From assembly GCA_035528375.1 (NCBI GenBank), contig DATKYS010000113.1, forward strand, positions 1-56,817: 56,817 nt of DNA, given 5' to 3'. Source of the stretch: a bacterium. Its GTDB lineage: Bacteria > RBG-13-66-14. Below are positions 1 through 56,817 of this stretch, in pieces (positions within the stretch are counted from its first letter, which is position 1; each line of letters opens with the position of its first letter). The position numbers and the translations under genes are program-made. The notes beneath the pieces are model-generated. The model searched no databases and was not told where the DNA came from. It was given only the letters and a program-made list of their open reading frames with translations.

Positions 1-194
1 ACATTTGACATGCCGATCCTCGGACTCTTTGTTTGCCACCATGCCTCCAGTTCATGTGACATGATAGCATCCCCGTAAGTCCTTTATCTAGCGTTGTAGA
101 TGAGACTAAGGATGGTCCAGGAACACAAAGGTATCCCAAAAAGAATGCCCCCCGCGACTGTGCCCCCCCAAGATGGGGGGGATGGGGGGGTTGA
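1..194. other. Leader region upstream of tRNA-Val, no gene seen
   Basis: No convincing coding sequence is visible. A perfect 7-bp G/C hairpin lies at 163-181 (seven C, loop AAGAT, seven G), followed by another run of seven G, immediately before the tRNA. The start of the window has a TTGACA at 5-10 without a good -10 partner. The open frame that crosses the tRNA from position 100 is a shadow. Confidence 0.5.
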
Positions 195-271
195 GGGCGA
201 TTGGCTCAGCTGGTTAGAGCGCTGCTTTCACAGAGCAGAAGTCACTGGTTCGAATCCAGTATCGCCCACCA
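195..271 (+). tRNA. tRNA-Val (anticodon CAC)
   Basis: A complete cloverleaf can be drawn. The acceptor GGGCGAT (195-201) pairs with ATCGCCC (261-267), the D arm contains GCTC/GAGC, and the anticodon stem CTGCT/AGCAG encloses TTCACAG, giving anticodon CAC, which reads the valine codon GUG. The T loop is TTCGAAT. The discriminator is A and the CCA end is encoded at 269-271. A Rho-independent terminator follows directly, so the tRNA looks monocistronic. Confidence 0.95.
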
Positions 272-280
272 AACAACCAA

Positions 281-313
281 AAACGGCGGTCACCGCGACC
301 GTCGTTTTATTTT
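281..313 (+). terminator. Rho-independent terminator after tRNA-Val
   Basis: A 9-bp stem ACGGCGGTC (283-291) / GACCGTCGT (297-305) with one G-T pair and loop ACCGC is followed by a T-rich run. The loop is the same as in the terminator at 6067. Confidence 0.8.
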
Positions 314-523
314 ATCGAGAGGGGGATGAGCCCCTTCGAATCCTGTACCGCCCGCCACGAGAAGGAGACCGTCCGCCGGGCTGTCTCTTTTTCGCGGCTT
401 TCTCAGGCGGCGAAGGGCCCGGTGGACCATCGGGACGGCGGTTGACATCTCCCGGCGGGGTCAATAAGATAGCCCTCGATTCCCAAGCGCTGAACCACCG
501 ATCACGCGAAGGAGAACGAGTCC

Positions 524-1855
524 ATGGCCAAGATATTCCCCTTCCGGGCCTACCGGTACTCAGCGAAGGCTGGGGATCTGAAAAAACTGGTAACGCAGCC
601 CTACGATAAAATCAAGGACGATCTTCGGACCGAGTATTACGCCCGCAGCGAGTGGAACATCGCCCGGATAATAAAGAGCGACGAGGGCCCGGCCGACGGC
701 ACCAACACCTACGCCAGGGCGGCGGAGCTTTTCCGGAAGATGATCGCCGAGGGCGTGCTGGCGCGGGACGACAAACCGGCAATCTACGCCTACGACATCG
801 AGTACGAAGGCCCCGGGGGCGAGACCCGCGTCCGGAGCGGCTTCATCGCCACGGCCCAGCTCGAGGACTTCTCCAAGGGGCACGTCAAGCCCCACGAGAC
901 GACCCTGGCCGGCCCCAAGGCCGACCGGCTGAACCTGACCCGCGCCACCGGCGCCGGCTTCGGCCTCATCTTCATGCTCTACCCCGACCGGGAGCTGGCC
1001 TCGGACCGGCTCCTCGAGGGGGCCAAGCGGGGGCGGAAGCCGGAGCTGGAGGTCGCCGACGATTTCGGCGCCCTTCACCGCGTGTGGGTCATCACCGACG
1101 AGGGCGTCATCTCCGAGCTCCAGGCGATTCTGGAGCCGGTGGACCTCTTCATCGCCGACGGGCACCATCGCTACGAGACGGCGGTGAACTACATGAACGA
1201 GATGACCGCCAAGGGGAAGGCTGGCTCGGGTCTCGGCGCCGTGGACAAGGGGATGATGGCCTTCGTGAACATGTTCTCCAAGGGGCTCACCGTCTTCGCC
1301 ACCCACCGGCTCATCCACTCCCTGCCGGCGGAAAAGGCCGACCCGGCCCGAATCATCGCGGCGCTGGAGAAGGACTTCGAGATTCGTGTCATCCCCATGA
1401 CCGGCGGCGGCGAGGACGAGATGCTGGACATCCTCGCCGATGAGTACTCGGAGCATAAGACCGCCTTCGGCCTGATTCTGGGCGAGATCGAGGAGGAGTG
1501 CTACGTGGTGACCCTGGCCCGGAATAAAGCGGTGGACGAGTTCTTCGGCCAAAAGTTCTCGAAGGGGTACAAGGGCCTGGACGTGGCGGTGCTCCACGGC
1601 CTGGTGCTGGACAAGATTCTGGGGATTGACGCCGAGGCGCTGACGAAGCAGACCAACGTGGTCTACGCCAGGGACGCGCGCAACGCCATCAAGCGGGTTC
1701 ACACCGGCGAGATGCAGATGTGCTTTTTGATGAACCCGACGCGGCCTGAGCAGGTGGCCGAGGTGGCCGGGGCCGGCGAGCGCATGCCCCAAAAATCCAC
1801 CGACTTCTACCCCAAGATGCTGACCGGCCTGACCATCAACAGGTTCGACGTCTAA
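524..1855 (+). CDS. DUF1015 family protein
   Basis: This 443-residue protein matches the widespread DUF1015 family (COG4198), whose biochemical role is not established. The N-terminus has the family signature of FPFRAYRY followed by PYDKI, and the central ADGHHRYETA motif falls at about residue 214. The length is full for the family. The ATG at 524 is preceded by AAGGAGAA at good spacing, which fixes the start. No signal peptide or membrane segment is visible, so it is probably cytoplasmic. A stem-loop terminator at 1875-1901 separates it from rlmN. The family call is firm; function is unknown. Confidence 0.88.
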   Translation: MAKIFPFRAYRYSAKAGDLKKLVTQPYDKIKDDLRTEYYARSEWNIARIIKSDEGPADGTNTYARAAELFRKMIAEGVLARDDKPAIYAYDIEYEGPGGETRVRSGFIATAQLEDFSKGHVKPHETTLAGPKADRLNLTRATGAGFGLIFMLYPDRELASDRLLEGAKRGRKPELEVADDFGALHRVWVITDEGVISELQAILEPVDLFIADGHHRYETAVNYMNEMTAKGKAGSGLGAVDKGMMAFVNMFSKGLTVFATHRLIHSLPAEKADPARIIAALEKDFEIRVIPMTGGGEDEMLDILADEYSEHKTAFGLILGEIEEECYVVTLARNKAVDEFFGQKFSKGYKGLDVAVLHGLVLDKILGIDAEALTKQTNVVYARDARNAIKRVHTGEMQMCFLMNPTRPEQVAEVAGAGERMPQKSTDFYPKMLTGLTINRFDV

Positions 1856-1874
1856 CCCCGCGTGTGAACGAGTG

Positions 1875-1901
1875 AGGCGGGGCTCGGTCGCCCCGTCTTT
1901 T
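1875..1901 (+). terminator. Rho-independent terminator after the DUF1015 gene
   Basis: AGGCGGGGC (1875-1883) pairs with GCCCCGTCT (1890-1898) through nine pairs, one of them G-T. A short T run follows. Confidence 0.7.
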
Positions 1902-1915
1902 GGTATTAAAGCGAT

Positions 1916-2956
1916 ATGGTCCGTGAAATGAAAAACCTCCGCGCCTTCGACCTCGCCGGGCTCACCGGGATTCTCAGCGAAATGGGCGAGCCGGCCTACC
2001 GCGCCCGGCAGCTTCACGATTGGCTCTGGACCAGGGGAACGGAGGATTTTGGCGATATGACCAATCTGCCCGGGGCGCTGCGGGAGAAGCTTGCCCGGGT
2101 CTACTCGATCACCCTGCCCAAGGTGGCGGACGAGGCCCGGGGCGCCGACGGCACGGTGAAGCTCCTGCTTGAGCTGGAAGACGGTGCGCGGGTCGAGACG
2201 GTGCTCATGCCGGGGGGGGATTACGACGCGGCCTGCGTTTCGACGATGGCCGGCTGCGACCTGGGTTGCGTCTTCTGCGCCACGGGGACGCTGGGGAAGA
2301 CGCGGGACCTGGCGGCCCACGAAATCGCCGCCCAGGTCCTGCTGTTGAAAAAAATATCCGCCAGGCTGCGCAACGTGGTCTTCATGGGGATGGGCGAGCC
2401 GCTGCTGAACTACGAGGCGACGCTGGGGGCGGTGGGTCTGCTGACCGGGCCGATGGGCTTCGGGGCGCGGCGGATAACCGTCTCCACCGCCGGTGTCGTA
2501 CCGGGGATAAAACGATTGGCCGGAGAACCGTACCGGGTGAAGCTGGCGGTGAGCTTGAACGCTCCCGACGACTCCCGGCGGTCGGAGCTGATGCCGCTCA
2601 ATAAGAAGTGGCCGCTCGTGGAGCTGTTGAAGGCCTGCCGGGAGTACTACGACCGCACCGGGCGACGGGTCACCTTCGAGTACGTCCTCGTGGGCGGGTA
2701 CAACGACTCGACGGCGGACGCCCGGGCGCTCGTCCGGCTCCTCGCGCAAGTACCGCACAAGCTGAACCTGATCGCGTACAACCCGGTGGAAAACCTTCCC
2801 TTCAAACCGCCGACCCCGGAAGCGGTGGAACATTTTCTCGCCGAGGCGCGACGGGGGGCCTACGCGGCGGGCGTCCGCAATTCGAGGGGAACCGACATCG
2901 CCGCCGCGTGCGGGCAGTTGATGTTGAAAAGCGGAGACTTGGGCTCGCGGGGGTGA
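1916..2956 (+). CDS. rlmN: Dual-specificity 23S rRNA/tRNA adenine-C2 methyltransferase RlmN
   Basis: Radical-SAM enzyme that methylates C2 of A2503 in 23S rRNA and A37 of some tRNAs. The radical-SAM cluster motif CDLGCVFC gives Cys114, Cys118 and Cys121. MGMGEPLLN and the C-terminal GTDIAAACGQL, whose Cys332 is the methyl-carrying catalytic cysteine, are also family marks. At 346 residues the length is normal. The ribosome-binding site is weak; a second in-frame ATG lies at 1928, so the start is uncertain by four residues. The 3' end from the Cys332 codon onward is duplicated downstream as a 98-bp tandem repeat (2909-3104). A terminator lies upstream, so the gene probably has its own promoter. 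Confidence 0.95.
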   Translation: MVREMKNLRAFDLAGLTGILSEMGEPAYRARQLHDWLWTRGTEDFGDMTNLPGALREKLARVYSITLPKVADEARGADGTVKLLLELEDGARVETVLMPGGDYDAACVSTMAGCDLGCVFCATGTLGKTRDLAAHEIAAQVLLLKKISARLRNVVFMGMGEPLLNYEATLGAVGLLTGPMGFGARRITVSTAGVVPGIKRLAGEPYRVKLAVSLNAPDDSRRSELMPLNKKWPLVELLKACREYYDRTGRRVTFEYVLVGGYNDSTADARALVRLLAQVPHKLNLIAYNPVENLPFKPPTPEAVEHFLAEARRGAYAAGVRNSRGTDIAAACGQLMLKSGDLGSRG

Positions 2957-3104
2957 AGCCCGAAATTCAACAAACTCTCCCCGCGGAGAAAAGCGGCCGC
3001 GCCGCCTGCGGGCAGTTGATGTTGAAAAACGGAGACTTGGGCTCGCGGGAGTGAAGCCCGAAATTCAACAAACTCTCCCCGCGGACAAGAGCGGCCGCGC
3101 CGCC
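2909..3104 (+). repeat. 98-bp tandem direct repeat covering the rlmN 3' end
   Basis: Copy 1 is 2909-3006 and copy 2 is 3007-3104, with an exact offset of 98 and only a few mismatches. Copy 1 starts at the catalytic Cys codon of rlmN, includes its stop codon, and continues through a GGGCT...AGCCC inverted repeat and a GCGGCCGCG motif. Copy 2 therefore holds a non-functional copy of the gene tail in the intergenic space. Confidence 0.95.
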
Positions 3105-3176
3105 GACGCCCATCATTCGGTTTCCGAAAACTTCTGCCTCTTCACTATTCAACACGAGTGAAAAAGGACTACAGGC

Positions 3177-4688
3177 ATGGAATCCAAACGGGTACTCATC
3201 ATCGGCGCGGGGATAGCCGGGCTGTCGGCGGGCTGCTACCTGCGGATGAACGGCTACGGGACGCATATCATCGAGCTGCACGACAAGCCGGGAGGGCTGT
3301 GCACATCCTGGAAGCGCCAGGGGTACACCGTTGACGGCTGCATCCACTGGCTGGTGGGCACGGCGCCGAGCTCTCCCTTCCACCGCATCTGGCGGGAGCT
3401 GGGGGCCCTCCAGGGTCGCGAGATCGTCTACTACGACGAGTTCGCCCGCTACGAGCTGCCCGACGGCCGGACGATCCATTTCCGCGTCAATCCCGACGAG
3501 CTGGCGGCGGGTCTGAAGGAAATCGCCCCCGAGGATTCCAAGGCCATTGATGAATTAGCCGCCACTATCCGCAAGATGGCCGCCCTGGAGCAGAGGGATG
3601 ACGACATTCTGGTGCCGCCCGAGCTGCGGGGCTTTTTCAGTAAAATCGGCGGCTTCTTCCGCATGCTGCCGCTGCTACGGGCCCTCGGCCCCCTGTTCAA
3701 GCTCGACCAGCAATCCTACGCCGAGAGATTCACCAATCCCGAACTCCGCGCGTCGTTAACGGCGATTATCCCGAAAGCCATCACGGCGCTCGCGCTGCCG
3801 ATGACCCTGGCGGGGATGCACGCCCGCAACACGGGGTATCCCGTGGGCGGCTCGCTTGAGTTCGCCCGGGCCATCGAGAAGCGATATACGGACCTGGGCG
3901 GTGAGATAGCCTACGACAGCCGGGTGGCGGAAATTCTCGTCGAGGACGACACCGCGGTGGGGGTGCGGCTGGAGGACGGCACCGAGCATCGGGCCGACTA
4001 CGTGGTGAGCGCCGCCGACGGGCACTCGACCTTCTTCAAACTTCTGGGCGGGAAATACGTGAGCGACGAGCAGAGGCGCTACTTCGAGGAGATACCTATC
4101 TTCGACCCGCTGGTCTTCGTCGCCTTCGGCGTCAAGCGGGTGTTCGACGAGCTCCCGCCGTTGACCAGCGGCGTCATCTTCCACCCCAGCCGACCGCTGG
4201 AGGTGGCCGACCGCACCTTCGAGCATCTCACCGTCGTCGTCGAGAACTTCGATCCCACCCTCGCCCCCGCGGGTTCGACGGTCGTCAAGGTGATGTTCGG
4301 CTCGGACTACGAGTGGTGGAAGGCCAAGGCCGCCGACCGGGAGGCGTACCTGGAGGCCAAGGAGGAAATCGCCCGACAGGTTTTAGAACACGTCGAGGAG
4401 CGCTTCCCCGGCATCGGCTCCCAGGTCGAGATGACCGACGTGGCCACGCCGCTGACCTTCGAGCGCTACACCGCCAACTGGCAAGGCGGGATGGAGGGCT
4501 GGATGATGACCCCCGGGACACTGCGGTTGAGGATGAAGCGGACCGTCCCGGGGCTGAAGAACTTCCGCATGATAGGCCAGTGGGTTTCTCCGGGAGGCGG
4601 CCTGCCGCCGGCGGGCTCGGACGGCCGGCACCTGGCGATGATTCTGTGCAAGCGGGACGGCGTGAAATTCCACGCCGAGGAGGCTTGA
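3177..4688 (+). CDS. FAD-dependent oxidoreductase, phytoene desaturase / retinol saturase-like
   Basis: A 503-residue protein of the COG1233 family, which includes carotenoid desaturases, isomerases and retinol saturases. The N-terminal dinucleotide-binding motif GAGIAGLSAGCYLR (residues 10-23) is followed by KPGGLC, and the C-terminal FAD motif region contains GQWVSPGGGLPPAGSDGRH. The start ATG at 3177 follows AAAAAGGA at good spacing. No carotenoid genes lie nearby, so the substrate is not predictable. Two polyprenyl genes occur far downstream (52914-54861) but nothing links them. A hairpin GACGGG/CCCGTC with loop TAGCG lies just after the gene at 4721-4737, without a T run. Confidence 0.85.
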   Translation: MESKRVLIIGAGIAGLSAGCYLRMNGYGTHIIELHDKPGGLCTSWKRQGYTVDGCIHWLVGTAPSSPFHRIWRELGALQGREIVYYDEFARYELPDGRTIHFRVNPDELAAGLKEIAPEDSKAIDELAATIRKMAALEQRDDDILVPPELRGFFSKIGGFFRMLPLLRALGPLFKLDQQSYAERFTNPELRASLTAIIPKAITALALPMTLAGMHARNTGYPVGGSLEFARAIEKRYTDLGGEIAYDSRVAEILVEDDTAVGVRLEDGTEHRADYVVSAADGHSTFFKLLGGKYVSDEQRRYFEEIPIFDPLVFVAFGVKRVFDELPPLTSGVIFHPSRPLEVADRTFEHLTVVVENFDPTLAPAGSTVVKVMFGSDYEWWKAKAADREAYLEAKEEIARQVLEHVEERFPGIGSQVEMTDVATPLTFERYTANWQGGMEGWMMTPGTLRLRMKRTVPGLKNFRMIGQWVSPGGGLPPAGSDGRHLAMILCKRDGVKFHAEEA

Positions 4689-4759
4689 TGCAGTCATCTC
4701 GTCCATGCGTTACTGCTGATGACGGGTAGCGCCCGTCCCCGCGGACCCGAAACGCCGAC

Positions 4760-4788
4760 TTGTCCAAGCTGAGTCGGATGGGTATAAT
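4760..4788 (+). promoter_or_regulatory. Sigma-70-type promoter for the acyl-CoA dehydrogenase
   Basis: TTGTCC (4760-4765), a 17-bp spacer and a perfect TATAAT (4783-4788). The predicted start of transcription is near 4795, about 30 bases before the start codon. Confidence 0.7.
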
Positions 4789-4824
4789 TTAATCTGACGA
4801 ACAGCAACCCGCCGGAGGATTTCA

Positions 4825-5979
4825 GTGGACTTCACCCTCACCGCCGAACAGGTCCAGTACCGCAACCTCATCCGCCGCTTCGCCCAGGAGCGCATCGAGC
4901 CCATCGCGCGGCAGCTCGACGAGGAGGGGCTTTACCCGTCCCAGATCGTGGACGAGATGCGGCAGCTCGGGCTGTACGGTCTGACGCTGCCCCAGGAGTA
5001 CGGCGGCTCCGGCGTGGACTCGGTTACTTTCTGCCTGGCCCTGGAGGAGTTGGCCAAGGCGGCGGCCGGTGTGGCGGTCATCTTCGCCGTGCAGAATTCC
5101 ATCGGCGCCTTCACCATCAACGAGTACGGCACCCCGGAGCAGAGGGAGAAGATTCTGCCGAAAATGGCCACGGGGGAGATTCTCACCAGCCTGGCACTCA
5201 CCGAGGAATCCGCCGGCTCCGACGCCGGCAACGTCCGGACCACGGCCGTCCGCGACGGCGACTTCTACGTCCTCAACGGCAAGAAGCGCTTCATCACCAA
5301 CGGCAAGTTCGCCAACCTGCACCTGGTCGTGGCGCTGACCAACCCCGGCCGCGGCAGGAAGGGCCTGTCCTGTATCCTGGTGCCATCGTCCACGCCGGGA
5401 TTTTCGGTTTCCAAGACCATGAACCCCATGGGCCAGCGTTGCAGCGACAACGCCGAGCTGGAGTTCTCCGACTGCCGCGTACCGGTGGCGAATCTTGTGG
5501 GGAAAGAGAACCACGGCCTGGGCATCGCGCTCCGGGCCTTCGACGGCGGGCGGTTCAGCGTGGCGGCCATCGCGCTGGGCTGCGCCCAGGCGGCCTTCGA
5601 GAAGGCGCTCCGGTACGCCCAGAAGCGGGTCCAGTTCGGCCAGGCGATCATCGGCTTCCAGTCCATCGAATTCATGCTGGCCGAGATGGGGACGCAGATC
5701 GAGGCGGCCCGCCTCATGATTCACCGCGCCGCCTCTTTCAAGGACCGGGGGCTGCCCTACACCAAGGAGTCGTCCATGGCCAAGATGTTCGCCACCGAGG
5801 CGGCCGAGATGGTCTGCCACCGGGCGATTCAAATTTTAGGCGGCGCCGGGTACATGCGGGAGAACGACGTCGAGCGCTACTACCGCGACCAGCGGATCTG
5901 TCAGATCTACGAGGGGACGAACCAGATTCAACGCTGGATCGTGGCCATTCATCTGATCAAGGAGTTCGGCTCCAGGTAA
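4825..5979 (+). CDS. Acyl-CoA dehydrogenase
   Basis: A 384-residue flavoprotein of the acyl-CoA dehydrogenase family, which introduces the alpha-beta double bond of acyl-CoA and passes electrons to ETF. Family marks are ALTEESAGSDAGN (FAD/substrate binding), the C-terminal GGAGYMREN, and IYEGTNQIQR, in which Glu363 is the expected catalytic base as in short-chain/butyryl-CoA enzymes. The start is GTG at 4825, set by GGAGGA eight bases upstream. It has its own promoter at 4760 and terminator at 6067. No other beta-oxidation gene is adjacent, so chain-length specificity is open. Confidence 0.92.
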   Translation: MDFTLTAEQVQYRNLIRRFAQERIEPIARQLDEEGLYPSQIVDEMRQLGLYGLTLPQEYGGSGVDSVTFCLALEELAKAAAGVAVIFAVQNSIGAFTINEYGTPEQREKILPKMATGEILTSLALTEESAGSDAGNVRTTAVRDGDFYVLNGKKRFITNGKFANLHLVVALTNPGRGRKGLSCILVPSSTPGFSVSKTMNPMGQRCSDNAELEFSDCRVPVANLVGKENHGLGIALRAFDGGRFSVAAIALGCAQAAFEKALRYAQKRVQFGQAIIGFQSIEFMLAEMGTQIEAARLMIHRAASFKDRGLPYTKESSMAKMFATEAAEMVCHRAIQILGGAGYMRENDVERYYRDQRICQIYEGTNQIQRWIVAIHLIKEFGSR

Positions 5980-6024
5980 CCCGGACGTCGGGTCGCCTCG
6001 AACCACCGGCAGTTCCGCATGGAG

Positions 6025-6053
6025 GAGACAAGGGGCTTAGGCCCCTTGCCTTA
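6025..6053. repeat. Palindromic repeat R3, variant copy
   Basis: ACAAGGGGCTTAGGCCCCTT is a near-palindrome that matches the palindromes at 28443-28463 and 51352-51374 in pattern (AAGGGG, T/A centre, CCCCTT). It lies between the acyl-CoA dehydrogenase stop and its terminator. Confidence 0.55.
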
Positions 6054-6066
6054 CCCTAATAGAAAG

Positions 6067-6096
6067 AGGGCCGTCACCGCGACGGCCCTTCTTTTC
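6067..6096. terminator. Bidirectional terminator between convergent genes
   Basis: A perfect 9-bp stem AGGGCCGTC (6067-6075) / GACGGCCCT (6081-6089) with loop ACCGC, followed by TCTTTTC on the plus strand and a T/C-rich tract on the minus strand. It serves the acyl-CoA dehydrogenase and the convergent lipoprotein gene. Confidence 0.8.
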
Positions 6097-6123
6097 AACT
6101 CACTGGGAACGCTTCCCGGAGAT

Positions 6124-6726
6124 TTACTCCGGCTCGGTCAACCCCGTGATCCTGTCGAATTCGGCGCCCTTCTCCGGGTCCAGCCCGTGAACGAGGACGC
6201 TCACCGCGGCGGCGTGGGCGGGGTCATCCGCCACGGTATCGAAGTACCCCTCGACCTGCTCCCCGGTCACCCCGTACTCGGGATAAACCGCCAGAGCCGC
6301 AGGCGAGTTGGGCTCCTCGGGGTAGATTTTCACGAAGAGCTCGGCCAGGAGCGCGTCGGTCATGGCCGTGGTCCCGCCCTCGACGTAGGGAATCGCACCC
6401 AGATCACCAGGGATCGCGCCGTCCAAGACCTCGCCGGGCACGATGAGGAAGGTGAATGCCAGCGCGGCGTTCTCGTCCTTGGCCTTCAGGGCATCGTAGA
6501 GTTTTTGCACCCGCTCCTCGTCCGCGGTGAGCTCCTTGACGTAGGCGTCCAGATCGTCCTCTTTCCAGCCGTAGGAGTCCATGACCTTCTCCTGGGCCGT
6601 GTCGTCCGCGGCGGCCGAGTACTCGACCCAGAAGTCGGCGAAGTTCTCGTCGTTGAGCTCCTTGCCGCAGCCGGTGAAACCGACGAGAAAGGCGGTCAAA
6701 GCCGCAATCAAGAGTACGTTGCGCAT
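6124..6726 (-). CDS. Small lipoprotein, paralogue 1 of 3
   Basis: A 200-residue putative lipoprotein of unknown function. The N-terminus is a lipoprotein signal ending in VGFTGC at the predicted lipidated Cys. The mature start KELNDENFADFW is nearly the same as in the protein at 7605-8063. The rest is acidic and contains no motif I recognise. The ATG at 6726 is chosen because GGAGG lies seven bases upstream and the signal peptide begins there; a longer reading from 6792 has no such support. It forms a minus-strand group with the genes at 7067 and 7605, each with its own ribosome-binding site. Location (membrane-anchored) is inferred from the lipobox. Confidence 0.8.
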   Translation of the reverse strand: MRNVLLIAALTAFLVGFTGCGKELNDENFADFWVEYSAAADDTAQEKVMDSYGWKEDDLDAYVKELTADEERVQKLYDALKAKDENAALAFTFLIVPGEVLDGAIPGDLGAIPYVEGGTTAMTDALLAELFVKIYPEEPNSPAALAVYPEYGVTGEQVEGYFDTVADDPAHAAAVSVLVHGLDPEKGAEFDRITGLTEPE

Positions 6727-6903
6727 CGGGAACCTCCGAACATGTTGGGTGGATCCGTCTTTATTAAGTGAGGATGGAATCGCAAGCTTCAACGAAGGAG
6801 GTTACACCCCGAACCCTGCGGTTGTCAACCGCCTGCCACCGGGCGCCGCGACGGCCTGAGGATGGTTTACCTTCGGCCGCAGCTACCCGCTGATTGCGAT
6901 GAC

Positions 6904-6974
6904 GTAGGGTCGGGCCTCTGTGCCCGCCCTCATTTTCACCCTCACCCCAGCCATCTCCCTGAGAGGGAGAGGGG
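6904..6974. repeat. GTAGGG hairpin element plus CTCCCT/AGGGAG palindrome
   Basis: GTAGGG is followed by the stem CGGGC/GCCCG (6904-6929). It has the same layout as the inverted copies at 34786-34811 and 36318-36342, where the hairpin is followed by CTAC. The adjoining 6931-6974 element carries a 6-bp inverted repeat, CTCCCT and AGGGAG, around GAG. Confidence 0.55.
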
Positions 6975-7016
6975 GGACGATGTAACCCACACAACCCATC
7001 AGTGGGTGAAGGGGAT

Positions 7017-7043
7017 AAAAAAGGCGGCCGCATAAGGCCGCCC
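7017..7043 (-). terminator. Rho-independent terminator of the 7067 gene
   Basis: On the minus strand GGCGGCC and GGCCGCC pair around TTATGC and are followed by six T. It lies 24 bases after the stop codon. Confidence 0.85.
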
Positions 7044-7066
7044 TTCGGTTCTCTCCACGCGGTCGG

Positions 7067-7390
7067 TTAGAATTCGATATCTGCCAGACCGATTTCGAGC
7101 ACCTTACCGGCGAGGACCAGTCCGGCGCCGAGATCCTTCGTGGTGATTTCTTCGGATATCTTCTGAGACCGATCCTCATCCCCGAGCATGTCTTTGATGA
7201 AGGCGTTGATATCGTCGGGGGTGAGGTCGTACTCCTTGAGCGCCGCGGTGTAAGCCGCCTCGTCGTCTATCTTGTCGTACGTCTTGAGCCAGACATCGAC
7301 GAACTTTGCATCGTCGATCTTCGCCCCGCCGCAGCCGACGAAGGTCAGGACGACCGCGGTGATAAAGAGAGCCGTGAGGAGCTTGCGCAT
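7067..7390 (-). CDS. Small lipoprotein, paralogue 2 of 3
   Basis: A 107-residue putative lipoprotein of unknown function. The signal peptide ends in LTFVGC. The mature protein begins GGAKIDDAKFVDVWLK, which lines up with the KELNDENFA-x-FW start of its two neighbours: same spacing from the lipid Cys, same D-x-x-F-x-x-x-W pattern. It then has an acidic helical body with a D-x-x-P-D-D-I segment comparable to YGWTDEDM in the 7605 protein. GGAGG precedes the ATG at 7390. It has its own promoter (7470-7498) and terminator (7017-7043), so the three paralogues look separately transcribed. Confidence 0.78.
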   Translation of the reverse strand: MRKLLTALFITAVVLTFVGCGGAKIDDAKFVDVWLKTYDKIDDEAAYTAALKEYDLTPDDINAFIKDMLGDEDRSQKISEEITTKDLGAGLVLAGKVLEIGLADIEF

Positions 7391-7469
7391 TAAGTATCCT
7401 CCAGGTTTGGACTGTTTGGGGATTCAGGTCCTTCGGATGGTGACTACGTTTCTTTCTATAGTGTTGAGG

Positions 7470-7498
7470 ATTATATCGGTCCCGGGTTTAAAACACAA
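7470..7498 (-). promoter_or_regulatory. Sigma-70-type promoter for the 7067 lipoprotein
   Basis: On the minus strand TTGTGT (7493-7498), a 17-bp spacer and a perfect TATAAT (7470-7475). Confidence 0.65.
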
Positions 7499-7530
7499 GG
7501 CCGTTTTTCATCCTCGCGGAAAAGAGTGAA

Positions 7531-7559
7531 GGGAGACGCAATGTTACGTTGCATCTCCC
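7531..7559 (-). terminator. Stem-loop terminator of the 7605 gene
   Basis: An 11-bp stem (7531-7541 with 7549-7559, one G-T pair) lies 45 bases after the stop. The T tract after it on the minus strand is weak (CTCTTTTCC), so termination is less certain than for its neighbours. Confidence 0.5.
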
Positions 7560-7604
7560 TCCTGATCGTTTAGCTGGAACAGGAACGCAATCCGTGGAGT
7601 GTTA

Positions 7605-8063
7605 CTACTCGGTAGCCGGGGCCGTTTCGGTCTCGACTTCCTTACCTACGTCCTCCAGGGCCTCTCCAACTTCACCCATGGCGCCCTCGAGTTCCGTGCC
7701 CAGTCCTTCAAGTTCCGTACCGAGATCCCCGAGGTCCCCGAGACCTTCCATGAGGCTGCCGAAGGCCCGGTCGGGGAAGAGGGTCAGCTCCAGGGCGAAG
7801 CCGGCGTCCTCATTCTTCTCGGAGATGGAGGCGATGAGCTTGTCCGCACGCGCCTCGTCGGCCTTCAGCTCTTCGAAGTACTTGTCCATGTCCTCATCGG
7901 TCCAGCCGTAGTCATCGGCCAGCTTCTGGGCATCCGCCTCGTTCTCGACCTTGAAGGCATCGAGCCAGAACGCTGCGAAGTTCTCGTCGTTGAGCTCCTT
8001 GCCGCAGCCGGTAAAGAAAAGACCGACGGCGACGACAAAGGTGAGGAGTAGGAATTTCCTCAT
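7605..8063 (-). CDS. Small lipoprotein, paralogue 3 of 3
   Basis: A 152-residue putative lipoprotein. The signal peptide ends in LFFTGC and is followed by KELNDENFAAFWLDAF, close to the 6124 gene. Both continue with a DDYGW / DSYGW segment, E/D-D-D/E-M/L and a KA-D/K-E helix. The C-terminal third differs: a run of G-D-L-G-x-x-L-E-G repeats forms a low-complexity tail. The start is the ATG at 8063, six bases after GGAGGG; an in-frame GTG two codons earlier is less well placed. Its promoter is at 8119-8147. Function unknown. Confidence 0.8.
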   Translation of the reverse strand: MRKFLLLTFVVAVGLFFTGCGKELNDENFAAFWLDAFKVENEADAQKLADDYGWTDEDMDKYFEELKADEARADKLIASISEKNEDAGFALELTLFPDRAFGSLMEGLGDLGDLGTELEGLGTELEGAMGEVGEALEDVGKEVETETAPATE

Positions 8064-8118
8064 GCACACCCTCCAGGTTGGGCCGGCTGTGCCGGCTTGG
8101 TAAACATGGTTCGATATG

Positions 8119-8147
8119 ATTCTACCCTAGCGGGTTACGTTCTGCAA
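8119..8147 (-). promoter_or_regulatory. Sigma-70-type promoter for the 7605 lipoprotein
   Basis: On the minus strand TTGCAG (8142-8147), a 17-bp spacer and TAGAAT (8119-8124, five of six consensus bases). Confidence 0.65.
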
Positions 8148-8253
8148 GAAAAAACGACACCTTTAAGGTTATCCTGCGCTTTTTCAAGAAGATACGAGTC
8201 ACTGACCAACGGCATTCCCGGCGTGTCACCGGGGGGGGGGAGTGAGGATTGAA

Positions 8254-10407
<2,154 letters not shown>

Positions 10408-10766
10408 CCACTTCCTCTTGGCGGCGCAACTCGCCGTGCGGCGTGATGCACCAACTGCACCGGGAACGTGAAAATTCCCGATGGGTCGCGGCCCGGGGGG
10501 CCTGGTGAACCAAAACCACCGGCGTCTCGCCGATGTAGAGGTTGGACCTTAGCATAAAGAGGGGGTCGAATTAAAGGAAAAAAAAGGGAGGGAAGGCGTC
10601 CACCGGGGGTTGAGAGATTCCCCACTAAAGACATTTACCGATTAATCGCGTGTTATCAATGGATTGAGCGCGCAATTCATCCCACGAGTACAGGGGTGTC
10701 ATTCACCGGCGGTGCGGGGGCAAATGTCCCGCAATTATTTTTTTTTAAAGAAATTGCATTTTTTTA

Positions 10767-10795
10767 TTGACATAAATTTTACAACCCACTACCAT
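10767..10795 (+). promoter_or_regulatory. Promoter of the dcw cluster (PmraZ)
   Basis: A perfect TTGACA (10767-10772), a 17-bp spacer and TACCAT (10790-10795, four of six). An AT-rich tract lies immediately upstream. Transcription would start near 10802, at the first MraZ box. Confidence 0.7.
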
Positions 10796-10802
10796 TCGAC
10801 TG

Positions 10803-10827
10803 TGGGGATAAGTGGGGAATAATGGGT
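10803..10827 (+). promoter_or_regulatory. MraZ operator: three TGGGN boxes at 10-bp spacing
   Basis: TGGGG at 10803-10807, TGGGG at 10813-10817 and TGGGT at 10823-10827 are spaced exactly ten bases apart. MraZ is known to bind such direct TGGGN repeats separated by five bases upstream of its own gene. Their position over the predicted transcription start fits autorepression. Confidence 0.85.
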
Positions 10828-10899
10828 GGATAATCCCTGAACCGATTTCCATCGAATCCCCCAAAGTATTAACTGAACCTCCCCTCTCGGCGGTTTGCC

Positions 10900-11328
10900 A
10901 TGTACCTCGGCCGATACTCCTACAACCTGGACGACAAGGGCCGCCTGGCGATTCCGGCCAAGCTGCGCTCCGGCGGCGAGGAGGAGGATTGGGTCCTGGC
11001 CCAGGGGCTCGACCACTGCCTTTTCCTCTATCCCAAGAGCGAGTGGGGCGAGGTCTCGGCTCGGATACAGTCCCTGGCCGCGAACCGGTCGGCCGCACGC
11101 CGCTTCGCCCGCATCCTCTTCGCCGGCGCGGTCGAGGTTATCCTGGACCGACAGGGCCGGGTGAACATCCCGGTGCACCTCCGCCAGTGGGCGTCACTGG
11201 AACGCGAGGCCGTCGTCATCGGCGTGGGCCGCCGGATCGAGATTTGGGACAAGAATAGCTGGCAGGATTACACCGCAACCGCCGACTACGAGGAGGCCGC
11301 GGAGAAACTGGCCGATTTGGAGTTTTAG
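10900..11328 (+). CDS. mraZ: Transcriptional regulator MraZ
   Basis: A 142-residue DNA-binding protein with two SpoVT-AbrB-like domains, roughly residues 5-52 (LDDKGRLAIPAKLR) and 78-125 (LDRQGRVNIPVHLRQWA). It is the first gene of the dcw cluster and usually represses it. The operator just upstream (10803-10827) supports autoregulation here. The Shine-Dalgarno sequence before the ATG at 10900 is poor, but the MYLGRYSYNLD start matches the family. rsmH follows after six bases. Confidence 0.96.
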   Translation: MYLGRYSYNLDDKGRLAIPAKLRSGGEEEDWVLAQGLDHCLFLYPKSEWGEVSARIQSLAANRSAARRFARILFAGAVEVILDRQGRVNIPVHLRQWASLEREAVVIGVGRRIEIWDKNSWQDYTATADYEEAAEKLADLEF

Positions 11329-11334
11329 GGACTG

Positions 11335-12279
11335 GTGTCGTCAACAACCCTCAGCCCCGAGACAAAACCCCAACGCCACACCCCGGTGATGGTGGCCGAG
11401 GTTCTCGCGCTCCTGGTCAACGACCCGGAGGGGCGCTACCTCGACGCCACACTCGGCCGCGGGGGGCACACCGGGGCGATTCTGGACTCCCACCCAGGGG
11501 CGACCGTCCTGGGCTGCGACCGCGACCCCGACGCCCTGGCCCGGGTGAAAAACGAGCTCCTCCCCCACTTCGAAAATCGGCTCGACCTCGAGCTCCTCCC
11601 CTTCAGCCGCCTGCACCAACTACCCGGCGGCTTCGCCGGGGTTCTATTCGATCTCGGGCTGTCCACGGAGCAGCTATCCGACCCGGAGCGGGGGTTCAGC
11701 TTTAATGTGGACGGACCCCTGGACATGCGGATGGACCGGACCCAGGGGCTCCGGGCGTCGGACCTGGTAAACCTCCCCGAGGAGGAGCTGGCCGGGATAA
11801 TCCACCGCTACGGCGACGAGCGGAGGGCGCGCCGGGCGGCCCGCGCCATAGTGGAGGCCCGGCCGTTAAATACCACACTGGAGCTGGCCGAGGTCGTACG
11901 CCGCGCCGTGGGGCCCTCGGGCGGCATAGACCCGGCCACGCGCACCTTCCAGGCCCTCCGCATGGCGGTGAACGGCGAGCCCGAAGAGCTGGAGCGGGGG
12001 ATGGAGGCGGCCGTTTCTCTTTTAAAGCCGGGCGGCAGGCTCGTCGCAATCTCCTACCACTCCGGCGAGGACCGAATCGTGAAGCTGTTCTTCCGGCGGA
12101 TGAGCGGCCGGTGCGTCTGCCCCCCGGGGACCCCGGTCTGCCGGTGCGACCCGATGAACGCCCTCGCCGTCATCACCAAAAAACCGCTCCAGCCCTCGAT
12201 AGACGAGGTCAAGCTCAACCTCCGAGCCCGCTCCGCCAAGCTCCGGGCGGCGGAGATTCTTAAATCACGTCCCCGGTAA
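11335..12279 (+). CDS. rsmH: 16S rRNA (cytosine-N4)-methyltransferase RsmH
   Basis: A 314-residue SAM-dependent enzyme that methylates N4 of C1402 in 16S rRNA. The family signature begins with HTPVMVAEVLALL and continues with the SAM-binding TLGRGGHTGAIL and GCDRDPDAL, then FDLGLSTEQL, and AISYHSGEDRIVK near the C-terminus. The GTG at 11335 is the likely start. It lies six bases after mraZ with only a weak AGGG, so translation is probably coupled. ftsL begins four bases after the stop. Confidence 0.96.
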   Translation: MSSTTLSPETKPQRHTPVMVAEVLALLVNDPEGRYLDATLGRGGHTGAILDSHPGATVLGCDRDPDALARVKNELLPHFENRLDLELLPFSRLHQLPGGFAGVLFDLGLSTEQLSDPERGFSFNVDGPLDMRMDRTQGLRASDLVNLPEEELAGIIHRYGDERRARRAARAIVEARPLNTTLELAEVVRRAVGPSGGIDPATRTFQALRMAVNGEPEELERGMEAAVSLLKPGGRLVAISYHSGEDRIVKLFFRRMSGRCVCPPGTPVCRCDPMNALAVITKKPLQPSIDEVKLNLRARSAKLRAAEILKSRPR

Positions 12280-12283
12280 AAAA

Positions 12284-12553
12284 ATGAAGAACGAGCGACT
12301 GAGGTTCTGGTTCGTGGTCATCCTGGTCGCCGGCGTCCTGGGAGGGCTCTTTCTATTCCTGAACAACCACCTCTACATCTTGAGGATAGAGGTGGACGAT
12401 CTGCGCGGGCAGGCGGTCGCCCAGGAGGAGACCGCCCGCCAGTTCCAGGAGGACTGGATGCTCTCCACCGCGCCCGAGAACCTGCAATCCCTGGCCGCCG
12501 AAAGACTGGAGCTCGACGTTCCCGCCGAGCTCGAAACCGTAACCGTGTACTAG
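12284..12553 (+). CDS. ftsL: Cell-division protein FtsL-like
   Basis: An 89-residue bitopic membrane protein. One transmembrane segment lies at about residues 8-27 (FWFVVILVAGVLGGLFLFL), followed by a charged helix that fits the FtsL periplasmic coiled coil. FtsL binds FtsB and FtsQ and activates FtsWI at the septum. Sequence conservation in this family is too low to identify it by motif. The call rests on its size, topology and exact place between rsmH and ftsI, four bases after rsmH. Confidence 0.8.
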   Translation: MKNERLRFWFVVILVAGVLGGLFLFLNNHLYILRIEVDDLRGQAVAQEETARQFQEDWMLSTAPENLQSLAAERLELDVPAELETVTVY

Positions 12554-12568
12554 GCTTAGCCTACGACG

Positions 12569-14533
12569 ATGAACCAATTCCGCCCAGCCAACCAGACCGA
12601 CGGACCCGCACGCAGGCGGCTCCGCATCGTTTTCATTCTGATGGGTGTGGCGCTGGTCGTCATCAGCGGGCGCCTGGTTCAGCTCCAGCTCGTCCGCGGC
12701 GCCGAGCTCGCCCAGCAGGCCCGCGGTCAGCAGGTGACGCGGGTTCCCCTGGTGGGGCTCCGGGGAACCATCTACGACCGGAACGGCATCCCGCTGGCCC
12801 TGGACCGGGAATCGCCCACCGCCTTCGCCGCCCCCAACGAAATCGAGCCCGAGGAGAAGGGGCGCGTGGCCGAGGAGCTGGCGGGGATTTTGGGGCTCTC
12901 CGCGGAGGACACGCGCCGGTTGCTCGAACGGGACTCCTACTTCGTATGGCTCTCCCGGCACCTCGACGCCGAAACCGCCGACAGACTGCGCCAGGCGTCC
13001 CTCCCCGGGGTGTACGTGAGGCAGGAGCCCTCACGGCTCTACCCGCTCGGGCGCACCGCGGCTCACGTGCTGGGCTTCGTGGGGATTGACCACCAGGGAT
13101 TGGAGGGGATGGAGCTCGCCTACGACGACCTCCTCTCGGGGGAACCGGGGTGGACGCTCAAGGTCCGGGACGCCCTCGGACGCCCGCTGTACCCCCTGGA
13201 CGAACCGAGCGCAGCGAGCTACGCCTCCGGCGAACCGAGCGAAGCGAGCTATGCCCCTGGCAAAACCCTGCAGCCGCCGCAGCGCGGCAACGACCTGCGC
13301 CTGACCATAGACTCCCGATTCCAGCACATCGTAGACCGCGAGCTGGCCTACGCCGTTGAGCGTTCGAACGGTCGGGGAGGCATGGCCGTGATGCTGGACC
13401 CCGACACCGGCGATGTGCTGGCCCTTTCCAACTACCCGTTCTTCGACCCGAACCGCTTCGGCGAGTACCCGTCCTGGGTCCGGCGCAACCGTATCGTGAC
13501 CGACGTGTACGAGCCGGGTAGCACGTTCAAGGTTTTCACCCTGGCCGCCGCCCTGGAGGAGGGGCTCGTTACACCCCAGACCGTCTTCGACACCCCCGGG
13601 GAAACCTACGTGACCGGTCGGCGGATCAGGGACAGTCTGCCCCACGACCCCCGCCTGACCGCGACCCAGATCATCGAACGGTCCTCCAACGTGGGCATCC
13701 TCCAGATCGGCCTGAAGGTCGGGCGGGATAAGCTGCGCGATTACCTGGGAAAATTCGGTTTCGGCGCGTTGACCGGCTTGGAGATACCCGGAGAGGTCCG
13801 GGGGATCCTCCGACCGGCCTCGGAGTGGTACCCCCTGGACACGGCCTGCGCCAGCTTCGGCCAGGGGGTGGCCGTGACGGCGATTCAGCTCGTCCGGGCC
13901 TACGCGGTCATCGCCAACGGGGGGTGGCTGGTCCAGCCGAGCATCGTGTCCCGCGAGAATTCGCGAAAACCGCGCCCCAGGCGGGTCATCAGCCCCGAAA
14001 CCGCCGCCGCCCTCCGCGAGATTCTCATCGGAGCGGTGGAGCGCGGGTTGGGCAAGGACGCCCGGGGATCGGGCTACACCATCGGGGGCAAGACGGGCAC
14101 CGCCCAGAAGGTCGGCGAGGGGGGCTATCTGGAGGGCAAGCACTACATCGCCAGCTTCATCGGCTTCGCCCCGGCACAGGACCCCGCGCTGGTCTTGTTG
14201 ATAATCGTAGACGAACCCAGGCCCATCTATGGTGGCGGACCGGTCTGCGGGCCGGCCTTCGCCAGAATCGTCAGACAGGTGCTGGCCCTCGAGGGGGTGT
14301 CGGCACCCGGGGGGGCGACGGCCCGTCTGGTGCGGGCCGACTCACCCGAGGTGCCGTGTTCCACGCCGTCGGCCGCCGGGAGCCCGTTGAACCTGTTGGG
14401 GTTGAACGCCCGGAAGGCCGCCGCGGTACTGGCCGCCAGGGGGGTGCCCGTGGAAATGCACGGAAGCGGTCGGGTGGTCGCGGTATCCACCGGCGGGGAC
14501 GCCCTGTCGGTCCAGCTGGCGGGCTCGAGGTGA
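12569..14533 (+). CDS. ftsI: Penicillin-binding protein 3 / FtsI with in-frame R1 repeat
   Basis: A 654-residue septal peptidoglycan transpeptidase. A single membrane anchor at about residues 18-36 is followed by a dimerisation domain and a transpeptidase domain with nucleophile Ser318 (S-T-F-K), S372-S-N374 and K508-T-G. The C-terminus is a PASTA-like segment (LLGLNARKAAAVLAARGVPV). Residues 211-232 (13199-13264) are two tandem copies of the dispersed repeat R1, placed in the loop before the NDLRLTIDSR strand, where they extend the protein without breaking frame. The start ATG at 12569 lacks a clear Shine-Dalgarno. The stop overlaps the murF start in GTGA. murE, which usually follows, is absent. 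Confidence 0.95.
   Translation: MNQFRPANQTDGPARRRLRIVFILMGVALVVISGRLVQLQLVRGAELAQQARGQQVTRVPLVGLRGTIYDRNGIPLALDRESPTAFAAPNEIEPEEKGRVAEELAGILGLSAEDTRRLLERDSYFVWLSRHLDAETADRLRQASLPGVYVRQEPSRLYPLGRTAAHVLGFVGIDHQGLEGMELAYDDLLSGEPGWTLKVRDALGRPLYPLDEPSAASYASGEPSEASYAPGKTLQPPQRGNDLRLTIDSRFQHIVDRELAYAVERSNGRGGMAVMLDPDTGDVLALSNYPFFDPNRFGEYPSWVRRNRIVTDVYEPGSTFKVFTLAAALEEGLVTPQTVFDTPGETYVTGRRIRDSLPHDPRLTATQIIERSSNVGILQIGLKVGRDKLRDYLGKFGFGALTGLEIPGEVRGILRPASEWYPLDTACASFGQGVAVTAIQLVRAYAVIANGGWLVQPSIVSRENSRKPRPRRVISPETAAALREILIGAVERGLGKDARGSGYTIGGKTGTAQKVGEGGYLEGKHYIASFIGFAPAQDPALVLLIIVDEPRPIYGGGPVCGPAFARIVRQVLALEGVSAPGGATARLVRADSPEVPCSTPSAAGSPLNLLGLNARKAAAVLAARGVPVEMHGSGRVVAVSTGGDALSVQLAGSR
13199..13264 (+). 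repeat. R1 repeat, two tandem 30-bp copies inside ftsI
   Basis: Two units with a period of exactly 30 bases (13201 and 13231), core CCGAGCGAAGCGAGC then CCCCTGGC or CCTCCGGC. They encode EPSAASYASG and EPSEASYAPG. Confidence 0.95.
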
Positions 14534-16086
14534 CGACCGCTCTCCAGGACCTTCTAATGCTCACACCGGTCAGGGGAGAGAAGGTGCGCGAGGATTACGG
14601 ACAGCTCAGAGCCGACGTGGGGGAGCCTCTCCCCCTGGGCCGACTGCTCGAATGGGCGGACGCCCGACTTTTGGGACCCCGGGGGGTCTTCGACCCACCG
14701 GTGGCGGGGGTCCTCGACGAGCCGGTGCGGGGGCTGGCCATAGACTCCCGGGCCCTCGCCGCCGGCGACCTCTTCGTCGCCCTGCCCGGCGAGCGCGCGG
14801 ACGGCCACCAGTTCCTCTCCGACGTCGCCGGTAAAGCCCTGGCCGCCCTGGTGGAAAGGCCCGACCCGGACCTGACGCTGACCCAACTGGTGGTCGAGAG
14901 CGTACCCCGGGCGCTTCTTTCCATCGCCGACGGATTCCGGCGGCGCTTCCCCGAGCTCACCGTCGTCGGCATCACCGGCTCCGTGGGGAAGACTACGACG
15001 AAGGACTACCTGGGCGCGGTCCTGGACGCCTTCGCGCCGACCATCGTGAGCCAGGGGAACATGAACACGGTATACGGCGTCCCGCTCACCCTCGCCCGCC
15101 TGCGCGGGGACACGGCCCTGGCGGTGCTGGAGATGGGGATGCAGTGGGCTGGTGAAATCGCCTCGCTGGCGGAGGTCGCCCGGCCGAGAATCGGCGTCGT
15201 AACCGCCGTCGGCCCGGCCCACCTGGAGTTCTTCTCCGACGTGCGGGCCATAGCCCTGGCCAAGGCCGAGTTGCTGCTGCAACTACCGCCCGACGGCGCG
15301 GCCGTCCTTCCCCTGGAGTGCGAGCACTTCCCGCTGCTGGCGGAACGCACCCCCTGCCCCGTGGTCACCTTCGGCCTGGTCGCCGGCAACTGCCGGGCCG
15401 AGGTGCGACCTACGCGGCTCGATGAGCGGCGCGCCGAAGGGAGCCGGTTCGAGGTGGTTTGGAACCCGCCAAAGGGAATCTTAGTCCCACCCGCGCGGTT
15501 CGAAATCGAGCTGCCCACCCCGGGCAGCCACCACGTGCTCTCCGCGCTGCGTGCGGCGGCCGCGGCCCTCGTCCTGGGCGTGCCGCCGGGGCTCATCGCC
15601 GAAAAGCTCGCCGGGGCGCGGATAACCCCCCTGCGGGGAGAGGTGTACCGCCGGGGTCTTCGACCCACCGGTGGCGGGGGCGGGCTGACCATCCTCGCCG
15701 ATACCTACAACGCCAACCCGCTGTCCATGAGCGCCGCCCTGGAAACCCTGGCCGGCCTCCCAGGTCGCCGGGTGGCGGTACTGGGCGACATGCTGGAGCT
15801 CGGCCCGACGGCGCCCCGGCTGCATGAAAGCGTCGGGGCCGAGGCGGCCAAGCGCGGAATCGCCGTGCTCGTGGCCGTGGGGGCGTTCGCGGAGGACATC
15901 GCCCGCGGCGCACGGGAGAATGGTCTCGGGGAAATATACACGGCGGCCGACCGCCATGAGGCTGGAAGGATTTTAAAGCGCGTGCTCCGGCCCGGCGACG
16001 TGCTCCTCGTCAAGGCCAGCCGGGCTCTGCGTCTGGATTTCCTGCTCGAGGACGACGCGCTCGAGGGGTACATCGAACCGAATTGA
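14530..16086 (+). CDS. murF: UDP-MurNAc-tripeptide:D-Ala-D-Ala ligase MurF with two R4 insertions
   Basis: A 518-residue cytoplasmic ATP-dependent ligase that adds D-Ala-D-Ala to UDP-MurNAc-tripeptide. The N-terminal domain has GLAIDSRALAAGDLFVAL, the central domain has the ATP loop GITGSVGKTTTK (Lys154), and ADTYNANPLSM is the family mark of the C-terminal half. The GTG at 14530 is chosen because it overlaps the ftsI stop (GTGA) and is the nearest in-frame start; ATG 14557 is the alternative. Two copies of repeat R4 (14684-14710 and 15654-15680) lie in the gene in different reading frames, giving residues about 52-61 and 375-384. Both are in loops before conserved motifs. An R1 pair follows the stop. 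Confidence 0.94.
   Translation: MTTALQDLLMLTPVRGEKVREDYGQLRADVGEPLPLGRLLEWADARLLGPRGVFDPPVAGVLDEPVRGLAIDSRALAAGDLFVALPGERADGHQFLSDVAGKALAALVERPDPDLTLTQLVVESVPRALLSIADGFRRRFPELTVVGITGSVGKTTTKDYLGAVLDAFAPTIVSQGNMNTVYGVPLTLARLRGDTALAVLEMGMQWAGEIASLAEVARPRIGVVTAVGPAHLEFFSDVRAIALAKAELLLQLPPDGAAVLPLECEHFPLLAERTPCPVVTFGLVAGNCRAEVRPTRLDERRAEGSRFEVVWNPPKGILVPPARFEIELPTPGSHHVLSALRAAAAALVLGVPPGLIAEKLAGARITPLRGEVYRRGLRPTGGGGGLTILADTYNANPLSMSAALETLAGLPGRRVAVLGDMLELGPTAPRLHESVGAEAAKRGIAVLVAVGAFAEDIARGARENGLGEIYTAADRHEAGRILKRVLRPGDVLLVKASRALRLDFLLEDDALEGYIEPN
14684..14710 (+). repeat. R4 repeat, copy 1 in murF
   Basis: A 27-base sequence identical to 15654-15680, with core TTCGACCCACCGGTGGCGG (CCACCGGTGG is palindromic). 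It reads GVFDPPVAG. Confidence 0.9.
15654..15680 (+). repeat. R4 repeat, copy 2 in murF
   Basis: Identical to 14684-14710 over 27 bases but read in another frame (GLRPTGGGG), just before the ADTYNANP motif. Confidence 0.9.
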
Positions 16087-16147
16087 TTCGCCGGGGCGTA
16101 GCTCGCTTCGCTCGGTTCGCCGGGGCATAACTAGCTTCGCTTCGTTT
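16087..16147 (-). repeat. R1 repeat, two tandem copies between murF and mraY
   Basis: Two copies in minus orientation beginning right after the murF stop, period 29 bases. They fill most of the gap before the mraY ribosome-binding site. Confidence 0.9.
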
Positions 16148-16166
16148 CCGGCCGAGGAGTAAACCG

Positions 16167-17276
16167 GTGCTCTACCATCTTCTGACACCCCTGGCCGACG
16201 AGATAGGCTTCCTCCGCCTATTCAATTACATCACCTTCCGGGCGGCGGCGGCCTCCATCGTCGCCATCCTGGTGGTATTCATCTTCGGCAGGCCGATCAT
16301 CAACAAGCTCGCCAGGCTTCACCTGATCGAGGTCACGCGGGACGACGGCCCCGAGTCGCACAAGGCCAAACAGACCACACCCACCATGGGCGGCCTGATC
16401 ATCCTCCTCGCCATCGCCGTGCCGACCCTCCTCTTCGCCGATCTGACCAACCGGTACGTGCTCATGGTCCTGGCGGTCACGCTGGGGCTGGGCGCCCTGG
16501 GGTTCGCCGACGACTACCTGAAGAACATCAAGAAGCGCCCCCTGGGGCTCATCGCGAGGTACAAGCTCATCGGCCAGGCGGTTCTCGGCCTGGCGGTGGG
16601 GTGCATCCTCTACTTCTGGCCGCTGGACCCGGCGCACTCGACGATCCTGACCATCCCCTTCTTCAAGGACGTCCAGATAGACCTGGGCTGGGGGTACATT
16701 CCCTTCGTGGCCCTGGTCATCGTGGGGACCTCCAACACGGTCAACCTCACCGACGGGCTCGACGGCCTGGCTATCGGCACGACGCTCTTCGCCGGCCTGG
16801 CCTACGTGGTTTTCGTTTACGTCGCCGGACACGCCGTGTTCGCCAAGTACCTCGACGTGACCCATCTGGCCGACATCGGCGAGTTGACCATCTTCATGAC
16901 CTCCCTGGTGGGGGCGGCCCTGGGCTTTCTGTGGTTCAACTCCCACCCCGCGGATGTCTTCATGGGGGACACCGGCTCGCTGGCCCTGGGTGGGGCCATC
17001 GGCACCGTGGCCATCTTCTGCAAGCAGGAGCTGCTCCTGTTGATCGTGGGCGGCGTCTTCGTTATCGAAGGCCTGTCGGTGATGCTCCAGATCGGGTACT
17101 TCAAGCTCACCAAGGGCAAAGGGCCCGGCGGCGAGGGGAAGCGCCTGTTCAGGATGGCTCCTCTCCACCACCACTTCGAGTTGAAGGGGTGGTCGGAGTC
17201 GAAGGTCATCATCCGGTTCTGGATAATCGCCGCCCTGTTCGCTCTCTTGGCGATTTCGACCCTCAAACTGCGTTAA
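16167..17276 (+). CDS. mraY: Phospho-N-acetylmuramoyl-pentapeptide transferase MraY
   Basis: A 369-residue polytopic membrane enzyme that moves phospho-MurNAc-pentapeptide onto undecaprenyl phosphate to make lipid I. Family motifs are KQTTPTMGGL, FADDYLK (catalytic aspartates), NLTDGLDGLA, FMGDTGSLALG and the cytoplasmic HHHFELKGW. About ten hydrophobic segments are visible. The GTG at 16167 follows GAGGAG at good distance. murD, which commonly follows, is missing; a 309-base gap with a small open frame takes its place before ftsW. Confidence 0.96.
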   Translation: MLYHLLTPLADEIGFLRLFNYITFRAAAASIVAILVVFIFGRPIINKLARLHLIEVTRDDGPESHKAKQTTPTMGGLIILLAIAVPTLLFADLTNRYVLMVLAVTLGLGALGFADDYLKNIKKRPLGLIARYKLIGQAVLGLAVGCILYFWPLDPAHSTILTIPFFKDVQIDLGWGYIPFVALVIVGTSNTVNLTDGLDGLAIGTTLFAGLAYVVFVYVAGHAVFAKYLDVTHLADIGELTIFMTSLVGAALGFLWFNSHPADVFMGDTGSLALGGAIGTVAIFCKQELLLLIVGGVFVIEGLSVMLQIGYFKLTKGKGPGGEGKRLFRMAPLHHHFELKGWSESKVIIRFWIIAALFALLAISTLKLR

Positions 17277-17585
17277 AAAGGTAAAGGGGGCCGGCCCCCT
17301 CCAGAGACGAAAGTTCCGGCATAAGCGAGGTCCCTATGAACCCCCCCAAGGATAACCAGCTCCTGCAGGACGATGAGTATCAGCTGACCTTCCTGATGGA
17401 CTCACCGCTGCCCCTGCGGTCGTCAACCCGGGCGGAGGTAGCTGAGCACGTCCTGCACTTGCCACCGGCCGACGATCGCCCGTGAGACCCCCGGACTTGT
17501 GTCCAATCTTTAGGTCCGCAGGCGCCAGTCGGGGAAGCGCCGGACGGCTCGCCGAGAGGTCGGCGATTTACCGGTGGCGGGTGAG
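17277..17585. other. Gap between mraY and ftsW
   Basis: A 309-base interval where dcw clusters normally carry murD. Besides the small open frame at 17336-17485 it contains a partial R4 core, TTACCGGTGGCGGG, at 17568-17581, just before the ftsW start. I see no terminator. Confidence 0.5.
17336..17485 (+). CDS. Small hypothetical protein in the murD slot
   Basis: A 49-codon frame, ATG to TGA, with GCGAGG six bases upstream. It encodes a charged peptide that starts MNPPKDNQLL and ends LPPADDRP; no signal or membrane segment and no family I recognise. It shows no MurD motif, so it is not an obvious remnant of that gene. It may be a genuine small protein or chance; coding status is unproven. Confidence 0.35.
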   Translation: MNPPKDNQLLQDDEYQLTFLMDSPLPLRSSTRAEVAEHVLHLPPADDRP

Positions 17586-18881
17586 ATGAACCTTCGCCGC
17601 ACAGATTTGCAACTTTTCGGGGTGACCGCCGCGCTGGTCATCATCGGACTGCTGATGGTGGGCAGCGCCAGTCAGGTCCTGGGGGCGGCCCGGGGCGACC
17701 CGAGCTACTACCTGACCCAACAGCTCTGGAAGCTCATCCCCGGCCTGGCCCTCATGTTCCTCTTCTGGCGGCTGCCCTACCAGAAAATCGCGAAGTGGAC
17801 CAAACCGCTCCTGTTACTCACCTTCGTGATGCTGGGGCTCGTGTTCACGCAGAACCTGGGCGAGGAGGCCAACTCGGCCAGGCGCTGGCTGTCCCTGGGC
17901 ATCATCTCGTTCCAGCCCAGCGAGCTGGCCAAGCTTTTCATGATTCTGTATCTGGCGCAGACTCTCACCCGGAAGCGCGACCGGCTCAGCGGGTTCAAGC
18001 AGGGCCTCCTGCCGTCGCTGGCGGTCCTCGTGTTGGCCATGGGCCTGGTGCTGATCCAACCCGACCTCTCGACGGCGGTGATGCTCTTCATCACCGGATA
18101 CGTGATCTTCTGGGTCGCGGGGGTGCCCACCCGCCACGTGCTGGCGACCCTGGCCGTCCTGGTTCCCCTGGCAATCCTGGCGATTTACCTGGAACCCTAC
18201 CGCTGGGCGAGGGTCACGGCCTTTGCGAACCCGTGGAAGGTCGCCGACGGCGAGGGTTATCAGGCGGTGCAGAGCCTGTTGGCCATCGGCTCGGGCAAGC
18301 TCACCGGCGTGGGTCTGGGCGCCAGCCAGCAGAAGCTCTTCTACCTGCCCGAAGCCCACACCGACTTCATCTTTTCGATTCTGGCCGAGGAGCTCGGCCT
18401 CTTCGGGTCGCTCCTGGTCGTTTCGCTCTTCGGGCTCCTCGTCGCCCTGGGGATAAGAACCGCCATGCGGTGCTCGGACCCCTTCGGGAGGCTCCTGGCC
18501 ACCGGCATCACCGCGCTCTTCGGGGTGCAGGCCATCGTGAACATCGGCGTGGTGACGGCGCTTCTTCCGACGACGGGCCTGCCGCTTCCCTTCGTGAGCT
18601 ACGGCGGCACCTCGCTCATCGTCTCCCTGGCGGCGATGGGCATATTGGCCGGCGTGGCGAGACAGAGCGCCGAGACGGTCACCGTCCAGGCCGGGGAGGA
18701 GGCGCCGGTCGCCCGGAGGAGGGCGTATTTAATCCGACCGTCCGCCCCGGTGCACGGCCCGGCATACTCGGTGGGAAAACACAGGGCGAGCCTCGCCGCG
18801 GCGTTCAAGGGGCTCGGCGTGTACAGCCCCGCCGACCGCCGCCGGAGGTCTTCGACCTACCGGTGGCGGAGATGGTCATAA
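17586..18881 (+). CDS. ftsW: Lipid II polymerase FtsW
   Basis: A 431-residue SEDS-family membrane glycosyltransferase that partners FtsI at the septum. Family marks are RRWLSLGIISFQPSELAKL, QPDLSTAVM, the AHTDFIFS motif with its conserved Asp, and LPFVSYGGTSL. Roughly ten membrane spans are present. The ATG at 17586 is preferred because GGCGGGTGAG precedes it; an in-frame GTG at 17574 would add four residues. The C-terminal tail after the last span is basic and ends in residues encoded by an R4 copy (18847-18869, read as RSSTYRWR), so the repeat supplies the C-terminus. murG starts 12 bases later. Confidence 0.94.
   Translation: MNLRRTDLQLFGVTAALVIIGLLMVGSASQVLGAARGDPSYYLTQQLWKLIPGLALMFLFWRLPYQKIAKWTKPLLLLTFVMLGLVFTQNLGEEANSARRWLSLGIISFQPSELAKLFMILYLAQTLTRKRDRLSGFKQGLLPSLAVLVLAMGLVLIQPDLSTAVMLFITGYVIFWVAGVPTRHVLATLAVLVPLAILAIYLEPYRWARVTAFANPWKVADGEGYQAVQSLLAIGSGKLTGVGLGASQQKLFYLPEAHTDFIFSILAEELGLFGSLLVVSLFGLLVALGIRTAMRCSDPFGRLLATGITALFGVQAIVNIGVVTALLPTTGLPLPFVSYGGTSLIVSLAAMGILAGVARQSAETVTVQAGEEAPVARRRAYLIRPSAPVHGPAYSVGKHRASLAAAFKGLGVYSPADRRRRSSTYRWRRWS
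18847..18869 (+). repeat. R4 repeat at the 3' end of ftsW
   Basis: GGTCTTCGACCTACCGGTGG with a following CGG differs by one base from the murF copies. It is read in a third context as part of the ftsW tail. Confidence 0.8.
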
Positions 18882-18893
18882 TGGGGGTGGAGG

Positions 18894-19985
18894 ATGAAAC
18901 CGTTCCTCTTCGCCGGGGGGAAGACCGGCGGTCACCTCTACCCGGGGCTCGCGGTGGCCGAACAATTGCGGGAGCTGGAGCCGGGCGCGGAAATAGCCTT
19001 CTGCGGCGCCGGTTTCGACCTGCCGAAACGGGAGTGCGACAAACGGGGTTGGCCCTACCACGAGGTGCCGGCGGCACCCATCTACCAGGCGAACCCCCTG
19101 CAACTGATCGCGGGCGTATTCATGAACCTTAACGGGACGGCGAGAGCGGCGGAGCTGATGCGCTGGATGAGGCCCGGGCTCGTCGTCTGTTGCGGCGGTT
19201 ACGAGGGCTTTCCCGTCGCCCTGGCGGCGCGGGGCCACGGCGTGCCGATTATGCTTTTGGAACAGAACGCCGTCTGCGGGCTCACCAACCGGGTGCTGGG
19301 GCCGTTGAGCGCGGCTGCCGCGGTGGCTTTCCCCGGAAGGCGGGCCAGACCGGCCTCGCCCAGGGTGAGGGTGACGGGGAACCCGGTGCGGGCCGATCTC
19401 GCCTCGTACTCACCCGACCACGCCGCCTTCGGTCTCGACCCGGGCCGCGTGACGGGGCTGGTCCTCGGCGGGAGCGCCGGGGCCCGGTCCGTCAACCGGG
19501 CGGTCGCCCAGGCCGCCGGGAGGCTGGCGGCCATCGGGGGGTTGCAGATGATAATCCAAACCGGCGGGGACGACCGCGATGCGGTGCGGCGGGCGGTGGA
19601 GGAATCCGGCCTGCGGGCCTTCGTGACCGCCTATCTGGACCCCATCGGCCCCGCCCTGGCCACCGGCGACTTTGTCGTCGCCCGTGCAGGGGGGAGCGTC
19701 TTCGAGCTGGCTCTATTCGGTCTGCCGGCCGTCCTCGTGCCTTATCCTTACGCCGCCGCGGACCACCAGACCGCCAACGCCCTTTCCTTCGAGCGGGCCG
19801 GGGCGGCGGTCGTCATCGGGGACCGGGAGTTGACCGCTGAACGGCTGGCGCAAGAGGTTGAACGTCTGGTCACCGACGACGCGCTGCGACGGAGGATGTC
19901 CGCGGCCGCAAAGGGGCTGGGACGGCCCGACGCGGCACGGCGGGCGGCGGAGTTGGCCCTCGATACCGCACGGAGGTTCCGATGA
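18894..19985 (+). CDS. murG: UDP-GlcNAc:undecaprenyl-PP-MurNAc-pentapeptide transferase MurG
   Basis: A 363-residue peripheral membrane GT-B glycosyltransferase that turns lipid I into lipid II. The N-terminal glycine loop is GGKTGGHLYPGLAVAEQL. The C-terminal domain has GGSAGARSVN and the donor-binding RAGGSVFELALFGLPAVLVP with DHQTANA. The ATG at 18894 has GGTGGAGG very close upstream. The stop overlaps the murC start in ATGA. Length is normal. Confidence 0.95.
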   Translation: MKPFLFAGGKTGGHLYPGLAVAEQLRELEPGAEIAFCGAGFDLPKRECDKRGWPYHEVPAAPIYQANPLQLIAGVFMNLNGTARAAELMRWMRPGLVVCCGGYEGFPVALAARGHGVPIMLLEQNAVCGLTNRVLGPLSAAAAVAFPGRRARPASPRVRVTGNPVRADLASYSPDHAAFGLDPGRVTGLVLGGSAGARSVNRAVAQAAGRLAAIGGLQMIIQTGGDDRDAVRRAVEESGLRAFVTAYLDPIGPALATGDFVVARAGGSVFELALFGLPAVLVPYPYAAADHQTANALSFERAGAAVVIGDRELTAERLAQEVERLVTDDALRRRMSAAAKGLGRPDAARRAAELALDTARRFR

Positions 19986-21409
19986 CCCTCATGCTGGGCA
20001 GGATAACCCGGGTGCACCTGGTGGGCATCGGCGGCGCGGGGATGAGCGGCATCGCCGAAATTCTCCTTAGCCTCGGCTTCGAGGTGTCCGGGTCCGATCT
20101 GCGGGCCGGCAAGGCCACGGAGCGCCTCGCGGAACTGGGGGCCCGGGTGACCATCGGCCACTCGGAGAAGAACGTCGTCGGCGCCGGGGTCATCGCCGTC
20201 TCCACCGCGATTCCCCCCGACAACCCCGAGGTTGTCGCCGGGAGGAAGTACAACATCCCGGTGATCAACCGCTCCGAGATTCTGGTCGAAATCATGCGGC
20301 TCAAATACCCCGTCGCCGTCGCCGGCACCCACGGAAAGACCACCACCGCCAGCTTCATCTACTCCATCCTCTCCGACGGCGGCCTGGAGCCCACGGCGGT
20401 CATCGGGGGCAAGCTCAACGCCCTGCGCTCCAAAACCGAGCCCAACGGGAACGGGCGGGCCATCGGAACCGGCGCGAGCCTGGGCGCCGGCGAATACTTC
20501 ATCGTCGAGGCCGACGAGAGCGACGGCACCTTCCTCGCCATATCGCCGGCCTACGCCCTGGTGACCAACATAGACTCCGACCACCTCAACTACTACTCCG
20601 GCCTGGACGACATCCGCGCCTGTTTCATCCGATTCGCAAACTCCGTGCCGTTCTACGGCGCCACAATCGTATGCCTGGACGACCCCGTGGTGCAGGGCAT
20701 CCTGCCGGAGCTCAAGCGGCGCTACATCACCTACGGCTTCACCACCCAGTGCGACGTCGTCGGGCGGGAGGTGCGGCTGATGCCGATGAGCGCCAGCTAC
20801 AAGCTCTACCGGGGTGCGGAGCTTCTGGGCGAGGTGGACCTGAACCTCCCCGGCCGGCACAACGTCCTGAACAGCCTGGGGGCGGCGGCGCTGGCCCTCG
20901 AGATCGGCGTCGCCCCCGAAACGATCATCAAAAGCCTGCGCTCCTTCAAGGGAATCGAGATGCGCCTGGAGGTGGTGGGCCACATCGGCGACATCACCGT
21001 CATCCACGACTACGCCCACCACCCGACGGAGATTGCCGCCACCCTGGACGCCATGCGGACCGGCTGGGACCGTCGGATCGTGGCGGTGTTCCAGCCCCAC
21101 CGGTACACCAGAACCAAGGCGCTCTTCGACCGTTTCCTGCGCTGCTTCTACCAGGCCGACCGGCTGATAATCACCGACATCTACTCCGCCGGCGAGCCCG
21201 AGATTCCCGGCGTCAGCGCCGAGGCGCTGGCCAAGGGAGTGACCGAGCACGGCCACCGGGAGGTCACCTTCATCCGCGACCGCCGGAAGATTCCCGAGGC
21301 CGTGGCCGGCATGGTGAGCGACGACGACCTCGTGCTGGTGCTCGGGGCGGGCAACATCTGGGAAACCGCCCGGGACATCGTAAAAAAACTCTCGGAGGAG
21401 AGAGGTTGA
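19982..21409 (+). CDS. murC: UDP-N-acetylmuramate-L-alanine ligase MurC
   Basis: A 475-residue cytoplasmic Mur ligase that adds L-Ala to UDP-MurNAc. It begins with VHLVGIGGAGMSGIAEILL, carries the ATP loop VAGTHGKTTTASF, then EADESDGTFL, NIDSDHLNYY, and the DYAHHPTEI motif of the C-terminal domain. The start overlaps the murG stop by four bases and the stop overlaps the murB TTG start, so murG-murC-murB look translationally coupled. Confidence 0.96.
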   Translation: MTLMLGRITRVHLVGIGGAGMSGIAEILLSLGFEVSGSDLRAGKATERLAELGARVTIGHSEKNVVGAGVIAVSTAIPPDNPEVVAGRKYNIPVINRSEILVEIMRLKYPVAVAGTHGKTTTASFIYSILSDGGLEPTAVIGGKLNALRSKTEPNGNGRAIGTGASLGAGEYFIVEADESDGTFLAISPAYALVTNIDSDHLNYYSGLDDIRACFIRFANSVPFYGATIVCLDDPVVQGILPELKRRYITYGFTTQCDVVGREVRLMPMSASYKLYRGAELLGEVDLNLPGRHNVLNSLGAAALALEIGVAPETIIKSLRSFKGIEMRLEVVGHIGDITVIHDYAHHPTEIAATLDAMRTGWDRRIVAVFQPHRYTRTKALFDRFLRCFYQADRLIITDIYSAGEPEIPGVSAEALAKGVTEHGHREVTFIRDRRKIPEAVAGMVSDDDLVLVLGAGNIWETARDIVKKLSEERG

Positions 21410-22404
21410 ATCCGCTCTCAGGCAGCCTGACGGAAATGGGGATGCCGGTGCTGGCCGACGAGCCGCTCGCCGGGCACACCGGGCTTCGGGTGGGCGGCCC
21501 GGCGGATTTATTCGCGAGGCCCCGCACCGCCGACGAGGTTTCCCACGCCCTCCTCTTCGCCGGAGAGGAGGGGACCCCGGTCCTGGTCATGGGTCGGGGA
21601 ACGAACCTTTTGGTCGGCGACGGCGGCTTCCGGGGTCTGGTGCTCCTGATCGGCGAGGGGTTCGAGGACGACGGGGTGCAGGTCCACGGCGCGCGCTGCA
21701 CGGTTGCGGCCGGCGTCCGGCTCCAGTCCTTCCTCGACCGCCTCGGCGACGTGGGCCTGGGGGGGATCGAGGATCTGTACGGCATCCCGGGGAGCCTGGG
21801 CGGGGCGCTGGCCATGAACGCCGGGGCCTACGGGACCGAGGTCTGGCCCCGGGTGGACTGGGTCGAGGTAGTGCTCGAATCGGGCGAGCTCCACCGCTAC
21901 CTGGGGGGGGAGATCGGGTACGGGTACCGCCGAGCCGACCTGCCGCCGGGCGCGGCGCTCGTACGGGCGGAGTTCGTCCTGGACGAGGGGGACCCCCGCG
22001 AGATTCGGAAGCGCTGCCTGGAGCGCCTGGACGACCGGGAACGAAAGCACCCCCTGGAGTGGCCCAACTGCGGCAGTGTCTTCAAGAACTTTACCTGGGA
22101 GCCGGGGATGGACCTCGATTATGAAAAGCTGGAGTCCGCCCTGGGCGCGGAATTCTCCCTCCGGGCCCTGGAGGAAAAAGGTACCCGCCAGTTGCCGGCC
22201 TGGCGGCTCGTGGACGTCTGCGGGCTGACCGGAAAGAGAATCGGCGGGGCCCAGATATCCGCCAAGCACTCCAACTTCATGGTAAACCGGGGCGGCGCAA
22301 AGGCGGCGGACTTCGCCGCGCTCATCGAGCTCGTGGAGAAAACCGTCGAGGAGACCTTCGGCCTCCGGCTCCGGACCGAGGTCCGCCGTATCGGGGAGTT
22401 TTAA
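21406..22404 (+). CDS. murB: UDP-N-acetylenolpyruvoylglucosamine reductase MurB
   Basis: A 332-residue FAD enzyme that reduces UDP-GlcNAc-enolpyruvate to UDP-MurNAc. Visible motifs are TGLRVGGPADLF, GRGTNLLVGDGGFRG, GIPGSLGGALAMNAGAYG, GYGYRRADLP, and NCGSVFKNF with the catalytic Ser. The likely start is TTG at 21406, overlapping the murC stop (TTGA) with GGAGGAG upstream; ATG 21436 is an alternative. Shares the coupled arrangement of murG-murC. Confidence 0.94.
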   Translation: MNPLSGSLTEMGMPVLADEPLAGHTGLRVGGPADLFARPRTADEVSHALLFAGEEGTPVLVMGRGTNLLVGDGGFRGLVLLIGEGFEDDGVQVHGARCTVAAGVRLQSFLDRLGDVGLGGIEDLYGIPGSLGGALAMNAGAYGTEVWPRVDWVEVVLESGELHRYLGGEIGYGYRRADLPPGAALVRAEFVLDEGDPREIRKRCLERLDDRERKHPLEWPNCGSVFKNFTWEPGMDLDYEKLESALGAEFSLRALEEKGTRQLPAWRLVDVCGLTGKRIGGAQISAKHSNFMVNRGGAKAADFAALIELVEKTVEETFGLRLRTEVRRIGEF

Positions 22405-22405
22405 A

Positions 22406-23218
22406 ATGCGGCACTCCACCTACGTCCAGACCCATGAAAAAGGGGACGGCTTTCACCCGAGGATGGGCCGTCGGGCAAAGGTGTTCACCTGGGTGGCGGT
22501 CCTCGCGCTCATCGGCGTGGCGGGGTTCCTCTACCTGCGCTCCGACGCCTTCGATCTGAAACGGGTGGCGGTGGAGGGGAACACCGTCGTGTCCGACGCC
22601 GAGATCCAAAACCTCCTGCCCATGGGGGAGAACCTCTTCTCCCTGGACTCCGGCGAGGTCGCGCAACGTCTCTCCCGACACCCGTACCTGGCGGAAGTCC
22701 AAATAGACAAGGTTTACCCCGACAAGCTGGTCGTCCGCGTGACCGAGCGGACCCCGGCCTGCTACCTGGCCGAGGGACCGCTGCAGCTCCTGGCCGGCAA
22801 CGGCACCGTGCTGCCCCTGTTCGGGGTGGGTGACGCCCGACGGGTGGACGGGGCGGTGTTCGATCTGCCGGTGGTGACCGGTTACGAGGTCGAGCGGAAG
22901 GGCGAGCTGGAACCTTACTCCGACGGGGTTATTCTGGCCGCCTGCGGTCTGTGCGCCGAGATGCAGCGTCAGGCCCTCCCGCTCCTCGACGAGTTGGTGG
23001 AGATTCGGCCGCACGCGGACCACCTCGAGGGTCTGCTCGCCGACGGCGCCCGGGTCCTCTTCCCCCTGGAAAGCGCGCCGTCCACGCTGGCCGCCCTGCA
23101 GGCGGTTTATACCCGCGAGCGCCAGTGTGGCTTCACCGAGCTGGACGCCCGATACTCCAGACAGGTCATATCCCGGCACCGGACCGGCTCAGAAATGGAA
23201 TCGGTTACTAGACCCTAG
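22406..23218 (+). CDS. ftsQ: Cell-division protein FtsQ/DivIB
   Basis: A 270-residue bitopic membrane protein. A basic N-terminus is followed by a transmembrane segment at about residues 28-47 (VFTWVAVLALIGVAGFLYL), then a POTRA domain (FDLKRVAVEGNTVVSDAEI) and the beta domain typical of FtsQ. It recruits FtsL/FtsB and regulates septal synthesis. It starts one base after the murB stop codon. Length and topology are normal for the family. Confidence 0.9.
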   Translation: MRHSTYVQTHEKGDGFHPRMGRRAKVFTWVAVLALIGVAGFLYLRSDAFDLKRVAVEGNTVVSDAEIQNLLPMGENLFSLDSGEVAQRLSRHPYLAEVQIDKVYPDKLVVRVTERTPACYLAEGPLQLLAGNGTVLPLFGVGDARRVDGAVFDLPVVTGYEVERKGELEPYSDGVILAACGLCAEMQRQALPLLDELVEIRPHADHLEGLLADGARVLFPLESAPSTLAALQAVYTRERQCGFTELDARYSRQVISRHRTGSEMESVTRP

Positions 23219-23250
23219 CGCGGCTATCCCCCAAGCACAAGGGAGGGATT

Positions 23251-24489
23251 GTGGGAAAAGGGCAGAGTGGCAAGACCGTCGTCGGTCTGGACATCGGCAC
23301 GACCAAAATCTGCGCGATCATCGCCGAGCTGGGCGAAGCCGGGGTCGAGATCGTCGGTGTGGGCACCTCACCGGCCCAGGGACTGCGCCGCGGGGTCGTC
23401 ATCCATATAGACGACTGCGTCCAGAGCATCACGGGGGCGGTCCAGAAGGCCGAGCTGATGGCCGACGTCAAGGTCACCGGCGTGTATGCCGGGGTCGCCG
23501 GCGGGCACGTCAAGAGCTTCAACTCGCGGGGCGTCATCGCCGTCTCGGGGCAGAACCACGAGATTCGCGAGCAGGACGTAAAGCGGGTCATTGACGCGTC
23601 ACAGGCCATCGCCATACCACTGGACCGCGAGGTGATCCACGTCCTGCCGCAGGAGTACATCGTGGACGACCAGGACGGGATAAAGAACCCGGTGGGGATG
23701 AGCGGGGTCCGGCTCGAGGCCGAGGTCCACATCGTCACCGGGGCGGTCACCAGCGTGCAGAACATAGTCAAGAGCGTGCAGCGGGCGGGGCTGAGGGTGG
23801 CCGACATCGTCCTGGAACCGCTGGCAAGCTGCCGGGCGGTGCTCACCGACGACGAGGAGGAGCTGGGTGTGGCGCTCATAGACATCGGCGGCGGGACCAC
23901 CGACATCGCCATGATCATTGACGGCGCGCTGCGCTTCAGCTCCATCATCGCCCTGGGCGGGAACAACGTCACCAACGACGTCTCCGTCGGCCTGCGGACG
24001 CCCACGAAGCAGGCCGAGCAGCTCAAGATAGACCACGGCTCCGCCGGTTACGAGCTCGTCGGACCCGACGAGATGATCGAGGTGCCCAGCGTGGGCGGCC
24101 GTCCGCCGCGCCTGGTTCCCCGCCGCCACCTGGCGGACATCATCGAACCGAGGATGGCGGAGATTTTCGAGCTCGCCCGGGGGGAAATCGCCAAGAGCAA
24201 ATACGCCGAAACGAACCGTGCCGGCTACGTCCTGACCGGCGGGGCCAGCAAGCTGCCCGGCATCGTGGAGCTGGCCGAGCGCGTTTTCAGCGGGCCGGTG
24301 AGGACCGGCAGCCCGCTCCCCATCGGGGGCCTCTACGATTCGGTGAACGACCCGGCCTTCTCCACCGGGGTGGGCCTGGTGCTCTACGCCGCCGAGGGCA
24401 GGCAGTTCGGCGGACGGGACCTCGAGGACGGCTCCCTCTTCGACAACATCATCACCCGGATGAAAAACTGGCTCAAGGACTTTTTCTAG
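23251..24489 (+). CDS. ftsA: Cell-division actin-like ATPase FtsA
   Basis: A 412-residue actin-fold protein that tethers FtsZ to the membrane. The phosphate-1 motif VGLDIGTTKICAII opens the protein, then DIGGGTTDIAMI (phosphate 2) and LTGGASKLPGIVELAE (adenosine). The C-terminus RMKNWLKDFF is the expected amphipathic membrane-targeting helix. The GTG at 23251 follows GGGAGGGA. An R1 copy separates it from ftsZ. Confidence 0.95.
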   Translation: MGKGQSGKTVVGLDIGTTKICAIIAELGEAGVEIVGVGTSPAQGLRRGVVIHIDDCVQSITGAVQKAELMADVKVTGVYAGVAGGHVKSFNSRGVIAVSGQNHEIREQDVKRVIDASQAIAIPLDREVIHVLPQEYIVDDQDGIKNPVGMSGVRLEAEVHIVTGAVTSVQNIVKSVQRAGLRVADIVLEPLASCRAVLTDDEEELGVALIDIGGGTTDIAMIIDGALRFSSIIALGGNNVTNDVSVGLRTPTKQAEQLKIDHGSAGYELVGPDEMIEVPSVGGRPPRLVPRRHLADIIEPRMAEIFELARGEIAKSKYAETNRAGYVLTGGASKLPGIVELAERVFSGPVRTGSPLPIGGLYDSVNDPAFSTGVGLVLYAAEGRQFGGRDLEDGSLFDNIITRMKNWLKDFF

Positions 24490-24493
24490 TCAT

Positions 24494-24527
24494 AAACGAA
24501 GCGAAGCGAGTTACGCCACCGGCGAAA
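24494..24527 (+). repeat. R1 repeat between ftsA and ftsZ
   Basis: One diverged copy in plus orientation (ACGAAGCGAAGCGAGTTACG then CCACCGGCGAA) in the 81-base gap. Confidence 0.85.
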
Positions 24528-24570
24528 CGTCAGAGCTTCGCTGTCACGGCGAGATAAAAAAGGAGAGACC

Positions 24571-25719
24571 ATGCTCGAGCTATTAGACACCGAGCAGCAG
24601 ACCTTCGCCAACCTGAAAGTGTTCGGCGTGGGAGGCGGGGGAGGCAACGCGGTCAACCGCATGGTGGAGGCCGGCCTGCGCGGCGTGGACTTCATCGTGG
24701 CCAACACCGACGCCCAGGCGCTGATGCAGAACACGGCCTACAACAAGATACAGCTTGGCGCCAGGCTGACCCACGGCCTCGGAGCCGGGGCCCAGCCCGA
24801 AATCGGTCGCGAGGCGGCCGAGGAGAGTTTGGGCGAAATCCGGCAGTACCTGGAAGGCGCCGACATGCTCTTCATCACCGCCGGCCTGGGAGGCGGGACG
24901 GGAACCGGCGCGGCGCCGATCATCGCCGAGCAGGCCCGGGGCATGGACATCCTCTCCGTCGCCGTGGTCACCAAGCCGTTCACCTTCGAGGGGCCGGCGC
25001 GGTCCAGGAAGGCCGAGGACGGTCTGGTGGAGCTGCGGAAGTACGTGGACACCCTGATCGTCATACCCAACCAGCGTCTGTTGGCCGTGGTGGAGAAGAG
25101 GACCACCATGACCTCGGCCTTCGAGATGGCCGACGACGTCCTGCACCAGGCGGTGCAGGGAATTTCCGACATCATTACCATGCCGGGGATGATCAACGTG
25201 GACTTCGCCGACGTGGTCACCGTGATGAGGGGGATGGGCGACGCCCTCATGGGCACCGGATACGGCACCGGCGAGACCGCCATCCACGACGCGGTGCGCA
25301 ACGCCGTCAGCTCCCCCCTCCTGGACGGCGTGTCCATCGAGGGGGCGATGGGGGTGCTGGTGAACATCACCGCATCGCCGGACCTGCCCCTCTTCGCCGT
25401 GAACGAGGCCATGGACACCATCCGCGAGGCGGCGGACGACAACGCGGAGATAGTCTTCGGCGTCGTCAACTCGGAGCTCCAGGACCAGGTGACGGTGACG
25501 GTCATCGCCACCGGCTTCACCAAGAAGGTGCCGCAGATGCAAGAACCGGTGGAGCAGCCGGAGCCCGAGGAGGAGCGGGAGCTCGTCGGAGTCGAGTACG
25601 AGGCCACCGGGACCACGGACCGCGGGCTCGTGATCAACTTCCCCACCCTGCGGGACGAGGACCTCGACCGGCCGACCTTCATGCGCTGGAAGGAGCGCCG
25701 GGAAAAGCAGCGGATCTGA
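24571..25719 (+). CDS. ftsZ: Cell-division tubulin homologue FtsZ
   Basis: A 382-residue GTPase that forms the Z ring. The nucleotide-binding GVGGGGGNAVNRM and the tubulin signature GGGTGTGAAP are intact, with NTDAQAL and the T7-loop segment NVDFADVVTVM. The C-terminal peptide LDRPTFMRW fits the conserved tail that binds FtsA. The ATG at 24571 follows AAAAGGAGAGA. It is the last gene of the dcw cluster; no convincing terminator follows before the tRNAs. Confidence 0.97.
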   Translation: MLELLDTEQQTFANLKVFGVGGGGGNAVNRMVEAGLRGVDFIVANTDAQALMQNTAYNKIQLGARLTHGLGAGAQPEIGREAAEESLGEIRQYLEGADMLFITAGLGGGTGTGAAPIIAEQARGMDILSVAVVTKPFTFEGPARSRKAEDGLVELRKYVDTLIVIPNQRLLAVVEKRTTMTSAFEMADDVLHQAVQGISDIITMPGMINVDFADVVTVMRGMGDALMGTGYGTGETAIHDAVRNAVSSPLLDGVSIEGAMGVLVNITASPDLPLFAVNEAMDTIREAADDNAEIVFGVVNSELQDQVTVTVIATGFTKKVPQMQEPVEQPEPEEERELVGVEYEATGTTDRGLVINFPTLRDEDLDRPTFMRWKERREKQRI

Positions 25720-25765
25720 TTGCTCGACGCGGGGAATATGAAGGGGAGTCCGGGTCACCCGGCCC

Positions 25766-25795
25766 TTGACACGCACGCGGACGGGGGGATAGACT
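25766..25795 (+). promoter_or_regulatory. Promoter of the tRNA-Val/tRNA-Asp pair
   Basis: A perfect TTGACA (25766-25771), an 18-bp spacer and TAGACT (25790-25795). Transcription would start about 45 bases before tRNA-Val. Confidence 0.65.
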
Positions 25796-25826
25796 ACCCC
25801 CCGCGCGAGTGAATGAGCCCCCGGGT

Positions 25827-25846
25827 AACTGCGCCCGAAGGGAAAA
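25827..25846 (+). repeat. 20-bp direct repeat, copy 1
   Basis: AACTGCGCCCGAAGGGAAAA recurs exactly at 26322-26341. It sits immediately before tRNA-Val(TAC). Confidence 0.9.
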
Positions 25847-25848
25847 AG

Positions 25849-25925
25849 GGGCGGTTAGCTCAGCCGGTGAGAGCGCCGGTCTTACACACCGGAGGTCGCA
25901 GGTTCGATCCCTGTTCCGCCCACCA
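25849..25925 (+). tRNA. tRNA-Val (anticodon TAC)
   Basis: The acceptor GGGCGGT pairs with TCCGCCC except for a T-T mismatch at the seventh position. The anticodon stem CCGGT/ACCGG encloses CTTACAC, giving TAC. The T loop is TTCGATC and CCA is encoded (25923-25925). It forms a pair with the tRNA-Asp 39 bases downstream. Confidence 0.94.
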
Positions 25926-25964
25926 GGAGGGAAGGGCTCACCCTCAGCGGAAGGGCGTGAGCGA

Positions 25965-26042
25965 GCGGCGGTAGTTCAACTCGGTTAGAGCACCGGCCTG
26001 TCACGCCGGAAGTTGCGGGTTCGAGTCCCGTCCGCCGCGCCA
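25965..26042 (+). tRNA. tRNA-Asp (anticodon GTC)
   Basis: The acceptor GCGGCGG pairs with CCGCCGC, the anticodon stem CCGGC/GCCGG encloses CTGTCAC (anticodon GTC), and the T loop is TTCGAGT. The discriminator is G, and CCA is encoded at 26040-26042. Confidence 0.95.
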
Positions 26043-26048
26043 AACGTC

Positions 26049-26087
26049 AGGGCCAGGTGCGACCTACGGTCCGCCTGGTCCTTTTTT
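26049..26087 (+). terminator. Rho-independent terminator after the tRNA pair
   Basis: AGGGCCAGG (26049-26057) pairs with CCTGGTCCT (26074-26082) with one G-T pair, and the inner GCGACC/GGTCCGC extends the stem. Six T follow. Confidence 0.85.
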
Positions 26088-26116
26088 AACTGCGCAGTCA
26101 CACCTCCGGTGCAGTT

Positions 26117-26148
26117 AAACCGAGCGAAGCGAGCTATGCCCCCGGCGA
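26117..26148 (+). repeat. R1 repeat, single copy
   Basis: A close match to the R1 consensus in plus orientation (AAACCGAGCGAAGCGAGC then TATGCCCCCGGCGA). Confidence 0.9.
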
Positions 26149-26162
26149 CCCCCCGTCGTCGC

Positions 26163-26191
26163 TTGCCCGGAAGGAAAAAGTAGGGTATACT
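26163..26191 (+). promoter_or_regulatory. Sigma-70-type promoter for the PilZ-rpoN group
   Basis: TTGCCC (26163-26168), a 17-bp spacer and TATACT (26186-26191). It implies a leader of about 220 bases that carries two R1 copies. Confidence 0.6.
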
Positions 26192-26321
26192 TTTGATTGG
26201 TATTATTATCCCCGACGTGGAGGGGGAGACTCGAACCGCGGCTTTTTTCCTTCGGGCTCGAGCCGCCGAGGACGTTCACTCCGGCCGATTCGCCGGTCCG
26301 CGAGACCCTCCGGGGCCGCGG

Positions 26322-26341
26322 AACTGCGCCCGAAGGGAAAA
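26322..26341 (+). repeat. 20-bp direct repeat, copy 2
   Basis: An exact copy of 25827-25846; it runs into the following R1 pair. Confidence 0.9.
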
Positions 26342-26402
26342 CGAAACGTAGCGAGGATTACCCCCCGGTAAACCGAGCGAAGCGAGCTGCGCCCCCGGCG
26401 AT
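26338..26402 (+). repeat. R1 repeat, two tandem copies before the PilZ gene
   Basis: The first copy is diverged (ACGAAACGTAGCGAGGATTA); the second is near consensus (AAACCGAGCGAAGCGAGC then TGCGCCCCCGGCGA). Confidence 0.85.
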
Positions 26403-26419
26403 ACCCCAGGAGCCGCCCC

Positions 26420-26857
26420 ATGGCCTCCACCGGCGAACGCCGCAAAGCCCCCCGGCACAAACCGGTTGACCTGGACGCAGTCGTCCTCGCCGGTCTTACC
26501 AGCCTCCACCGGGAGGTCCGGGTCCGCTCCATCTCCAGCTCGGGAATCGCCATCGAGGTCAACATCGAGGATCAGCTCCCCTTCGAGGTCAAGCTGGGAA
26601 AACTCATCACCCTCTCCTTCATCCTCCCACAGATGGCCCAGATAGCCTGCGTGGAGGCCGAGGTCGTCAGGACCTACCGGCAGGTCTCCGAGGGCGGGGT
26701 GGTCCAGCTTTCCGAGGACTACGACCCCCGGACCGACCCGGGGTCGGGAAACCGGGACATGGTCTTCGGGCTCGGGTTGCGCTTCGTCAACCTCACCGGC
26801 AACGTGGAGACCCAGCTCCAAAGATACATACGTGAAACGAAGTCACGCCAACGGTGA
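26420..26857 (+). CDS. PilZ-domain protein
   Basis: A 145-residue single-domain protein that fits the PilZ family of cyclic-di-GMP receptors. The N-terminal R-x-x-x-R motif is RKAPR (residues 8-12). The second motif is SISSSGIAIE, where the usual D/N-x-S-x-x-G has Ser in the first position, so ligand binding is likely but not certain. The ATG at 26420 follows AGGAG. It lies 42 bases before rpoN on the same strand and probably shares its transcript. The output target is unknown. Confidence 0.8.
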   Translation: MASTGERRKAPRHKPVDLDAVVLAGLTSLHREVRVRSISSSGIAIEVNIEDQLPFEVKLGKLITLSFILPQMAQIACVEAEVVRTYRQVSEGGVVQLSEDYDPRTDPGSGNRDMVFGLGLRFVNLTGNVETQLQRYIRETKSRQR

Positions 26858-26899
26858 AATAACAGAAACAATGGGCGACGCAAACGCGCCCGAGGAAAC

Positions 26900-28444
26900 A
26901 TGTCAATGTCCGCCAGAGAGCCGCGCCTGACCCTGGAAAACACCCTCAAGCTGCAGCTCAAGCTTTCGCCGAAGCTGCAGCAGGCCATCAAGCTCCTCGC
27001 CCTGCCGATGCTCCTTTTAAAGGAGCGGGTGGATGAGGAGCTCGTGGCCAACCCGGTCCTGGAGGCGCTGGACCCCCTGGAGCGCGCGGCTCAAACCGAC
27101 ACCGATCTGAACTCGAAGGACCGCGGCGACGAGGCCTGGGAGGCCCAGCGGGATTTCCTGCCCGGGGAGAACCCCCGGCAAGACAACTCCCAGGAAGAGG
27201 GGGGTCAAACCGACAGGGATAACGAGGGAATCCTGGAGGGTTGGGAGGCCCACGTCCGGTACGACCCCATGGTCTACCGCTCGGTCCGCCCAATGGAGGT
27301 CCGGGAGGAGGACTCGTACATTGACCGGGTCGTGGCCAACTCCACCACTCTCACCGACCACATGTTCTGGCAGCTTTCATTGAACTGCACCGACGAGCGC
27401 GAGCTCACCATCGCCCAGGAGATAGTGGGCAGCCTGGACTCCGAAGGCTACCTGCGCGACGTGGACCTCGCGACCCTGGCCGGTGGGCTGAAGCTCAGGC
27501 CCGAGGTCACGGCCGGGGAGATGGAGAAGGTGCTCACCGAGCGGGTCCACGGTCTCGACCCCCTGGGCGTCGGGGCGCGCAACCTGAAGGAGTGCCTGAC
27601 CGTCCAGCTCCGGGGAGCCGACCCCGCGGCGGGCAACGGTGACGCTCTCATCACCCTGGCGGAGCGGATAGTCGCCGAGCACCTCCCCCTCGTCGCCCGA
27701 CGGGACTACCGGCACATCGCCGGCGCCCTGGGCTCCACTGAAGAGGACGTGCGAGAAGCGGTGCACCTCATCGCCTCCCTGGACCCCAAGCCGGCGCGCA
27801 ACTACTCCGGTCAGCGGGCAATCTACGTCCGGCCCGATGTCTTCGTCGAGAAACAGGGCGACGACTTCCGCGTTTATTTGAACGAGTGGGGCATCCCCCG
27901 CCTGCGCATCTCCAGGTACTACCGGGACGTGTTGAACTCCGGGGAGGCGGACCGGGAAACCCGGGCCTTCATCCGCGACAAGGTGAACTCGGCGGTTTGG
28001 TTCATCAAGAACATAGACGAGCGCCGGCGGACCATCCTCCGCGTGACGCGCTCCATCTTCGAGCGCCAGCACCAATTCCTTTCAGGTGGGGTCGAGGGTC
28101 TCAAACCGCTGACCCTGGAGATGGTGGCCGACGAGTTGGGGATCAACCCCTCGACCGTCTCCCGGGCCACGTCGGGGAAGTACGTGCAGACGCCCAGGGG
28201 CATATTCGAGCTGAAGTTCTTCTTCTCCGGCGGTCTGCCCGACACCTCGGGCAAATCTATCTCCACCACCTACATCAAGGAGCGGATCCGCAAGATGATA
28301 GCCGAGGAGGAGCGCCCCCTCTCCGACGCCGAGATAGTGGACCGGCTGAAGGAGGAGGACGGCTTCGTCCTGGCCCGGCGGACGGTGGCCAAGTACCGCA
28401 ACATGATGAGAATCCCTCCGGCCTCGAAGCGCAAACCCTTGTGA
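26900..28444 (+). CDS. rpoN: RNA polymerase sigma-54 factor RpoN
   Basis: A 514-residue alternative sigma factor that recognises -24/-12 promoters and needs AAA+ activators. Region I is the Gln/Leu-rich N-terminus (KLQLKLSPKLQQAIKLL). The core-binding and DNA-binding regions follow, with a helix-turn-helix at about residues 395-415 and the RpoN box ARRTVAKYR at about 492-500. The ATG at 26900 follows CGAGGAAAC. A perfect palindrome (28447-28460) lies just after the stop. Confidence 0.96.
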   Translation: MSMSAREPRLTLENTLKLQLKLSPKLQQAIKLLALPMLLLKERVDEELVANPVLEALDPLERAAQTDTDLNSKDRGDEAWEAQRDFLPGENPRQDNSQEEGGQTDRDNEGILEGWEAHVRYDPMVYRSVRPMEVREEDSYIDRVVANSTTLTDHMFWQLSLNCTDERELTIAQEIVGSLDSEGYLRDVDLATLAGGLKLRPEVTAGEMEKVLTERVHGLDPLGVGARNLKECLTVQLRGADPAAGNGDALITLAERIVAEHLPLVARRDYRHIAGALGSTEEDVREAVHLIASLDPKPARNYSGQRAIYVRPDVFVEKQGDDFRVYLNEWGIPRLRISRYYRDVLNSGEADRETRAFIRDKVNSAVWFIKNIDERRRTILRVTRSIFERQHQFLSGGVEGLKPLTLEMVADELGINPSTVSRATSGKYVQTPRGIFELKFFFSGGLPDTSGKSISTTYIKERIRKMIAEEERPLSDAEIVDRLKEEDGFVLARRTVAKYRNMMRIPPASKRKPL

Positions 28445-28463
28445 CGAGGGGTTAACCCCTTGA
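28443..28463. repeat. Palindromic repeat R3 after rpoN
   Basis: GACGAGGGGTTAACCCCTTG is a palindrome (AGGGGTTAACCCCT perfect over 14 bases). Its reverse complement matches the copy at 51352-51374 apart from the central two bases. Confidence 0.75.
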
Positions 28464-28489
28464 CCAAACTTTAAACCCCTCACTCAAGC

Positions 28490-29365
28490 TTGATCCGCTC
28501 CGACGCCCAGCGTCTCCCGACCTGGCTGCGGCTTCCCCGAAGAAAACCGGGAAGCCTGGGCGAGGTCAGGCGCACCCTTTCCGAGCTCGCGCTCGCCACG
28601 GTCTGCGAGGGCGCCCGGTGCCCCAACCGTGGCGAGTGTTACGCATCGGGGACCGCCACCTTCATGATTTTGGGGGAGAGTTGCTCGCGGAACTGCGGCT
28701 TCTGCTCCGTTCCCCACGCAAGGTCGGAAAAACCGAAACCGGACGAGCCGGCGCGGGTGGCCGAGGCCGTCCGGCGATTGGGCCTGGGGTACGTCGTGGT
28801 AACCTCGGTCACCCGGGACGACCTCCCCGACGGCGGGGCGGGGCAATTCGCAAAAACGGTCGCGGCCCTGCGCGCCCTGGCTCCGATCCCGCGGGTGGAA
28901 CTTCTGGTCCCCGATTTCCGTGGTGAAGAAGCGTCCATCGAAACCGCGTTCCGCGCGTGCCCCGACGTGCTGGGGCACAACCTGGAAACCGTCCCCCGCC
29001 TCTACCCCGCCGTGCGCCCGGGGGCGGATTACGCGAGGTCGCTCGATCTTCTGCGCCGGGCGGCCGACGCCGGGCTCACCACCAAGACCGGCCTGATGCT
29101 GGGGCTGGGCGAGGACGAACCGGAGCTGGAGCGGGTCTACCGTGACGTCGTCCGGGCCGGGGTCGGCATACTCACCCTCGGCCAGTACCTCCGCCCGACC
29201 CGGAGCCAGCTTCCCGTGGCGCGTTACTGGCGGCCGGAGGAGTTCGACGAGCAGGGGGAGAAGGCGCGGCGGATCGGGATCCCCACCGTCGTGGCCGGCC
29301 CCCTCGTCCGCAGCTCCTACCTGGCCGAACACCATTTCCAATCCAACCGCTGGAGGCAACGATGA
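28490..29365 (+). CDS. lipA: Lipoyl synthase LipA
   Basis: A 291-residue radical-SAM enzyme that inserts two sulfur atoms into protein-bound octanoyl groups. The auxiliary-cluster cysteines are Cys39, Cys44 and Cys50 (CEGARCPNRGEC), the radical-SAM cysteines are Cys65, Cys69 and Cys72 (CSRNCGFC), and the C-terminal RSSYLAEHHF carries the family RSSY. The start is taken as TTG at 28490; no good Shine-Dalgarno is visible, so the first residues are uncertain. Its place between rpoN and hpf is unusual. The stop overlaps the hpf start in ATGA. Confidence 0.94.
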   Translation: MIRSDAQRLPTWLRLPRRKPGSLGEVRRTLSELALATVCEGARCPNRGECYASGTATFMILGESCSRNCGFCSVPHARSEKPKPDEPARVAEAVRRLGLGYVVVTSVTRDDLPDGGAGQFAKTVAALRALAPIPRVELLVPDFRGEEASIETAFRACPDVLGHNLETVPRLYPAVRPGADYARSLDLLRRAADAGLTTKTGLMLGLGEDEPELERVYRDVVRAGVGILTLGQYLRPTRSQLPVARYWRPEEFDEQGEKARRIGIPTVVAGPLVRSSYLAEHHFQSNRWRQR

Positions 29366-29916
29366 GAATCTCCGTCGTCGGTCGGAACTACGAGGTCTCG
29401 GACGCCGTCCACCGCTACCTGGAGGAGAGGCTGGCCCGAATCCGCCGCCACTTCGACCGCGTCATGGACGTCAACGTCGTCCTGGCCGCCGAGAAGTACC
29501 GCAACCGCGCCGAGATCAACATCAACGTCAACAACGTCAACATGCGCGGCGAGGGGGAGACGGGCGACATGTACACCTCCATTGACCAGGCCGTGGACAA
29601 GATTGACCGGCAGGTAAGTCGCTACAAGGACAAGCTCGCGAGCCGCAAGCACCGGCACGCCCCCGCGAAGGAGGAAGAGCTCCCCACCGTGACCCACGAG
29701 CTCCTGGAACCCGACGCCGGCGAGCTCGAGGAGCACGAACGCCGGGTCATTCAGACCGAGCGGCACATGGTCAAGCCGATGAGCCTCGACGAGGCCGTGA
29801 TGCAGATGGACCTCCTGAACGCGGATTTCTACGTCTTCACCAACGCCGGCACCGACAAGCTCAACGTCGTCTACCGGCGGGTGGACGGCAACGTGGGCTG
29901 GATCGCCCCCGAGTAG
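29362..29916 (+). CDS. hpf: Ribosome hibernation-promoting factor, long form
   Basis: A 184-residue protein with an N-terminal S30AE domain (ISVVGRNYEVSDAVHRYLEE to about residue 100) and a C-terminal dimerisation domain (VKPMSLDEAVMQMDLLNADF, about 125-182). Long-form HPF dimerises 70S ribosomes into inactive 100S particles. It overlaps lipA by four bases, so the two are probably translated together. A terminator follows at 29933. Confidence 0.93.
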   Translation: MRISVVGRNYEVSDAVHRYLEERLARIRRHFDRVMDVNVVLAAEKYRNRAEININVNNVNMRGEGETGDMYTSIDQAVDKIDRQVSRYKDKLASRKHRHAPAKEEELPTVTHELLEPDAGELEEHERRVIQTERHMVKPMSLDEAVMQMDLLNADFYVFTNAGTDKLNVVYRRVDGNVGWIAPE

Positions 29917-29932
29917 AGCTGCGGAATCCCAT

Positions 29933-29965
29933 AAAAAAAGAGGGTGTCCGGCACCCTCTTTTTCC
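29933..29965. terminator. Bidirectional terminator between hpf and the convergent lipoprotein
   Basis: GAGGGTG/CACCCTC around TCCGG, with A-rich 5' and T-rich 3' flanks, so it works on both strands. Confidence 0.9.
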
Positions 29966-29980
29966 ATCCGTAACGGCCGA

Positions 29981-30463
29981 TCAATAGAAGTCCTGGATGG
30001 CTTTGACCGCGTGCTGGTAGCGCTTATCCCGGTGGAAATCCGGGGCGTAGATCGTGAACTCGTTCCGGCGGTCGCCCAGGCGCAGCTCGAGAACGTACGT
30101 CGAGTGTCCCTCCATCGAGACGCTCTCGTCGGAGACGAGCTCCCAGACTTCGTTTTTCTCTAAATCATCCCATAGGGCGTAACCCATCCAGGCCGGAAGC
30201 TGGGCTTCCTTTTGTTCCATGTGGCCCAGATCGTTCTCCGACAGGTACTCGTAGGAGATGTCGCCCCGGCCGGAGTACTCGATGGTCCACTCCACGTACT
30301 TCATCTCCTTGTAGTCCCATCCGCCGGTGGCCCGCATGTGGACCTTGAACTGCGGGAGCGGTTCGCGGTCCGTGTACGCCTCGGGGCCGGGCCCCGATTT
30401 GCGGCAACCCGCAACGGTCAGGACGAGGAGCGTCATCAGAATACAAAAGAGTGCCTTGCGCAT
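29981..30463 (-). CDS. Lipoprotein with a single SVYAP-type domain
   Basis: A 160-residue putative lipoprotein of unknown function. The signal peptide ends in LTVAGC. The mature domain contains WDDLEKNEVWEL, then STYVLELRLGDRRNEFTIYAP and DKRYQHAVKAIQDFY. The same series is found twice in the next gene upstream on this strand (30492), so they share a domain. GGGAGGATC precedes the ATG at 30463. The 28-base gap between the two genes suggests one transcript. Confidence 0.78.
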   Translation of the reverse strand: MRKALFCILMTLLVLTVAGCRKSGPGPEAYTDREPLPQFKVHMRATGGWDYKEMKYVEWTIEYSGRGDISYEYLSENDLGHMEQKEAQLPAWMGYALWDDLEKNEVWELVSDESVSMEGHSTYVLELRLGDRRNEFTIYAPDFHRDKRYQHAVKAIQDFY

Positions 30464-30491
30464 GATCCTCCCTCAATGGTAACGTTGATAA

Positions 30492-31346
30492 TCACTCCGC
30501 CTGCGAGGCGAACGCCTGCGAGGCGAAGTCGTAAACGGCGCGGGTCATCGAGCCGTAGCGCGGGTCGGGGTCGAAGGTCGGCGCATAGACGCTGAAGGAG
30601 TGCGAACGATCGCCGACCTCGAGGGTGAGGGTATAGGTCGGGATGTCGGTGACGATTTTTTCCGCGGCGCGGGAGTCGCCCAGCTCCCAGAAACCGTTTT
30701 CCTCCAGGGCCAGGTACAGCCGCACCGCGGAGGAGCGGGGAACCTCCAGTTCCCGGGTCGCCACCCCGCCCAGGCGCTCCTTCTCCTCGACGACCAGGCC
30801 GGCCCGATCGGGCAGGAGCCGGACCGTGTAGAGGGAGTACTCCAACTTGCTCAGGCCGCCCTCCACGCGCATGGTCAGGCCGTACTCCTCGGGCGGACCC
30901 AGCTCGTCGCCCAGCTCCACCAGCGGCGAGATGACGTTCCAGTAACGCCCGTCGGGATGCAGGCGGGGACCGTAGACGCTGAACGAGTGCTCCCGGTCGC
31001 CCGAGCGAACCGTGACGGTGTAGGTGTGCTGGTCGGTGGCGGTCGCGAGGTCGCTCGAGGGCAGGTCCCAGACGTCGTTGTCCACGAAAATGCGGTACAC
31101 TTCCTCCAGATCGGCACGCGGCAGGACTTTACCGTACTCCACCGTGACGCCGTGGATGTCCGTCTCGCCGTGCCGGAACTCCACCGATTCCCCGCCGGCC
31201 GAGGGCGTCAGGGCGTACCACCCGTGAGCCACGTTCGAGTAACCGCCCTCGTAGCTCACCTCGAGGGCGAACCCCCCGTCGTCCCCGTCCCGACAACCGG
31301 TGAAGGGGAGCGCACAGAGCAGCGCGATAGGAATCAACTTTTTCAC
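30492..31346 (-). CDS. Lipoprotein with two tandem SVYAP-type domains
   Basis: A 284-residue putative lipoprotein whose signal peptide ends in LPFTGC. The mature part is two copies of one domain: the first has NDVWDLPSSDLATATDQHTY and GDREHSFSVYGP, the second ENGFWELGDSRAAE and GDRSHSFSVYAPTFDPDPRY. The downstream gene (29981) has a single copy. The start is GTG at 31346, with GGAG upstream. It is divergent from the YkgJ-like gene with only 14 bases between starts. Function unknown. Confidence 0.78.
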   Translation of the reverse strand: MKKLIPIALLCALPFTGCRDGDDGGFALEVSYEGGYSNVAHGWYALTPSAGGESVEFRHGETDIHGVTVEYGKVLPRADLEEVYRIFVDNDVWDLPSSDLATATDQHTYTVTVRSGDREHSFSVYGPRLHPDGRYWNVISPLVELGDELGPPEEYGLTMRVEGGLSKLEYSLYTVRLLPDRAGLVVEEKERLGGVATRELEVPRSSAVRLYLALEENGFWELGDSRAAEKIVTDIPTYTLTLEVGDRSHSFSVYAPTFDPDPRYGSMTRAVYDFASQAFASQAE

Positions 31347-31360
31347 GGGCGGTCTCCGTT

Positions 31361-31783
31361 ATGAAACGCTGGTACTCTCCCGACGGTGTGCGCTTCAGTT
31401 GTCGGGAAGGTTGTGCGTTCTGTTGCCGTGGCGAGCCCGGCGTCGTCAATGTTGACACGCACGAGCGTCTGAAAATCGCCGCCCACCTGGGTCTCGAAGA
31501 GAAGGAGTTCCGCCGCCGCTACTGCCGCCGGGTCGGCCTCGGCGCCTGGTCCCTCGTCGAGCACCCCAACGGGGACTGCGTCTTCATCACCCCCGAGAAC
31601 CTGTGCTCCATCTACGCGGTGCGCCCGAAACAGTGCCGCACCTACCCCTTCTGGAAAAGCACACTCGCCAGCCGGACGACCTGGGAGCGGGAGGGGCGGG
31701 AGTGCCCGGGCATCGGCCGGGGAAAGCTCCACACGCCGGCGGACATCGCCGCCTACCTCCGGGGAGAGGGCGACCCGTCCTAG
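31361..31783 (+). CDS. YkgJ family cysteine-cluster protein
   Basis: A 140-residue protein with the Cys-x3-Cys-x2-Cys-Cys cluster of the YkgJ/Fli-type family (Cys14, Cys18, Cys21, Cys22; CREGCAFCC), followed by NLCSIYAVRPKQCRTYPF, another family hallmark. The cysteines probably bind an iron-sulfur cluster or zinc; the role is not established. The ribosome-binding site is weak. Its 3' end overlaps the convergent rhomboid gene by four bases. Confidence 0.82.
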   Translation: MKRWYSPDGVRFSCREGCAFCCRGEPGVVNVDTHERLKIAAHLGLEEKEFRRRYCRRVGLGAWSLVEHPNGDCVFITPENLCSIYAVRPKQCRTYPFWKSTLASRTTWEREGRECPGIGRGKLHTPADIAAYLRGEGDPS

Positions 31784-32505
31784 TCGTTGTCGCCATACAC
31801 GGTGACCGGTTCCGGCATCTGCTCGATGGGCCGGAAGCGGCGGCGGTTGAGCCAGAGGTACAGCCCCCCGGCCAGGAAACCGCCGATGTGGGCGAACCAG
31901 GCCACGCCCGTATCCATCTCCGCCGTTATCGCCTGCCAGCCGCTGAAGAGCTGGGTGATGAACCAGAAGGGGAGCACGACGAAGGCCGGCAGACGGATGG
32001 CCCAGAAGATTATCACCAGCGGCACCAGGGTCAGGATGCGCGCCTTGGGAAAGAGGATCAGGTACGCCCCCAGCACCCCGGCGATGGCTCCCGAGGCCCC
32101 GATGATGGGGAAGGGGTTCACGGGGTTGGCGAGGAAGTGGACCGCCGTGGCCACGAGCCCGCACAGGACGTAGAACACCAGATAGCGGAAGTGGCCCAGC
32201 CGGTCCTCCACGTTGTCCCCGAAGACGAAGAGGAAGAGCATGTTCCCCACGACGTGGACCACGCTGCCGTGGAGGAACATCGAGACGAACGGGCTGTAGA
32301 GGAGCTTCAGGAAGCCGTAGTTTGCGATGGCCTGGGTGAACCCCACGGTGTAATCCGCGGGCACGAAGGCGTTCGCGTGGAGGACCCGCGAGAGCCGGTC
32401 CCCGATGACGAGTTCGAAGATGAAGACGGCGATGTTGATCGCGATGAGCGCGATGTTGACGTAGGGGAAGCTGCGGTGCTTGATGTCGTCCTTGAGCGGG
32501 ATCAC
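31780..32505 (-). CDS. Rhomboid-family intramembrane serine protease
   Basis: A 241-residue polytopic protein with about six membrane spans. The catalytic pair is visible: Ser138 in GASGAIAG and His206 in AHIGGFLAGG, with the oxyanion-side HVVGNMLFLFVFG (Asn88). Rhomboids cleave membrane proteins within the bilayer; the substrate is not predictable. The ATG at 32505 overlaps the stop of the upstream propeller gene by four bases, so the two form an operon. Typical bacterial length. Confidence 0.88.
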   Translation of the reverse strand: MIPLKDDIKHRSFPYVNIALIAINIAVFIFELVIGDRLSRVLHANAFVPADYTVGFTQAIANYGFLKLLYSPFVSMFLHGSVVHVVGNMLFLFVFGDNVEDRLGHFRYLVFYVLCGLVATAVHFLANPVNPFPIIGASGAIAGVLGAYLILFPKARILTLVPLVIIFWAIRLPAFVVLPFWFITQLFSGWQAITAEMDTGVAWFAHIGGFLAGGLYLWLNRRRFRPIEQMPEPVTVYGDND

Positions 32506-33497
32506 TCTTCACCCTCGTCGGGCTCGAGACGGTCGGTCTCCGGGGGATAGGCGGCGAAGAGACCCTCGCGCTCCGTGGCGACGAGGATGCGCCCGTCGGG
32601 GAGGAGGAGCGCCCCGCGCGCGGGGTAGGGGGAATCGGGCCACAGCCGCCAGTTCCGCCCGTCCGGGTCGGCGGAGTAGAGCCCGTCGGCCCGGATGCCG
32701 CAGGTGGTGACGAAGAGCCGTTTCCCCGCGAAGACCAGGTCGGAGACGTACTTGAATTCGGGATCGAGGCCGCGGAGCTTGTAGAAGCCGCCGTCCTCGG
32801 AGATGTAGAGCCCGCCCCACATCGTGCCGACGTAGAGCCGCCCGGTGTCCGGGACGTAGCGCAGGAGGGTAACCTCCGCGGCGTCCAGTGGCATCTCCGG
32901 AGTCCCCGCGACCGGCACCCAGCGCCGGGATACGCCCTCCTCACCGGCGAACTCGAGCAGCGTCCACAGCCCCTCGCCCAACGTGCCGGCGTACAGGGCG
33001 CCCTCCACGTCGAGGACCGCCGTGACCGCCACGTCCGGCAGGCCGGAAAGCTCCTCCCAGCCGGAGCCGGATTGCGCGTATACGACTCCCACGCCGCCGG
33101 CGAGCGTCCCGTCCCCGCCCGGGGCCAGGGACCAGATTGACCGTCCCTCCAGGCCCGCCGCACTCAATTTCCCGCTGTCCCAAACGTACACGCCCGAATC
33201 GGTGCCGATGATGAGCCCGCCGACCGCGCAGGCCAGGCAGTGAACGCTCATCCCTTCGGTGCCCGCCAGCCGACCCCAGGTGACCCCCCAATCGGAGCTG
33301 GAGTACACGCCGTCGCCGAGGGTGGCGAGGTAGAGGCTTTTGCCGTCCGACGCGAGGTTGCGCACCTGGTCCTCGGTGGGGCGGGAGAGGGCCTCCCAGC
33401 CGCCGAAGCGATCCGCGCAGGAGACGAGGAGGAAGAGGATGAGGGGGGCAAAACGGAGCGAAGCGAGTGATGCCCCGGCAAATCTGAGAGCGCGCAA
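32502..33497 (-). CDS. Beta-propeller-like lipoprotein whose signal peptide is made from repeat R1
   Basis: A 331-residue exported protein with BNR/photosystem-II-stability-factor-like propeller repeats: SDGKSLYLATLGDGVYSSSD, GTMWGGLYISEDGGFYKLRG, FVTTCGIRADGLYSADPDGR. The signal peptide ends in LFLLVSC, a plausible lipobox. The first residues, RFAGASLASLRFAP, are encoded by an R1 copy (33450-33482) read in the antisense direction, so the repeat forms the h-region entry of the signal. The TTG at 33497 follows GAGAGG at suitable spacing; there is no better start. It is coupled to the rhomboid gene. Function unknown. Confidence 0.75.
   Translation of the reverse strand: MRALRFAGASLASLRFAPLILFLLVSCADRFGGWEALSRPTEDQVRNLASDGKSLYLATLGDGVYSSSDWGVTWGRLAGTEGMSVHCLACAVGGLIIGTDSGVYVWDSGKLSAAGLEGRSIWSLAPGGDGTLAGGVGVVYAQSGSGWEELSGLPDVAVTAVLDVEGALYAGTLGEGLWTLLEFAGEEGVSRRWVPVAGTPEMPLDAAEVTLLRYVPDTGRLYVGTMWGGLYISEDGGFYKLRGLDPEFKYVSDLVFAGKRLFVTTCGIRADGLYSADPDGRNWRLWPDSPYPARGALLLPDGRILVATEREGLFAAYPPETDRLEPDEGEE
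33450..33482 (+). repeat. R1 repeat overlapping a lipoprotein signal peptide
   Basis: AAAACGGAGCGAAGCGAGTG followed by ATGCCCCGGCAAA, one copy in plus orientation, read on the minus strand by the 32502-33497 gene. Confidence 0.9.
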
Positions 33498-33627
33498 GCC
33501 GCACCTCTCGGGCGTTAAGGGTATTTTTTAGTGTACCAGACCGCCGGGCGGGGTGTCCATCCCCGGCGCGAAGAAAGGGGGGTGGTGTATAATCGCCCGT
33601 CGGGCGAAAAAACGCGGCCGAGGCCCA

Positions 33628-34776
33628 ATGTTCATCGTTCTGAAGCTCATCTTCCTCTGGACCACTCTCTTCGGGCCGCTCACCGAAACGACCGAGCCGG
33701 TCGCGCCCAAGCCGGTGCCCGTCCTCATGTACCACCAGATGGGCAACCGCGGGGGGCGGTACTCCATCACCCCGCGGGATTTCGAGCGTCAGCTCGAGGA
33801 CATGCGCCGGGCCGGTTTCTTCCTCATCAACTTATCCGAGCTCCTCCGGGGCGACTTCTCGCGCGTGCCCACGGGTAAGCGGCCCGTCGTGCTGACCTTC
33901 GACGACTCCGACCCCGGCCAGTTCCGCGTCCTGCCCGACGGCCGCATAGATCCCCTCTCGGCGGTCGGCGTCCTGGAAAAATACCGGAAGCAGCACCCCG
34001 AGTTCGGCTCCGGGGCGGCGTTCTTCATCTTCGCCCGCGACGAGCGCGGGAGCGGCATTTTCTTCCAACCGGAGCGGTGGGGACTGATCGAGGCGTTCTG
34101 CGGGCGCTACGGCCTTTCCGCCAAGGGACGCGGCTGGGGAAGGCCGAGACTCTGGCAGGCCAAGCTCCGCTGGCTGGTCGCCAACGGCTACGAGGTGGGC
34201 AACCACACCGTGACCCACACCGACCTGGCCAAGCTCGACCCCGAAGGAATCGCCCGCGAGATCGGCGTCTGCCAGCTTCTCCTGGAAGAGGCGATTGGGG
34301 ATAGGGAGGGTTATCTCTGGGGGCTGTGCTACCCCTTCGGCGCCGTGCCGCTGGGGGCCGCCGAGTACATGCTCTGCCGCGAGGGCAGGTTCGAGGGGCG
34401 GCCTTACCGCTTCGATTACGCTATGGCCGCCTGGGGCGGCATGTGCCCGAACCCCGCCACGGACGAGTTCGCCGCCGTGCGCCGGCGCATCCCCCGGGTG
34501 GAGATGCACGCCGTCCGGGGCGGCGGAGGGCTGGACACCAGGTGGCTCACGCGCTACGCCGATAGTTACGTCAAAGAGGCCGACGAGGGCGATTGGCCGC
34601 TCCGCGACCTCTTGACCGCTTCACTCGCCTCATTTAGCAAGGGGCTTTGCACCTGGTTCGCTCCGGGGCCTTCCCTTGGGCTGGAGCACAACTGGACCGC
34701 CGCCCGCCTGGACGGGCTGGACCGTGCCTTTTGGCGACCGCTCAAGCGCCTCCCCCCGCCGCCAGCGTATTTCTGA
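33628..34776 (+). CDS. Polysaccharide deacetylase-family protein
   Basis: A 382-residue exported protein with the NodB-homology fold. PVPVLMYHQM opens the domain, VVLTFDDSD (Asp92-Asp93) supplies the catalytic base and metal Asp, and NHTVTHTDLAKLD (His193 and His197) supplies the metal histidines. CYPFGAVP is the third motif. It probably removes acetyl groups from a cell-envelope polysaccharide. The ATG at 33628 is chosen because it starts a signal peptide (MFIVLKLIFLWTTLFG) and follows GAGG; a GTG at 33553 is less likely. A palindrome with a 9-bp stem follows the stop. Confidence 0.85.
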   Translation: MFIVLKLIFLWTTLFGPLTETTEPVAPKPVPVLMYHQMGNRGGRYSITPRDFERQLEDMRRAGFFLINLSELLRGDFSRVPTGKRPVVLTFDDSDPGQFRVLPDGRIDPLSAVGVLEKYRKQHPEFGSGAAFFIFARDERGSGIFFQPERWGLIEAFCGRYGLSAKGRGWGRPRLWQAKLRWLVANGYEVGNHTVTHTDLAKLDPEGIAREIGVCQLLLEEAIGDREGYLWGLCYPFGAVPLGAAEYMLCREGRFEGRPYRFDYAMAAWGGMCPNPATDEFAAVRRRIPRVEMHAVRGGGGLDTRWLTRYADSYVKEADEGDWPLRDLLTASLASFSKGLCTWFAPGPSLGLEHNWTAARLDGLDRAFWRPLKRLPPPPAYF

Positions 34777-34785
34777 ATAAGAAGC

Positions 34786-34811
34786 GGCGGGGAAGGGATT
34801 CCCCGCCCTAC
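34786..34811 (-). repeat. GTAGGG hairpin element after the deacetylase gene
   Basis: A perfect 9-bp stem, GGCGGGGAA (34786-34794) with TTCCCCGCC (34799-34807), followed by CTAC. It may also act as a terminator. It marks the start of the low-GC island. Confidence 0.65.
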
Positions 34812-34940
34812 AAAAAACCGGGCGCACCTAAAGGTACGTCTTTCTTTTAGCCCTCCAAAGGGACCGTACTTACAACCCGTATGAAGAGGAGCGGCTCCTT
34901 AATCCGAACGTTTTCTATTTGAGGGGGTTTATTTCACATG

Positions 34941-34949
34941 TGTTATAAT
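34941..34949 (+). promoter_or_regulatory. Extended -10 promoter for the 34988 gene
   Basis: TGTTATAAT contains a perfect TATAAT with the TG of an extended -10. The -35 is poor (TTGAGG, spacer 19). Confidence 0.6.
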
Positions 34950-34987
34950 TTTTATGTCGTTAACAAAAACCAACAAAAGGAGAAGAA

Positions 34988-35359
34988 ATGTTTGAATTAC
35001 CTCTTACACAGAATATAGCTTCGCAATTGATGTATTTTATTGCGGCTCGTTTGTGTTCTGGGTGTGACTTCTCTACCCTTGATAAAGAAGCGGGAGTCAA
35101 ACCTGGAACGTTCAAGACAATATGGCTAGAGGAACCCAAGGATGATGAAGCCCAGAAAATATTCCAGGCTTTATTTGAACGAGAGGAATCCCTTTATAAA
35201 CCTGATGAACCTCGCCTAGCTAACTGCATTGAATCGATGACACTAAAGGGGTATTCGATTCGACAGACTATGGGATTTGAAGGAATTGCTTCAGATGGGA
35301 TAGATCCTTGGCTCAACTCAAGCCTTCGCAATCAACAAATCCACAAACGTAGTTTTTAG
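34988..35359 (+). CDS. Hypothetical low-GC orphan protein
   Basis: A 123-residue protein I do not recognise. It is soluble, with a Cys pair in RLCSGCDFSTLD, and a helix-turn-helix-like stretch AGVKPGTFKTIWLEEP, which is suggestive only. The C-terminus is basic (HKRSF). AAAAGGAGAAGAA precedes the ATG and a clear promoter lies upstream, so it is likely expressed. Base composition and codon use are much more AT-rich than the neighbouring genes, which points to recent acquisition. Confidence 0.65.
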   Translation: MFELPLTQNIASQLMYFIAARLCSGCDFSTLDKEAGVKPGTFKTIWLEEPKDDEAQKIFQALFEREESLYKPDEPRLANCIESMTLKGYSIRQTMGFEGIASDGIDPWLNSSLRNQQIHKRSF

Positions 35360-35373
35360 AATAAGGAAGTTCA

Positions 35374-35407
35374 GGCCGACCTGGACGGCGCGCCGTTTAA
35401 GTCGGCC
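35374..35407. repeat. GGCCGAC palindrome between the two island genes
   Basis: GGCCGAC (35374-35380) and GTCGGCC (35401-35407) enclose a perfect 12-base palindrome ACGGCGCGCCGT. The outer arms match the palindrome at 36318-36342. Confidence 0.7.
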
Positions 35408-35448
35408 CGCGAGTAGGTATGGACAATCACTTATATATATTACTACGC

Positions 35449-36243
35449 TTATTTCTCTATATAACCTATATTTTCAAGCTTTTCAACATCTTCAAATTGA
35501 ACTTCTCCATCATCTGTTACATACCACAGCTTACCTGTAACCTTATACCAATCACCCTTATTTGGACTTTTTTCAAACCTAACTAAAACAGGATAACTAT
35601 AGTTACCTTCTAAAGAACAGAGGTAATTACCACCTCCGCCGAGATACTCATGGCTTTTACGATACTTTACCTCTACTCTCCAAGTTGTAATTGTACCCTG
35701 CATAGCGTTTTCGTTATTTCTAAAATTTTTCCACTCAGCTATTGCTTCATCCTCAGACTTAGCTATATACCTTAACTCATATTCAATTGAATTAATCCTA
35801 CTTCTCGATTTACCAACGTAAGAACTATCAGGGTATGATTCTATAAGCATCTCAAGTTTAGCTTTAGCTTGAGTCCACTGTTCATTTTCTATAAGACCAA
35901 CAGCATCATTGAATATTATTTCAGCAAGTTTATCAATTGTCTCCTTCAATTTACTTTTTGCTTTTAAGACAAGTTCACTTTCAGGATACTTATTTATCAC
36001 CGTTTCAAATTCGATTTTCGCATTGTTCCAGTCGCCAGCGTTTTGGAAATCGACACCTTGCTGGTAATGATAATCAGCCGTTTCTTTTAATTTAGCGTTT
36101 TCTTCCTCTAATGCTGCAACCTGTCCTTTTAAATCATTAACCTGGGCTTTCAATTCCTTATTCTCGTTAATCATGTCCTCATCTTCACAGCCGATTAAAC
36201 CGACCATGCTGATGAATACAATCGTCATCATGGTTTTCTTCAT
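35449..36243 (-). CDS. Low-GC lipoprotein with coiled coil and TPR-like helices
   Basis: A 264-residue putative lipoprotein. The signal peptide ends in MVGLIGC. A heptad coiled coil follows (NKELKAQVNDLKGQVAALEE), then two TPR-like repeats (DFQNAGDWNNAKIEFETVIN, GLIENEQWTQAKAKLEMLIE), and a beta-rich C-terminal part. The ATG at 36243 is fixed by GAGGTG upstream and the signal peptide. The coiled coil plus TPR layout is reminiscent of CpoB-like envelope helpers, but I cannot assign a function. Codon use is AT-rich, unlike the surroundings, and palindromes flank the gene. Confidence 0.75.
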   Translation of the reverse strand: MKKTMMTIVFISMVGLIGCEDEDMINENKELKAQVNDLKGQVAALEEENAKLKETADYHYQQGVDFQNAGDWNNAKIEFETVINKYPESELVLKAKSKLKETIDKLAEIIFNDAVGLIENEQWTQAKAKLEMLIESYPDSSYVGKSRSRINSIEYELRYIAKSEDEAIAEWKNFRNNENAMQGTITTWRVEVKYRKSHEYLGGGGNYLCSLEGNYSYPVLVRFEKSPNKGDWYKVTGKLWYVTDDGEVQFEDVEKLENIGYIEK

Positions 36244-36265
36244 TTCTTCACCTCTTTCTTTATAG

Positions 36266-36297
36266 ATTATAATGTTACCTCCCTCCGTAGCTGTCAA
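36266..36297 (-). promoter_or_regulatory. Candidate promoter of the 35449 lipoprotein
   Basis: A perfect TTGACA (36292-36297) and a perfect TATAAT (36266-36271) on the minus strand, but 20 bases apart, longer than usual. CATTAT at spacing 17 is an alternative -10. Confidence 0.5.
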
Positions 36298-36317
36298 GAA
36301 AAAACTTCAACGAAACA

Positions 36318-36342
36318 GGCCGACCTAAAGGTCGGCCCCTAC
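36318..36342 (-). repeat. GGCCGACCT palindrome closing the low-GC island
   Basis: GGCCGACCT (36318-36326) and AGGTCGGCC (36329-36337) form a perfect 9-bp stem with a two-base loop, followed by CCTAC, in the same layout as 34786-34811. Confidence 0.75.
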
Positions 36343-36358
36343 GTTAGCCATTTACGCT

Positions 36359-38740
36359 TTAATAGATGCTCGGGCGGCCCTCGATGCGGATGTCGGGGAT
36401 GTCCTTGATATCTATCAAAAACCAGATGGTGATGACCCCGCGGCTCTCCTCCAGCCGCAGCCGCGCCTCCCACGAGCGCAGGTCCCGGTAGATGGAAAAA
36501 GTCTGCCGGACGAAATCCCCCCCCACCATGTCCAACGAGGTCGAGTACGACAGCCGCCAGTTGCCGGTGAGGTTCAGAATCGCCTGGAGGCCGAGGAAGT
36601 GGATGTCCTGGCTGCCGGAGCGGGCCATGGTGTAGTCGTAGGTGAGCCCGACGCGCCAGCCGCTCTCGATGCGCTTCTCCAGCTCGTCGCGGGGCGGTTC
36701 GGTATCCAGCGGCTCGTAGCCGGGAATATCGTCGGTGGGCTCCTCGTACTCGTTGTCCTCGAGTCGGGGCATGGCGCCGCCCCCGGAAACGGCGAAGGTG
36801 GCCGAGAGGTCGAAGCTCTGCGTGTCCCAGGTGTACGGGTTGTGCCGGGTCTGGACGACGACCTGGGAGTCGTACCAGTCGGCGAATACGGGCGTGATAT
36901 AGACGCGGCTGACGAGGTCGCTCCAGGGCTGCTCCACCGGCACGGGGGAATCGAGGACGTATCCCGATGAGAGGTCCCAGCGCAGGAGCTCCACCGCCTG
37001 ACCGGACGTGCTGTAATCCTCGGCTGCGTCGGTGTCCAGCTCGAGGCCGCCGCCGTGGCGCAGCTTCAAGCGGTTGGTCAGCCCCAGGGTGAGGATGGTG
37101 GAGGGGGATTGGGTCCGACCGCCCGAGGGCACGTTTTCCGTGTCTATGCCGGGCCGCCAGGTAAGGTTCACGCTCGGCTCGATGACGTGCCGGAGCTCGT
37201 CCTCACCGGGGTAAAAAAGGCCGTAGATACGGGTCGAGCCACCGACTCCCGCCGAGTAGAGCGGCTGGACGAGATCGGTGGAGCCGTCGGCGGCGGTGCG
37301 GTACCAGTCCAGGCTTCCGTCCAGGTACGGGGAGAACTTGAACCAGCGGAAGAGGCTGAACGGCCGCGAAACGTGCGCGTCGAGGCCGGCGGTGCGGAAG
37401 GGGATGGTCCCCTCGCGCAGGCGGTTGTAGTAGTTGAAGCGCGTGGAGAGGAAGGCCCCCGAGCCGAAGAGCTCGGTCTGGGACATGCCCAGGTTCAGGC
37501 GGGGGACGGTCCAGGTCGCCGGGCCGGGTGCGCTCTGGTCCTCTGTGATGTAAGGGCTCTCCACTTCCTCACCCCCCTCGCTGATGAGGGTGGCGTTGTA
37601 GTCCACGCTGGCGTTGGCCGAGAAGTTTTCCCAGGAACGGGAGAGGGAGAGGAAACTGTCCAGGTCGCGCTGGGTCCGCTCCTCGAAGTACTCCGAGTAG
37701 TACTGGTCGTAGAAGCGGTCGCTCCGCAGAGTCAGCTTCAAGAGGCCGTCCACCTCCCAGGGCAGGTCCTGGCGGTGCTGGCCGGTGAAGCTCCACTGCT
37801 CCTTGTTCCGCAGGCGGTCCTCGTCGTGGATGATGCGGAGCCAGTTCATCCCGCGCTCGGTGCCGTAGAGGTAGCGCCCCTCCATCTCCTGGCGCCAGCC
37901 GTGGGTGGTGTCGTAGTCCAGGGCGAAGGTGCCGTCGGCGTAATCGTTTATCGCCCAGAAGTAGGCGTTGCGGACGCGGAACTCGCGGTGTGCGCGGTAG
38001 CTCAGCCGGGGGGCCAGGAAGCCGGAGCGCCGGTCGTGGCCCAGGGGGTAGTAGTAAAAAGGCGCCAGGATCACCGGGACGTGGCCGATGAAGAGCACCA
38101 CCGGTCGAGCCACCACCTTGTCCCCGGCGTAGACCTTGAGCTGGGGGCACCAGAAGTGGTACTCCGGGTCTTCGGGCCGGACGCTGGTGGTGAAGGTGGC
38201 GTCCGCGATGTGGATGACCTCCTCCCCCTGGAGCTTGAGCTTCTTGCCGGTGGCGAAGCCGGTTTCCAGGCCGGTCCGCCCCTGGTACACGATGCCGCGG
38301 CCGGTGTCGAAGTTGTAGCGCATCCGCTCGCCGTCCACGCGCTCGTCGCCCTCGACCAGCACCGGCGCGCCCAGGGCCTCCACCTCCCCCGACGCCCCCT
38401 CGTAAACCACCGTGTCCGCGGAGAGCCGCATTTCGTCGTAGGCCACCCGGGCGTTGACGTTCAGTATCAGCCGCTCCTCAGCGATGCGGTACTCGATCCA
38501 GCCGGTCTCGGCGTCCACGGCGAAGCCCAGCTCCCCGGCGGTGAGGGAATCCACGAAGAAAAAGTCGTTGCGCTCGTCGGCCTCCCGCCGGGCGGCGAGG
38601 GCCGAGGCGGACGGCTCCTCGTCGAGGACCGCCGGACCGACGGGGACGGGCGGCACCGTCCGCGGGGCGAAACGAATTTCGAGCCCCTGGGCCGCGAGCT
38701 GTGTGAAAAAGACGAGGCTGACCAAGAGGGCCTTGCGCAT
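36359..38740 (-). CDS. lptD: LPS-assembly protein LptD (OstA)
   Basis: A 793-residue outer-membrane protein. A signal peptide (MRKALLVSLVFFTQLAAQG) is followed by an OstA/LptA-like jellyroll (residues about 90-215: NVNARVAYDEMRLSADTVVY) and a large barrel domain. RSGFLAPRLSYRAHREF and NAYFWAINDYADGTF are typical of the family. LptD inserts lipopolysaccharide into the outer leaflet, so this indicates an LPS-bearing diderm. There is no clear Shine-Dalgarno before the ATG at 38740, and the strong terminator of accD ends only 20 bases upstream, so how it is transcribed is unclear. Confidence 0.9.
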   Translation of the reverse strand: MRKALLVSLVFFTQLAAQGLEIRFAPRTVPPVPVGPAVLDEEPSASALAARREADERNDFFFVDSLTAGELGFAVDAETGWIEYRIAEERLILNVNARVAYDEMRLSADTVVYEGASGEVEALGAPVLVEGDERVDGERMRYNFDTGRGIVYQGRTGLETGFATGKKLKLQGEEVIHIADATFTTSVRPEDPEYHFWCPQLKVYAGDKVVARPVVLFIGHVPVILAPFYYYPLGHDRRSGFLAPRLSYRAHREFRVRNAYFWAINDYADGTFALDYDTTHGWRQEMEGRYLYGTERGMNWLRIIHDEDRLRNKEQWSFTGQHRQDLPWEVDGLLKLTLRSDRFYDQYYSEYFEERTQRDLDSFLSLSRSWENFSANASVDYNATLISEGGEEVESPYITEDQSAPGPATWTVPRLNLGMSQTELFGSGAFLSTRFNYYNRLREGTIPFRTAGLDAHVSRPFSLFRWFKFSPYLDGSLDWYRTAADGSTDLVQPLYSAGVGGSTRIYGLFYPGEDELRHVIEPSVNLTWRPGIDTENVPSGGRTQSPSTILTLGLTNRLKLRHGGGLELDTDAAEDYSTSGQAVELLRWDLSSGYVLDSPVPVEQPWSDLVSRVYITPVFADWYDSQVVVQTRHNPYTWDTQSFDLSATFAVSGGGAMPRLEDNEYEEPTDDIPGYEPLDTEPPRDELEKRIESGWRVGLTYDYTMARSGSQDIHFLGLQAILNLTGNWRLSYSTSLDMVGGDFVRQTFSIYRDLRSWEARLRLEESRGVITIWFLIDIKDIPDIRIEGRPSIY

Positions 38741-38759
38741 GACGAGCAGGTGAAGTGGG

Positions 38760-38781
38760 AAAAAAGGGCGCCGCAGCGCCC
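38760..38781 (-). terminator. Rho-independent terminator after accD
   Basis: On the minus strand GGGCGC/GCGCCC around TGCG is followed by six T. It lies between accD and lptD. Confidence 0.88.
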
Positions 38782-38788
38782 CGCTTGT

Positions 38789-39613
38789 CTATCCGGCCCC
38801 GAAGAGCCGCAGCAGCTTCACGATGGTGTTCCGGAGCTCGTGGCGTCCGATGACCACGTCCACGAAGCCGTGCTCCTGGAGGAACTCGGCGCGCTGGAAC
38901 CCCGGCGGCAGCTTCTGCTTGATGGTCTGCTCGATGACCCGGGGGCCGGCGAAGCCCATCAGCGCACCGGGCTCCGCGATGTGCACGTCCCCCAACTGGG
39001 CGTAGGAGGCCATCACCCCGGCGGTGGTCGGGTCGGTGAGGACGACGAGGTAGGGCAGCCGGGCCTCGCGCAGACGGGCGCAGGCCGCCGAGCTCTTCGC
39101 CATCTGCATCAGTGACAGGATGCCCTCCTGCATCCGCGCCCCGCCCGACGTGCACACCGTCACCTGGGGGACCTTCAGCTTCAGCGCCCGCTCCAGCGAC
39201 CGCGTCACCTTCTCCCCCACCACCGTCCCCATCGAGCCGCCGATGAAGGTGAAGTCCATCACCGCCAGCGAAACCTTGATTCCGTCAATCGTCGCCAGGC
39301 CGCAGATGACCGCCTCGGTCTCCCCCGTCTTCGCCATCGTCTCGGCGATGCGCTGGGAGTAAGGCTTGCGGTCCACGAACTGCAGGGGGTCCAGCGTCTT
39401 GAGGCCCGTGTCGTGCTCCTCGAAACTTCCCTCATCCGCAAGCTGGCCGATGCGCTTCCGGCCGGGGACCTTGTGGTGGAAGTCGCACTTGGGGCAGACG
39501 AAGAGGTTCTCCTCGAGCTGCTTGGAGTAGAGGGTCTCGCCGCAGCTGGAGCACTTGAGCATCAGCCCGGTGGGGACGGACGGCCCGTGGCGTTCCTCGG
39601 TCCGCTCAATCAT
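38789..39613 (-). CDS. accD: Acetyl-CoA carboxylase carboxyltransferase subunit beta
   Basis: A 274-residue subunit of the carboxyltransferase that makes malonyl-CoA for fatty-acid synthesis. The N-terminal zinc ribbon is Cys21/Cys24/Cys40/Cys43 (CSSCGETLYSKQ...CPKCDFHH). The crotonase-fold core has VMDFTFIGGSMGTVVGEK, SGGARMQEGILSLMQM and GFAGPRVIEQTI. The ATG at 39613 follows CGAGG and matches the family start. The open frame continues 67 codons upstream, but those codons are R1 repeats and not gene. accA is not in the window. Confidence 0.95.
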   Translation of the reverse strand: MIERTEERHGPSVPTGLMLKCSSCGETLYSKQLEENLFVCPKCDFHHKVPGRKRIGQLADEGSFEEHDTGLKTLDPLQFVDRKPYSQRIAETMAKTGETEAVICGLATIDGIKVSLAVMDFTFIGGSMGTVVGEKVTRSLERALKLKVPQVTVCTSGGARMQEGILSLMQMAKSSAACARLREARLPYLVVLTDPTTAGVMASYAQLGDVHIAEPGALMGFAGPRVIEQTIKQKLPPGFQRAEFLQEHGFVDVVIGRHELRNTIVKLLRLFGAG

Positions 39614-39643
39614 GAGCCGCACCTCGTCGTGTATCGGGGTGAT

Positions 39644-39818
39644 TTGCCGGGGGCATTTTTGCCGCTTCGCTCGGTTCGCCGGGGAGCATAACCTCGTTTT
39701 GCCGGGGCATAACTCGCTTCGCTTCGTTGCGATTGTAGCAGGATTTTTGCCGGGGGCATAGCTCGGTTTGCCAGAGGCATAGCTCGCTTCGCTCGGTCCG
39801 ACTCGCCGGGGCATAACT
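39644..39818 (-). repeat. R1 repeat cluster, six full or partial copies upstream of accD
   Basis: Copies in minus orientation begin near 39644, 39676, 39699, 39747, 39769 and 39802. Several lack the GCTTC unit or the 3' half. They fill the gap between accD and the PorV-like gene. Confidence 0.9.
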
Positions 39819-39837
39819 TCACCTCAGGGCGTCGGAG

Positions 39838-40770
39838 CTAGAGGGAGAAAGCCAACCGGATACTGTGGCTCAAACCGATGATACCCGTCTCGTATCTCGT
39901 ATAAACCACTTCGATGAAACCCATGCGGAGTAAAAACACGGCGCCCCAGCGCTCATTCTCGACATCGTAGCCCCCGCCCACGGCCAGGCGCCCCAGCTCG
40001 GAGGACCAGGGGACCACGAGCAGGTTGAACCCGTAGCGGTATGACTCCACATCGGGTACGTAGAACGCCTCGACCGTGGGGGTGATGAACCCGAAAAGCT
40101 CGTAACCCAAGCCAGCGCGCAGAACCAGCGAGGCGGTGGTGCGCTCGCCGGCCAGGGAGACACCCGGCGGGATGACGTTGACGGCGGAAAAGCCCACCCG
40201 CAGGCCGCCCGGACGAAGCATCAGCCCCAGGTCCAGGCCGAAGCCCGAATCGGCGCGTTCCCCGGTGTTGACCGTCAGAACCTTCAGGTTGACCCCCAGG
40301 GCGCCGAGACCCTCGATCTGTGTTCCCAGGGAGATAGAGGCCAGGGATTGATCGGTGTGGTATTCACGGCCGGTCCGATTTCCCTCGCCGTCGCGCCCCC
40401 GAACGGTTCCCTGGTCCAGTTGGTTCAGGCTGACGCCGAGGGTGGCCAGGGTCGTGACCTTCTCCAGGGCGGCCGACTCGGCGCGCATCGGTTTGACGAT
40501 GCTCAAGCCGAAGCAGGCGTAGAGCGCGTCGTTCAAATATGGCGCCGCGGTCACGGTGCCGATGATATCCGAGCTCTCGGCGTAGGCCAGGCCCGCCGGG
40601 TTCACCGCCGCTTCACCGGGCCCGGCCAGGGCGACGCCGAACCGCGCCATGCCGAGGTAAACGGAACCGCCTGCCAGCTCCTCCACCGGATAAACCTCAC
40701 CACCACCGCACCAGGCGACGAGTGGCGTCAGAACGATCAGGGCCGCGAGCTGGAGGTGCAAATTCGTCAC
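39838..40770 (-). CDS. PorV-like outer-membrane barrel protein, copy A
   Basis: A 310-residue exported protein. A signal peptide is followed by the start of a PorV/UPF0164-type barrel: YLGMARFGVALAGPGEAAVN then PAGLAYAES, alternating beta strands and an aromatic C-terminus (SIRLAFSL) typical of outer-membrane barrels. The protein at 41416 shares PAGL, IKPMR/VKPMR-ES, RADSGFGLDLG and N-I/L-IPPG-V/I-SL, so they are paralogues. In other phyla PorV carries type IX secretion substrates; I cannot show that here. It ends the five-gene minus-strand run that starts with fba. Confidence 0.78.
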   Translation of the reverse strand: MTNLHLQLAALIVLTPLVAWCGGGEVYPVEELAGGSVYLGMARFGVALAGPGEAAVNPAGLAYAESSDIIGTVTAAPYLNDALYACFGLSIVKPMRAESAALEKVTTLATLGVSLNQLDQGTVRGRDGEGNRTGREYHTDQSLASISLGTQIEGLGALGVNLKVLTVNTGERADSGFGLDLGLMLRPGGLRVGFSAVNVIPPGVSLAGERTTASLVLRAGLGYELFGFITPTVEAFYVPDVESYRYGFNLLVVPWSSELGRLAVGGGYDVENERWGAVFLLRMGFIEVVYTRYETGIIGLSHSIRLAFSL

Positions 40771-40835
40771 CGCCGGACTACCTATCTACGGGTTACGGCC
40801 GCGCCATCTCGATTACGCCGGGGACGCGACCCCTC

Positions 40836-41219
40836 TCATCGGACCACGATGAACCGGAAAATCCGGCTCCGGACGAAGCACAGGTAGGTCCCCGCATTCA
40901 CGGGATGACCGGAGGCGTTGCACCCGTCCCAGTTCGCCTCGAAGACGGCGACGTCATCATAATCGCCAAAGACTCCCTCGGACCGCCCGCCGTTCACCCT
41001 CGCCCCGACCAAGCTGATCACCTCTTCGCCCAGGGTGTCCACGACGATGAAGGTGGGCGGGGAGCTTCCACCCGATTCGTAGTGCAGGGTCAGCGGCCCC
41101 TCGGCGGGCGACCAGGGCACCGGATAGGCGTAACAGTAAACGAGGGTGCCGATGTTGGCGTACGCGCCCACCGGAGCGAGGAGCACCAACGCCGTCAGAA
41201 CGCCCAGGGCTCGTTTCAT
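40836..41219 (-). CDS. Small exported FlgD-like Ig-domain protein, copy A
   Basis: A 127-residue exported protein made of little more than one FlgD-like Ig fold. After a signal peptide (MKRALGVLTALVLLAPVGAY) come AYPVPWSPAEGPLTLHYESG, FIVVDTLGEEVISL, FEANWDGCNASGHPVNAGTY and FRFIVVR, in the order seen in C-terminal sorting-type domains of FCB bacteria. Here the domain stands alone. The ATG at 41219 follows GGAGG. Its paralogue is at 42327. Function unknown. Confidence 0.75.
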   Translation of the reverse strand: MKRALGVLTALVLLAPVGAYANIGTLVYCYAYPVPWSPAEGPLTLHYESGGSSPPTFIVVDTLGEEVISLVGARVNGGRSEGVFGDYDDVAVFEANWDGCNASGHPVNAGTYLCFVRSRIFRFIVVR

Positions 41220-41415
41220 TATCCCTCCGGCGTCGCGGGGGGGAAAGCGGGGAGGCGGGGGAAACCACCCCGTCAAGGAGGGCTTCTCAACGCATCATTC
41301 GTTAATACAAGAGCGACTGGGTCGTCCCGGCCGCCCGCACGGCCACAAGTGGAACGACACCCGCCCGTCGTCCCTGCGTACGGCCTCTTTCAACCGATTC
41401 CAGCCGACCCTTCCG

Positions 41416-42330
41416 TCAGATATCCGGTGAGAATGAAAACCTCAAACATGAGGTCGTGAATCCACTCACATCGAGCTGCACGGCGCAAGCCGCCTCGAAC
41501 AGGCCGACACGCAGGCTCAAAAACCCGCCCCAGAGCTTTTCTAGGGCGCGGTAGCCGCCGCCCAGGGCGATGCGAAAATCATCCCGCTCCAGAGGGACGA
41601 CCTCGGCGCACAGGCCGTAATCGAGCCTGTCCGTGGATAGAGCATACTCCAGCTCGGCGGCGAGGTTGAGTACGCCTTCCAGGGAGTACCCGGAGCCGAG
41701 GCGGACGACCTGCTCGGTGTATGAGCGCTCGTCGCGGAGGCTGATGCCCGGCGGGATGAGGTTCGATACGGCCAGCCCGACGCGGAAATCGCCCGGGTAG
41801 AGCTGCACGCCGAGGTCCAGACCGAAGCCCGAGTCGGCGCGCCCGTCCTTCTCGACGGCGAGGACCTTCAGGTTCAGCCCGTAGGCCAGGAGATCGTTGG
41901 CCCGGCTGCCGAAGGAGACGCAGGCGAGGGAATCTGTTTTATACGTCCAATTGGAACGTGGATTATATTGCGCCAACCAATAATTTGAATCATCGGCATT
42001 ATACAGAGAAACGGCGAGGGTCCCGAATGTTCGCTCTTCACCCAAAGAGGCCGATTCGGTGCGCATCGGCTTGATAAACGAAGCGCCGAAGCACGGCGTG
42101 AGGCGGTCTTCGAAAGCCGGCACGTATGTACCGGCAATTTCGGTCCGCAGGGCGTTTCCCAGTCCCGCCGGGTTTATCAAGTATTCACCCGGACCGGCGA
42201 GGGCCGCGCCGAAGCCCGCCCAGCCGAACCCCACCGCCCCCACGGCCCAGCTCTCAAACTCGTACGTCTCCACCGCCGGGACGGAGACGCACGATAAGAC
42301 CAAGAGCACTGTGAGCAACCTGGCTTTCAT
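41416..42330 (-). CDS. PorV-like outer-membrane barrel protein, copy B
   Basis: A 304-residue paralogue of the 39838 protein with a signal peptide, FGAALAGPGEYLINPAGLGN, SFIKPMRTESASL, GRADSGFGLDLGVQLYPGDF and a barrel-type C-terminus (CLRFSFSPDI). The ATG at 42330 overlaps the stop of the upstream Ig-domain gene (ATGA), so the pair is translationally coupled. That supports a joint role of the small Ig protein and the barrel. Confidence 0.78.
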   Translation of the reverse strand: MKARLLTVLLVLSCVSVPAVETYEFESWAVGAVGFGWAGFGAALAGPGEYLINPAGLGNALRTEIAGTYVPAFEDRLTPCFGASFIKPMRTESASLGEERTFGTLAVSLYNADDSNYWLAQYNPRSNWTYKTDSLACVSFGSRANDLLAYGLNLKVLAVEKDGRADSGFGLDLGVQLYPGDFRVGLAVSNLIPPGISLRDERSYTEQVVRLGSGYSLEGVLNLAAELEYALSTDRLDYGLCAEVVPLERDDFRIALGGGYRALEKLWGGFLSLRVGLFEAACAVQLDVSGFTTSCLRFSFSPDI

Positions 42331-42689
42331 CGCGTCACGATGAAGCGGAAGGCCGTTTCCGGAAAGCCCTGCACGTAACAGATGTACGTCCCCGGGGCCA
42401 CGAGCCGCCCGGCAGCGTTGCGCCCATCCCAGGCGACCTCGTAGACATTACCTTCCTCGACCACCCTCGTCCGAGAGTCCCGAACGCGGACGACCTCCTC
42501 CCCGGCGAGGTCCACGACGACGAACACGGGCGGGGAGGAGAGCGCTTCGCCGGCCTCGAAGCGGAGGGTCAGCTCGCCGTCGCCGCAGGCCCAGGGCGTT
42601 GGGTAGGCGTAGGCGACGGGGGGAGCCGCTCCCACGTCGGCCCAGGCGAAAGCAGAAATGAGGACGAGCATCGCCGCGGCGGTTCGCAT
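42327..42689 (-). CDS. Small exported FlgD-like Ig-domain protein, copy B
   Basis: A 120-residue paralogue of the 40836 protein. Signal peptide, then VAYAYPTPWACGDGELTLRF, VFVVVDLAGEEVVRVR, EVAWDGRNAAGRLVAPGTY and FRFIVTR. It starts eight bases after fba and overlaps the barrel gene by four bases. Confidence 0.75.
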   Translation of the reverse strand: MRTAAAMLVLISAFAWADVGAAPPVAYAYPTPWACGDGELTLRFEAGEALSSPPVFVVVDLAGEEVVRVRDSRTRVVEEGNVYEVAWDGRNAAGRLVAPGTYICYVQGFPETAFRFIVTR

Positions 42690-42697
42690 TTTTTCAC

Positions 42698-43633
42698 CTA
42701 CCGGTACAGGCCCGCCTTGCCCGCCGAGCCCAGAAGCTGCATCTTGTGCCGCACGACCTTGGTGACGGCCTCGCGGGCCGGGCCCAGGTACTTGCGCGGG
42801 TCGAACTCCTTGGGGTCGGTGGCGAAAACCTCGCGGATGGCCCCGAGCATGGCCAGGCGGATGTCGGTGTCTATGTTGACCTTGGCCACGCCCATGGTGA
42901 CGGCCTTGGATACGGCCTCGTCGGGGACGCCCTTGCTACCGCCGAGCTCGGCGCCGAACTTCTCGGCCCGCTCCCGCACCCAGTCGGGCACCGCGCTGGC
43001 ACCGTGGAGAACCAGGGGAACTTGAACCCGCTTTTTTATCTCGGCCAGGCGGTCGAAGTCCAGCTTCGGCTCGCCCTTGAACTTGTACGCCCCGTGGCTG
43101 GTGCCGATGGCCACCGCGAGAGAGTCCACGCCGGTGCGCTCCACGAAGTCCTTCGCCTCGTCGGGGTCGGTGAAAATCGCCTCGCCCTCCTTCACCTGGA
43201 CGTGCTCCTCGATGCCCTGGAGGCGGCCCAGCTCGGCCTCGCAGGAGCATCCGCAGGCGTGGGCCATCCCGGCGACCTCTTTCGAGGCGGACACGTTCTC
43301 CTCGAAGGTGAGCTTACTGGCGTCAATCATCACGCTGGTGAACCCGGCGCTGACCGCCTGGACGCAGGCGGCGAAATCCTTGCCGTGGTCCAGGTGGAGG
43401 CTGAAGGGGAGCCCGGTCTCGAAGGCGGCCAGTTTCACCATCTCCACCAGGTAGGCGGCCCCGGCGTACTTCATCGCCCCGGAGCTCACGGCGATGATGG
43501 CCGGGGAGCTTTCCGCCTTGGCCGCCTCCACGATGCCCTGGAGAATCTCCATGTTGTTGATGTTGAAGGCCCCGACGGCGAAACCTTTCTCGTAGCCCAC
43601 GCGCATCAGCCGGTCGTTCGTAAAAAGCGGCAT
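42698..43633 (-). CDS. fba: Class II fructose-bisphosphate aldolase
   Basis: A 311-residue zinc-dependent aldolase of glycolysis and gluconeogenesis. Motifs are FAVGAFNINNMEILQGIVEA, the metal-binding HLDHGKD, GTSHGAYKF, LHGASAVP and KVNIDTD. Length is normal for the family. It leads the minus-strand run fba - Ig - PorV - Ig - PorV with only eight bases before the first Ig gene, a setting with no obvious metabolic logic. Confidence 0.94.
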   Translation of the reverse strand: MPLFTNDRLMRVGYEKGFAVGAFNINNMEILQGIVEAAKAESSPAIIAVSSGAMKYAGAAYLVEMVKLAAFETGLPFSLHLDHGKDFAACVQAVSAGFTSVMIDASKLTFEENVSASKEVAGMAHACGCSCEAELGRLQGIEEHVQVKEGEAIFTDPDEAKDFVERTGVDSLAVAIGTSHGAYKFKGEPKLDFDRLAEIKKRVQVPLVLHGASAVPDWVRERAEKFGAELGGSKGVPDEAVSKAVTMGVAKVNIDTDIRLAMLGAIREVFATDPKEFDPRKYLGPAREAVTKVVRHKMQLLGSAGKAGLYR

Positions 43634-43672
43634 GTCAACCTCCGGGGGAGGATGGGGAAGTGGTGTGAGAAG

Positions 43673-44110
43673 CTAAAGCGACCCGTCCTTCAACCAACCG
43701 GGCAGCCTGCCGGCCTCGGCGAGAATACGCACCAGCCGGGGCAGGCTCTCGAACTGCCTCATGCACAGGTCGTACTCCTCCCGCGTGATGCCGGCGGTGG
43801 CGGGGTAAGGGAAGACCAGCATCCCCTCGCGCGTGGCGAAGAGAGGCCGCACCTTGTCGCACGGAAAATCACCGCAGAGGGCGCAGCTTTCCACGCCCCG
43901 CTCGACGGCGCAGGGACGGGCCTTGCAGTTCTTGTCGGCCAGGCGGCCGTCGGCGCGGCACCCGTCGCAGCGGACGTTCTCGGCGGTGTAGTTCTGGTGG
44001 CCGAAATATTTGCGCCAGCCGTCAACCAGCCTCTGCCGGACGGCGGGGTCGTCGGACCGGGCCGCGCACGACCCGCAGTTGTAGCCGCAGTAACCTATCT
44101 GCTCGTCCAC
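43673..44110 (-). CDS. DUF3795 Cys-rich protein
   Basis: A 145-residue protein with the N-terminal Cys-x3-Cys-x2-Cys of the DUF3795 family (IGYCGYNCGSC), then CDGCRADG and SCALCGDFPCDKV. It probably binds iron-sulfur or zinc; the role is unknown. The GTG at 44110 is the likely start, as GGAGGAGG lies just upstream and the family begins here; the frame is open further upstream without support. Confidence 0.8.
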   Translation of the reverse strand: MDEQIGYCGYNCGSCAARSDDPAVRQRLVDGWRKYFGHQNYTAENVRCDGCRADGRLADKNCKARPCAVERGVESCALCGDFPCDKVRPLFATREGMLVFPYPATAGITREEYDLCMRQFESLPRLVRILAEAGRLPGWLKDGSL

Positions 44111-44153
44111 GGGCCTCCTCCTCAACGTGTGGTCAAGTATACCACGGCGGTTT

Positions 44154-45149
44154 TCATCGGGCCAGGGCGTCCCCGGAGACGAGGTGCCTCGCCCCCGTAG
44201 GCCAGCCTTCACGCACCCCGCACTCGATCTCCGCCGCGAGCCATTTCGGGTAGAGGGGAAGGCCGCGCAACTCCTCCAGGGTCCGCCAATAATGCCGGAT
44301 GCTCTCCTCGAATTCCCCGGAGCGCTCGATGTGCGGGCCGGGGTCGAACTCCCCGCCCACGACGCGGCACAGCCAGTAGAAACCGAGTTCGTGAAGGCCC
44401 GTAGATTGCATCTCCGGCGCCCGGACCGGGTCGGTGAAGAAGTTGTCGTTGACGAAGAGGAGGCGCTGCGGCTCGACGATTAAACCCGTCTCCTCCGCCA
44501 GCTCGCGGGCCACCGCCTCGGGGATCAGCTCGTCGGGCTCCACGGCGCCGCCGGGCAGGGACCAATCGCGGCCGTAAAAGGTCGCCAGGACCTTCCCATC
44601 CTCCACCACCACACCCACTCCCCGGGATCGAATCCCGCCCTCCGGTCGGGGCAGTGTACCGGTGACGCAATCCCACAGCGTGTTCTCGGTGGCCGGCAGG
44701 CGCAGATAACGGCCGGGCGCGTCCCGGCCCCAATCCGCGATCAACGTATCGCCCAAGCCAACGGGGTAGAGGGCGATGTCGGGAAGGGTGCGCCGGTCGC
44801 GGAAACGGACCTCGGTCATAATGCGCGCCTCGGGAGCCTCGGGGGAGGCGAAACCCAGCTTCGGCTCGCCTTCGATTTCGGCGTGGAAGTAGAGGCCGAC
44901 GAGGTGCATCGGCCGGGCGTCGTAGGGGTCGGCGAAGAAGGTTTCCGCGACGTAGGCCAGGGGGCCGACTTCGGAGCTGCAGCCGGTTTCCTCGGCGAGC
45001 TCCCGCGCGAGGGCCCGCTCGGCGGTCTCGCCTGGACGCTGCTCCCCGCCGGGAAGGCTGTAAAAACGCCCCCCGTTCAGCTCATAGCCGGTGACGAGGA
45101 GCCCGTCGCCGCGGGCGATGATGCCCGCCACCCGGTGGCGGATTTTCAT
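44154..45149 (-). CDS. Protein of two tandem Nudix hydrolase domains
   Basis: A 331-residue protein with two complete Nudix boxes. The first is at about residues 34-57 (GGEQRPGETAERALARELAE then ETG), the second near 203-226 (GGAVEPDELIPEAVARELAE then ETG). Both keep the G-x5-E-x7-R-E-U-x-E-E-x-G-U pattern, so both may be active on a nucleoside diphosphate linked to some group. Double-Nudix proteins are uncommon. The ATG at 45149 begins the domain; an in-frame GTG at 45200 is possible, and neither has a strong Shine-Dalgarno. Substrate unknown. Confidence 0.83.
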   Translation of the reverse strand: MKIRHRVAGIIARGDGLLVTGYELNGGRFYSLPGGEQRPGETAERALARELAEETGCSSEVGPLAYVAETFFADPYDARPMHLVGLYFHAEIEGEPKLGFASPEAPEARIMTEVRFRDRRTLPDIALYPVGLGDTLIADWGRDAPGRYLRLPATENTLWDCVTGTLPRPEGGIRSRGVGVVVEDGKVLATFYGRDWSLPGGAVEPDELIPEAVARELAEETGLIVEPQRLLFVNDNFFTDPVRAPEMQSTGLHELGFYWLCRVVGGEFDPGPHIERSGEFEESIRHYWRTLEELRGLPLYPKWLAAEIECGVREGWPTGARHLVSGDALAR

Positions 45150-45224
45150 CGGTCCGGGCCGGCAGGGAACGTTGAAGGCGGAACTAGGATTGTACTTCAC
45201 GAATCGAGACCTGTTAATAACTCG

Positions 45225-45248
45225 AAAACCGAGCGAAGCGAGCTATGC
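45225..45248 (+). repeat. R1 repeat, truncated copy upstream of the Nudix gene
   Basis: AAAACCGAGCGAAGCGAGCT then ATGC; the CCCCGGCGAA half is missing. Confidence 0.8.
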
Positions 45249-45274
45249 GTGGTAAAACGCACGAATTGGAGATG

Positions 45275-45770
45275 AGGTAGGCGCTGGCACGTGTTTTTGC
45301 TACAAGACAACGCAGGAATATTCAAGAGGTAACGAGCTAAGCAAAAACCGTGACAGCGCCGGTGCAAAGCTAAAACCTACCTTTTAAAAGGTCTCCTAAC
45401 ATGAACGGCTGGTTTCGAGCCGTCCCGCCACGGCAGCAATTTCTCTAAGCTGCCTTGCCCCTGGTTGAGGAGGCGATACGGCGGACTGCAGGAGGTCGAA
45501 TATGTGATGCGACACAATAAGTTGTAAGGCGACTCCGCGGGATGACCCCTCCGCGGGCCGCAAAAAAATTGCGCCGATGGTCATTGTAAATTGCAGGCGT
45601 TGGAGTGAGTCGTTCACCCAAATATCGAAAGAGACGCCGCATCAACATACACCTAAACTTGCAATGAAGGCATCAAGTCTCCTACTAATACGGAGAGCTA
45701 AAAGCTCCCCGGCGACCTATTACCGGCACGGGATAAACCCGTCCGGGGATAATCACAGAAAGAGTATGGA
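45275..45770 (-). ncRNA. Candidate structured non-coding RNA
   Basis: The strand is inferred from the promoter-like TTGACG-17-CATACT at 45763-45791 on the minus strand. The transcript would run about 500 bases toward the Nudix gene and end in or beyond the large nested stem at 45275-45382. It could be an independent RNA or a long structured leader of the Nudix gene. Confidence 0.35.
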
Positions 45771-45791
45771 TTACTGATGTGTTCGCGTCAA
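45763..45791 (-). promoter_or_regulatory. Candidate promoter for the structured non-coding region
   Basis: On the minus strand TTGACG (45786-45791), a 17-bp spacer and CATACT (45763-45768). Confidence 0.4.
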
Positions 45792-45806
45792 GTCCTAAGT
45801 CAGTTG

Positions 45807-46637
45807 CTACTCCGGCCTGTGCGCGAGGAAGGCCCGGGCGCCGGACCCCTCGCCGTACGGGCGGACCTCGACCCCGGTGAAGCCCGCCTCCTCCATGAGG
45901 GCGGTCAGCCCCTCCGCGGTGAAGTGGTGCAGGTGGTGGTCTTTCGACCCGCGCAGGAGCCGTTTGAACGACCGCAGGGGATGCCGGAGCGCGGAGCCCA
46001 GACGTTTCCCGAAGGGCCTCCGGAGCGTTCTCTCCTCACCCGAAAGCCCCGTGCAGTGCAGGATGACCAGCGCGCGTCCGCCCGGCTTCAGGCAGCGGCG
46101 CCCCTCGACGAGCACCCGCCGGGGGTCCAGGGCGTGGTCCAGCGTCGCGGCGCAGACGAATTCGTCGAAAACCGCGTCCCGGTAAGGCAGTTCCTCGCCG
46201 AAGCCGGCCACGAAGGTCATCGGACGTTCCAGCGCCCCGCCGTACAGCTCCCGGTAGACGGGCGGGGGTCCGGTGAGGAAACGCTCCAGGGCGGGGTCGT
46301 GGACGACGAAAAGGGAATCGCCGCCCGCGCTCCACCACATCCGCAAGAGCCCCCAGCCGCCGCCCACGTCCAGGACGTCCCCCTTCAGAGGCCCCCGGTG
46401 ATCGAAGAGCTCGGCCAGGCGGGCGATACTCTCGGCGACGTACTCCCGGTTCACCCCGGCCTGCTCCCGGGTCCAGTCGAGGAACTCGCCCTGAAAGGAG
46501 CCCCAGCGCCGCCATAGGTCGTCGTCCACCTCGGGCAGCCGGTCGTCCAGCAGGCGGACGAGTGTCGGCGCCCGGGACAGGTCGTAGCGCGGCACCTCTT
46601 CATCCCGGAACAGCGAAATCACCGATCGGTCACTCAC
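45807..46637 (-). CDS. Class I SAM-dependent methyltransferase (type 11)
   Basis: A 276-residue methyltransferase with the SAM-binding motif I VLDVGGGWGLLR, motif II region EELPYRDAVFDEFVCAATLD and post-motif LKPGGRALVILHC. The substrate cannot be told from sequence. The GTG at 46637 follows GGAGGCCGCCC and overlaps the stop of the upstream transglycosylase gene by eight bases, so the two are coupled. That hints at an envelope-related role. Confidence 0.82.
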   Translation of the reverse strand: MSDRSVISLFRDEEVPRYDLSRAPTLVRLLDDRLPEVDDDLWRRWGSFQGEFLDWTREQAGVNREYVAESIARLAELFDHRGPLKGDVLDVGGGWGLLRMWWSAGGDSLFVVHDPALERFLTGPPPVYRELYGGALERPMTFVAGFGEELPYRDAVFDEFVCAATLDHALDPRRVLVEGRRCLKPGGRALVILHCTGLSGEERTLRRPFGKRLGSALRHPLRSFKRLLRGSKDHHLHHFTAEGLTALMEEAGFTGVEVRPYGEGSGARAFLAHRPE

Positions 46638-49494
46638 GGGCGGCCTCCTCCTCAATCACGGCCCCCTCGCCCACGAAGGCCTCTTCCTCCAACTGCTCGG
46701 CATCACCGGAAATCTCAGCCTCTTCGGCCAGCTCGGCCCGCGTGACGCCCCGGGAGGCCAGCATATCGAACGCCCGCTCGCGGAAAATATACTCGCCGGA
46801 CTTCCAGAACAGAGGGACGTTGCGCTCCATGCCGCCGACGTAACCGATGACCTCTTTCTCGAGCTTCATGAGCGCCGCCCGGGCCCAGTCGCCGCCCGCG
46901 CCCCGGTTTATCCAGAACGGCCCCAGCATCCGGAATATCTGGTACAGCCGCTCCTCGCCGCCCGGGTAGCTCTCGCAGGGGAAGTGGTACTCCCCGGCGA
47001 TGTACCGGCGGAGGTCGTAGGCGAAACGGATGAGGAAAGGCTCTATGTCCCCGCCGCAGGGGCCGAAGAAGTAGTCCAGCCCCGGCAGACCGGGGTAATC
47101 CATGTCGAACTCCGGTGGACCGCTCCACGGGAAATCGGCGGGCACCGGTGTTTCTTCGGGCTCCAGGATAATCTCGCCCTCCTCGGTCACCCCCTCCACC
47201 GCGAGCTCCTCCTCGATGCGCCCGACGGCCTCGGCCGCGGCGAGCTGCTGCCTGTAGTACGCCGCCTCGTTCACCCCCGAGGGCGGCGGCGGAATCGTCG
47301 AGTAAACGTCGCGCAGGATGACCTTGACCCCGTAGGGGCCCGCGTTGTACATCGCCCCGGCCAGCTTCAGCCGCAGGAGACTGGCCCACTCGGTGGTGAA
47401 ATCGAAGCAACCGCCGGGAAGGAGGTTGTCCTGAAAACGGGGGTCGAAACCCCAGCGGCTCTGCTCGGCCAACAGCCCCTTCAGGTAGCTGATGCCCACC
47501 TGGAGGTTCAAATCGGCGATGTATCGCAGGTCGTAGCGCGTTTCCTGGGGCAGGGTGCCGAAGGGTACCCTTCGCCTGACGCCGGCGTCATCGTACTCCA
47601 GGAGGTAATTCCCCCCTTTGACAACGGCGCCGGTGAGCTGCATGTACCCCGTGGCCGAGCCGTGGCCGTAGGCGGCGCGGTAGCTGCGTCCCGAGCCCAG
47701 CACGTGCATCAGGCCGCACTCCTGGTAGCTCACCGCCAGGCAGAAGGCGCGGAAGGCCTCGTCTGAGATGTCGTAGCGCTTGGTGTAATCCAACCCGGCC
47801 GCGCGGTCATCCGGGGAGAAGAAACCGGGGTGGGGCCGACCGTCGGGACGCTCGGAATTTATCCTGGCGCAGATGTCCACGAACCGGTGCCACAGGCTGC
47901 GGGACGGGTTGTCCGCGTCGTAGGTCGGGATGTTGTCGAAGTCGGCCAGGGTCCACCTTCCGGGGAGACCGGGCAGCTCGAACCGGATGCTCTGGAGCCG
48001 GGCGAAGGTCTCCGGGCCGACGACGCGGGCGAGATACGCCCGGGGCACCGCCCCCCCCTCCCGACCTCCCCCCAGGTTCGAGTAACGGGCCAGGAAGGAC
48101 TCCTCGGTTGGCGCCGGATAGGGGAACCGCTCCCGGAAGGCGGCGAGCAGACGGACCAGCTCGGCGTCGAAGCGGCCGGAGGAATCACGGCAGGAATCGA
48201 ACTGCGCGCCGTCTATCTCGGCGGCGGTGGTGAGCGCCAGGTTGAGCTGACGCTTCAGGTAGGCCAGAACCGGGCTGTCATACCCTACCGCGTCGGTCAC
48301 GCCGGGCTGGTAGTAGAGGCAGGGGAAATCCTCGCGCACGAGGACGATTCGCGCCGGGCCAAGCGTCGGCGTGAGGGCGCGAGGGGTCTTGTGGCCGAAG
48401 AGGGGACGACCATCGGCGTCGGTGAGGGCGACCAGGACGAACGGCTCGCCGTCGGGGCCGTCGGGAGAGTACGGACCAGGCAGGACCGCAAGGTGCGCCA
48501 AACGCGATTCATCGTTCCAGTCGCAGGTGCTGAAACGGCCGTCAGGCGACTCCACCACAAGCTCGACCACGTAATCCCCGTAGGGAACCGGTTGCCCCCG
48601 GAACTCACCCTGGTTGGCCACGCCGTTCCACCGGAAGACGTTCACCGCGAGGCGTCCCAGGCGGTGCCGGTCCCCGTAATCGCTCACCGGCGCGTCGGTG
48701 TCGGCGGAGAAGACCAGGTTTAACCTACGGCTCGGCCTACGCTCGCGGGAAGGCGAAAGACGCCAGACGTTCAACGTGACCCGGTCGGAGGGATCGGGGA
48801 TGGGGTCCAGGTGGTATCGGATGGGGTGGTCGGGGCCGTCGGAAGGAGTAGGGATGCAGCGGAGGTCGGCCTCGCGCACGTTGGCCACCAGGTAGCCGGA
48901 GTTGTCCCAGTACGGGATGGTGTTCTCGGCGAACCCCCTGTTCCAGGTGTCGTATACGCTGGCCGTGAGCGGTTTTCCCTCGCCGGCCACGTAGAAGGTG
49001 TAGCGGTGGTTCTCCAGGTCGAGCCGCTGGGCGCGCAATAGACGACCGCCCAGGACCACCGAGGGCCGCAGGGAGTCGAACTCGCCCGACACGCTGGCGA
49101 ACTGGGCGTCGGCCAGGCCACCGAACCGGAAGCGGTAAACCCCGCTCACCGTGATTTTAAAAAGCCGGCCCTGGGCCAGCGGCATGGAGGTTTGGACGAC
49201 CTCCCCCGAGGACGGGATGGCGAGCTCGAAGGCGTCGAAGGAGGGAACGGGGATGAGGAAGAGGACGACCGCCACGAAAAGACCGAGGAGCAGGAAGCCT
49301 TTGTCCACCTTGAACTCGGTACGCTCCCGCCTCCACTCGGCGGCCAGGAAGCGACCGAGGCGGTGGTAAGCGGCCCCGAGAGCGCGGCGGAAGCGGCGAA
49401 AAATACCGGGCTTTTTGCCGGAGCTTAACTCGCTTCGCTTCGTTTCGGGCGCCGGTTCCGTCGCGGAGGGCTGTTCGTGAAAGGCCGATTCCAT
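46630..49494 (-). CDS. Large membrane-anchored lytic transglycosylase-like protein
   Basis: A 954-residue protein. The N-terminal cytoplasmic part (1-65) is basic and includes KRSELSSGKKPG, encoded by an R1 copy. One transmembrane segment lies at about 66-82. A long beta-rich ectodomain follows, with an R2 insertion at about residues 249-260. A lysozyme-like SLT domain occupies about 580-720: SYQECGLMHVL (Glu592 as catalytic acid), GYMQLTG, NLQVGISYLKGLL, AGAMYNAGPYG. The C-terminal 230 residues are acidic. It probably cleaves peptidoglycan glycan strands, but the family and partner are unclear. The ectodomain is not one I recognise. Confidence 0.75.
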   Translation of the reverse strand: MESAFHEQPSATEPAPETKRSELSSGKKPGIFRRFRRALGAAYHRLGRFLAAEWRRERTEFKVDKGFLLLGLFVAVVLFLIPVPSFDAFELAIPSSGEVVQTSMPLAQGRLFKITVSGVYRFRFGGLADAQFASVSGEFDSLRPSVVLGGRLLRAQRLDLENHRYTFYVAGEGKPLTASVYDTWNRGFAENTIPYWDNSGYLVANVREADLRCIPTPSDGPDHPIRYHLDPIPDPSDRVTLNVWRLSPSRERRPSRRLNLVFSADTDAPVSDYGDRHRLGRLAVNVFRWNGVANQGEFRGQPVPYGDYVVELVVESPDGRFSTCDWNDESRLAHLAVLPGPYSPDGPDGEPFVLVALTDADGRPLFGHKTPRALTPTLGPARIVLVREDFPCLYYQPGVTDAVGYDSPVLAYLKRQLNLALTTAAEIDGAQFDSCRDSSGRFDAELVRLLAAFRERFPYPAPTEESFLARYSNLGGGREGGAVPRAYLARVVGPETFARLQSIRFELPGLPGRWTLADFDNIPTYDADNPSRSLWHRFVDICARINSERPDGRPHPGFFSPDDRAAGLDYTKRYDISDEAFRAFCLAVSYQECGLMHVLGSGRSYRAAYGHGSATGYMQLTGAVVKGGNYLLEYDDAGVRRRVPFGTLPQETRYDLRYIADLNLQVGISYLKGLLAEQSRWGFDPRFQDNLLPGGCFDFTTEWASLLRLKLAGAMYNAGPYGVKVILRDVYSTIPPPPSGVNEAAYYRQQLAAAEAVGRIEEELAVEGVTEEGEIILEPEETPVPADFPWSGPPEFDMDYPGLPGLDYFFGPCGGDIEPFLIRFAYDLRRYIAGEYHFPCESYPGGEERLYQIFRMLGPFWINRGAGGDWARAALMKLEKEVIGYVGGMERNVPLFWKSGEYIFRERAFDMLASRGVTRAELAEEAEISGDAEQLEEEAFVGEGAVIEEEAARE
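48716..48750 (-). repeat. R2 repeat inside the transglycosylase gene
   Basis: Plus-strand text AGGTTTAACCTACGGCTCGG followed by CCTACGCTC. The gene reads it as RERRPSRRLNL. Same frame as both copies in the phosphatase gene. Confidence 0.9.
49415..49445 (-). repeat. R1 repeat inside the transglycosylase N-terminus
   Basis: One copy in minus orientation (TTGCCGGAGCTTAACTCGCT then TCGCTTCGTTT), read as KRSELSSGK. Confidence 0.88.
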
Positions 49495-49509
49495 TAAAAC
49501 ACTCTGAGC

Positions 49510-50793
49510 CTACCCGTCCACCGTTTCCCCGGAGGCGATCTCGCGGTCGTGGAAGGCCCTGGGGTCGGTGACGTCGGGGAACACGCAGGCGTTGCGCCCG
49601 ATGGAGGTGCCGCGCGGAATCACGGCGTTCTTTCCGATGACCGCCATCCCGGAGTTGTAGATCGAGGGGAAGCGCTGGTTGTAGGTGAAGTCGTCGCCGG
49701 TGCCCACCAGGCTCTCGGCCCCCACGATGACCTCCTTGTCGAGGATGGCGTGGTCCACCTGGACCCCCTCCTCGATGACCGTCCCGGAGAAGACTATCGA
49801 GTCGCGCACCACCGCTCCGGAGCCTATCTCGACGTAGGGTGAAAGGATGCTCCGGGCGACCAGTCCGTCCACCACGCACCCGTTGGACACCAGGCTTTCG
49901 GTAACCTGAGCCCCCCGGCCCAGCTTCACCGCCGGGGCCTCCGCCGAGCGGGTGTGCACCCTCGATTTTTCATCGTAGAGGTCGAACTCGGGGACGGGCG
50001 CGATGAGGTCCATGTTGGCCTGCCAGTAGCTTTCTATCGTCCCCACGTCGCGCCAGTATTTCTCCCGGAACAAAAACGCGCGGAAGGGTATGCTCCGCGT
50101 AACTTGAAGTTCGACGCAGCGCGGCAGCACGTCGCGACCGAAATCGTGCTCCGAGTCGTCCCTTCCCGCATCCTCCACGAGAAGCTCCTCCAGGAGGGCG
50201 GTGTCGAACACGTAGATGCCCATGTTGGCCAGGTTGGACGGCGGGTCGGGCACCTTCTCTAAAAAGCTCACGACGTTCCCCGAAGCGTCTGTCTCGATGA
50301 CGCCGTAGCGCGGGGCGTCCTCCCGGGGAACCTCCATGGCCGCCATCGTCACCCCGGAGCCGGACTCCACGTGCTCTTTTATCATGCGAGAGTAGTCCAT
50401 CCTGTACACGTGGTCGCCGGAAAGGATGAGAACCAACTCCGGCTTGACGGAGCGGATGAAGGGGAGATTCGTGTACACGGCGTCCGCCGTGCCGCGGTAC
50501 CACCCGCCGAGCCCACCGCCCGGGTGTGGGTGCAGAAGTACGAGTCCGCCATCAAATCGCTTCAGGTCCCAGGGCGCCCCGCGACCGAGGTGGGACTGCA
50601 GGGAGTGGGGACGGTACTGGGTCAGGACGCAGACGTTGTAAATGAGCGAGTTGACGCAGTTGGAGAGGGTGAAGTCTATGATGCGGTACTTGCCGCCGAA
50701 AGGCACCGCCGGTTTGGTGCGCTTGGCGGTCAGGACCCCCAACCGGTTGCCCCTGCCGCCCGCCAGTATCACCGCCAGCGTTCTAAGTGCCAT
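49510..50793 (-). CDS. glgC: Glucose-1-phosphate adenylyltransferase
   Basis: A 427-residue ADP-glucose pyrophosphorylase for glycogen synthesis. The N-terminal nucleotidyltransferase motif is VILAGGRGNRLGVLTAKRTK, with KPAVPFGGKYRIIDFTLSN, GTADAVYTN and ILSGDHVYRMDY; the C-terminal half is a left-handed beta-helix with hexapeptide repeats. The ATG at 50793 overlaps the phosphatase stop by 11 bases, so the two are coupled. glgA and glgB are not in the window. Confidence 0.94.
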   Translation of the reverse strand: MALRTLAVILAGGRGNRLGVLTAKRTKPAVPFGGKYRIIDFTLSNCVNSLIYNVCVLTQYRPHSLQSHLGRGAPWDLKRFDGGLVLLHPHPGGGLGGWYRGTADAVYTNLPFIRSVKPELVLILSGDHVYRMDYSRMIKEHVESGSGVTMAAMEVPREDAPRYGVIETDASGNVVSFLEKVPDPPSNLANMGIYVFDTALLEELLVEDAGRDDSEHDFGRDVLPRCVELQVTRSIPFRAFLFREKYWRDVGTIESYWQANMDLIAPVPEFDLYDEKSRVHTRSAEAPAVKLGRGAQVTESLVSNGCVVDGLVARSILSPYVEIGSGAVVRDSIVFSGTVIEEGVQVDHAILDKEVIVGAESLVGTGDDFTYNQRFPSIYNSGMAVIGKNAVIPRGTSIGRNACVFPDVTDPRAFHDREIASGETVDG

Positions 50794-51844
50794 GTCCGAA
50801 ACCCTTCGAGGGTAAGGTGGCCGGTTTATCGCCTCCGAGGGCGACAGCCGCCCCGTGCTTCAGGTCGTAATCCGATACCAGGAGGTTTAACCTACGGCCC
50901 GGCCTACGCCCGTCGTCGCCCAGGTGCGCCAGGAGCGTCTCGAGGACCAGGGCCCCGGCGACGATAATCTCCGCGCGTCGCTCGTCGGTCGGCAGCAGCC
51001 GCTTACGTTCGGCGAGGGGAACACCCGCCAGGCGTTCGATGAGCGCCGCCAGGTCGCCCCGGCTCAACGGCGTGCCCTGGATGACCAGGGGCAGATACTC
51101 ATTCAAGCCCAGGTGCAGCGCCGCCAGGGCGGTCGCCGTGCCGCCGGAAGCGACGACGGGTAAATCGTGGGTATCCATAGGCAACCGGCTGAACACGGCC
51201 CGGACACCATCCCTGAGCTCCCCCATCTCCCCGGGCGCGGGAGGGTCGGTGTGGAAATGACGGCCGGTGAGGTTTATCGCCCCCAGGGGGAAGGATCGGG
51301 TGAATAGGTTTAACCTACGGCTCGGCCTGCGCTCCCGACCGCCTTTTGGGGGCAAGGGGTTTAAACCCCTCGTCTCCTCACATCCCCACCAGGAAAACTC
51401 CGTGGATCCGCCCCCCACGTCCACGGCCAGATACACCCGCCCGTCCAGGTCCAGACAGCGTAGCCCTTCGTCCACCCCCACCCGTGTCAGCCAGGCCTCG
51501 TCGGGACCGGAGAGGAGCGTGAGCTCCACGCCCCAGCGGGATTTCAGCGCGTCCGCCAGAGTCTCGACGCCGGGCAGCTCGCGGGCGAAGTGGGTGGCGA
51601 CGGCCAGGGTGCGGTTTACTCCCAGCTCACGCCCGCGTGCGATCGCCTCCCGTGTGGCCGCCAGCGTGTTTTCGACGGCCTCCATCGAAACACGGCCGTC
51701 CTCCCCCGGCCTGCCGAGCCCGGTCGAGCGCCCGCCGCTCTCCACGGGCCCCAACGGCGCGTCCGTCCCCCGCGAGTCCACCCGGTCCACCACGAGCCAG
51801 CGCAGGGAGTTGGAGCCGTAATCCAGAACGAGGATGCGGCTCAT
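50783..51844 (-). CDS. Ppx/GppA-family phosphatase carrying three repeat insertions
   Basis: A 353-residue protein of the exopolyphosphatase / pppGpp phosphatase family, with the actin-like fold. LVLDYGSNSLRWLVVD is phosphate-1 and AVDVGGGSTEFSW is phosphate-2; RSFPLGAINLT and SDYDLKHG are further family marks. Between phosphate-2 and RSFPLG about 27 residues come from R3 (ETRGLNPLPPKGG) and R2 (RERRPSRRLNL), and DDGRRPGRRLNL near the C-terminus is another R2 copy. The start ATG at 51844 overlaps the PfkB gene stop by four bases. Which substrate it uses cannot be told. Confidence 0.85.
   Translation of the reverse strand: MSRILVLDYGSNSLRWLVVDRVDSRGTDAPLGPVESGGRSTGLGRPGEDGRVSMEAVENTLAATREAIARGRELGVNRTLAVATHFARELPGVETLADALKSRWGVELTLLSGPDEAWLTRVGVDEGLRCLDLDGRVYLAVDVGGGSTEFSWWGCEETRGLNPLPPKGGRERRPSRRLNLFTRSFPLGAINLTGRHFHTDPPAPGEMGELRDGVRAVFSRLPMDTHDLPVVASGGTATALAALHLGLNEYLPLVIQGTPLSRGDLAALIERLAGVPLAERKRLLPTDERRAEIIVAGALVLETLLAHLGDDGRRPGRRLNLLVSDYDLKHGAAVALGGDKPATLPSKGFGHGT
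50883..50911 (-). repeat. R2 repeat, C-terminal copy in the phosphatase gene
   Basis: AGGTTTAACCTACGGCCCGG then CCTACGCCC; read as RRPGRRLNL. Confidence 0.88.
51306..51340 (-). repeat. R2 repeat, central copy in the phosphatase gene
   Basis: AGGTTTAACCTACGGCTCGG then CCTGCGCTCCCGACC; read as RERRPSRRLNL. R3 follows twelve bases later. Confidence 0.9.
51352..51374. repeat. Palindromic repeat R3 in the phosphatase gene
   Basis: CAAGGGGTTTAAACCCCTCG is palindromic around TTTAAA and is the counterpart of 28443-28463. The gene reads ETRGLNPLP from it; a comparable peptide is possible from the copy at 6025. Confidence 0.8.
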
Positions 51845-52800
51845 CGGTGAAATACCCGGGGAACGCTGGTCCCCGTCTGGGCCACCACGTCGGCCGCCGC
51901 CCAGGAGGCGAGCGCCGTCGTCTCCGCGGGTGTCAGGCCCGCGGCCAGGGCCAGCCCCAGCGCCGCGGTCACGGTGTCGCCGGCCCCGGTGTGGTCGCGG
52001 ACCAAATGACGCGGGCAGAGAGCGGTGGTTTTCTCCACACCTCCGTCGTGGTAGAGCTCGAGGCCGTCGTCGCCGAGGGTCAGGCAGAGCCAGAGCAAAC
52101 CGAGCTCGCGCCGGCAGCGATCGCAGAGTGCGCCCCAGTCGGAACCCTCCGAACCGACTGTGCTCCCCCAGAGGCGCACCTCCCGCGCGTTGGGCTTCAG
52201 GCAGGTCGCACCGGCCAGGTTTTCGAGGGGGTTGCGCGTATCGCCCGCCCAGGGCCGCCCCGATTCCCGCACCAGGGCTATCATTTCCGGAAAAACCGCG
52301 CCGTTGGAGTAGTCGGAGACGACCACGGCGTCGCTCCGCGGCAGCCTTTCACGGACCGCCTCCAGCAGCCGCCCCGCGGTGTCGCGGTCGAGCGGCGACC
52401 TCTGTTCGTGGTACGAGTGGAAGACGTGTTGGGCGTCCGGCTCCGTGGCGACCAGCTTGAGCCGGTCCGTGGTGGGTCGGTCGGGGGAAATCACCCCGGC
52501 GAAGGTGACGCCCCGCTCCCGGAGCAGGCCCGACAGGCGCTCGCCGGCGGAATCGTCGCCCAGGACGCCGACCACGGTCACCCTCCCCCCCAGGGCGGCC
52601 GCGTTGACCGCCACGTTGGTCGCCTGCCCCGGGGCAAAGACCCGCTCCCTCTCGTCGAGGCAGGCCACCGGGGCTTCCCGGGCGATGGCGCCGACCGGCC
52701 CGTAGCGGTACTCGTCCAGGCACGGGTCGCCGACGACCAGGACCTCGCGTCCGGCGATTTTCGCGAGCAACCGTTCCGGGGGACTTGGCATCTCGGACAT
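51841..52800 (-). CDS. PfkB-family carbohydrate kinase, heptose-kinase-like
   Basis: A 319-residue ribokinase-fold kinase. EREVFAP-type region VFAPGQATNVAVNAAALGG and the C-terminal DHTGAGDTVTAALGLALAAG (catalytic Asp in GAGD) are intact. Overall it resembles the kinase half of HldE/RfaE, which phosphorylates heptose 7-phosphate for LPS core, but the family has many sugars and the adenylyltransferase half is missing. A strong promoter (52810-52838) ends right at the first ATG (52809), so transcription should start below it; the ATG at 52800 or 52791 is the real start, possibly on a leaderless mRNA. It heads the operon with the phosphatase and glgC. Confidence 0.78.
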   Translation of the reverse strand: MSEMPSPPERLLAKIAGREVLVVGDPCLDEYRYGPVGAIAREAPVACLDERERVFAPGQATNVAVNAAALGGRVTVVGVLGDDSAGERLSGLLRERGVTFAGVISPDRPTTDRLKLVATEPDAQHVFHSYHEQRSPLDRDTAGRLLEAVRERLPRSDAVVVSDYSNGAVFPEMIALVRESGRPWAGDTRNPLENLAGATCLKPNAREVRLWGSTVGSEGSDWGALCDRCRRELGLLWLCLTLGDDGLELYHDGGVEKTTALCPRHLVRDHTGAGDTVTAALGLALAAGLTPAETTALASWAAADVVAQTGTSVPRVFHR

Positions 52801-52809
52801 CACGGCCAT

Positions 52810-52838
52810 ATTATAAGGGCGGACGGCCGCATAGGCAA
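52810..52838 (-). promoter_or_regulatory. Promoter of the PfkB-phosphatase-glgC operon
   Basis: On the minus strand TTGCCT (52833-52838), a 17-bp spacer and a perfect TATAAT (52810-52815). Its -35 lies nine bases from the -35 of the divergent promoter. Confidence 0.72.
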
Positions 52839-52846
52839 GGCTTGCA

Positions 52847-52875
52847 TTGACAGCCCCAGGCGGGGATGCTATTGT
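52847..52875 (+). promoter_or_regulatory. Promoter of the prenyltransferase operon
   Basis: A perfect TTGACA (52847-52852), a 17-bp spacer and TATTGT (52870-52875). A second TTGACA lies at 52886-52891. Confidence 0.65.
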
Positions 52876-52913
52876 GCGTTGTTGTTTGACAGACGCAACC
52901 GGAATCGGGACCC

Positions 52914-53831
52914 ATGACGTTCAAACTGCTCATTCGCACCCTGAGGGCGCCTTTCTTCACCGCCACCACCTCGGCCGCCCTCCTGGGCAACCTGGTGGCC
53001 CTCTGGCGGACGGGGACGCTCGATCCCTGGATGCTCCTCCTTTCCCTGGCGGGCATCGCCGCCCTGAACGCCGGCGTGAACACCGCCAACGATTTCTTCG
53101 ACTCGGTGTCGGGCAACGACGAGGCCAACCGGTACTACTCCCCCTTCAACGGCGGCTCCCGGGTCATCCAGGACGGCCTGGTCAGCCGACGCACCGTGGG
53201 CCTCGTATCCCTGGTTTGTTTCTTGATCGCGGGGGGCCTCGGCGCGGTCCTCTGGCTCCTGACGCCGGGAAACTGGGTCCTCTACCTGGGCCTCTTCGGC
53301 CTCGTCACCGGGTTCTTCTACGCGGCTCCGCCGTTCAAGCTGGGCTACCGCGGCCTGGGGGAGCTCATCGTGGCCCTGGACGTGGCCCTCCTGCCGGTCC
53401 TGGGCGGCTACTACGTCCAGGCCGGGACCTTCGATTCCGGCGCCTTCTACGCCGGTATCGCCGCCGCCTTTCTCATCCTGGGCGTCATCTGGGTGAACCA
53501 GATTCCCGACATCGAGGCCGACGCCGCGGTGGGGAAACGCACCCTGGTCGTCCGCCTTGGCGCCCGCCGCTCGCGGACCGCCTTCGCCGTCATCGTCGCG
53601 GCGGTGTACGTCTCTTCGCTCGTCCTGGCGCTGCTGGGCGTACTGCCCTACTGGACACTCCTCGTTTTCCTCACGCTGCCGCTGGCCGTCGGCGCCGTCC
53701 GGGGCGTTTTTTCGAACTACGACCAGCCGCGGGCTCTCGTGCCCGCCGAGGGGAAGACGGTGCAGCTCCAACTGGCCGGCAACCTGGCCCTGTCCCTGGG
53801 TTTCGCCCTGGCCGTGTTAATCCCTTTGTAA
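52914..53831 (+). CDS. menA: UbiA-family prenyltransferase, MenA-like
   Basis: A 305-residue polytopic membrane enzyme. The first Asp-rich motif is NTANDFFDSVSGND and the second is DIEADAAVGKRTLVVRLG, as in MenA and other UbiA enzymes that attach a polyprenyl tail to an aromatic acceptor. About eight membrane spans are seen. The next gene, a polyprenyl diphosphate synthase ten bases away, would supply the tail, which supports a role in menaquinone synthesis. Specificity for dihydroxynaphthoate is inferred. Confidence 0.83.
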   Translation: MTFKLLIRTLRAPFFTATTSAALLGNLVALWRTGTLDPWMLLLSLAGIAALNAGVNTANDFFDSVSGNDEANRYYSPFNGGSRVIQDGLVSRRTVGLVSLVCFLIAGGLGAVLWLLTPGNWVLYLGLFGLVTGFFYAAPPFKLGYRGLGELIVALDVALLPVLGGYYVQAGTFDSGAFYAGIAAAFLILGVIWVNQIPDIEADAAVGKRTLVVRLGARRSRTAFAVIVAAVYVSSLVLALLGVLPYWTLLVFLTLPLAVGAVRGVFSNYDQPRALVPAEGKTVQLQLAGNLALSLGFALAVLIPL

Positions 53832-53841
53832 GGCCCGACCC

Positions 53842-54861
53842 GTGAAACTCGCCACCGCCAAGGACCTCCTGAACGACGAGCTGCTCCGCCTGGAGGAGCG
53901 GCTGCTGGATATAATCGCCGGCGAGTTCGAGCTGGTGAGCACCATGGCGTCCCGCCTCGTCGCCGCCGGCGGAAAGCGGCTGCGGGCCATTCTGGTCCTC
54001 CTCGCGGCCCGGGGCGGAGGAGAGGACGGCGGCCCGCGGGACACGGCGGTGGAGGTGGCGGCGGTCTGCGAGCTGGTCCACCTGGCCACCCTGATCCACG
54101 ACGACGTCATAGATCAGTCCACGACGCGCCGCGGCGTACCCACGATTCACACCGACCTCGGAAACCAGATTACGGTGCTGATGGGGGATCACCTCTACGC
54201 CCGGGCCATCCGCCATCTCATCACCGCCACGGGGAGGGCCGACCTGGTCCGCATTCTGGCGAGCACGGTGGCGGACCTCTGCGAGGGGGAAATAAGGCAG
54301 CTCAACGAGACGCGCTGGCTGGGGCGCGTCGTCCGCCCCGACGCCGGCGGGAGCTTCGCGGTGCGTTTCGAGCCCATGGAGCGGGAGTACCTGGAGATAA
54401 TCGCCCGCAAGACGGCGGGCTTCTTCGGCGCCTGCGGGGAGATGGGCGCCCTCCTGGTCGGCGGGGGCGAGACCGTCGCGAGGATGCGCGGCTACGGCTT
54501 CAACCTCGGCATGTCCTTTCAGATAACCGACGACCTGATGGACTACGCCGGCGCCCGGGAGGTCACCGGCAAGGACGAGGGGAACGACCTCGCCGCGGGG
54601 AGGCTGACCCTGCCCCTCATCCACGGCCTGCACCACGACGAGCACGGCCGCGAGCTCCTCGGCCTTCTGAGCCTGGACGGCGGGGGCCTGAGAAAACGGG
54701 TCGCCGAGCTCCTGGATCGCACCGGCTCGCTGGGCTACGCCACCCAGGTCGCCCGGGGCTACGCCCGACGCGCCCGGGAAATCGCCCGGTCGCACCCCCA
54801 CCCCGAGGTCGGGCCCGTGCTCGTGGAGTTGGCCGAGGAGGTGTTGACCCGGAAGGTGTGA
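53842..54861 (+). CDS. Polyprenyl diphosphate synthase
   Basis: A 339-residue trans-isoprenyl diphosphate synthase. The first Asp-rich motif DDVID is at residues 87-91, preceded by LIH, and the second, QITDDLMDY with GKDEGNDLAAGRLTLPL, at about 228-250. AGGKRLRAILVLLA is the substrate-binding stretch. It likely makes the quinone side chain (length not predictable). The start is GTG at 53842, ten bases after menA, with a weak AAGG; the two genes form an operon. Confidence 0.92.
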   Translation: MKLATAKDLLNDELLRLEERLLDIIAGEFELVSTMASRLVAAGGKRLRAILVLLAARGGGEDGGPRDTAVEVAAVCELVHLATLIHDDVIDQSTTRRGVPTIHTDLGNQITVLMGDHLYARAIRHLITATGRADLVRILASTVADLCEGEIRQLNETRWLGRVVRPDAGGSFAVRFEPMEREYLEIIARKTAGFFGACGEMGALLVGGGETVARMRGYGFNLGMSFQITDDLMDYAGAREVTGKDEGNDLAAGRLTLPLIHGLHHDEHGRELLGLLSLDGGGLRKRVAELLDRTGSLGYATQVARGYARRAREIARSHPHPEVGPVLVELAEEVLTRKV

Positions 54862-54864
54862 GGG

Positions 54865-54897
54865 TTTGCCGGGGGCATAGCTCGCTTCGCTCGGTTC
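54865..54897 (-). repeat. R1 repeat after the polyprenyl synthase gene
   Basis: A full consensus copy in minus orientation starting four bases after the stop codon (TTTGCCGGGGGCATAGCTCG then CTTCGCTCGGTTC). Confidence 0.92.
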
Positions 54898-54953
54898 GCG
54901 GTCACGGAAAAAAGGCGGCCCGAGCGGGTCGCCATCTGAGGAAAGGATTTTCC

Positions 54954-54985
54954 CGAGGGGCCCATTTACGACCCCTCGTTTTTTT
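54954..54985 (+). terminator. Rho-independent terminator of the prenyl operon
   Basis: CGAGGGG (54954-54960) pairs with CCCCTCG (54972-54978), followed by seven T. It ends inside the last codons of the convergent selA. Confidence 0.85.
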
Positions 54986-56135
54986 ACGGGCGGGGGGCCG
55001 CGGCGGAAACCGCCGCCAGGAACCCCCCCTCCTCCTCCGGTAGCAGGGCGCGCAGGTCCAGCAGGAGCCGCTCGTCCTCCACGCGCCCGAAGATCCCGTG
55101 GGTACGAAATTCCCGCGCCAGCTCCCGGCCACCCGCAACATTGGAGGTGAGCACCAGCGCGGCGGAGGGGAAATCCACCAGCGGCAGCGCCCCGGAACCG
55201 GCCCGCCCAACCGTTTTCTCCACACGCACCCCCCAGCGCCCGACCCCGATGCGCTCGAGCTCGGGGAGCAGCGCCTCCGCACGCTTCAAGAGCTCGTCGC
55301 CGGTGGCGGAAAGAAGGCGGTACGCGGGCAGCTCGTCCTCCCGCCCTGCGAGGTAAAAGTCGAGGGTCGCGGCCAGGCCGGCGAGCACCACCTTGTCCAG
55401 CCGCACCGCCCGGGCGAGGGGGTGACGGACGCAGCCCTCCACCAGGTCCGCCCGACCGACGACTATCCCGGCCTGGGGCCCGCCGAAGAGCTTGTCGCCG
55501 GAGAAGCAAACCATGTCCACGCCCGCTTTCAGGGCCGCCGTCACGTCTTCCGCCCCCGGAGCCCAGGGGACCTCCCGGACCAGACCGGACCCCTGGTCGT
55601 AGATTATAGGGAGCCCGCGGGAATGCGCCAGTTCCGCCAGCTCGACGAGCGACGGCTCGGTGAAGCGGCCCTCGAGGCGGAAGTTGGAACGGTGGGCCGT
55701 AAAAATGGCACCCGTGTTCTCCCCAACCGCTTCGGCGTAGTCGCTGACGGTGGTTCGGTTGACGCTCCCCACCTCCCGCAGGGTGCAGCCCGATTGGCGC
55801 ATCACCGAGGGCATGGCGAAGGACCCGCCGATGGCGACCAGACGGGACACGCCTACGACGACCTCGCGCCCCGCGGCCGTGGCGGCCAGGGTAAGAAGCG
55901 TGGCCGCGGCGTTGTTGTTGAAGGCGCAACCGGGAAGGCCGAACAGCCGTTCGCAGCGCTCCCGGACGGCCTCCTGCCGCCGGCCCCGCACACCCGTCGG
56001 GACGTCAATTTCCACCTCGGCCGCCCGAGACGCGGCGACGATGGCGGCTACGACCTCGTCCGCCAGGGGGGCGCGACCCAGGCCCGTGTGGAGGACCACG
56101 CCGGTGAGATTGAACGCTTTTTTTACGCCGGTCAT
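54984..56135 (-). CDS. selA: L-seryl-tRNA(Sec) selenium transferase, short form lacking the N-terminal domain
   Basis: A 383-residue PLP enzyme of the SelA family. Matching blocks are NLTGVVLHTGLGRAPLADEV, NNNAAATLLTLAA, AIGGSFAMPSVM, EVGSVNRTTVSDY and FSGDKLFGGPQAGIVVGR, in which Lys215 should bind PLP. SelA converts Ser-tRNA(Sec) to Sec-tRNA(Sec). The usual protein is about 460 residues; here the first 80 or so, which bind tRNA(Sec), are missing. The frame has a stop nine codons before the ATG, so it is not a missed start. Without that domain it may be a SelA-like enzyme of another function. selB and selC are not in the window. Confidence 0.83.
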   Translation of the reverse strand: MTGVKKAFNLTGVVLHTGLGRAPLADEVVAAIVAASRAAEVEIDVPTGVRGRRQEAVRERCERLFGLPGCAFNNNAAATLLTLAATAAGREVVVGVSRLVAIGGSFAMPSVMRQSGCTLREVGSVNRTTVSDYAEAVGENTGAIFTAHRSNFRLEGRFTEPSLVELAELAHSRGLPIIYDQGSGLVREVPWAPGAEDVTAALKAGVDMVCFSGDKLFGGPQAGIVVGRADLVEGCVRHPLARAVRLDKVVLAGLAATLDFYLAGREDELPAYRLLSATGDELLKRAEALLPELERIGVGRWGVRVEKTVGRAGSGALPLVDFPSAALVLTSNVAGGRELAREFRTHGIFGRVEDERLLLDLRALLPEEEGGFLAAVSAAAPRP

Positions 56136-56189
56136 ACCATCTCTTTGATCGGATAAACCTTAGACAAGTATGCAAAAATCAGTAAACCC

Positions 56190-56219
56190 TTGACAAGAGC
56201 CTCTTCGCTGTGTTAGTCT
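56190..56219 (+). promoter_or_regulatory. Candidate promoter for the Thr/Glu-rich lipoprotein
   Basis: A perfect TTGACA (56190-56195) with TAGTCT (56214-56219) at spacing 18. The leader would be about 100 bases. Confidence 0.5.
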
Positions 56220-56326
56220 ACGATAACTGTATCTGGAGGATACAGAACGAAAGAAAAAATTCGGGCGGCAGATCGTCCGAGAAAATCTCTCGGCGGGGAA
56301 CACCCGTCAACACAAAAGGGAGTGAA

Positions 56327-56587
56327 ATGAAGAAACTACTCATCGCCCTGCTGATCGGCGCCTTCTCGATCGTTCCACTGATTCTCATCGGTTGCGACGA
56401 GAGTAAAGATGCCGAAGCCGACGCCAACGCCACCACCGAAGAGGTCGTTCCGGAAGTGACCCCCGAAGTGACCGAGGGAACAACCACCGAGGTTGCGCCG
56501 ACCACTGAGGTAGCTCCGACTGAGGAAGGTGCCGGAACGGTCGCCGAGCCCACCACGGAGACCACGGAAGAGCCCGTCACCCAGTAG
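56327..56587 (+). CDS. Small Thr/Glu-rich lipoprotein
   Basis: An 86-residue putative lipoprotein. The signal peptide (MKKLLIALLIGAFSIVPLIL) ends in LIGC. The mature 60 residues are low-complexity, rich in Thr, Glu, Val and Pro with repeats of EV-x-PT/EVT, and probably extended. The ATG at 56327 follows GGGAGTGA; the frame is open further upstream but lacks a start signal. Function unknown. Terminator at 56609. Confidence 0.75.
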   Translation: MKKLLIALLIGAFSIVPLILIGCDESKDAEADANATTEEVVPEVTPEVTEGTTTEVAPTTEVAPTEEGAGTVAEPTTETTEEPVTQ

Positions 56588-56608
56588 CACCGCTCTCCAT
56601 CTTCGTGA

Positions 56609-56636
56609 AAGGGGTCCCGATGGGGCCCCTTATTTT
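56609..56636 (+). terminator. Rho-independent terminator after the small lipoprotein
   Basis: AAGGGGTCCC (56609-56618) pairs with GGGGCCCCTT (56622-56631), loop GAT, followed by ATTTT. Confidence 0.88.
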
Positions 56637-56648
56637 ATAAGGTGGCCC

Positions 56649-56677
56649 TTGACGGCTTTAATTTTTTGTGCTAGATA
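56649..56677 (+). promoter_or_regulatory. Candidate promoter for the last, partial gene
   Basis: TTGACG (56649-56654), a 17-bp spacer and TAGATA (56672-56677). Confidence 0.5.
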
Positions 56678-56719
56678 AATTTAGTCGTGTAAAAAACCAA
56701 AAATGAAGAAGGTAACCTC

Positions 56720-56817
56720 ATGACCAGGACGATAACATTTTTGCTCTGCGCCGTCGCCTTCTCGGCCGCGCTCGGTTTCACCGGCGCCATCGGCGTTTCG
56801 TCCCCGAGCCGGGCCGA
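56720..56817 (+). CDS. Exported protein, 5' end only
   Basis: The ATG at 56720 follows GAAGGTAACCTC and opens a signal peptide (MTRTITFLLCAVAFSAALGF) that continues to the window edge. Only 32 codons are visible, so the product cannot be named. Confidence 0.6.
   Translation, partial: MTRTITFLLCAVAFSAALGFTGAIGVSSPSRA

Follow-up and report, generated by a model that had tools for sequence, protein, structure and literature searches.

Introduction

The Nostoc repeats and the yeast GC clusters raised a question that still stands: how do non-coding repeats of 20-40 bp spread through genomes? The small dispersed repeats (SDRs) of Nostoc and its relatives, reportedly described by Elhai et al. in 2008, are said to be 21-27 bp long, and an RNA intermediate was reportedly once suggested for them. 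SDR5 of Nostoc is reported to insert precisely within HIP1 (cited in PMC4390886). In yeast mitochondria, the GC cluster GC42 has a putative 2-bp target duplication, AG, and an RNA intermediate has been discussed for it (PMC4478555). Double-hairpin elements have also been described in the mitochondria of Allomyces (Paquin 2000, cited in PMC4478555). Other described families are the Rickettsia palindromic elements, which are ~150 bp long (PMC10969869), and the REP/REPIN sequences with RAYT (PMC3116915).

Here we analyzed R1, a repeat first noticed in a 56,817-nucleotide stretch of DNA (the window) from an uncultured member of Candidatus Coatesbacteria, genus of RBG_13_66_14. R1 resembles the Nostoc SDRs and the yeast mitochondrial GC clusters, which are closer analogues than the Rickettsia palindromic elements. 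The Nostoc SDRs share with R1 a size class (21-27 versus 28-30 bp), predicted hairpins that carry compensatory changes, a location within other repeats and within their own copies, and recent mobility in a single clade without a known enzyme. R1 has the features that characterize SDR-type repeats: it is 20-30 nt long, recently mobile, embedded in other repeats and self-nested, and contains a compensatory hairpin. The host phylum differs. Unlike the SDRs, R1 has an AA target and a GNA mini-hairpin, inserts into genes in frame, and resides in hosts without a recognizable reverse transcriptase. GC clusters and the Allomyces elements are, like R1, tiny GC-rich hairpin elements that merge in tandem and have no known enzyme. 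A GC cluster also has an empty site with a single target that stands on both sides once filled (AG there, AA in R1). However, GC clusters are mitochondrial, somewhat longer, and different in sequence and target, whereas R1 lies on a bacterial chromosome in a host with RAYT genes.

The first-pass annotation likened R1 to Rickettsia palindromic elements. The comparison holds for in-frame insertion into protein-coding genes but fails for length (~150 versus 30 bp) and for the single palindrome, which in R1 is replaced by two mini-hairpins. Length, two-hairpin form, host and sequence rule out membership in that family. REP/REPIN sequences are, like R1, small non-autonomous hairpin repeats of bacterial genomes. 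In contrast to them, R1 has neither a GTAG motif in its consensus, which REPs of the same genomes have, nor an inverted doublet; it is not strictly extragenic, with copies in ftsI, murC and recG; and it adjoins a RAYT gene only through insertion into that gene's REP. The genus has RAYT/REP systems of its own, and R1 rides in REP loops.

IS200/IS605 elements and their single-stranded DNA MITE derivatives share with R1 subterminal hairpins, a fixed 5′-side insertion sequence that equals the 3′ end of the element (AA), and Y1 enzymes in the host genomes, but no parent with R1 ends was found in ~1.5 Mb, nor any direct TnpA link. IS200/IS605 transposases are not known to make a 2-bp target duplication. 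The AA on either side of R1 can be read as such a duplication, which counts against an IS200/IS605-type route. Integron attC-like sites were set aside, as the size and context of R1 do not fit them.

Results

A 15-base R1 core, allowing up to 2 mismatches, occurred 9 times in the window against 0.70 expected, and none of 100 shuffles reached 9. A profile search found 18 full, partial or degenerate units (Table 1). The first-pass annotation had reported at least 18 copies, in both orientations and in tandem with a period near 30. Its count, orientations, period and positions were all borne out, although the units are uneven in quality (~13 full, the rest partial or degenerate). Its "six copies" at 39644 correspond to six units at 39643-39818, but only two are full; the others are a 34-bp variant, a short unit of 20 bp and two partial ones. 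The unit at 45227 has a different second half.

Table 1. R1 units and the ftsI gene in the window
Feature	Position	Strand	Remarks
Two R1 units, head-to-tail, in ftsI	13203..13264 (units 13205-13234, 13235-13264, AA before each)	+	In frame: EPSAASYASG-EPSEASYAPGK
ftsI/penicillin-binding protein gene	12569..14533	+	Domains PBP_dimer and Transpeptidase; R1 within interdomain linker
Two R1 units, head-to-tail	16087..16146	-	Directly 3′ of Mur ligase stop codon; 59-bp insertion relative to G001
R1 unit, AACGAAGCG... variant	24495..24526	+	ftsA-ftsZ gap; present in G002, absent in G001
R1 unit	26118..26148	+	3′ of tRNA-Val/tRNA-Asp genes
Degenerate R1 unit	26341..26371	+	Profile score 2.2 bits
R1 unit	26371..26401	+	Tandem with degenerate unit 26341..26371; 5′ of PilZ-domain gene
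R1 unit	33452..33482	+	Close to start of ORF 32502-33497 (-); shared with G001; G002 without it, shorter by exactly 30 bp
R1 variant, 34 bp	39643..39676	-	Member of array 5′ of accD
Partial R1 unit	39675..39692	-	Profile search; accD array
Full R1 unit, AACGAAGCG... variant	39698..39728	-	Profile search; accD array
Short R1 unit, 20-21 bp	39746..39765	-	Lacks first 9-10 bp; accD array
Full R1 unit	39767..39797	-	Profile search; accD array
Partial R1 unit	39803..39818	-	Profile search; accD array
R1 with altered second hairpin (TGCG...CGCA)	45227..45262	+	5′ of NUDIX gene
R1 unit	49414..49444	-	Residues 17-27 of ORF 46630-49494 (-), provided ORF start correct
R1 unit	54865..54896	-	4 bp past stop codon of polyprenyl synthetase gene

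Genome-wide counts were made by pattern searches, and the detailed work used selected stretches of genomes. A 19-base core pattern matched 58, 242, 141 and 9 times in four members of the genus (141 in G002 and 9 in G003), far above chance in the window genome and its sisters, and had 0 matches in 94 other genomes. Within the genomes searchable, R1 is restricted to one Coatesbacteria genus. A search of Rfam matched R1 to no family, the sole matches being three tRNAs, and a 21-base R1 core had no exact match in viral contigs.

R1 is a real, mobile repeat that was recently inserted across genomes of the genus. Alignments of three species (434,044 columns) contained an isolated peak of indels of exactly 30 bp, with 17 events, while the other lengths between 23 and 34 bp had 2-6 events apiece. 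The R1 pattern matched 11 of these 17, and most of the remainder are visibly R1-like. Among comparable R1 sites in G000, G001 and G002, 87 of 124 (~70%) were empty in other species. Clean empty sites consist of a single AA (for example L217:11670, L204:13738 and L215:7656 in G002, and L268:1236 and L260:11268 in G001), while filled sites have AA on each side. R1 is thus inserted at AA, giving AA at both ends and adding 30 bp. Both comparisons that the first-pass annotation had proposed for mobility, a genome-wide count and clean empty sites in orthologous regions, came out in its favor: copies extend beyond the window, and their positions are mostly not shared between sister species.

The R1 unit is AA-CCGAGCGNAGCGAGCTAYGCCNNNGGCR-AA, with a 28-bp core. 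AA precedes CCGAG in 152 of 154 copies, and terminal inverted repeats are absent. Conservation and covariation suggest that one strand can fold into two separate short hairpins, as opposed to a single palindrome. Hairpin 1 is predicted to be GCGNAGC with a GNA loop, since free variation is confined to the middle loop base (among 80 distinct copies, A in 53, T in 12, C in 11 and G in 4), as GNA loops predict. Such loops form DNA mini-hairpins of extraordinary stability (PMC4686876). In the putative hairpin 2, TGCC-NNN-GGCA, the outer pair in the same 80 copies was T-A in 42, C-G in 30 and mixed in 7 (Fisher p 4e-14), and covariation gave 23 double-change cells versus 9.3 in shuffles, with 0 of 500 shuffles as high. 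The folding energy of an isolated unit was unexceptional (z about -0.5); nearest-neighbor folding models may undervalue GNA loops.

About a quarter of R1 clusters lay inside the loops of other palindromic repeats: 56 of 227 sat in a loop closed by a perfect stem of at least 7 bp, versus 53 of 4560 control AA sites. R1 arrays were often tandem and nested, and 49 of 55 units nested within R1 were at its internal AA. The inner unit is usually followed by C and not by G, so unequal recombination between AACCGAGC and AAGCGAGC could be partly responsible for the nested arrays. Nested insertion also produces right halves of R1 like the short unit of the accD array.

R1 insertions were in frame in FtsI, MurC and RecG. 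The first-pass annotation had proposed in-frame copies in three genes of the window. That in FtsI/PBP2 (12569-14533) is solid, as the window gene has two copies while its orthologues have one (G001 and G002) or none (G003 and G006). That in ORF 46630-49494 is plausible but depends on the start codon; in G002, the same protein carries another, different in-frame R1 (L129:11093). The third, in the AccD ORF (38789-39814), is doubtful because the array lies 5′ of the Zn-ribbon (residues 87-110) and probably 5′ of the true start.

Most R1 clusters (172 of 228) were intergenic, though ~82% of the sequence was called coding. With crude gene calls and shared sites that are not independent, the R1 sense strand followed gene direction 70 to 39 between co-directional genes (p 0.004), and inside ORFs 40 were with the gene and 16 against it (p 0.002). 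One antisense reading frame of R1 holds a stop, so the genic bias can be explained by selection. The C-rich strand also carried the R1 top strand more often than its partner did (134 to 91). As genes lean to the C-rich strand too, and R1 follows gene direction, this bias does not support a replication-fork mechanism.

Y1 transposase genes were present in all four R1 genomes and also in Coatesbacteria without R1. The lone Y1 gene found in G002, a genome only 75% complete with 141 R1 copies, has a stop codon. RAYT genes of the genus have their own GTAG-type REPs. R1 was found at one of seven RAYT loci, in G001, located within the REP beside the RAYT gene; the orthologous locus in G003 has the same REP and no R1. 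This copy is a profile match in the GCGTAGC form, which a GCGAAGC scan misses. G003 has close relatives (~80% identity) of the R1-adjacent RAYT of G001, yet only 9 R1 copies, and neither RAYT presence nor copy number follows R1 copy number. No reverse transcriptase domain RVT_1 (PF00078) was found in the four R1 genomes (G000-G003), while the same search was positive in 4 other Coatesbacteria and 3 control genomes. Because none was found in these four genomes, R1 more likely travels at the DNA level. Among within-genome repeats of at least 150 bp in ~1.5 Mb of genus sequence, we found no parent insertion sequence with R1-like ends; such elements tend to drop out of fragmented metagenome assemblies.

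Discussion

We tentatively favor a model in which R1 is a non-autonomous micro-element that spreads both alone and as cargo in repeat loops, as a folded single strand moved by a HUH (Y1/RAYT-type) enzyme acting in trans. Alone, R1 would enter intergenic AA sites, at times genes in frame, and its own terminal or internal AA; as cargo, it would travel within other mobile palindromic repeats, RAYT-associated REPs among them, seated in their loops. Cleavage of the folded strand at its AA ends would be followed by joining to a second AA site, one made single-stranded at a replication fork or in a hairpin loop. The best candidate for the cutting and joining enzyme may be a host HUH transposase. Genes would tolerate such insertions because R1 adds 30 bp and has no stop in its sense frames. 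A narrower version, possible but doubtful, is a DNA-only micro-transposon whose entire substrate is the 28-nt strand with its two mini-hairpins. A RAYT-type HUH enzyme in trans would cut and join this strand at AA, and the element would enter by itself genes in frame, hairpin loops and other R1 copies. Several observations count against a HUH/RAYT role: the RAYTs have GTAG REPs of their own, RAYTs and R1 copies are mismatched in G003, the Y1 gene of G002 has a stop, and Y1 genes occur without R1.

It is somewhat unlikely that a different DNA enzyme, for instance a DDE transposase or a recombinase with AA as a duplicated 2-bp target, mobilizes R1. Such an enzyme would fit the AA pair that flanks the core in filled sites and stands once in empty ones, and the failure of RAYTs to track R1 copy number. 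However, R1 lacks terminal inverted repeats, and the ~1.5 Mb sampled held no long repeat or IS with R1-like ends, which metagenome assemblies tend to lose. A further reading has no dedicated enzyme: template switching or capture of short-hairpin DNA in replication or repair, where AA microhomology would set the ends, would be in keeping with the very short microhomology at both ends, the frequent tandem and nested arrays and the preference for hairpin loops. Yet passive capture should leave ragged ends, whereas R1 ends are uniform across many copies, insertion length is sharply 30 bp, and non-orthologous copies keep their sequence and structure, making this origin distinctly unlikely.

Spread through an RNA intermediate is very unlikely; the sense strand does tend to follow gene direction, but selection can explain that bias in genes, and no RVT_1 domain was found in G000-G003. 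Strongly disfavored, and the least probable, is that R1 is an immobile, conserved functional site (a regulator, terminator, recombination or uptake signal). Its mainly intergenic, gene-directed distribution is what such a site might show, but sister species lack R1 at most sites, copies range from 9 to 242 inside one genus, and some lie within ftsI, murC and recG.

If the DNA-only micro-transposon is correct, few transposable elements with defined ends would be as small as R1, and RAYT function would reach beyond REPs. R1 ranks among the smallest known mobile genetic elements and can serve to test how tiny elements move. It brings a second, unrelated bacterial phylum to such elements, with exact ends, an AA target and dozens of sites that are empty in one and filled in another of its close species. 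It also has a covarying hairpin and a predicted DNA-type GNA hairpin, and its hosts have no recognized reverse transcriptase, which narrows the route to DNA. Essential genes sometimes receive R1 without being broken and, as FtsI, MurC and RecG illustrate, R1 is a route by which proteins gain ten-residue inserts.

R1 is a mobile repeat found in one genus

The 30-bp repeat R1 is mobile, with defined ends and an AA target; it nests within itself and rides on palindromes. Within the window, R1 was found at every position listed in the first-pass annotation, and nine matches to its core were present versus 0.70 expected, far more than chance would give. The proposed minimum of 18 copies agrees with the 18 units detected by a profile built from the copies, although several are partial or degenerate.

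Using a 19-base core and allowing up to two mismatches, we obtained 58 matches in the genome holding the window (G000; 2.63 Mb, 144 contigs), and 242, 141, and 9 in the other three genus members (G001, G002, and G003, of which G002 has a contig syntenic with the window). The same search gave no matches in 94 other genomes, which covered three more genera in the family and seven further members of the phylum, and reversed-pattern controls were near zero. Viral contigs held no exact match to a 21-base core. Because the core is present in four genus genomes and absent from the 94 others and the viral contigs, R1 is, within the genomes searchable, restricted to one genus, in which copy number is highly uneven. 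We found no description of R1 in openly licensed papers.

Features of the window and of fetched genome stretches (L-number:position)
Location	Genome	Feature	Observation
Window 2902-3104	G000	98-bp tandem repeat	2.1 copies at 95% identity; no relation to R1
Window 10-55 kb	G000	Region around division/cell-wall cluster	Seemingly R1-rich: ~10 clusters/57 kb vs 58 core hits/2.63 Mb genome
L260:11268		R1 entry into existing palindrome B	Net 30
L259:11390		R1 entry into existing palindrome B	Net 30
L192:10341-10372	G000	Complete 64-bp B+R1 composite	Cleanly missing from G001; flank identity 35/35
L277:6790-6821	G001	72-bp B+R1 composite (24 codons) inside long ORF	Missing from G000
L204:13738-13769	G002	R1 at beginning of LeuD-like gene	Aconitase C-terminal domain, KGRAFKFGDD

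Empty sites show net insertions of 30 bp

We compared ~0.44 Mb of G000, 0.46 Mb of G001, and 0.64 Mb of G002, in stretches picked mostly because they bear R1. Empty sites in relatives, which the first-pass annotation had suggested seeking, were seen: 87 of 124 site comparisons were empty and 37 were filled in the other species. For single-copy clusters, net insertion length peaked at exactly 30 bp (18 cases; every other value ≤2), with the net-30 comparisons deriving from ~12 independent sites. An independent indel count over 434,044 aligned columns also gave an isolated 30-bp peak (17 events), versus two to nine for each other length between 23 and 34 (nine at 24, at most six for the rest). 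A pattern match assigns eleven of these 17 indels to R1; of the remaining six, at least four are diverged R1. In random-window controls, length was unchanged in 512 of 591 comparisons, and +30 was the most frequent non-zero change.

The cleanest junctions have one AA when empty (for example, GCGCG-AA-TCTCG, TACTG-AA-GGGCC, and GGGGTTT-AA-ACCCC) and AA-[CCGAG...GGCR]-AA when filled. With a search pattern lacking the AA requirement, AA lay directly 5′ of CCGAG in 152 of 154 copies. Since AA precedes the core and the empty site contains a single AA, the sequence is compatible with two readings: insertion may add a 28-bp core and duplicate the 2-bp AA, or it may place a 30-bp unit after AA without duplication.

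R1 is mainly intergenic but also enters genes in frame

R1 is mainly intergenic, since 56 of 228 clusters lie within ORFs versus ~82% of sequence coding by crude gene calls; many of the 56 are close to uncertain gene starts. Most sense-oriented in-gene copies use the frame giving PSEASYAPGK. FtsI contains two units in the window and a single unit in each of G001 and G002, whereas it lacks R1 in G003 and in a further relative, G006. MurC of G001 has ten residues extra compared to G000 and G002 (EPSEASYASGK), RecG of G002 carries the same R1 decapeptide, and a 965-residue G002 protein has another. In the G000, G001, and G002 stretches, orientations with versus against genes were 70:39 between co-directional genes and 40:16 inside ORFs. 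An ATG within the R1 copy at the LeuD-like gene is in frame with that gene and could be a new start codon.

R1 may fold into two mini-hairpins

The R1 sequence suggests two hairpins, including a GNA mini-hairpin. Hairpin 1 (C-GA-GC-GNA-GC-GA-G) is near-invariant, making covariation uninformative; the base in the middle of its loop varies freely (A53, T12, C11, G4) and the adjacent bases are almost fixed. DNA mini-hairpins that combine a GNA loop with two or more G-C pairs are extraordinarily stable, and GCGAAGC has a melting temperature of 78°C (PMC4686876). At the outer pair of hairpin 2, 42 of 80 distinct full copies carry T-A, 30 carry C-G, and 7 are mixed (p ~4e-14, ignoring copy relatedness). 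Across 60 distinct copies, 97.1% of cells paired versus 93.9% when shuffled and ≤46% with partners slid, relatedness again being ignored. In some copies, hairpin 2 is swapped for TGC-GAA-GCA or TGC-GTA-GCA, which also have GNA loops. Energy folding of an isolated unit was unremarkable.

Possible mechanisms of movement

The first-pass annotation likened R1 to Rickettsia palindromic elements, but its size and structure do not fit and it is not a member. We also rejected R1 as a REP. R1 works like the small dispersed repeats of Nostoc and the GC clusters of yeast. The yeast clusters show a putative duplication of a 2-bp AG target, and their empty sites have a single AG (PMC4478555). What sets R1 apart is its host, its AA target, its GNA hairpin, its insertion into genes in frame, and hosts with no recognised reverse transcriptase; compared with the GC clusters, its sequence differs too.

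We infer that folded single-stranded R1 DNA is moved by an enzyme acting in trans. Spread via RNA would instead require a reverse transcriptase, but the RVT_1 domain was not found in any of the four R1 genomes by a search that was positive in four other Coatesbacteria and three controls. Y1 (HUH) transposase genes are present in all four R1 genomes, and such an enzyme may move the folded DNA. Our confidence in this step is modest because Y1 genes also occur in relatives without R1, their presence does not follow R1 number, and the sole copy found in G002 is broken.

R1 nests in itself and rides on palindromes

In 49 of 55 cases, nested units lie at an internal AA of the outer unit, 9 or 10 bases in. 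One quarter of R1 clusters occupy loops of perfect stems of at least 7 bp, versus 1.2% of control AA sites. The host stem-loops are two palindromes, A (GTAGGGCGGGGA...TCCCCGCCCTAC) and B (GACAAGGGGTTTAAACCCCTTGTC). B, which recurs at many other places, is itself a mobile repeat, and both event orders are documented: R1 entered pre-existing B, and a whole B+R1 composite of G000 is absent from G001. All G003 copies in fetched loci sit within B.

The genus has classical GTAG-type pairs of REPs and RAYTs (the Y1 transposases that go with REP palindromes), with one own REP per RAYT. REPs flank RAYT genes on both sides at L122, L124, and L127 (G001, G002), and an in-frame stop codon interrupts the RAYT of G002. 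Palindrome A is similar to the REP of local RAYT genes. In G001, the REP adjoining the RAYT at L125 holds R1, while the same REP at the orthologous RAYT of G003 is without it. Thus, R1 can hitch-hike on REPs, and RAYT-driven REP spread can multiply R1.

Follow-up and report, generated by a model that had tools for sequence, protein, structure and literature searches.

The Ppx/GppA-family phosphatase gene at positions 50783-51844 (minus strand, 353 amino acids) of the window, the whole 56,817-nucleotide stretch of contig DATKYS010000113.1 that was analyzed, has acquired three short in-frame insertions: two copies of a 24-bp repeat (R2) and one 42-bp insert that contains a different, palindromic repeat (R3). 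As judged by sequence comparison, R2 and R3 are proven insertions, because same-genus and same-family orthologs lack them at the exact positions. The gene belongs to the Ppx/GppA family, as indicated by a profile match (PF02541, E 3.6e-26) and by the conservation of the active-site residues D8, G10, T84, R88, E116, D142, G144 and S147 in a 27-sequence alignment. The product also matched TIGR03706 (E 2e-34, below the curated cut-off), and 2j4r and 1t6c were found as PDB relatives.

The genome that includes the window (G000) consists of 2.63 Mb in 144 contigs, and its repeats were counted by pattern searches and in a 394-kb sample. The comparison took in three congeneric genomes and others of the family; all are fragmented drafts, and the named relatives are metagenome-assembled. 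The three named relatives recovered with the phosphatase protein are Candidatus Coatesbacteria. At the first insertion site the relatives G001 and G003 encode WWSGRE-LLTRSF, and the window encodes WWGCEETRGLNPLPPKGGRE-RRPSRRLN-LFTRSF, a difference of 42 bp plus 24 bp. The DNA of G001 and G003 reads TGG TGG AGC GGC CGx GAG CTx. In the window the 42-bp insert (51344-51385, minus strand), which encodes the 14 amino acids GCEETRGLNPLPPK and includes R3, follows TGG TGG, and R2 (51307-51330, minus strand; units GCAGGCCGAGCC and GTAGGTTAAACC, read RRPSRRLN) follows GAG, the empty site being GAG|CTx. The 42-bp insert is absent from the orthologs in G001, G003, G004 and G006, and this site is unreadable in G002 due to a run of N. 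The second R2 copy (50884-50907, minus strand; GTAGGCCGGGCC and GTAGGTTAAACC, read RRPGRRLN) converts HLGADG-LLVSDYDL, found in G002, into HLGDDG-RRPGRRLN-LLVSDYDL. There, G002 has GAC GGC CTG TTG with the empty site GACGGC|CTG, and the window has 24 additional bp between the Gly codon and the two Leu codons; the copy is also absent from G001, G003, G004 and G006. These empty sites bear out the first-pass annotation, which had described two repeats inserted three times in one Ppx/GppA gene, all in frame and all beside conserved motifs. R2 and R3 lie in frame in intact open reading frames, with DVGGGSTE ahead of site 1 and VSDYDLKHG after site 2.

R2 consists of two 12-bp units, GTAGGCCGRGCC followed by GTAGGTTAAACC, and its 24 bp encode eight residues. 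The unit consensus is GTAGG-YYNRR-CC; in the window, every copy finishes in GTAGGTTAAACC before a T. R2 is found on the minus strand of the window at 51306-51330, 50883-50907 and 48716-48740, each copy with 0-1 mismatch, where dinucleotide shuffles lead to an expectation of 0. Two of these copies are in the phosphatase gene and the third (48717-48740, minus strand; GTAGGCCGAGCC and GTAGGTTAAACC, read RRPSRRLN) is in the gene at 46630-49494 (minus strand). The first-pass annotation had called the latter gene a transglycosylase, a name that found no support: Pfam gave no match to the 954-amino acid product at E<=0.001, only CATRA-N at an E of 0.13, and NCBIfam gave none. At this site no unit is present in G004 (CGCGAGC-TGGTC, GAGC|TGG) or G003 (GAAC|TGG), a single GTAGGCCGAGCC is present in G002, and the window carries two units, GTAGGCCGAGCC GTAGGTTAAACC. 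The series 0/0/1/2 represents growth by whole units; the region is missing from G001. The G001 ortholog of the 954-amino acid gene (G001:C333) lacks about 111 codons with a frame change at the join, a possible deletion or assembly error. Between the two genes that carry repeats is a GlgC/GlmU-like nucleotidyltransferase gene (49510-50793, minus strand; PF00483, E 3.7e-60), in which scans for R2 and R3 found neither. A third repeat, R1, was also observed in the window: an R1-like copy is in frame at 49413-49445, near the N-terminus of the 954-amino acid reading frame, and two in-frame R1 units (13200-13257, 30-bp spacing, GCATAGCTCGCTTCGCTCGGTTCGC) are in a penicillin-binding protein gene, where they read EPSAASYASGEPSEASYAPG between the PBP_dimer and Transpeptidase domains.

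Other loci of the genome carry the same kind of unit. A gene at G000:C31:16547 includes a single inserted GTAGGTTAAACC where G001 has AAGCTGAATCTCTGC and G002 has AAGCTGAACTTATGC. This gene and another one discussed below are named GH57-like and anti-sigma-like, labels read off the sequence alone. The single-unit copies in the GH57-like gene and at the 48717 site of G002 indicate that the module is the 12-bp unit and that the 24-bp R2 is two of them. An array located just 3′ of a gene on contig C98 has about 3 units in G000 and 5 in G002; in G001 the contig breaks off within the array, after at least 2 whole units. The array begins at a stop codon and encodes no peptide. In the anti-sigma-like ATPase gene, site A counts 3 units for G000 and 2 for G002, and in G001 it is a single unit-length of sequence; site B, at the C-terminus, has units in antisense, one in G000 and three in G001. 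The site A array aligns with native G001 sequence of equal length, and the repeat there may be of native origin, not an import.

The behavior of site A, together with the variation of unit sequences between loci, is what would be expected if the arrays were tandem duplications of native 12-bp coding sequence, that is, in-gene minisatellites, and the likeness between loci were convergence on hairpin-prone GGYNNNRCC words. Nonetheless, the empty sites in the phosphatase and GH57-like genes offer no GTAGG that could have been duplicated; duplication of local sequence does not fit these two genes and is possible at anti-sigma site A. Moreover, the same 24-bp word with the AT-rich GTAGGTTAAACC is found at three sites, for which the chance expectation is about 2e-8 for the genome. 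We consider this explanation rather unlikely for R2 as a whole.

The R2 module is rare and local. The 25-mer has 4 copies in G000 at <=3 mismatches, and exact GTAGGTTAAACC occurs 5 times against about 0.1 expected, with three of the five within 2.6 kb (P 2.3e-5). A pattern search of G000 for the degenerate single 12-bp unit showed no enrichment (37 matches vs 46 for the reversed-pattern control), and the further single units that were inspected were mostly ordinary coding sequence. Since single units are not enriched beyond the control, the module is not broadly mobile. A 16-mer search of family and phylum relatives found an exact match in G002 only, and the exact 23-bp R2 core had 0 matches in 84,980 species genomes, a collection that may leave out G000 or very near records. 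The proximity of three of the five exact GTAGGTTAAACC copies favors local copying over a mobile element, although a shared regional hot spot could also be the cause of the clustering.

A mobile origin was considered in the form of a REP-like miniature element moved by the Y1/RAYT transposase of the genome. G000 encodes one Y1_Tnp (contig C91), the R2 units begin with GTAG as GTAG-tagged REPs do, and REPs have been reported inside open reading frames, sometimes two per gene (Di Nocera et al. 2013, PMC3733652). However, the repeat on the flanks of the Y1 gene is another one, CGTAGGGGCGGACCTTCAGGTCCGCCCG, and no R1, R2 or R3 lies beside the gene. The fold of CGTAGGGGCGGACCTTCAGGTCCGCCCG is strong (-11.8 kcal/mol, z -4.9) and that of R2 weak (-3.0 kcal/mol, z -1.1; stems of 3-4 bp). 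The five copies of R2 are, in addition, few and clustered. An origin of this kind is improbable, and R2 as a RAYT-borne REP was rejected as the main reading because the Y1 gene adjoins another GTAG palindrome and the R2 stem is unstable. As a separate observation, the Y1/RAYT-type transposase gene is at G000:C91:11809-12126 beside this typical GTAG palindrome, and GTAG palindromes related to CGTAGGGGCGGACCTTCAGGTCCGCCCG were among the commonest repeats in a 450-kb sample.

R3 is a palindrome of about 30 bp and is unrelated to R2. The genome has about 25 R3 sites, among them the copy in the phosphatase gene, GGAGACGAGGGGTTTAAACCCCTTGCCCCC (about 51348-51377), whose palindromic core is AAGGGGTTTAAACCCCTT. 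A search of G000 at <=3 mismatches gave 42 strand-wise matches, with many sites matched on both strands, and the reversed-pattern control gave 0; the 18-bp core has a chance expectation of 3e-5. The 30-bp element folds with a z of -2.3. Judged by eye, most R3 sites appear to be intergenic, preceding start codons or following genes, and the in-gene counts of R1 and R3 obtained by a codon-model coding test are lower bounds, as the test missed the R3 site of the phosphatase gene itself. R3 is polymorphic, since it is present in an intergenic stretch of G002 beside the C81 array and absent from the G000 counterpart. A histidine kinase reading frame at G000:C31:35307-35606 includes an in-frame R3 (RGLNPL, the frame used in the phosphatase gene) and an R2-like array (AYGATYGA) about 270 bp apart and, as read from these matches, appears to be a second gene carrying both repeats. 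Two further elements were noticed. An R1-R3 hybrid (GCTCGCTTCGCTCGGTTAAACCCCTTGTCTCC) is located just upstream of the ATG of the G001 GH57-like gene, so that the repeats look modular, and a conserved intergenic-looking element of about 58 bp with inverted GTAGGCCGAACC / GTAGGCTGAACC ends is found at G000:C48:23097 and G001:C340:12365.

The first-pass annotation had also pointed out that the three R2 copies share one orientation and frame and had offered as the cause either chance or a bias, from stops or a harmful sequence in the other frames. The observation was correct for these copies and extends to a fourth, the single unit in the GH57-like gene, and the two parts of the proposed bias fared differently. 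In the forward direction, one frame of the R2 pair contains TAA and another TAG, which leaves RRPSRRLN as the only open reading; the reverse direction has two open frames. The shared frame is then a consequence of the stops in the other forward frames and of the codon context of the sites, which place E, G or N before Leu. All four in-gene TTAAACC-tailed copies of G000 are forward, but they are too few and too dependent, three being close neighbors, to be counted as an orientation bias. Related 12-bp arrays of the same genus read VGRT forward and VRPT and AYGATYGA in reverse, that is, in other frames and on the opposite strand. The 12-bp family overall is found across frames and orientations inside genes, which counts against the bias for the family but not for exact R2, with its mere 5 copies genome-wide.

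A structure model of the phosphatase, proposed as a check with the first-pass annotation, placed both inserts in loops. The AlphaFold model, built with 27 sequences, had a mean pLDDT of 89 and a pTM of 0.88. Insert 1 is in the loop of a beta-hairpin, between strands 148-155 and 178-185, with pLDDT <50 at 158-169 and 171-174, and insert 2 is in the loop that joins helix 294-309 to strand 320-324. No homolog among the 27 aligned sequences has a loop as long as the one at the 42-bp insert site. The gene is under purifying selection: Ka was 0.11-0.13 and Ks 0.35-0.45 to G001 and G002, and Ka/Ks was about 0.25-0.37 against G001, G002 and G003 for aligned codons outside the inserts. The product has been lengthened by 30 residues, and its function, presumably including the enzyme activity, has probably been kept. 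The copies are beside conserved motifs and add four Arg each, in a gene under purifying selection, and the inserts might have been selected for a useful function, with the basic RRPSRRLN loops acting near the phosphate-binding motif or in complex formation. Neither insert, however, is present in the other 26 homologs of the alignment, insert 1 is a low-confidence loop in the model, and the other loci encode unrelated peptides (VGRT, VRPT, AYGA) or none (the C98 array). This makes selection for function highly improbable.

We hypothesize that R2 originated by local templated copying combined with unit slippage and selection, an account that we regard as reasonably likely. New copies would arise rarely and mostly near an existing one by templated copying, either template switching or short-patch recombination. 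The target sites (GAGC|T, GGGC|T, AACC|T) appear to resemble the tail of the unit itself: two sites of the form GAGC|T have GAGCC units, the GGGC|T site has a GGGCC unit and the AACC|T site an AAACC unit. The C98 array is a candidate donor, as its last two units in G000 are one base off R2. Once established, an array would gain or lose whole units by slippage, with the reading frame kept at every step because 12 is a multiple of three, and selection would retain only copies whose frame is open and whose position is a loop or turn that tolerates them. R3 would be a separate insertion-type palindrome, mostly intergenic, that occasionally lands in frame. The phosphatase gene would then be an especially affected one: a single beta-hairpin loop has both R3 and R2, and a second loop has R2. 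It is very unlikely that R2 is instead a minute unit that spreads by itself, its right end being fixed (GTAGGTTAAACC|T), and enters RRxC|T sites in whole 12-bp steps through enzyme-driven or hairpin-primed copying; if it were, it would be an exceptionally small, frame-neutral insertion element.

The R2 and R3 inserts represent a variant of a known phenomenon, with parallels in Rickettsia palindromic elements, intragenic REPs and in-gene VNTRs. RPE-1 class elements are about 100-150 bp long. Like Rickettsia palindromic elements, the inserts described here are short, in frame and in unrelated conserved genes that have orthologs without them, and the protein stays intact. In contrast, R2 measures 12 or 24 bp, is not a single long palindrome with a stable hairpin, and is clustered at very low copy number. 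GTAG-tagged REPs associated with RAYT proteins start with GTAG, have a small palindromic core and are occasionally inserted into open reading frames, including two per gene, with ends that supply stop codons (PMC3733652), features that R2 shares. Unlike them, R2 lacks a stable hairpin stem beside the tag, consists of tandem 12-bp units, is of very low copy number and not dispersed, and is not near the Y1 gene of a genome that has a separate, typical GTAG REP. As in intragenic VNTRs or minisatellites, the number of whole units, each a multiple of three, differs between relatives (at 48717, in the C98 array and at anti-sigma site A). The seeding of R2 differs from that of VNTRs in that it is not duplication in place, since the same unit is found at several loci whose empty sites lack it.

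The literature search made here turned up no study of repeats and palindromes in the Coatesbacteria phylum. One Candidatus Coatesbacteria phosphatase gene took three in-frame hits by small repeats in surface loops, those of R2 in whole 12-base steps, which indicates that very small repeats can make a protein longer and leave it intact. The series of 0, 1 and 2 units at one site, together with empty sites elsewhere, is a clean case of very short repeats adding loop residues with the frame intact. If the copying mechanism proposed here is true, it would constitute a small route to protein insertions and deletions, and would call for caution in reading loop insertions in uncultured lineages.
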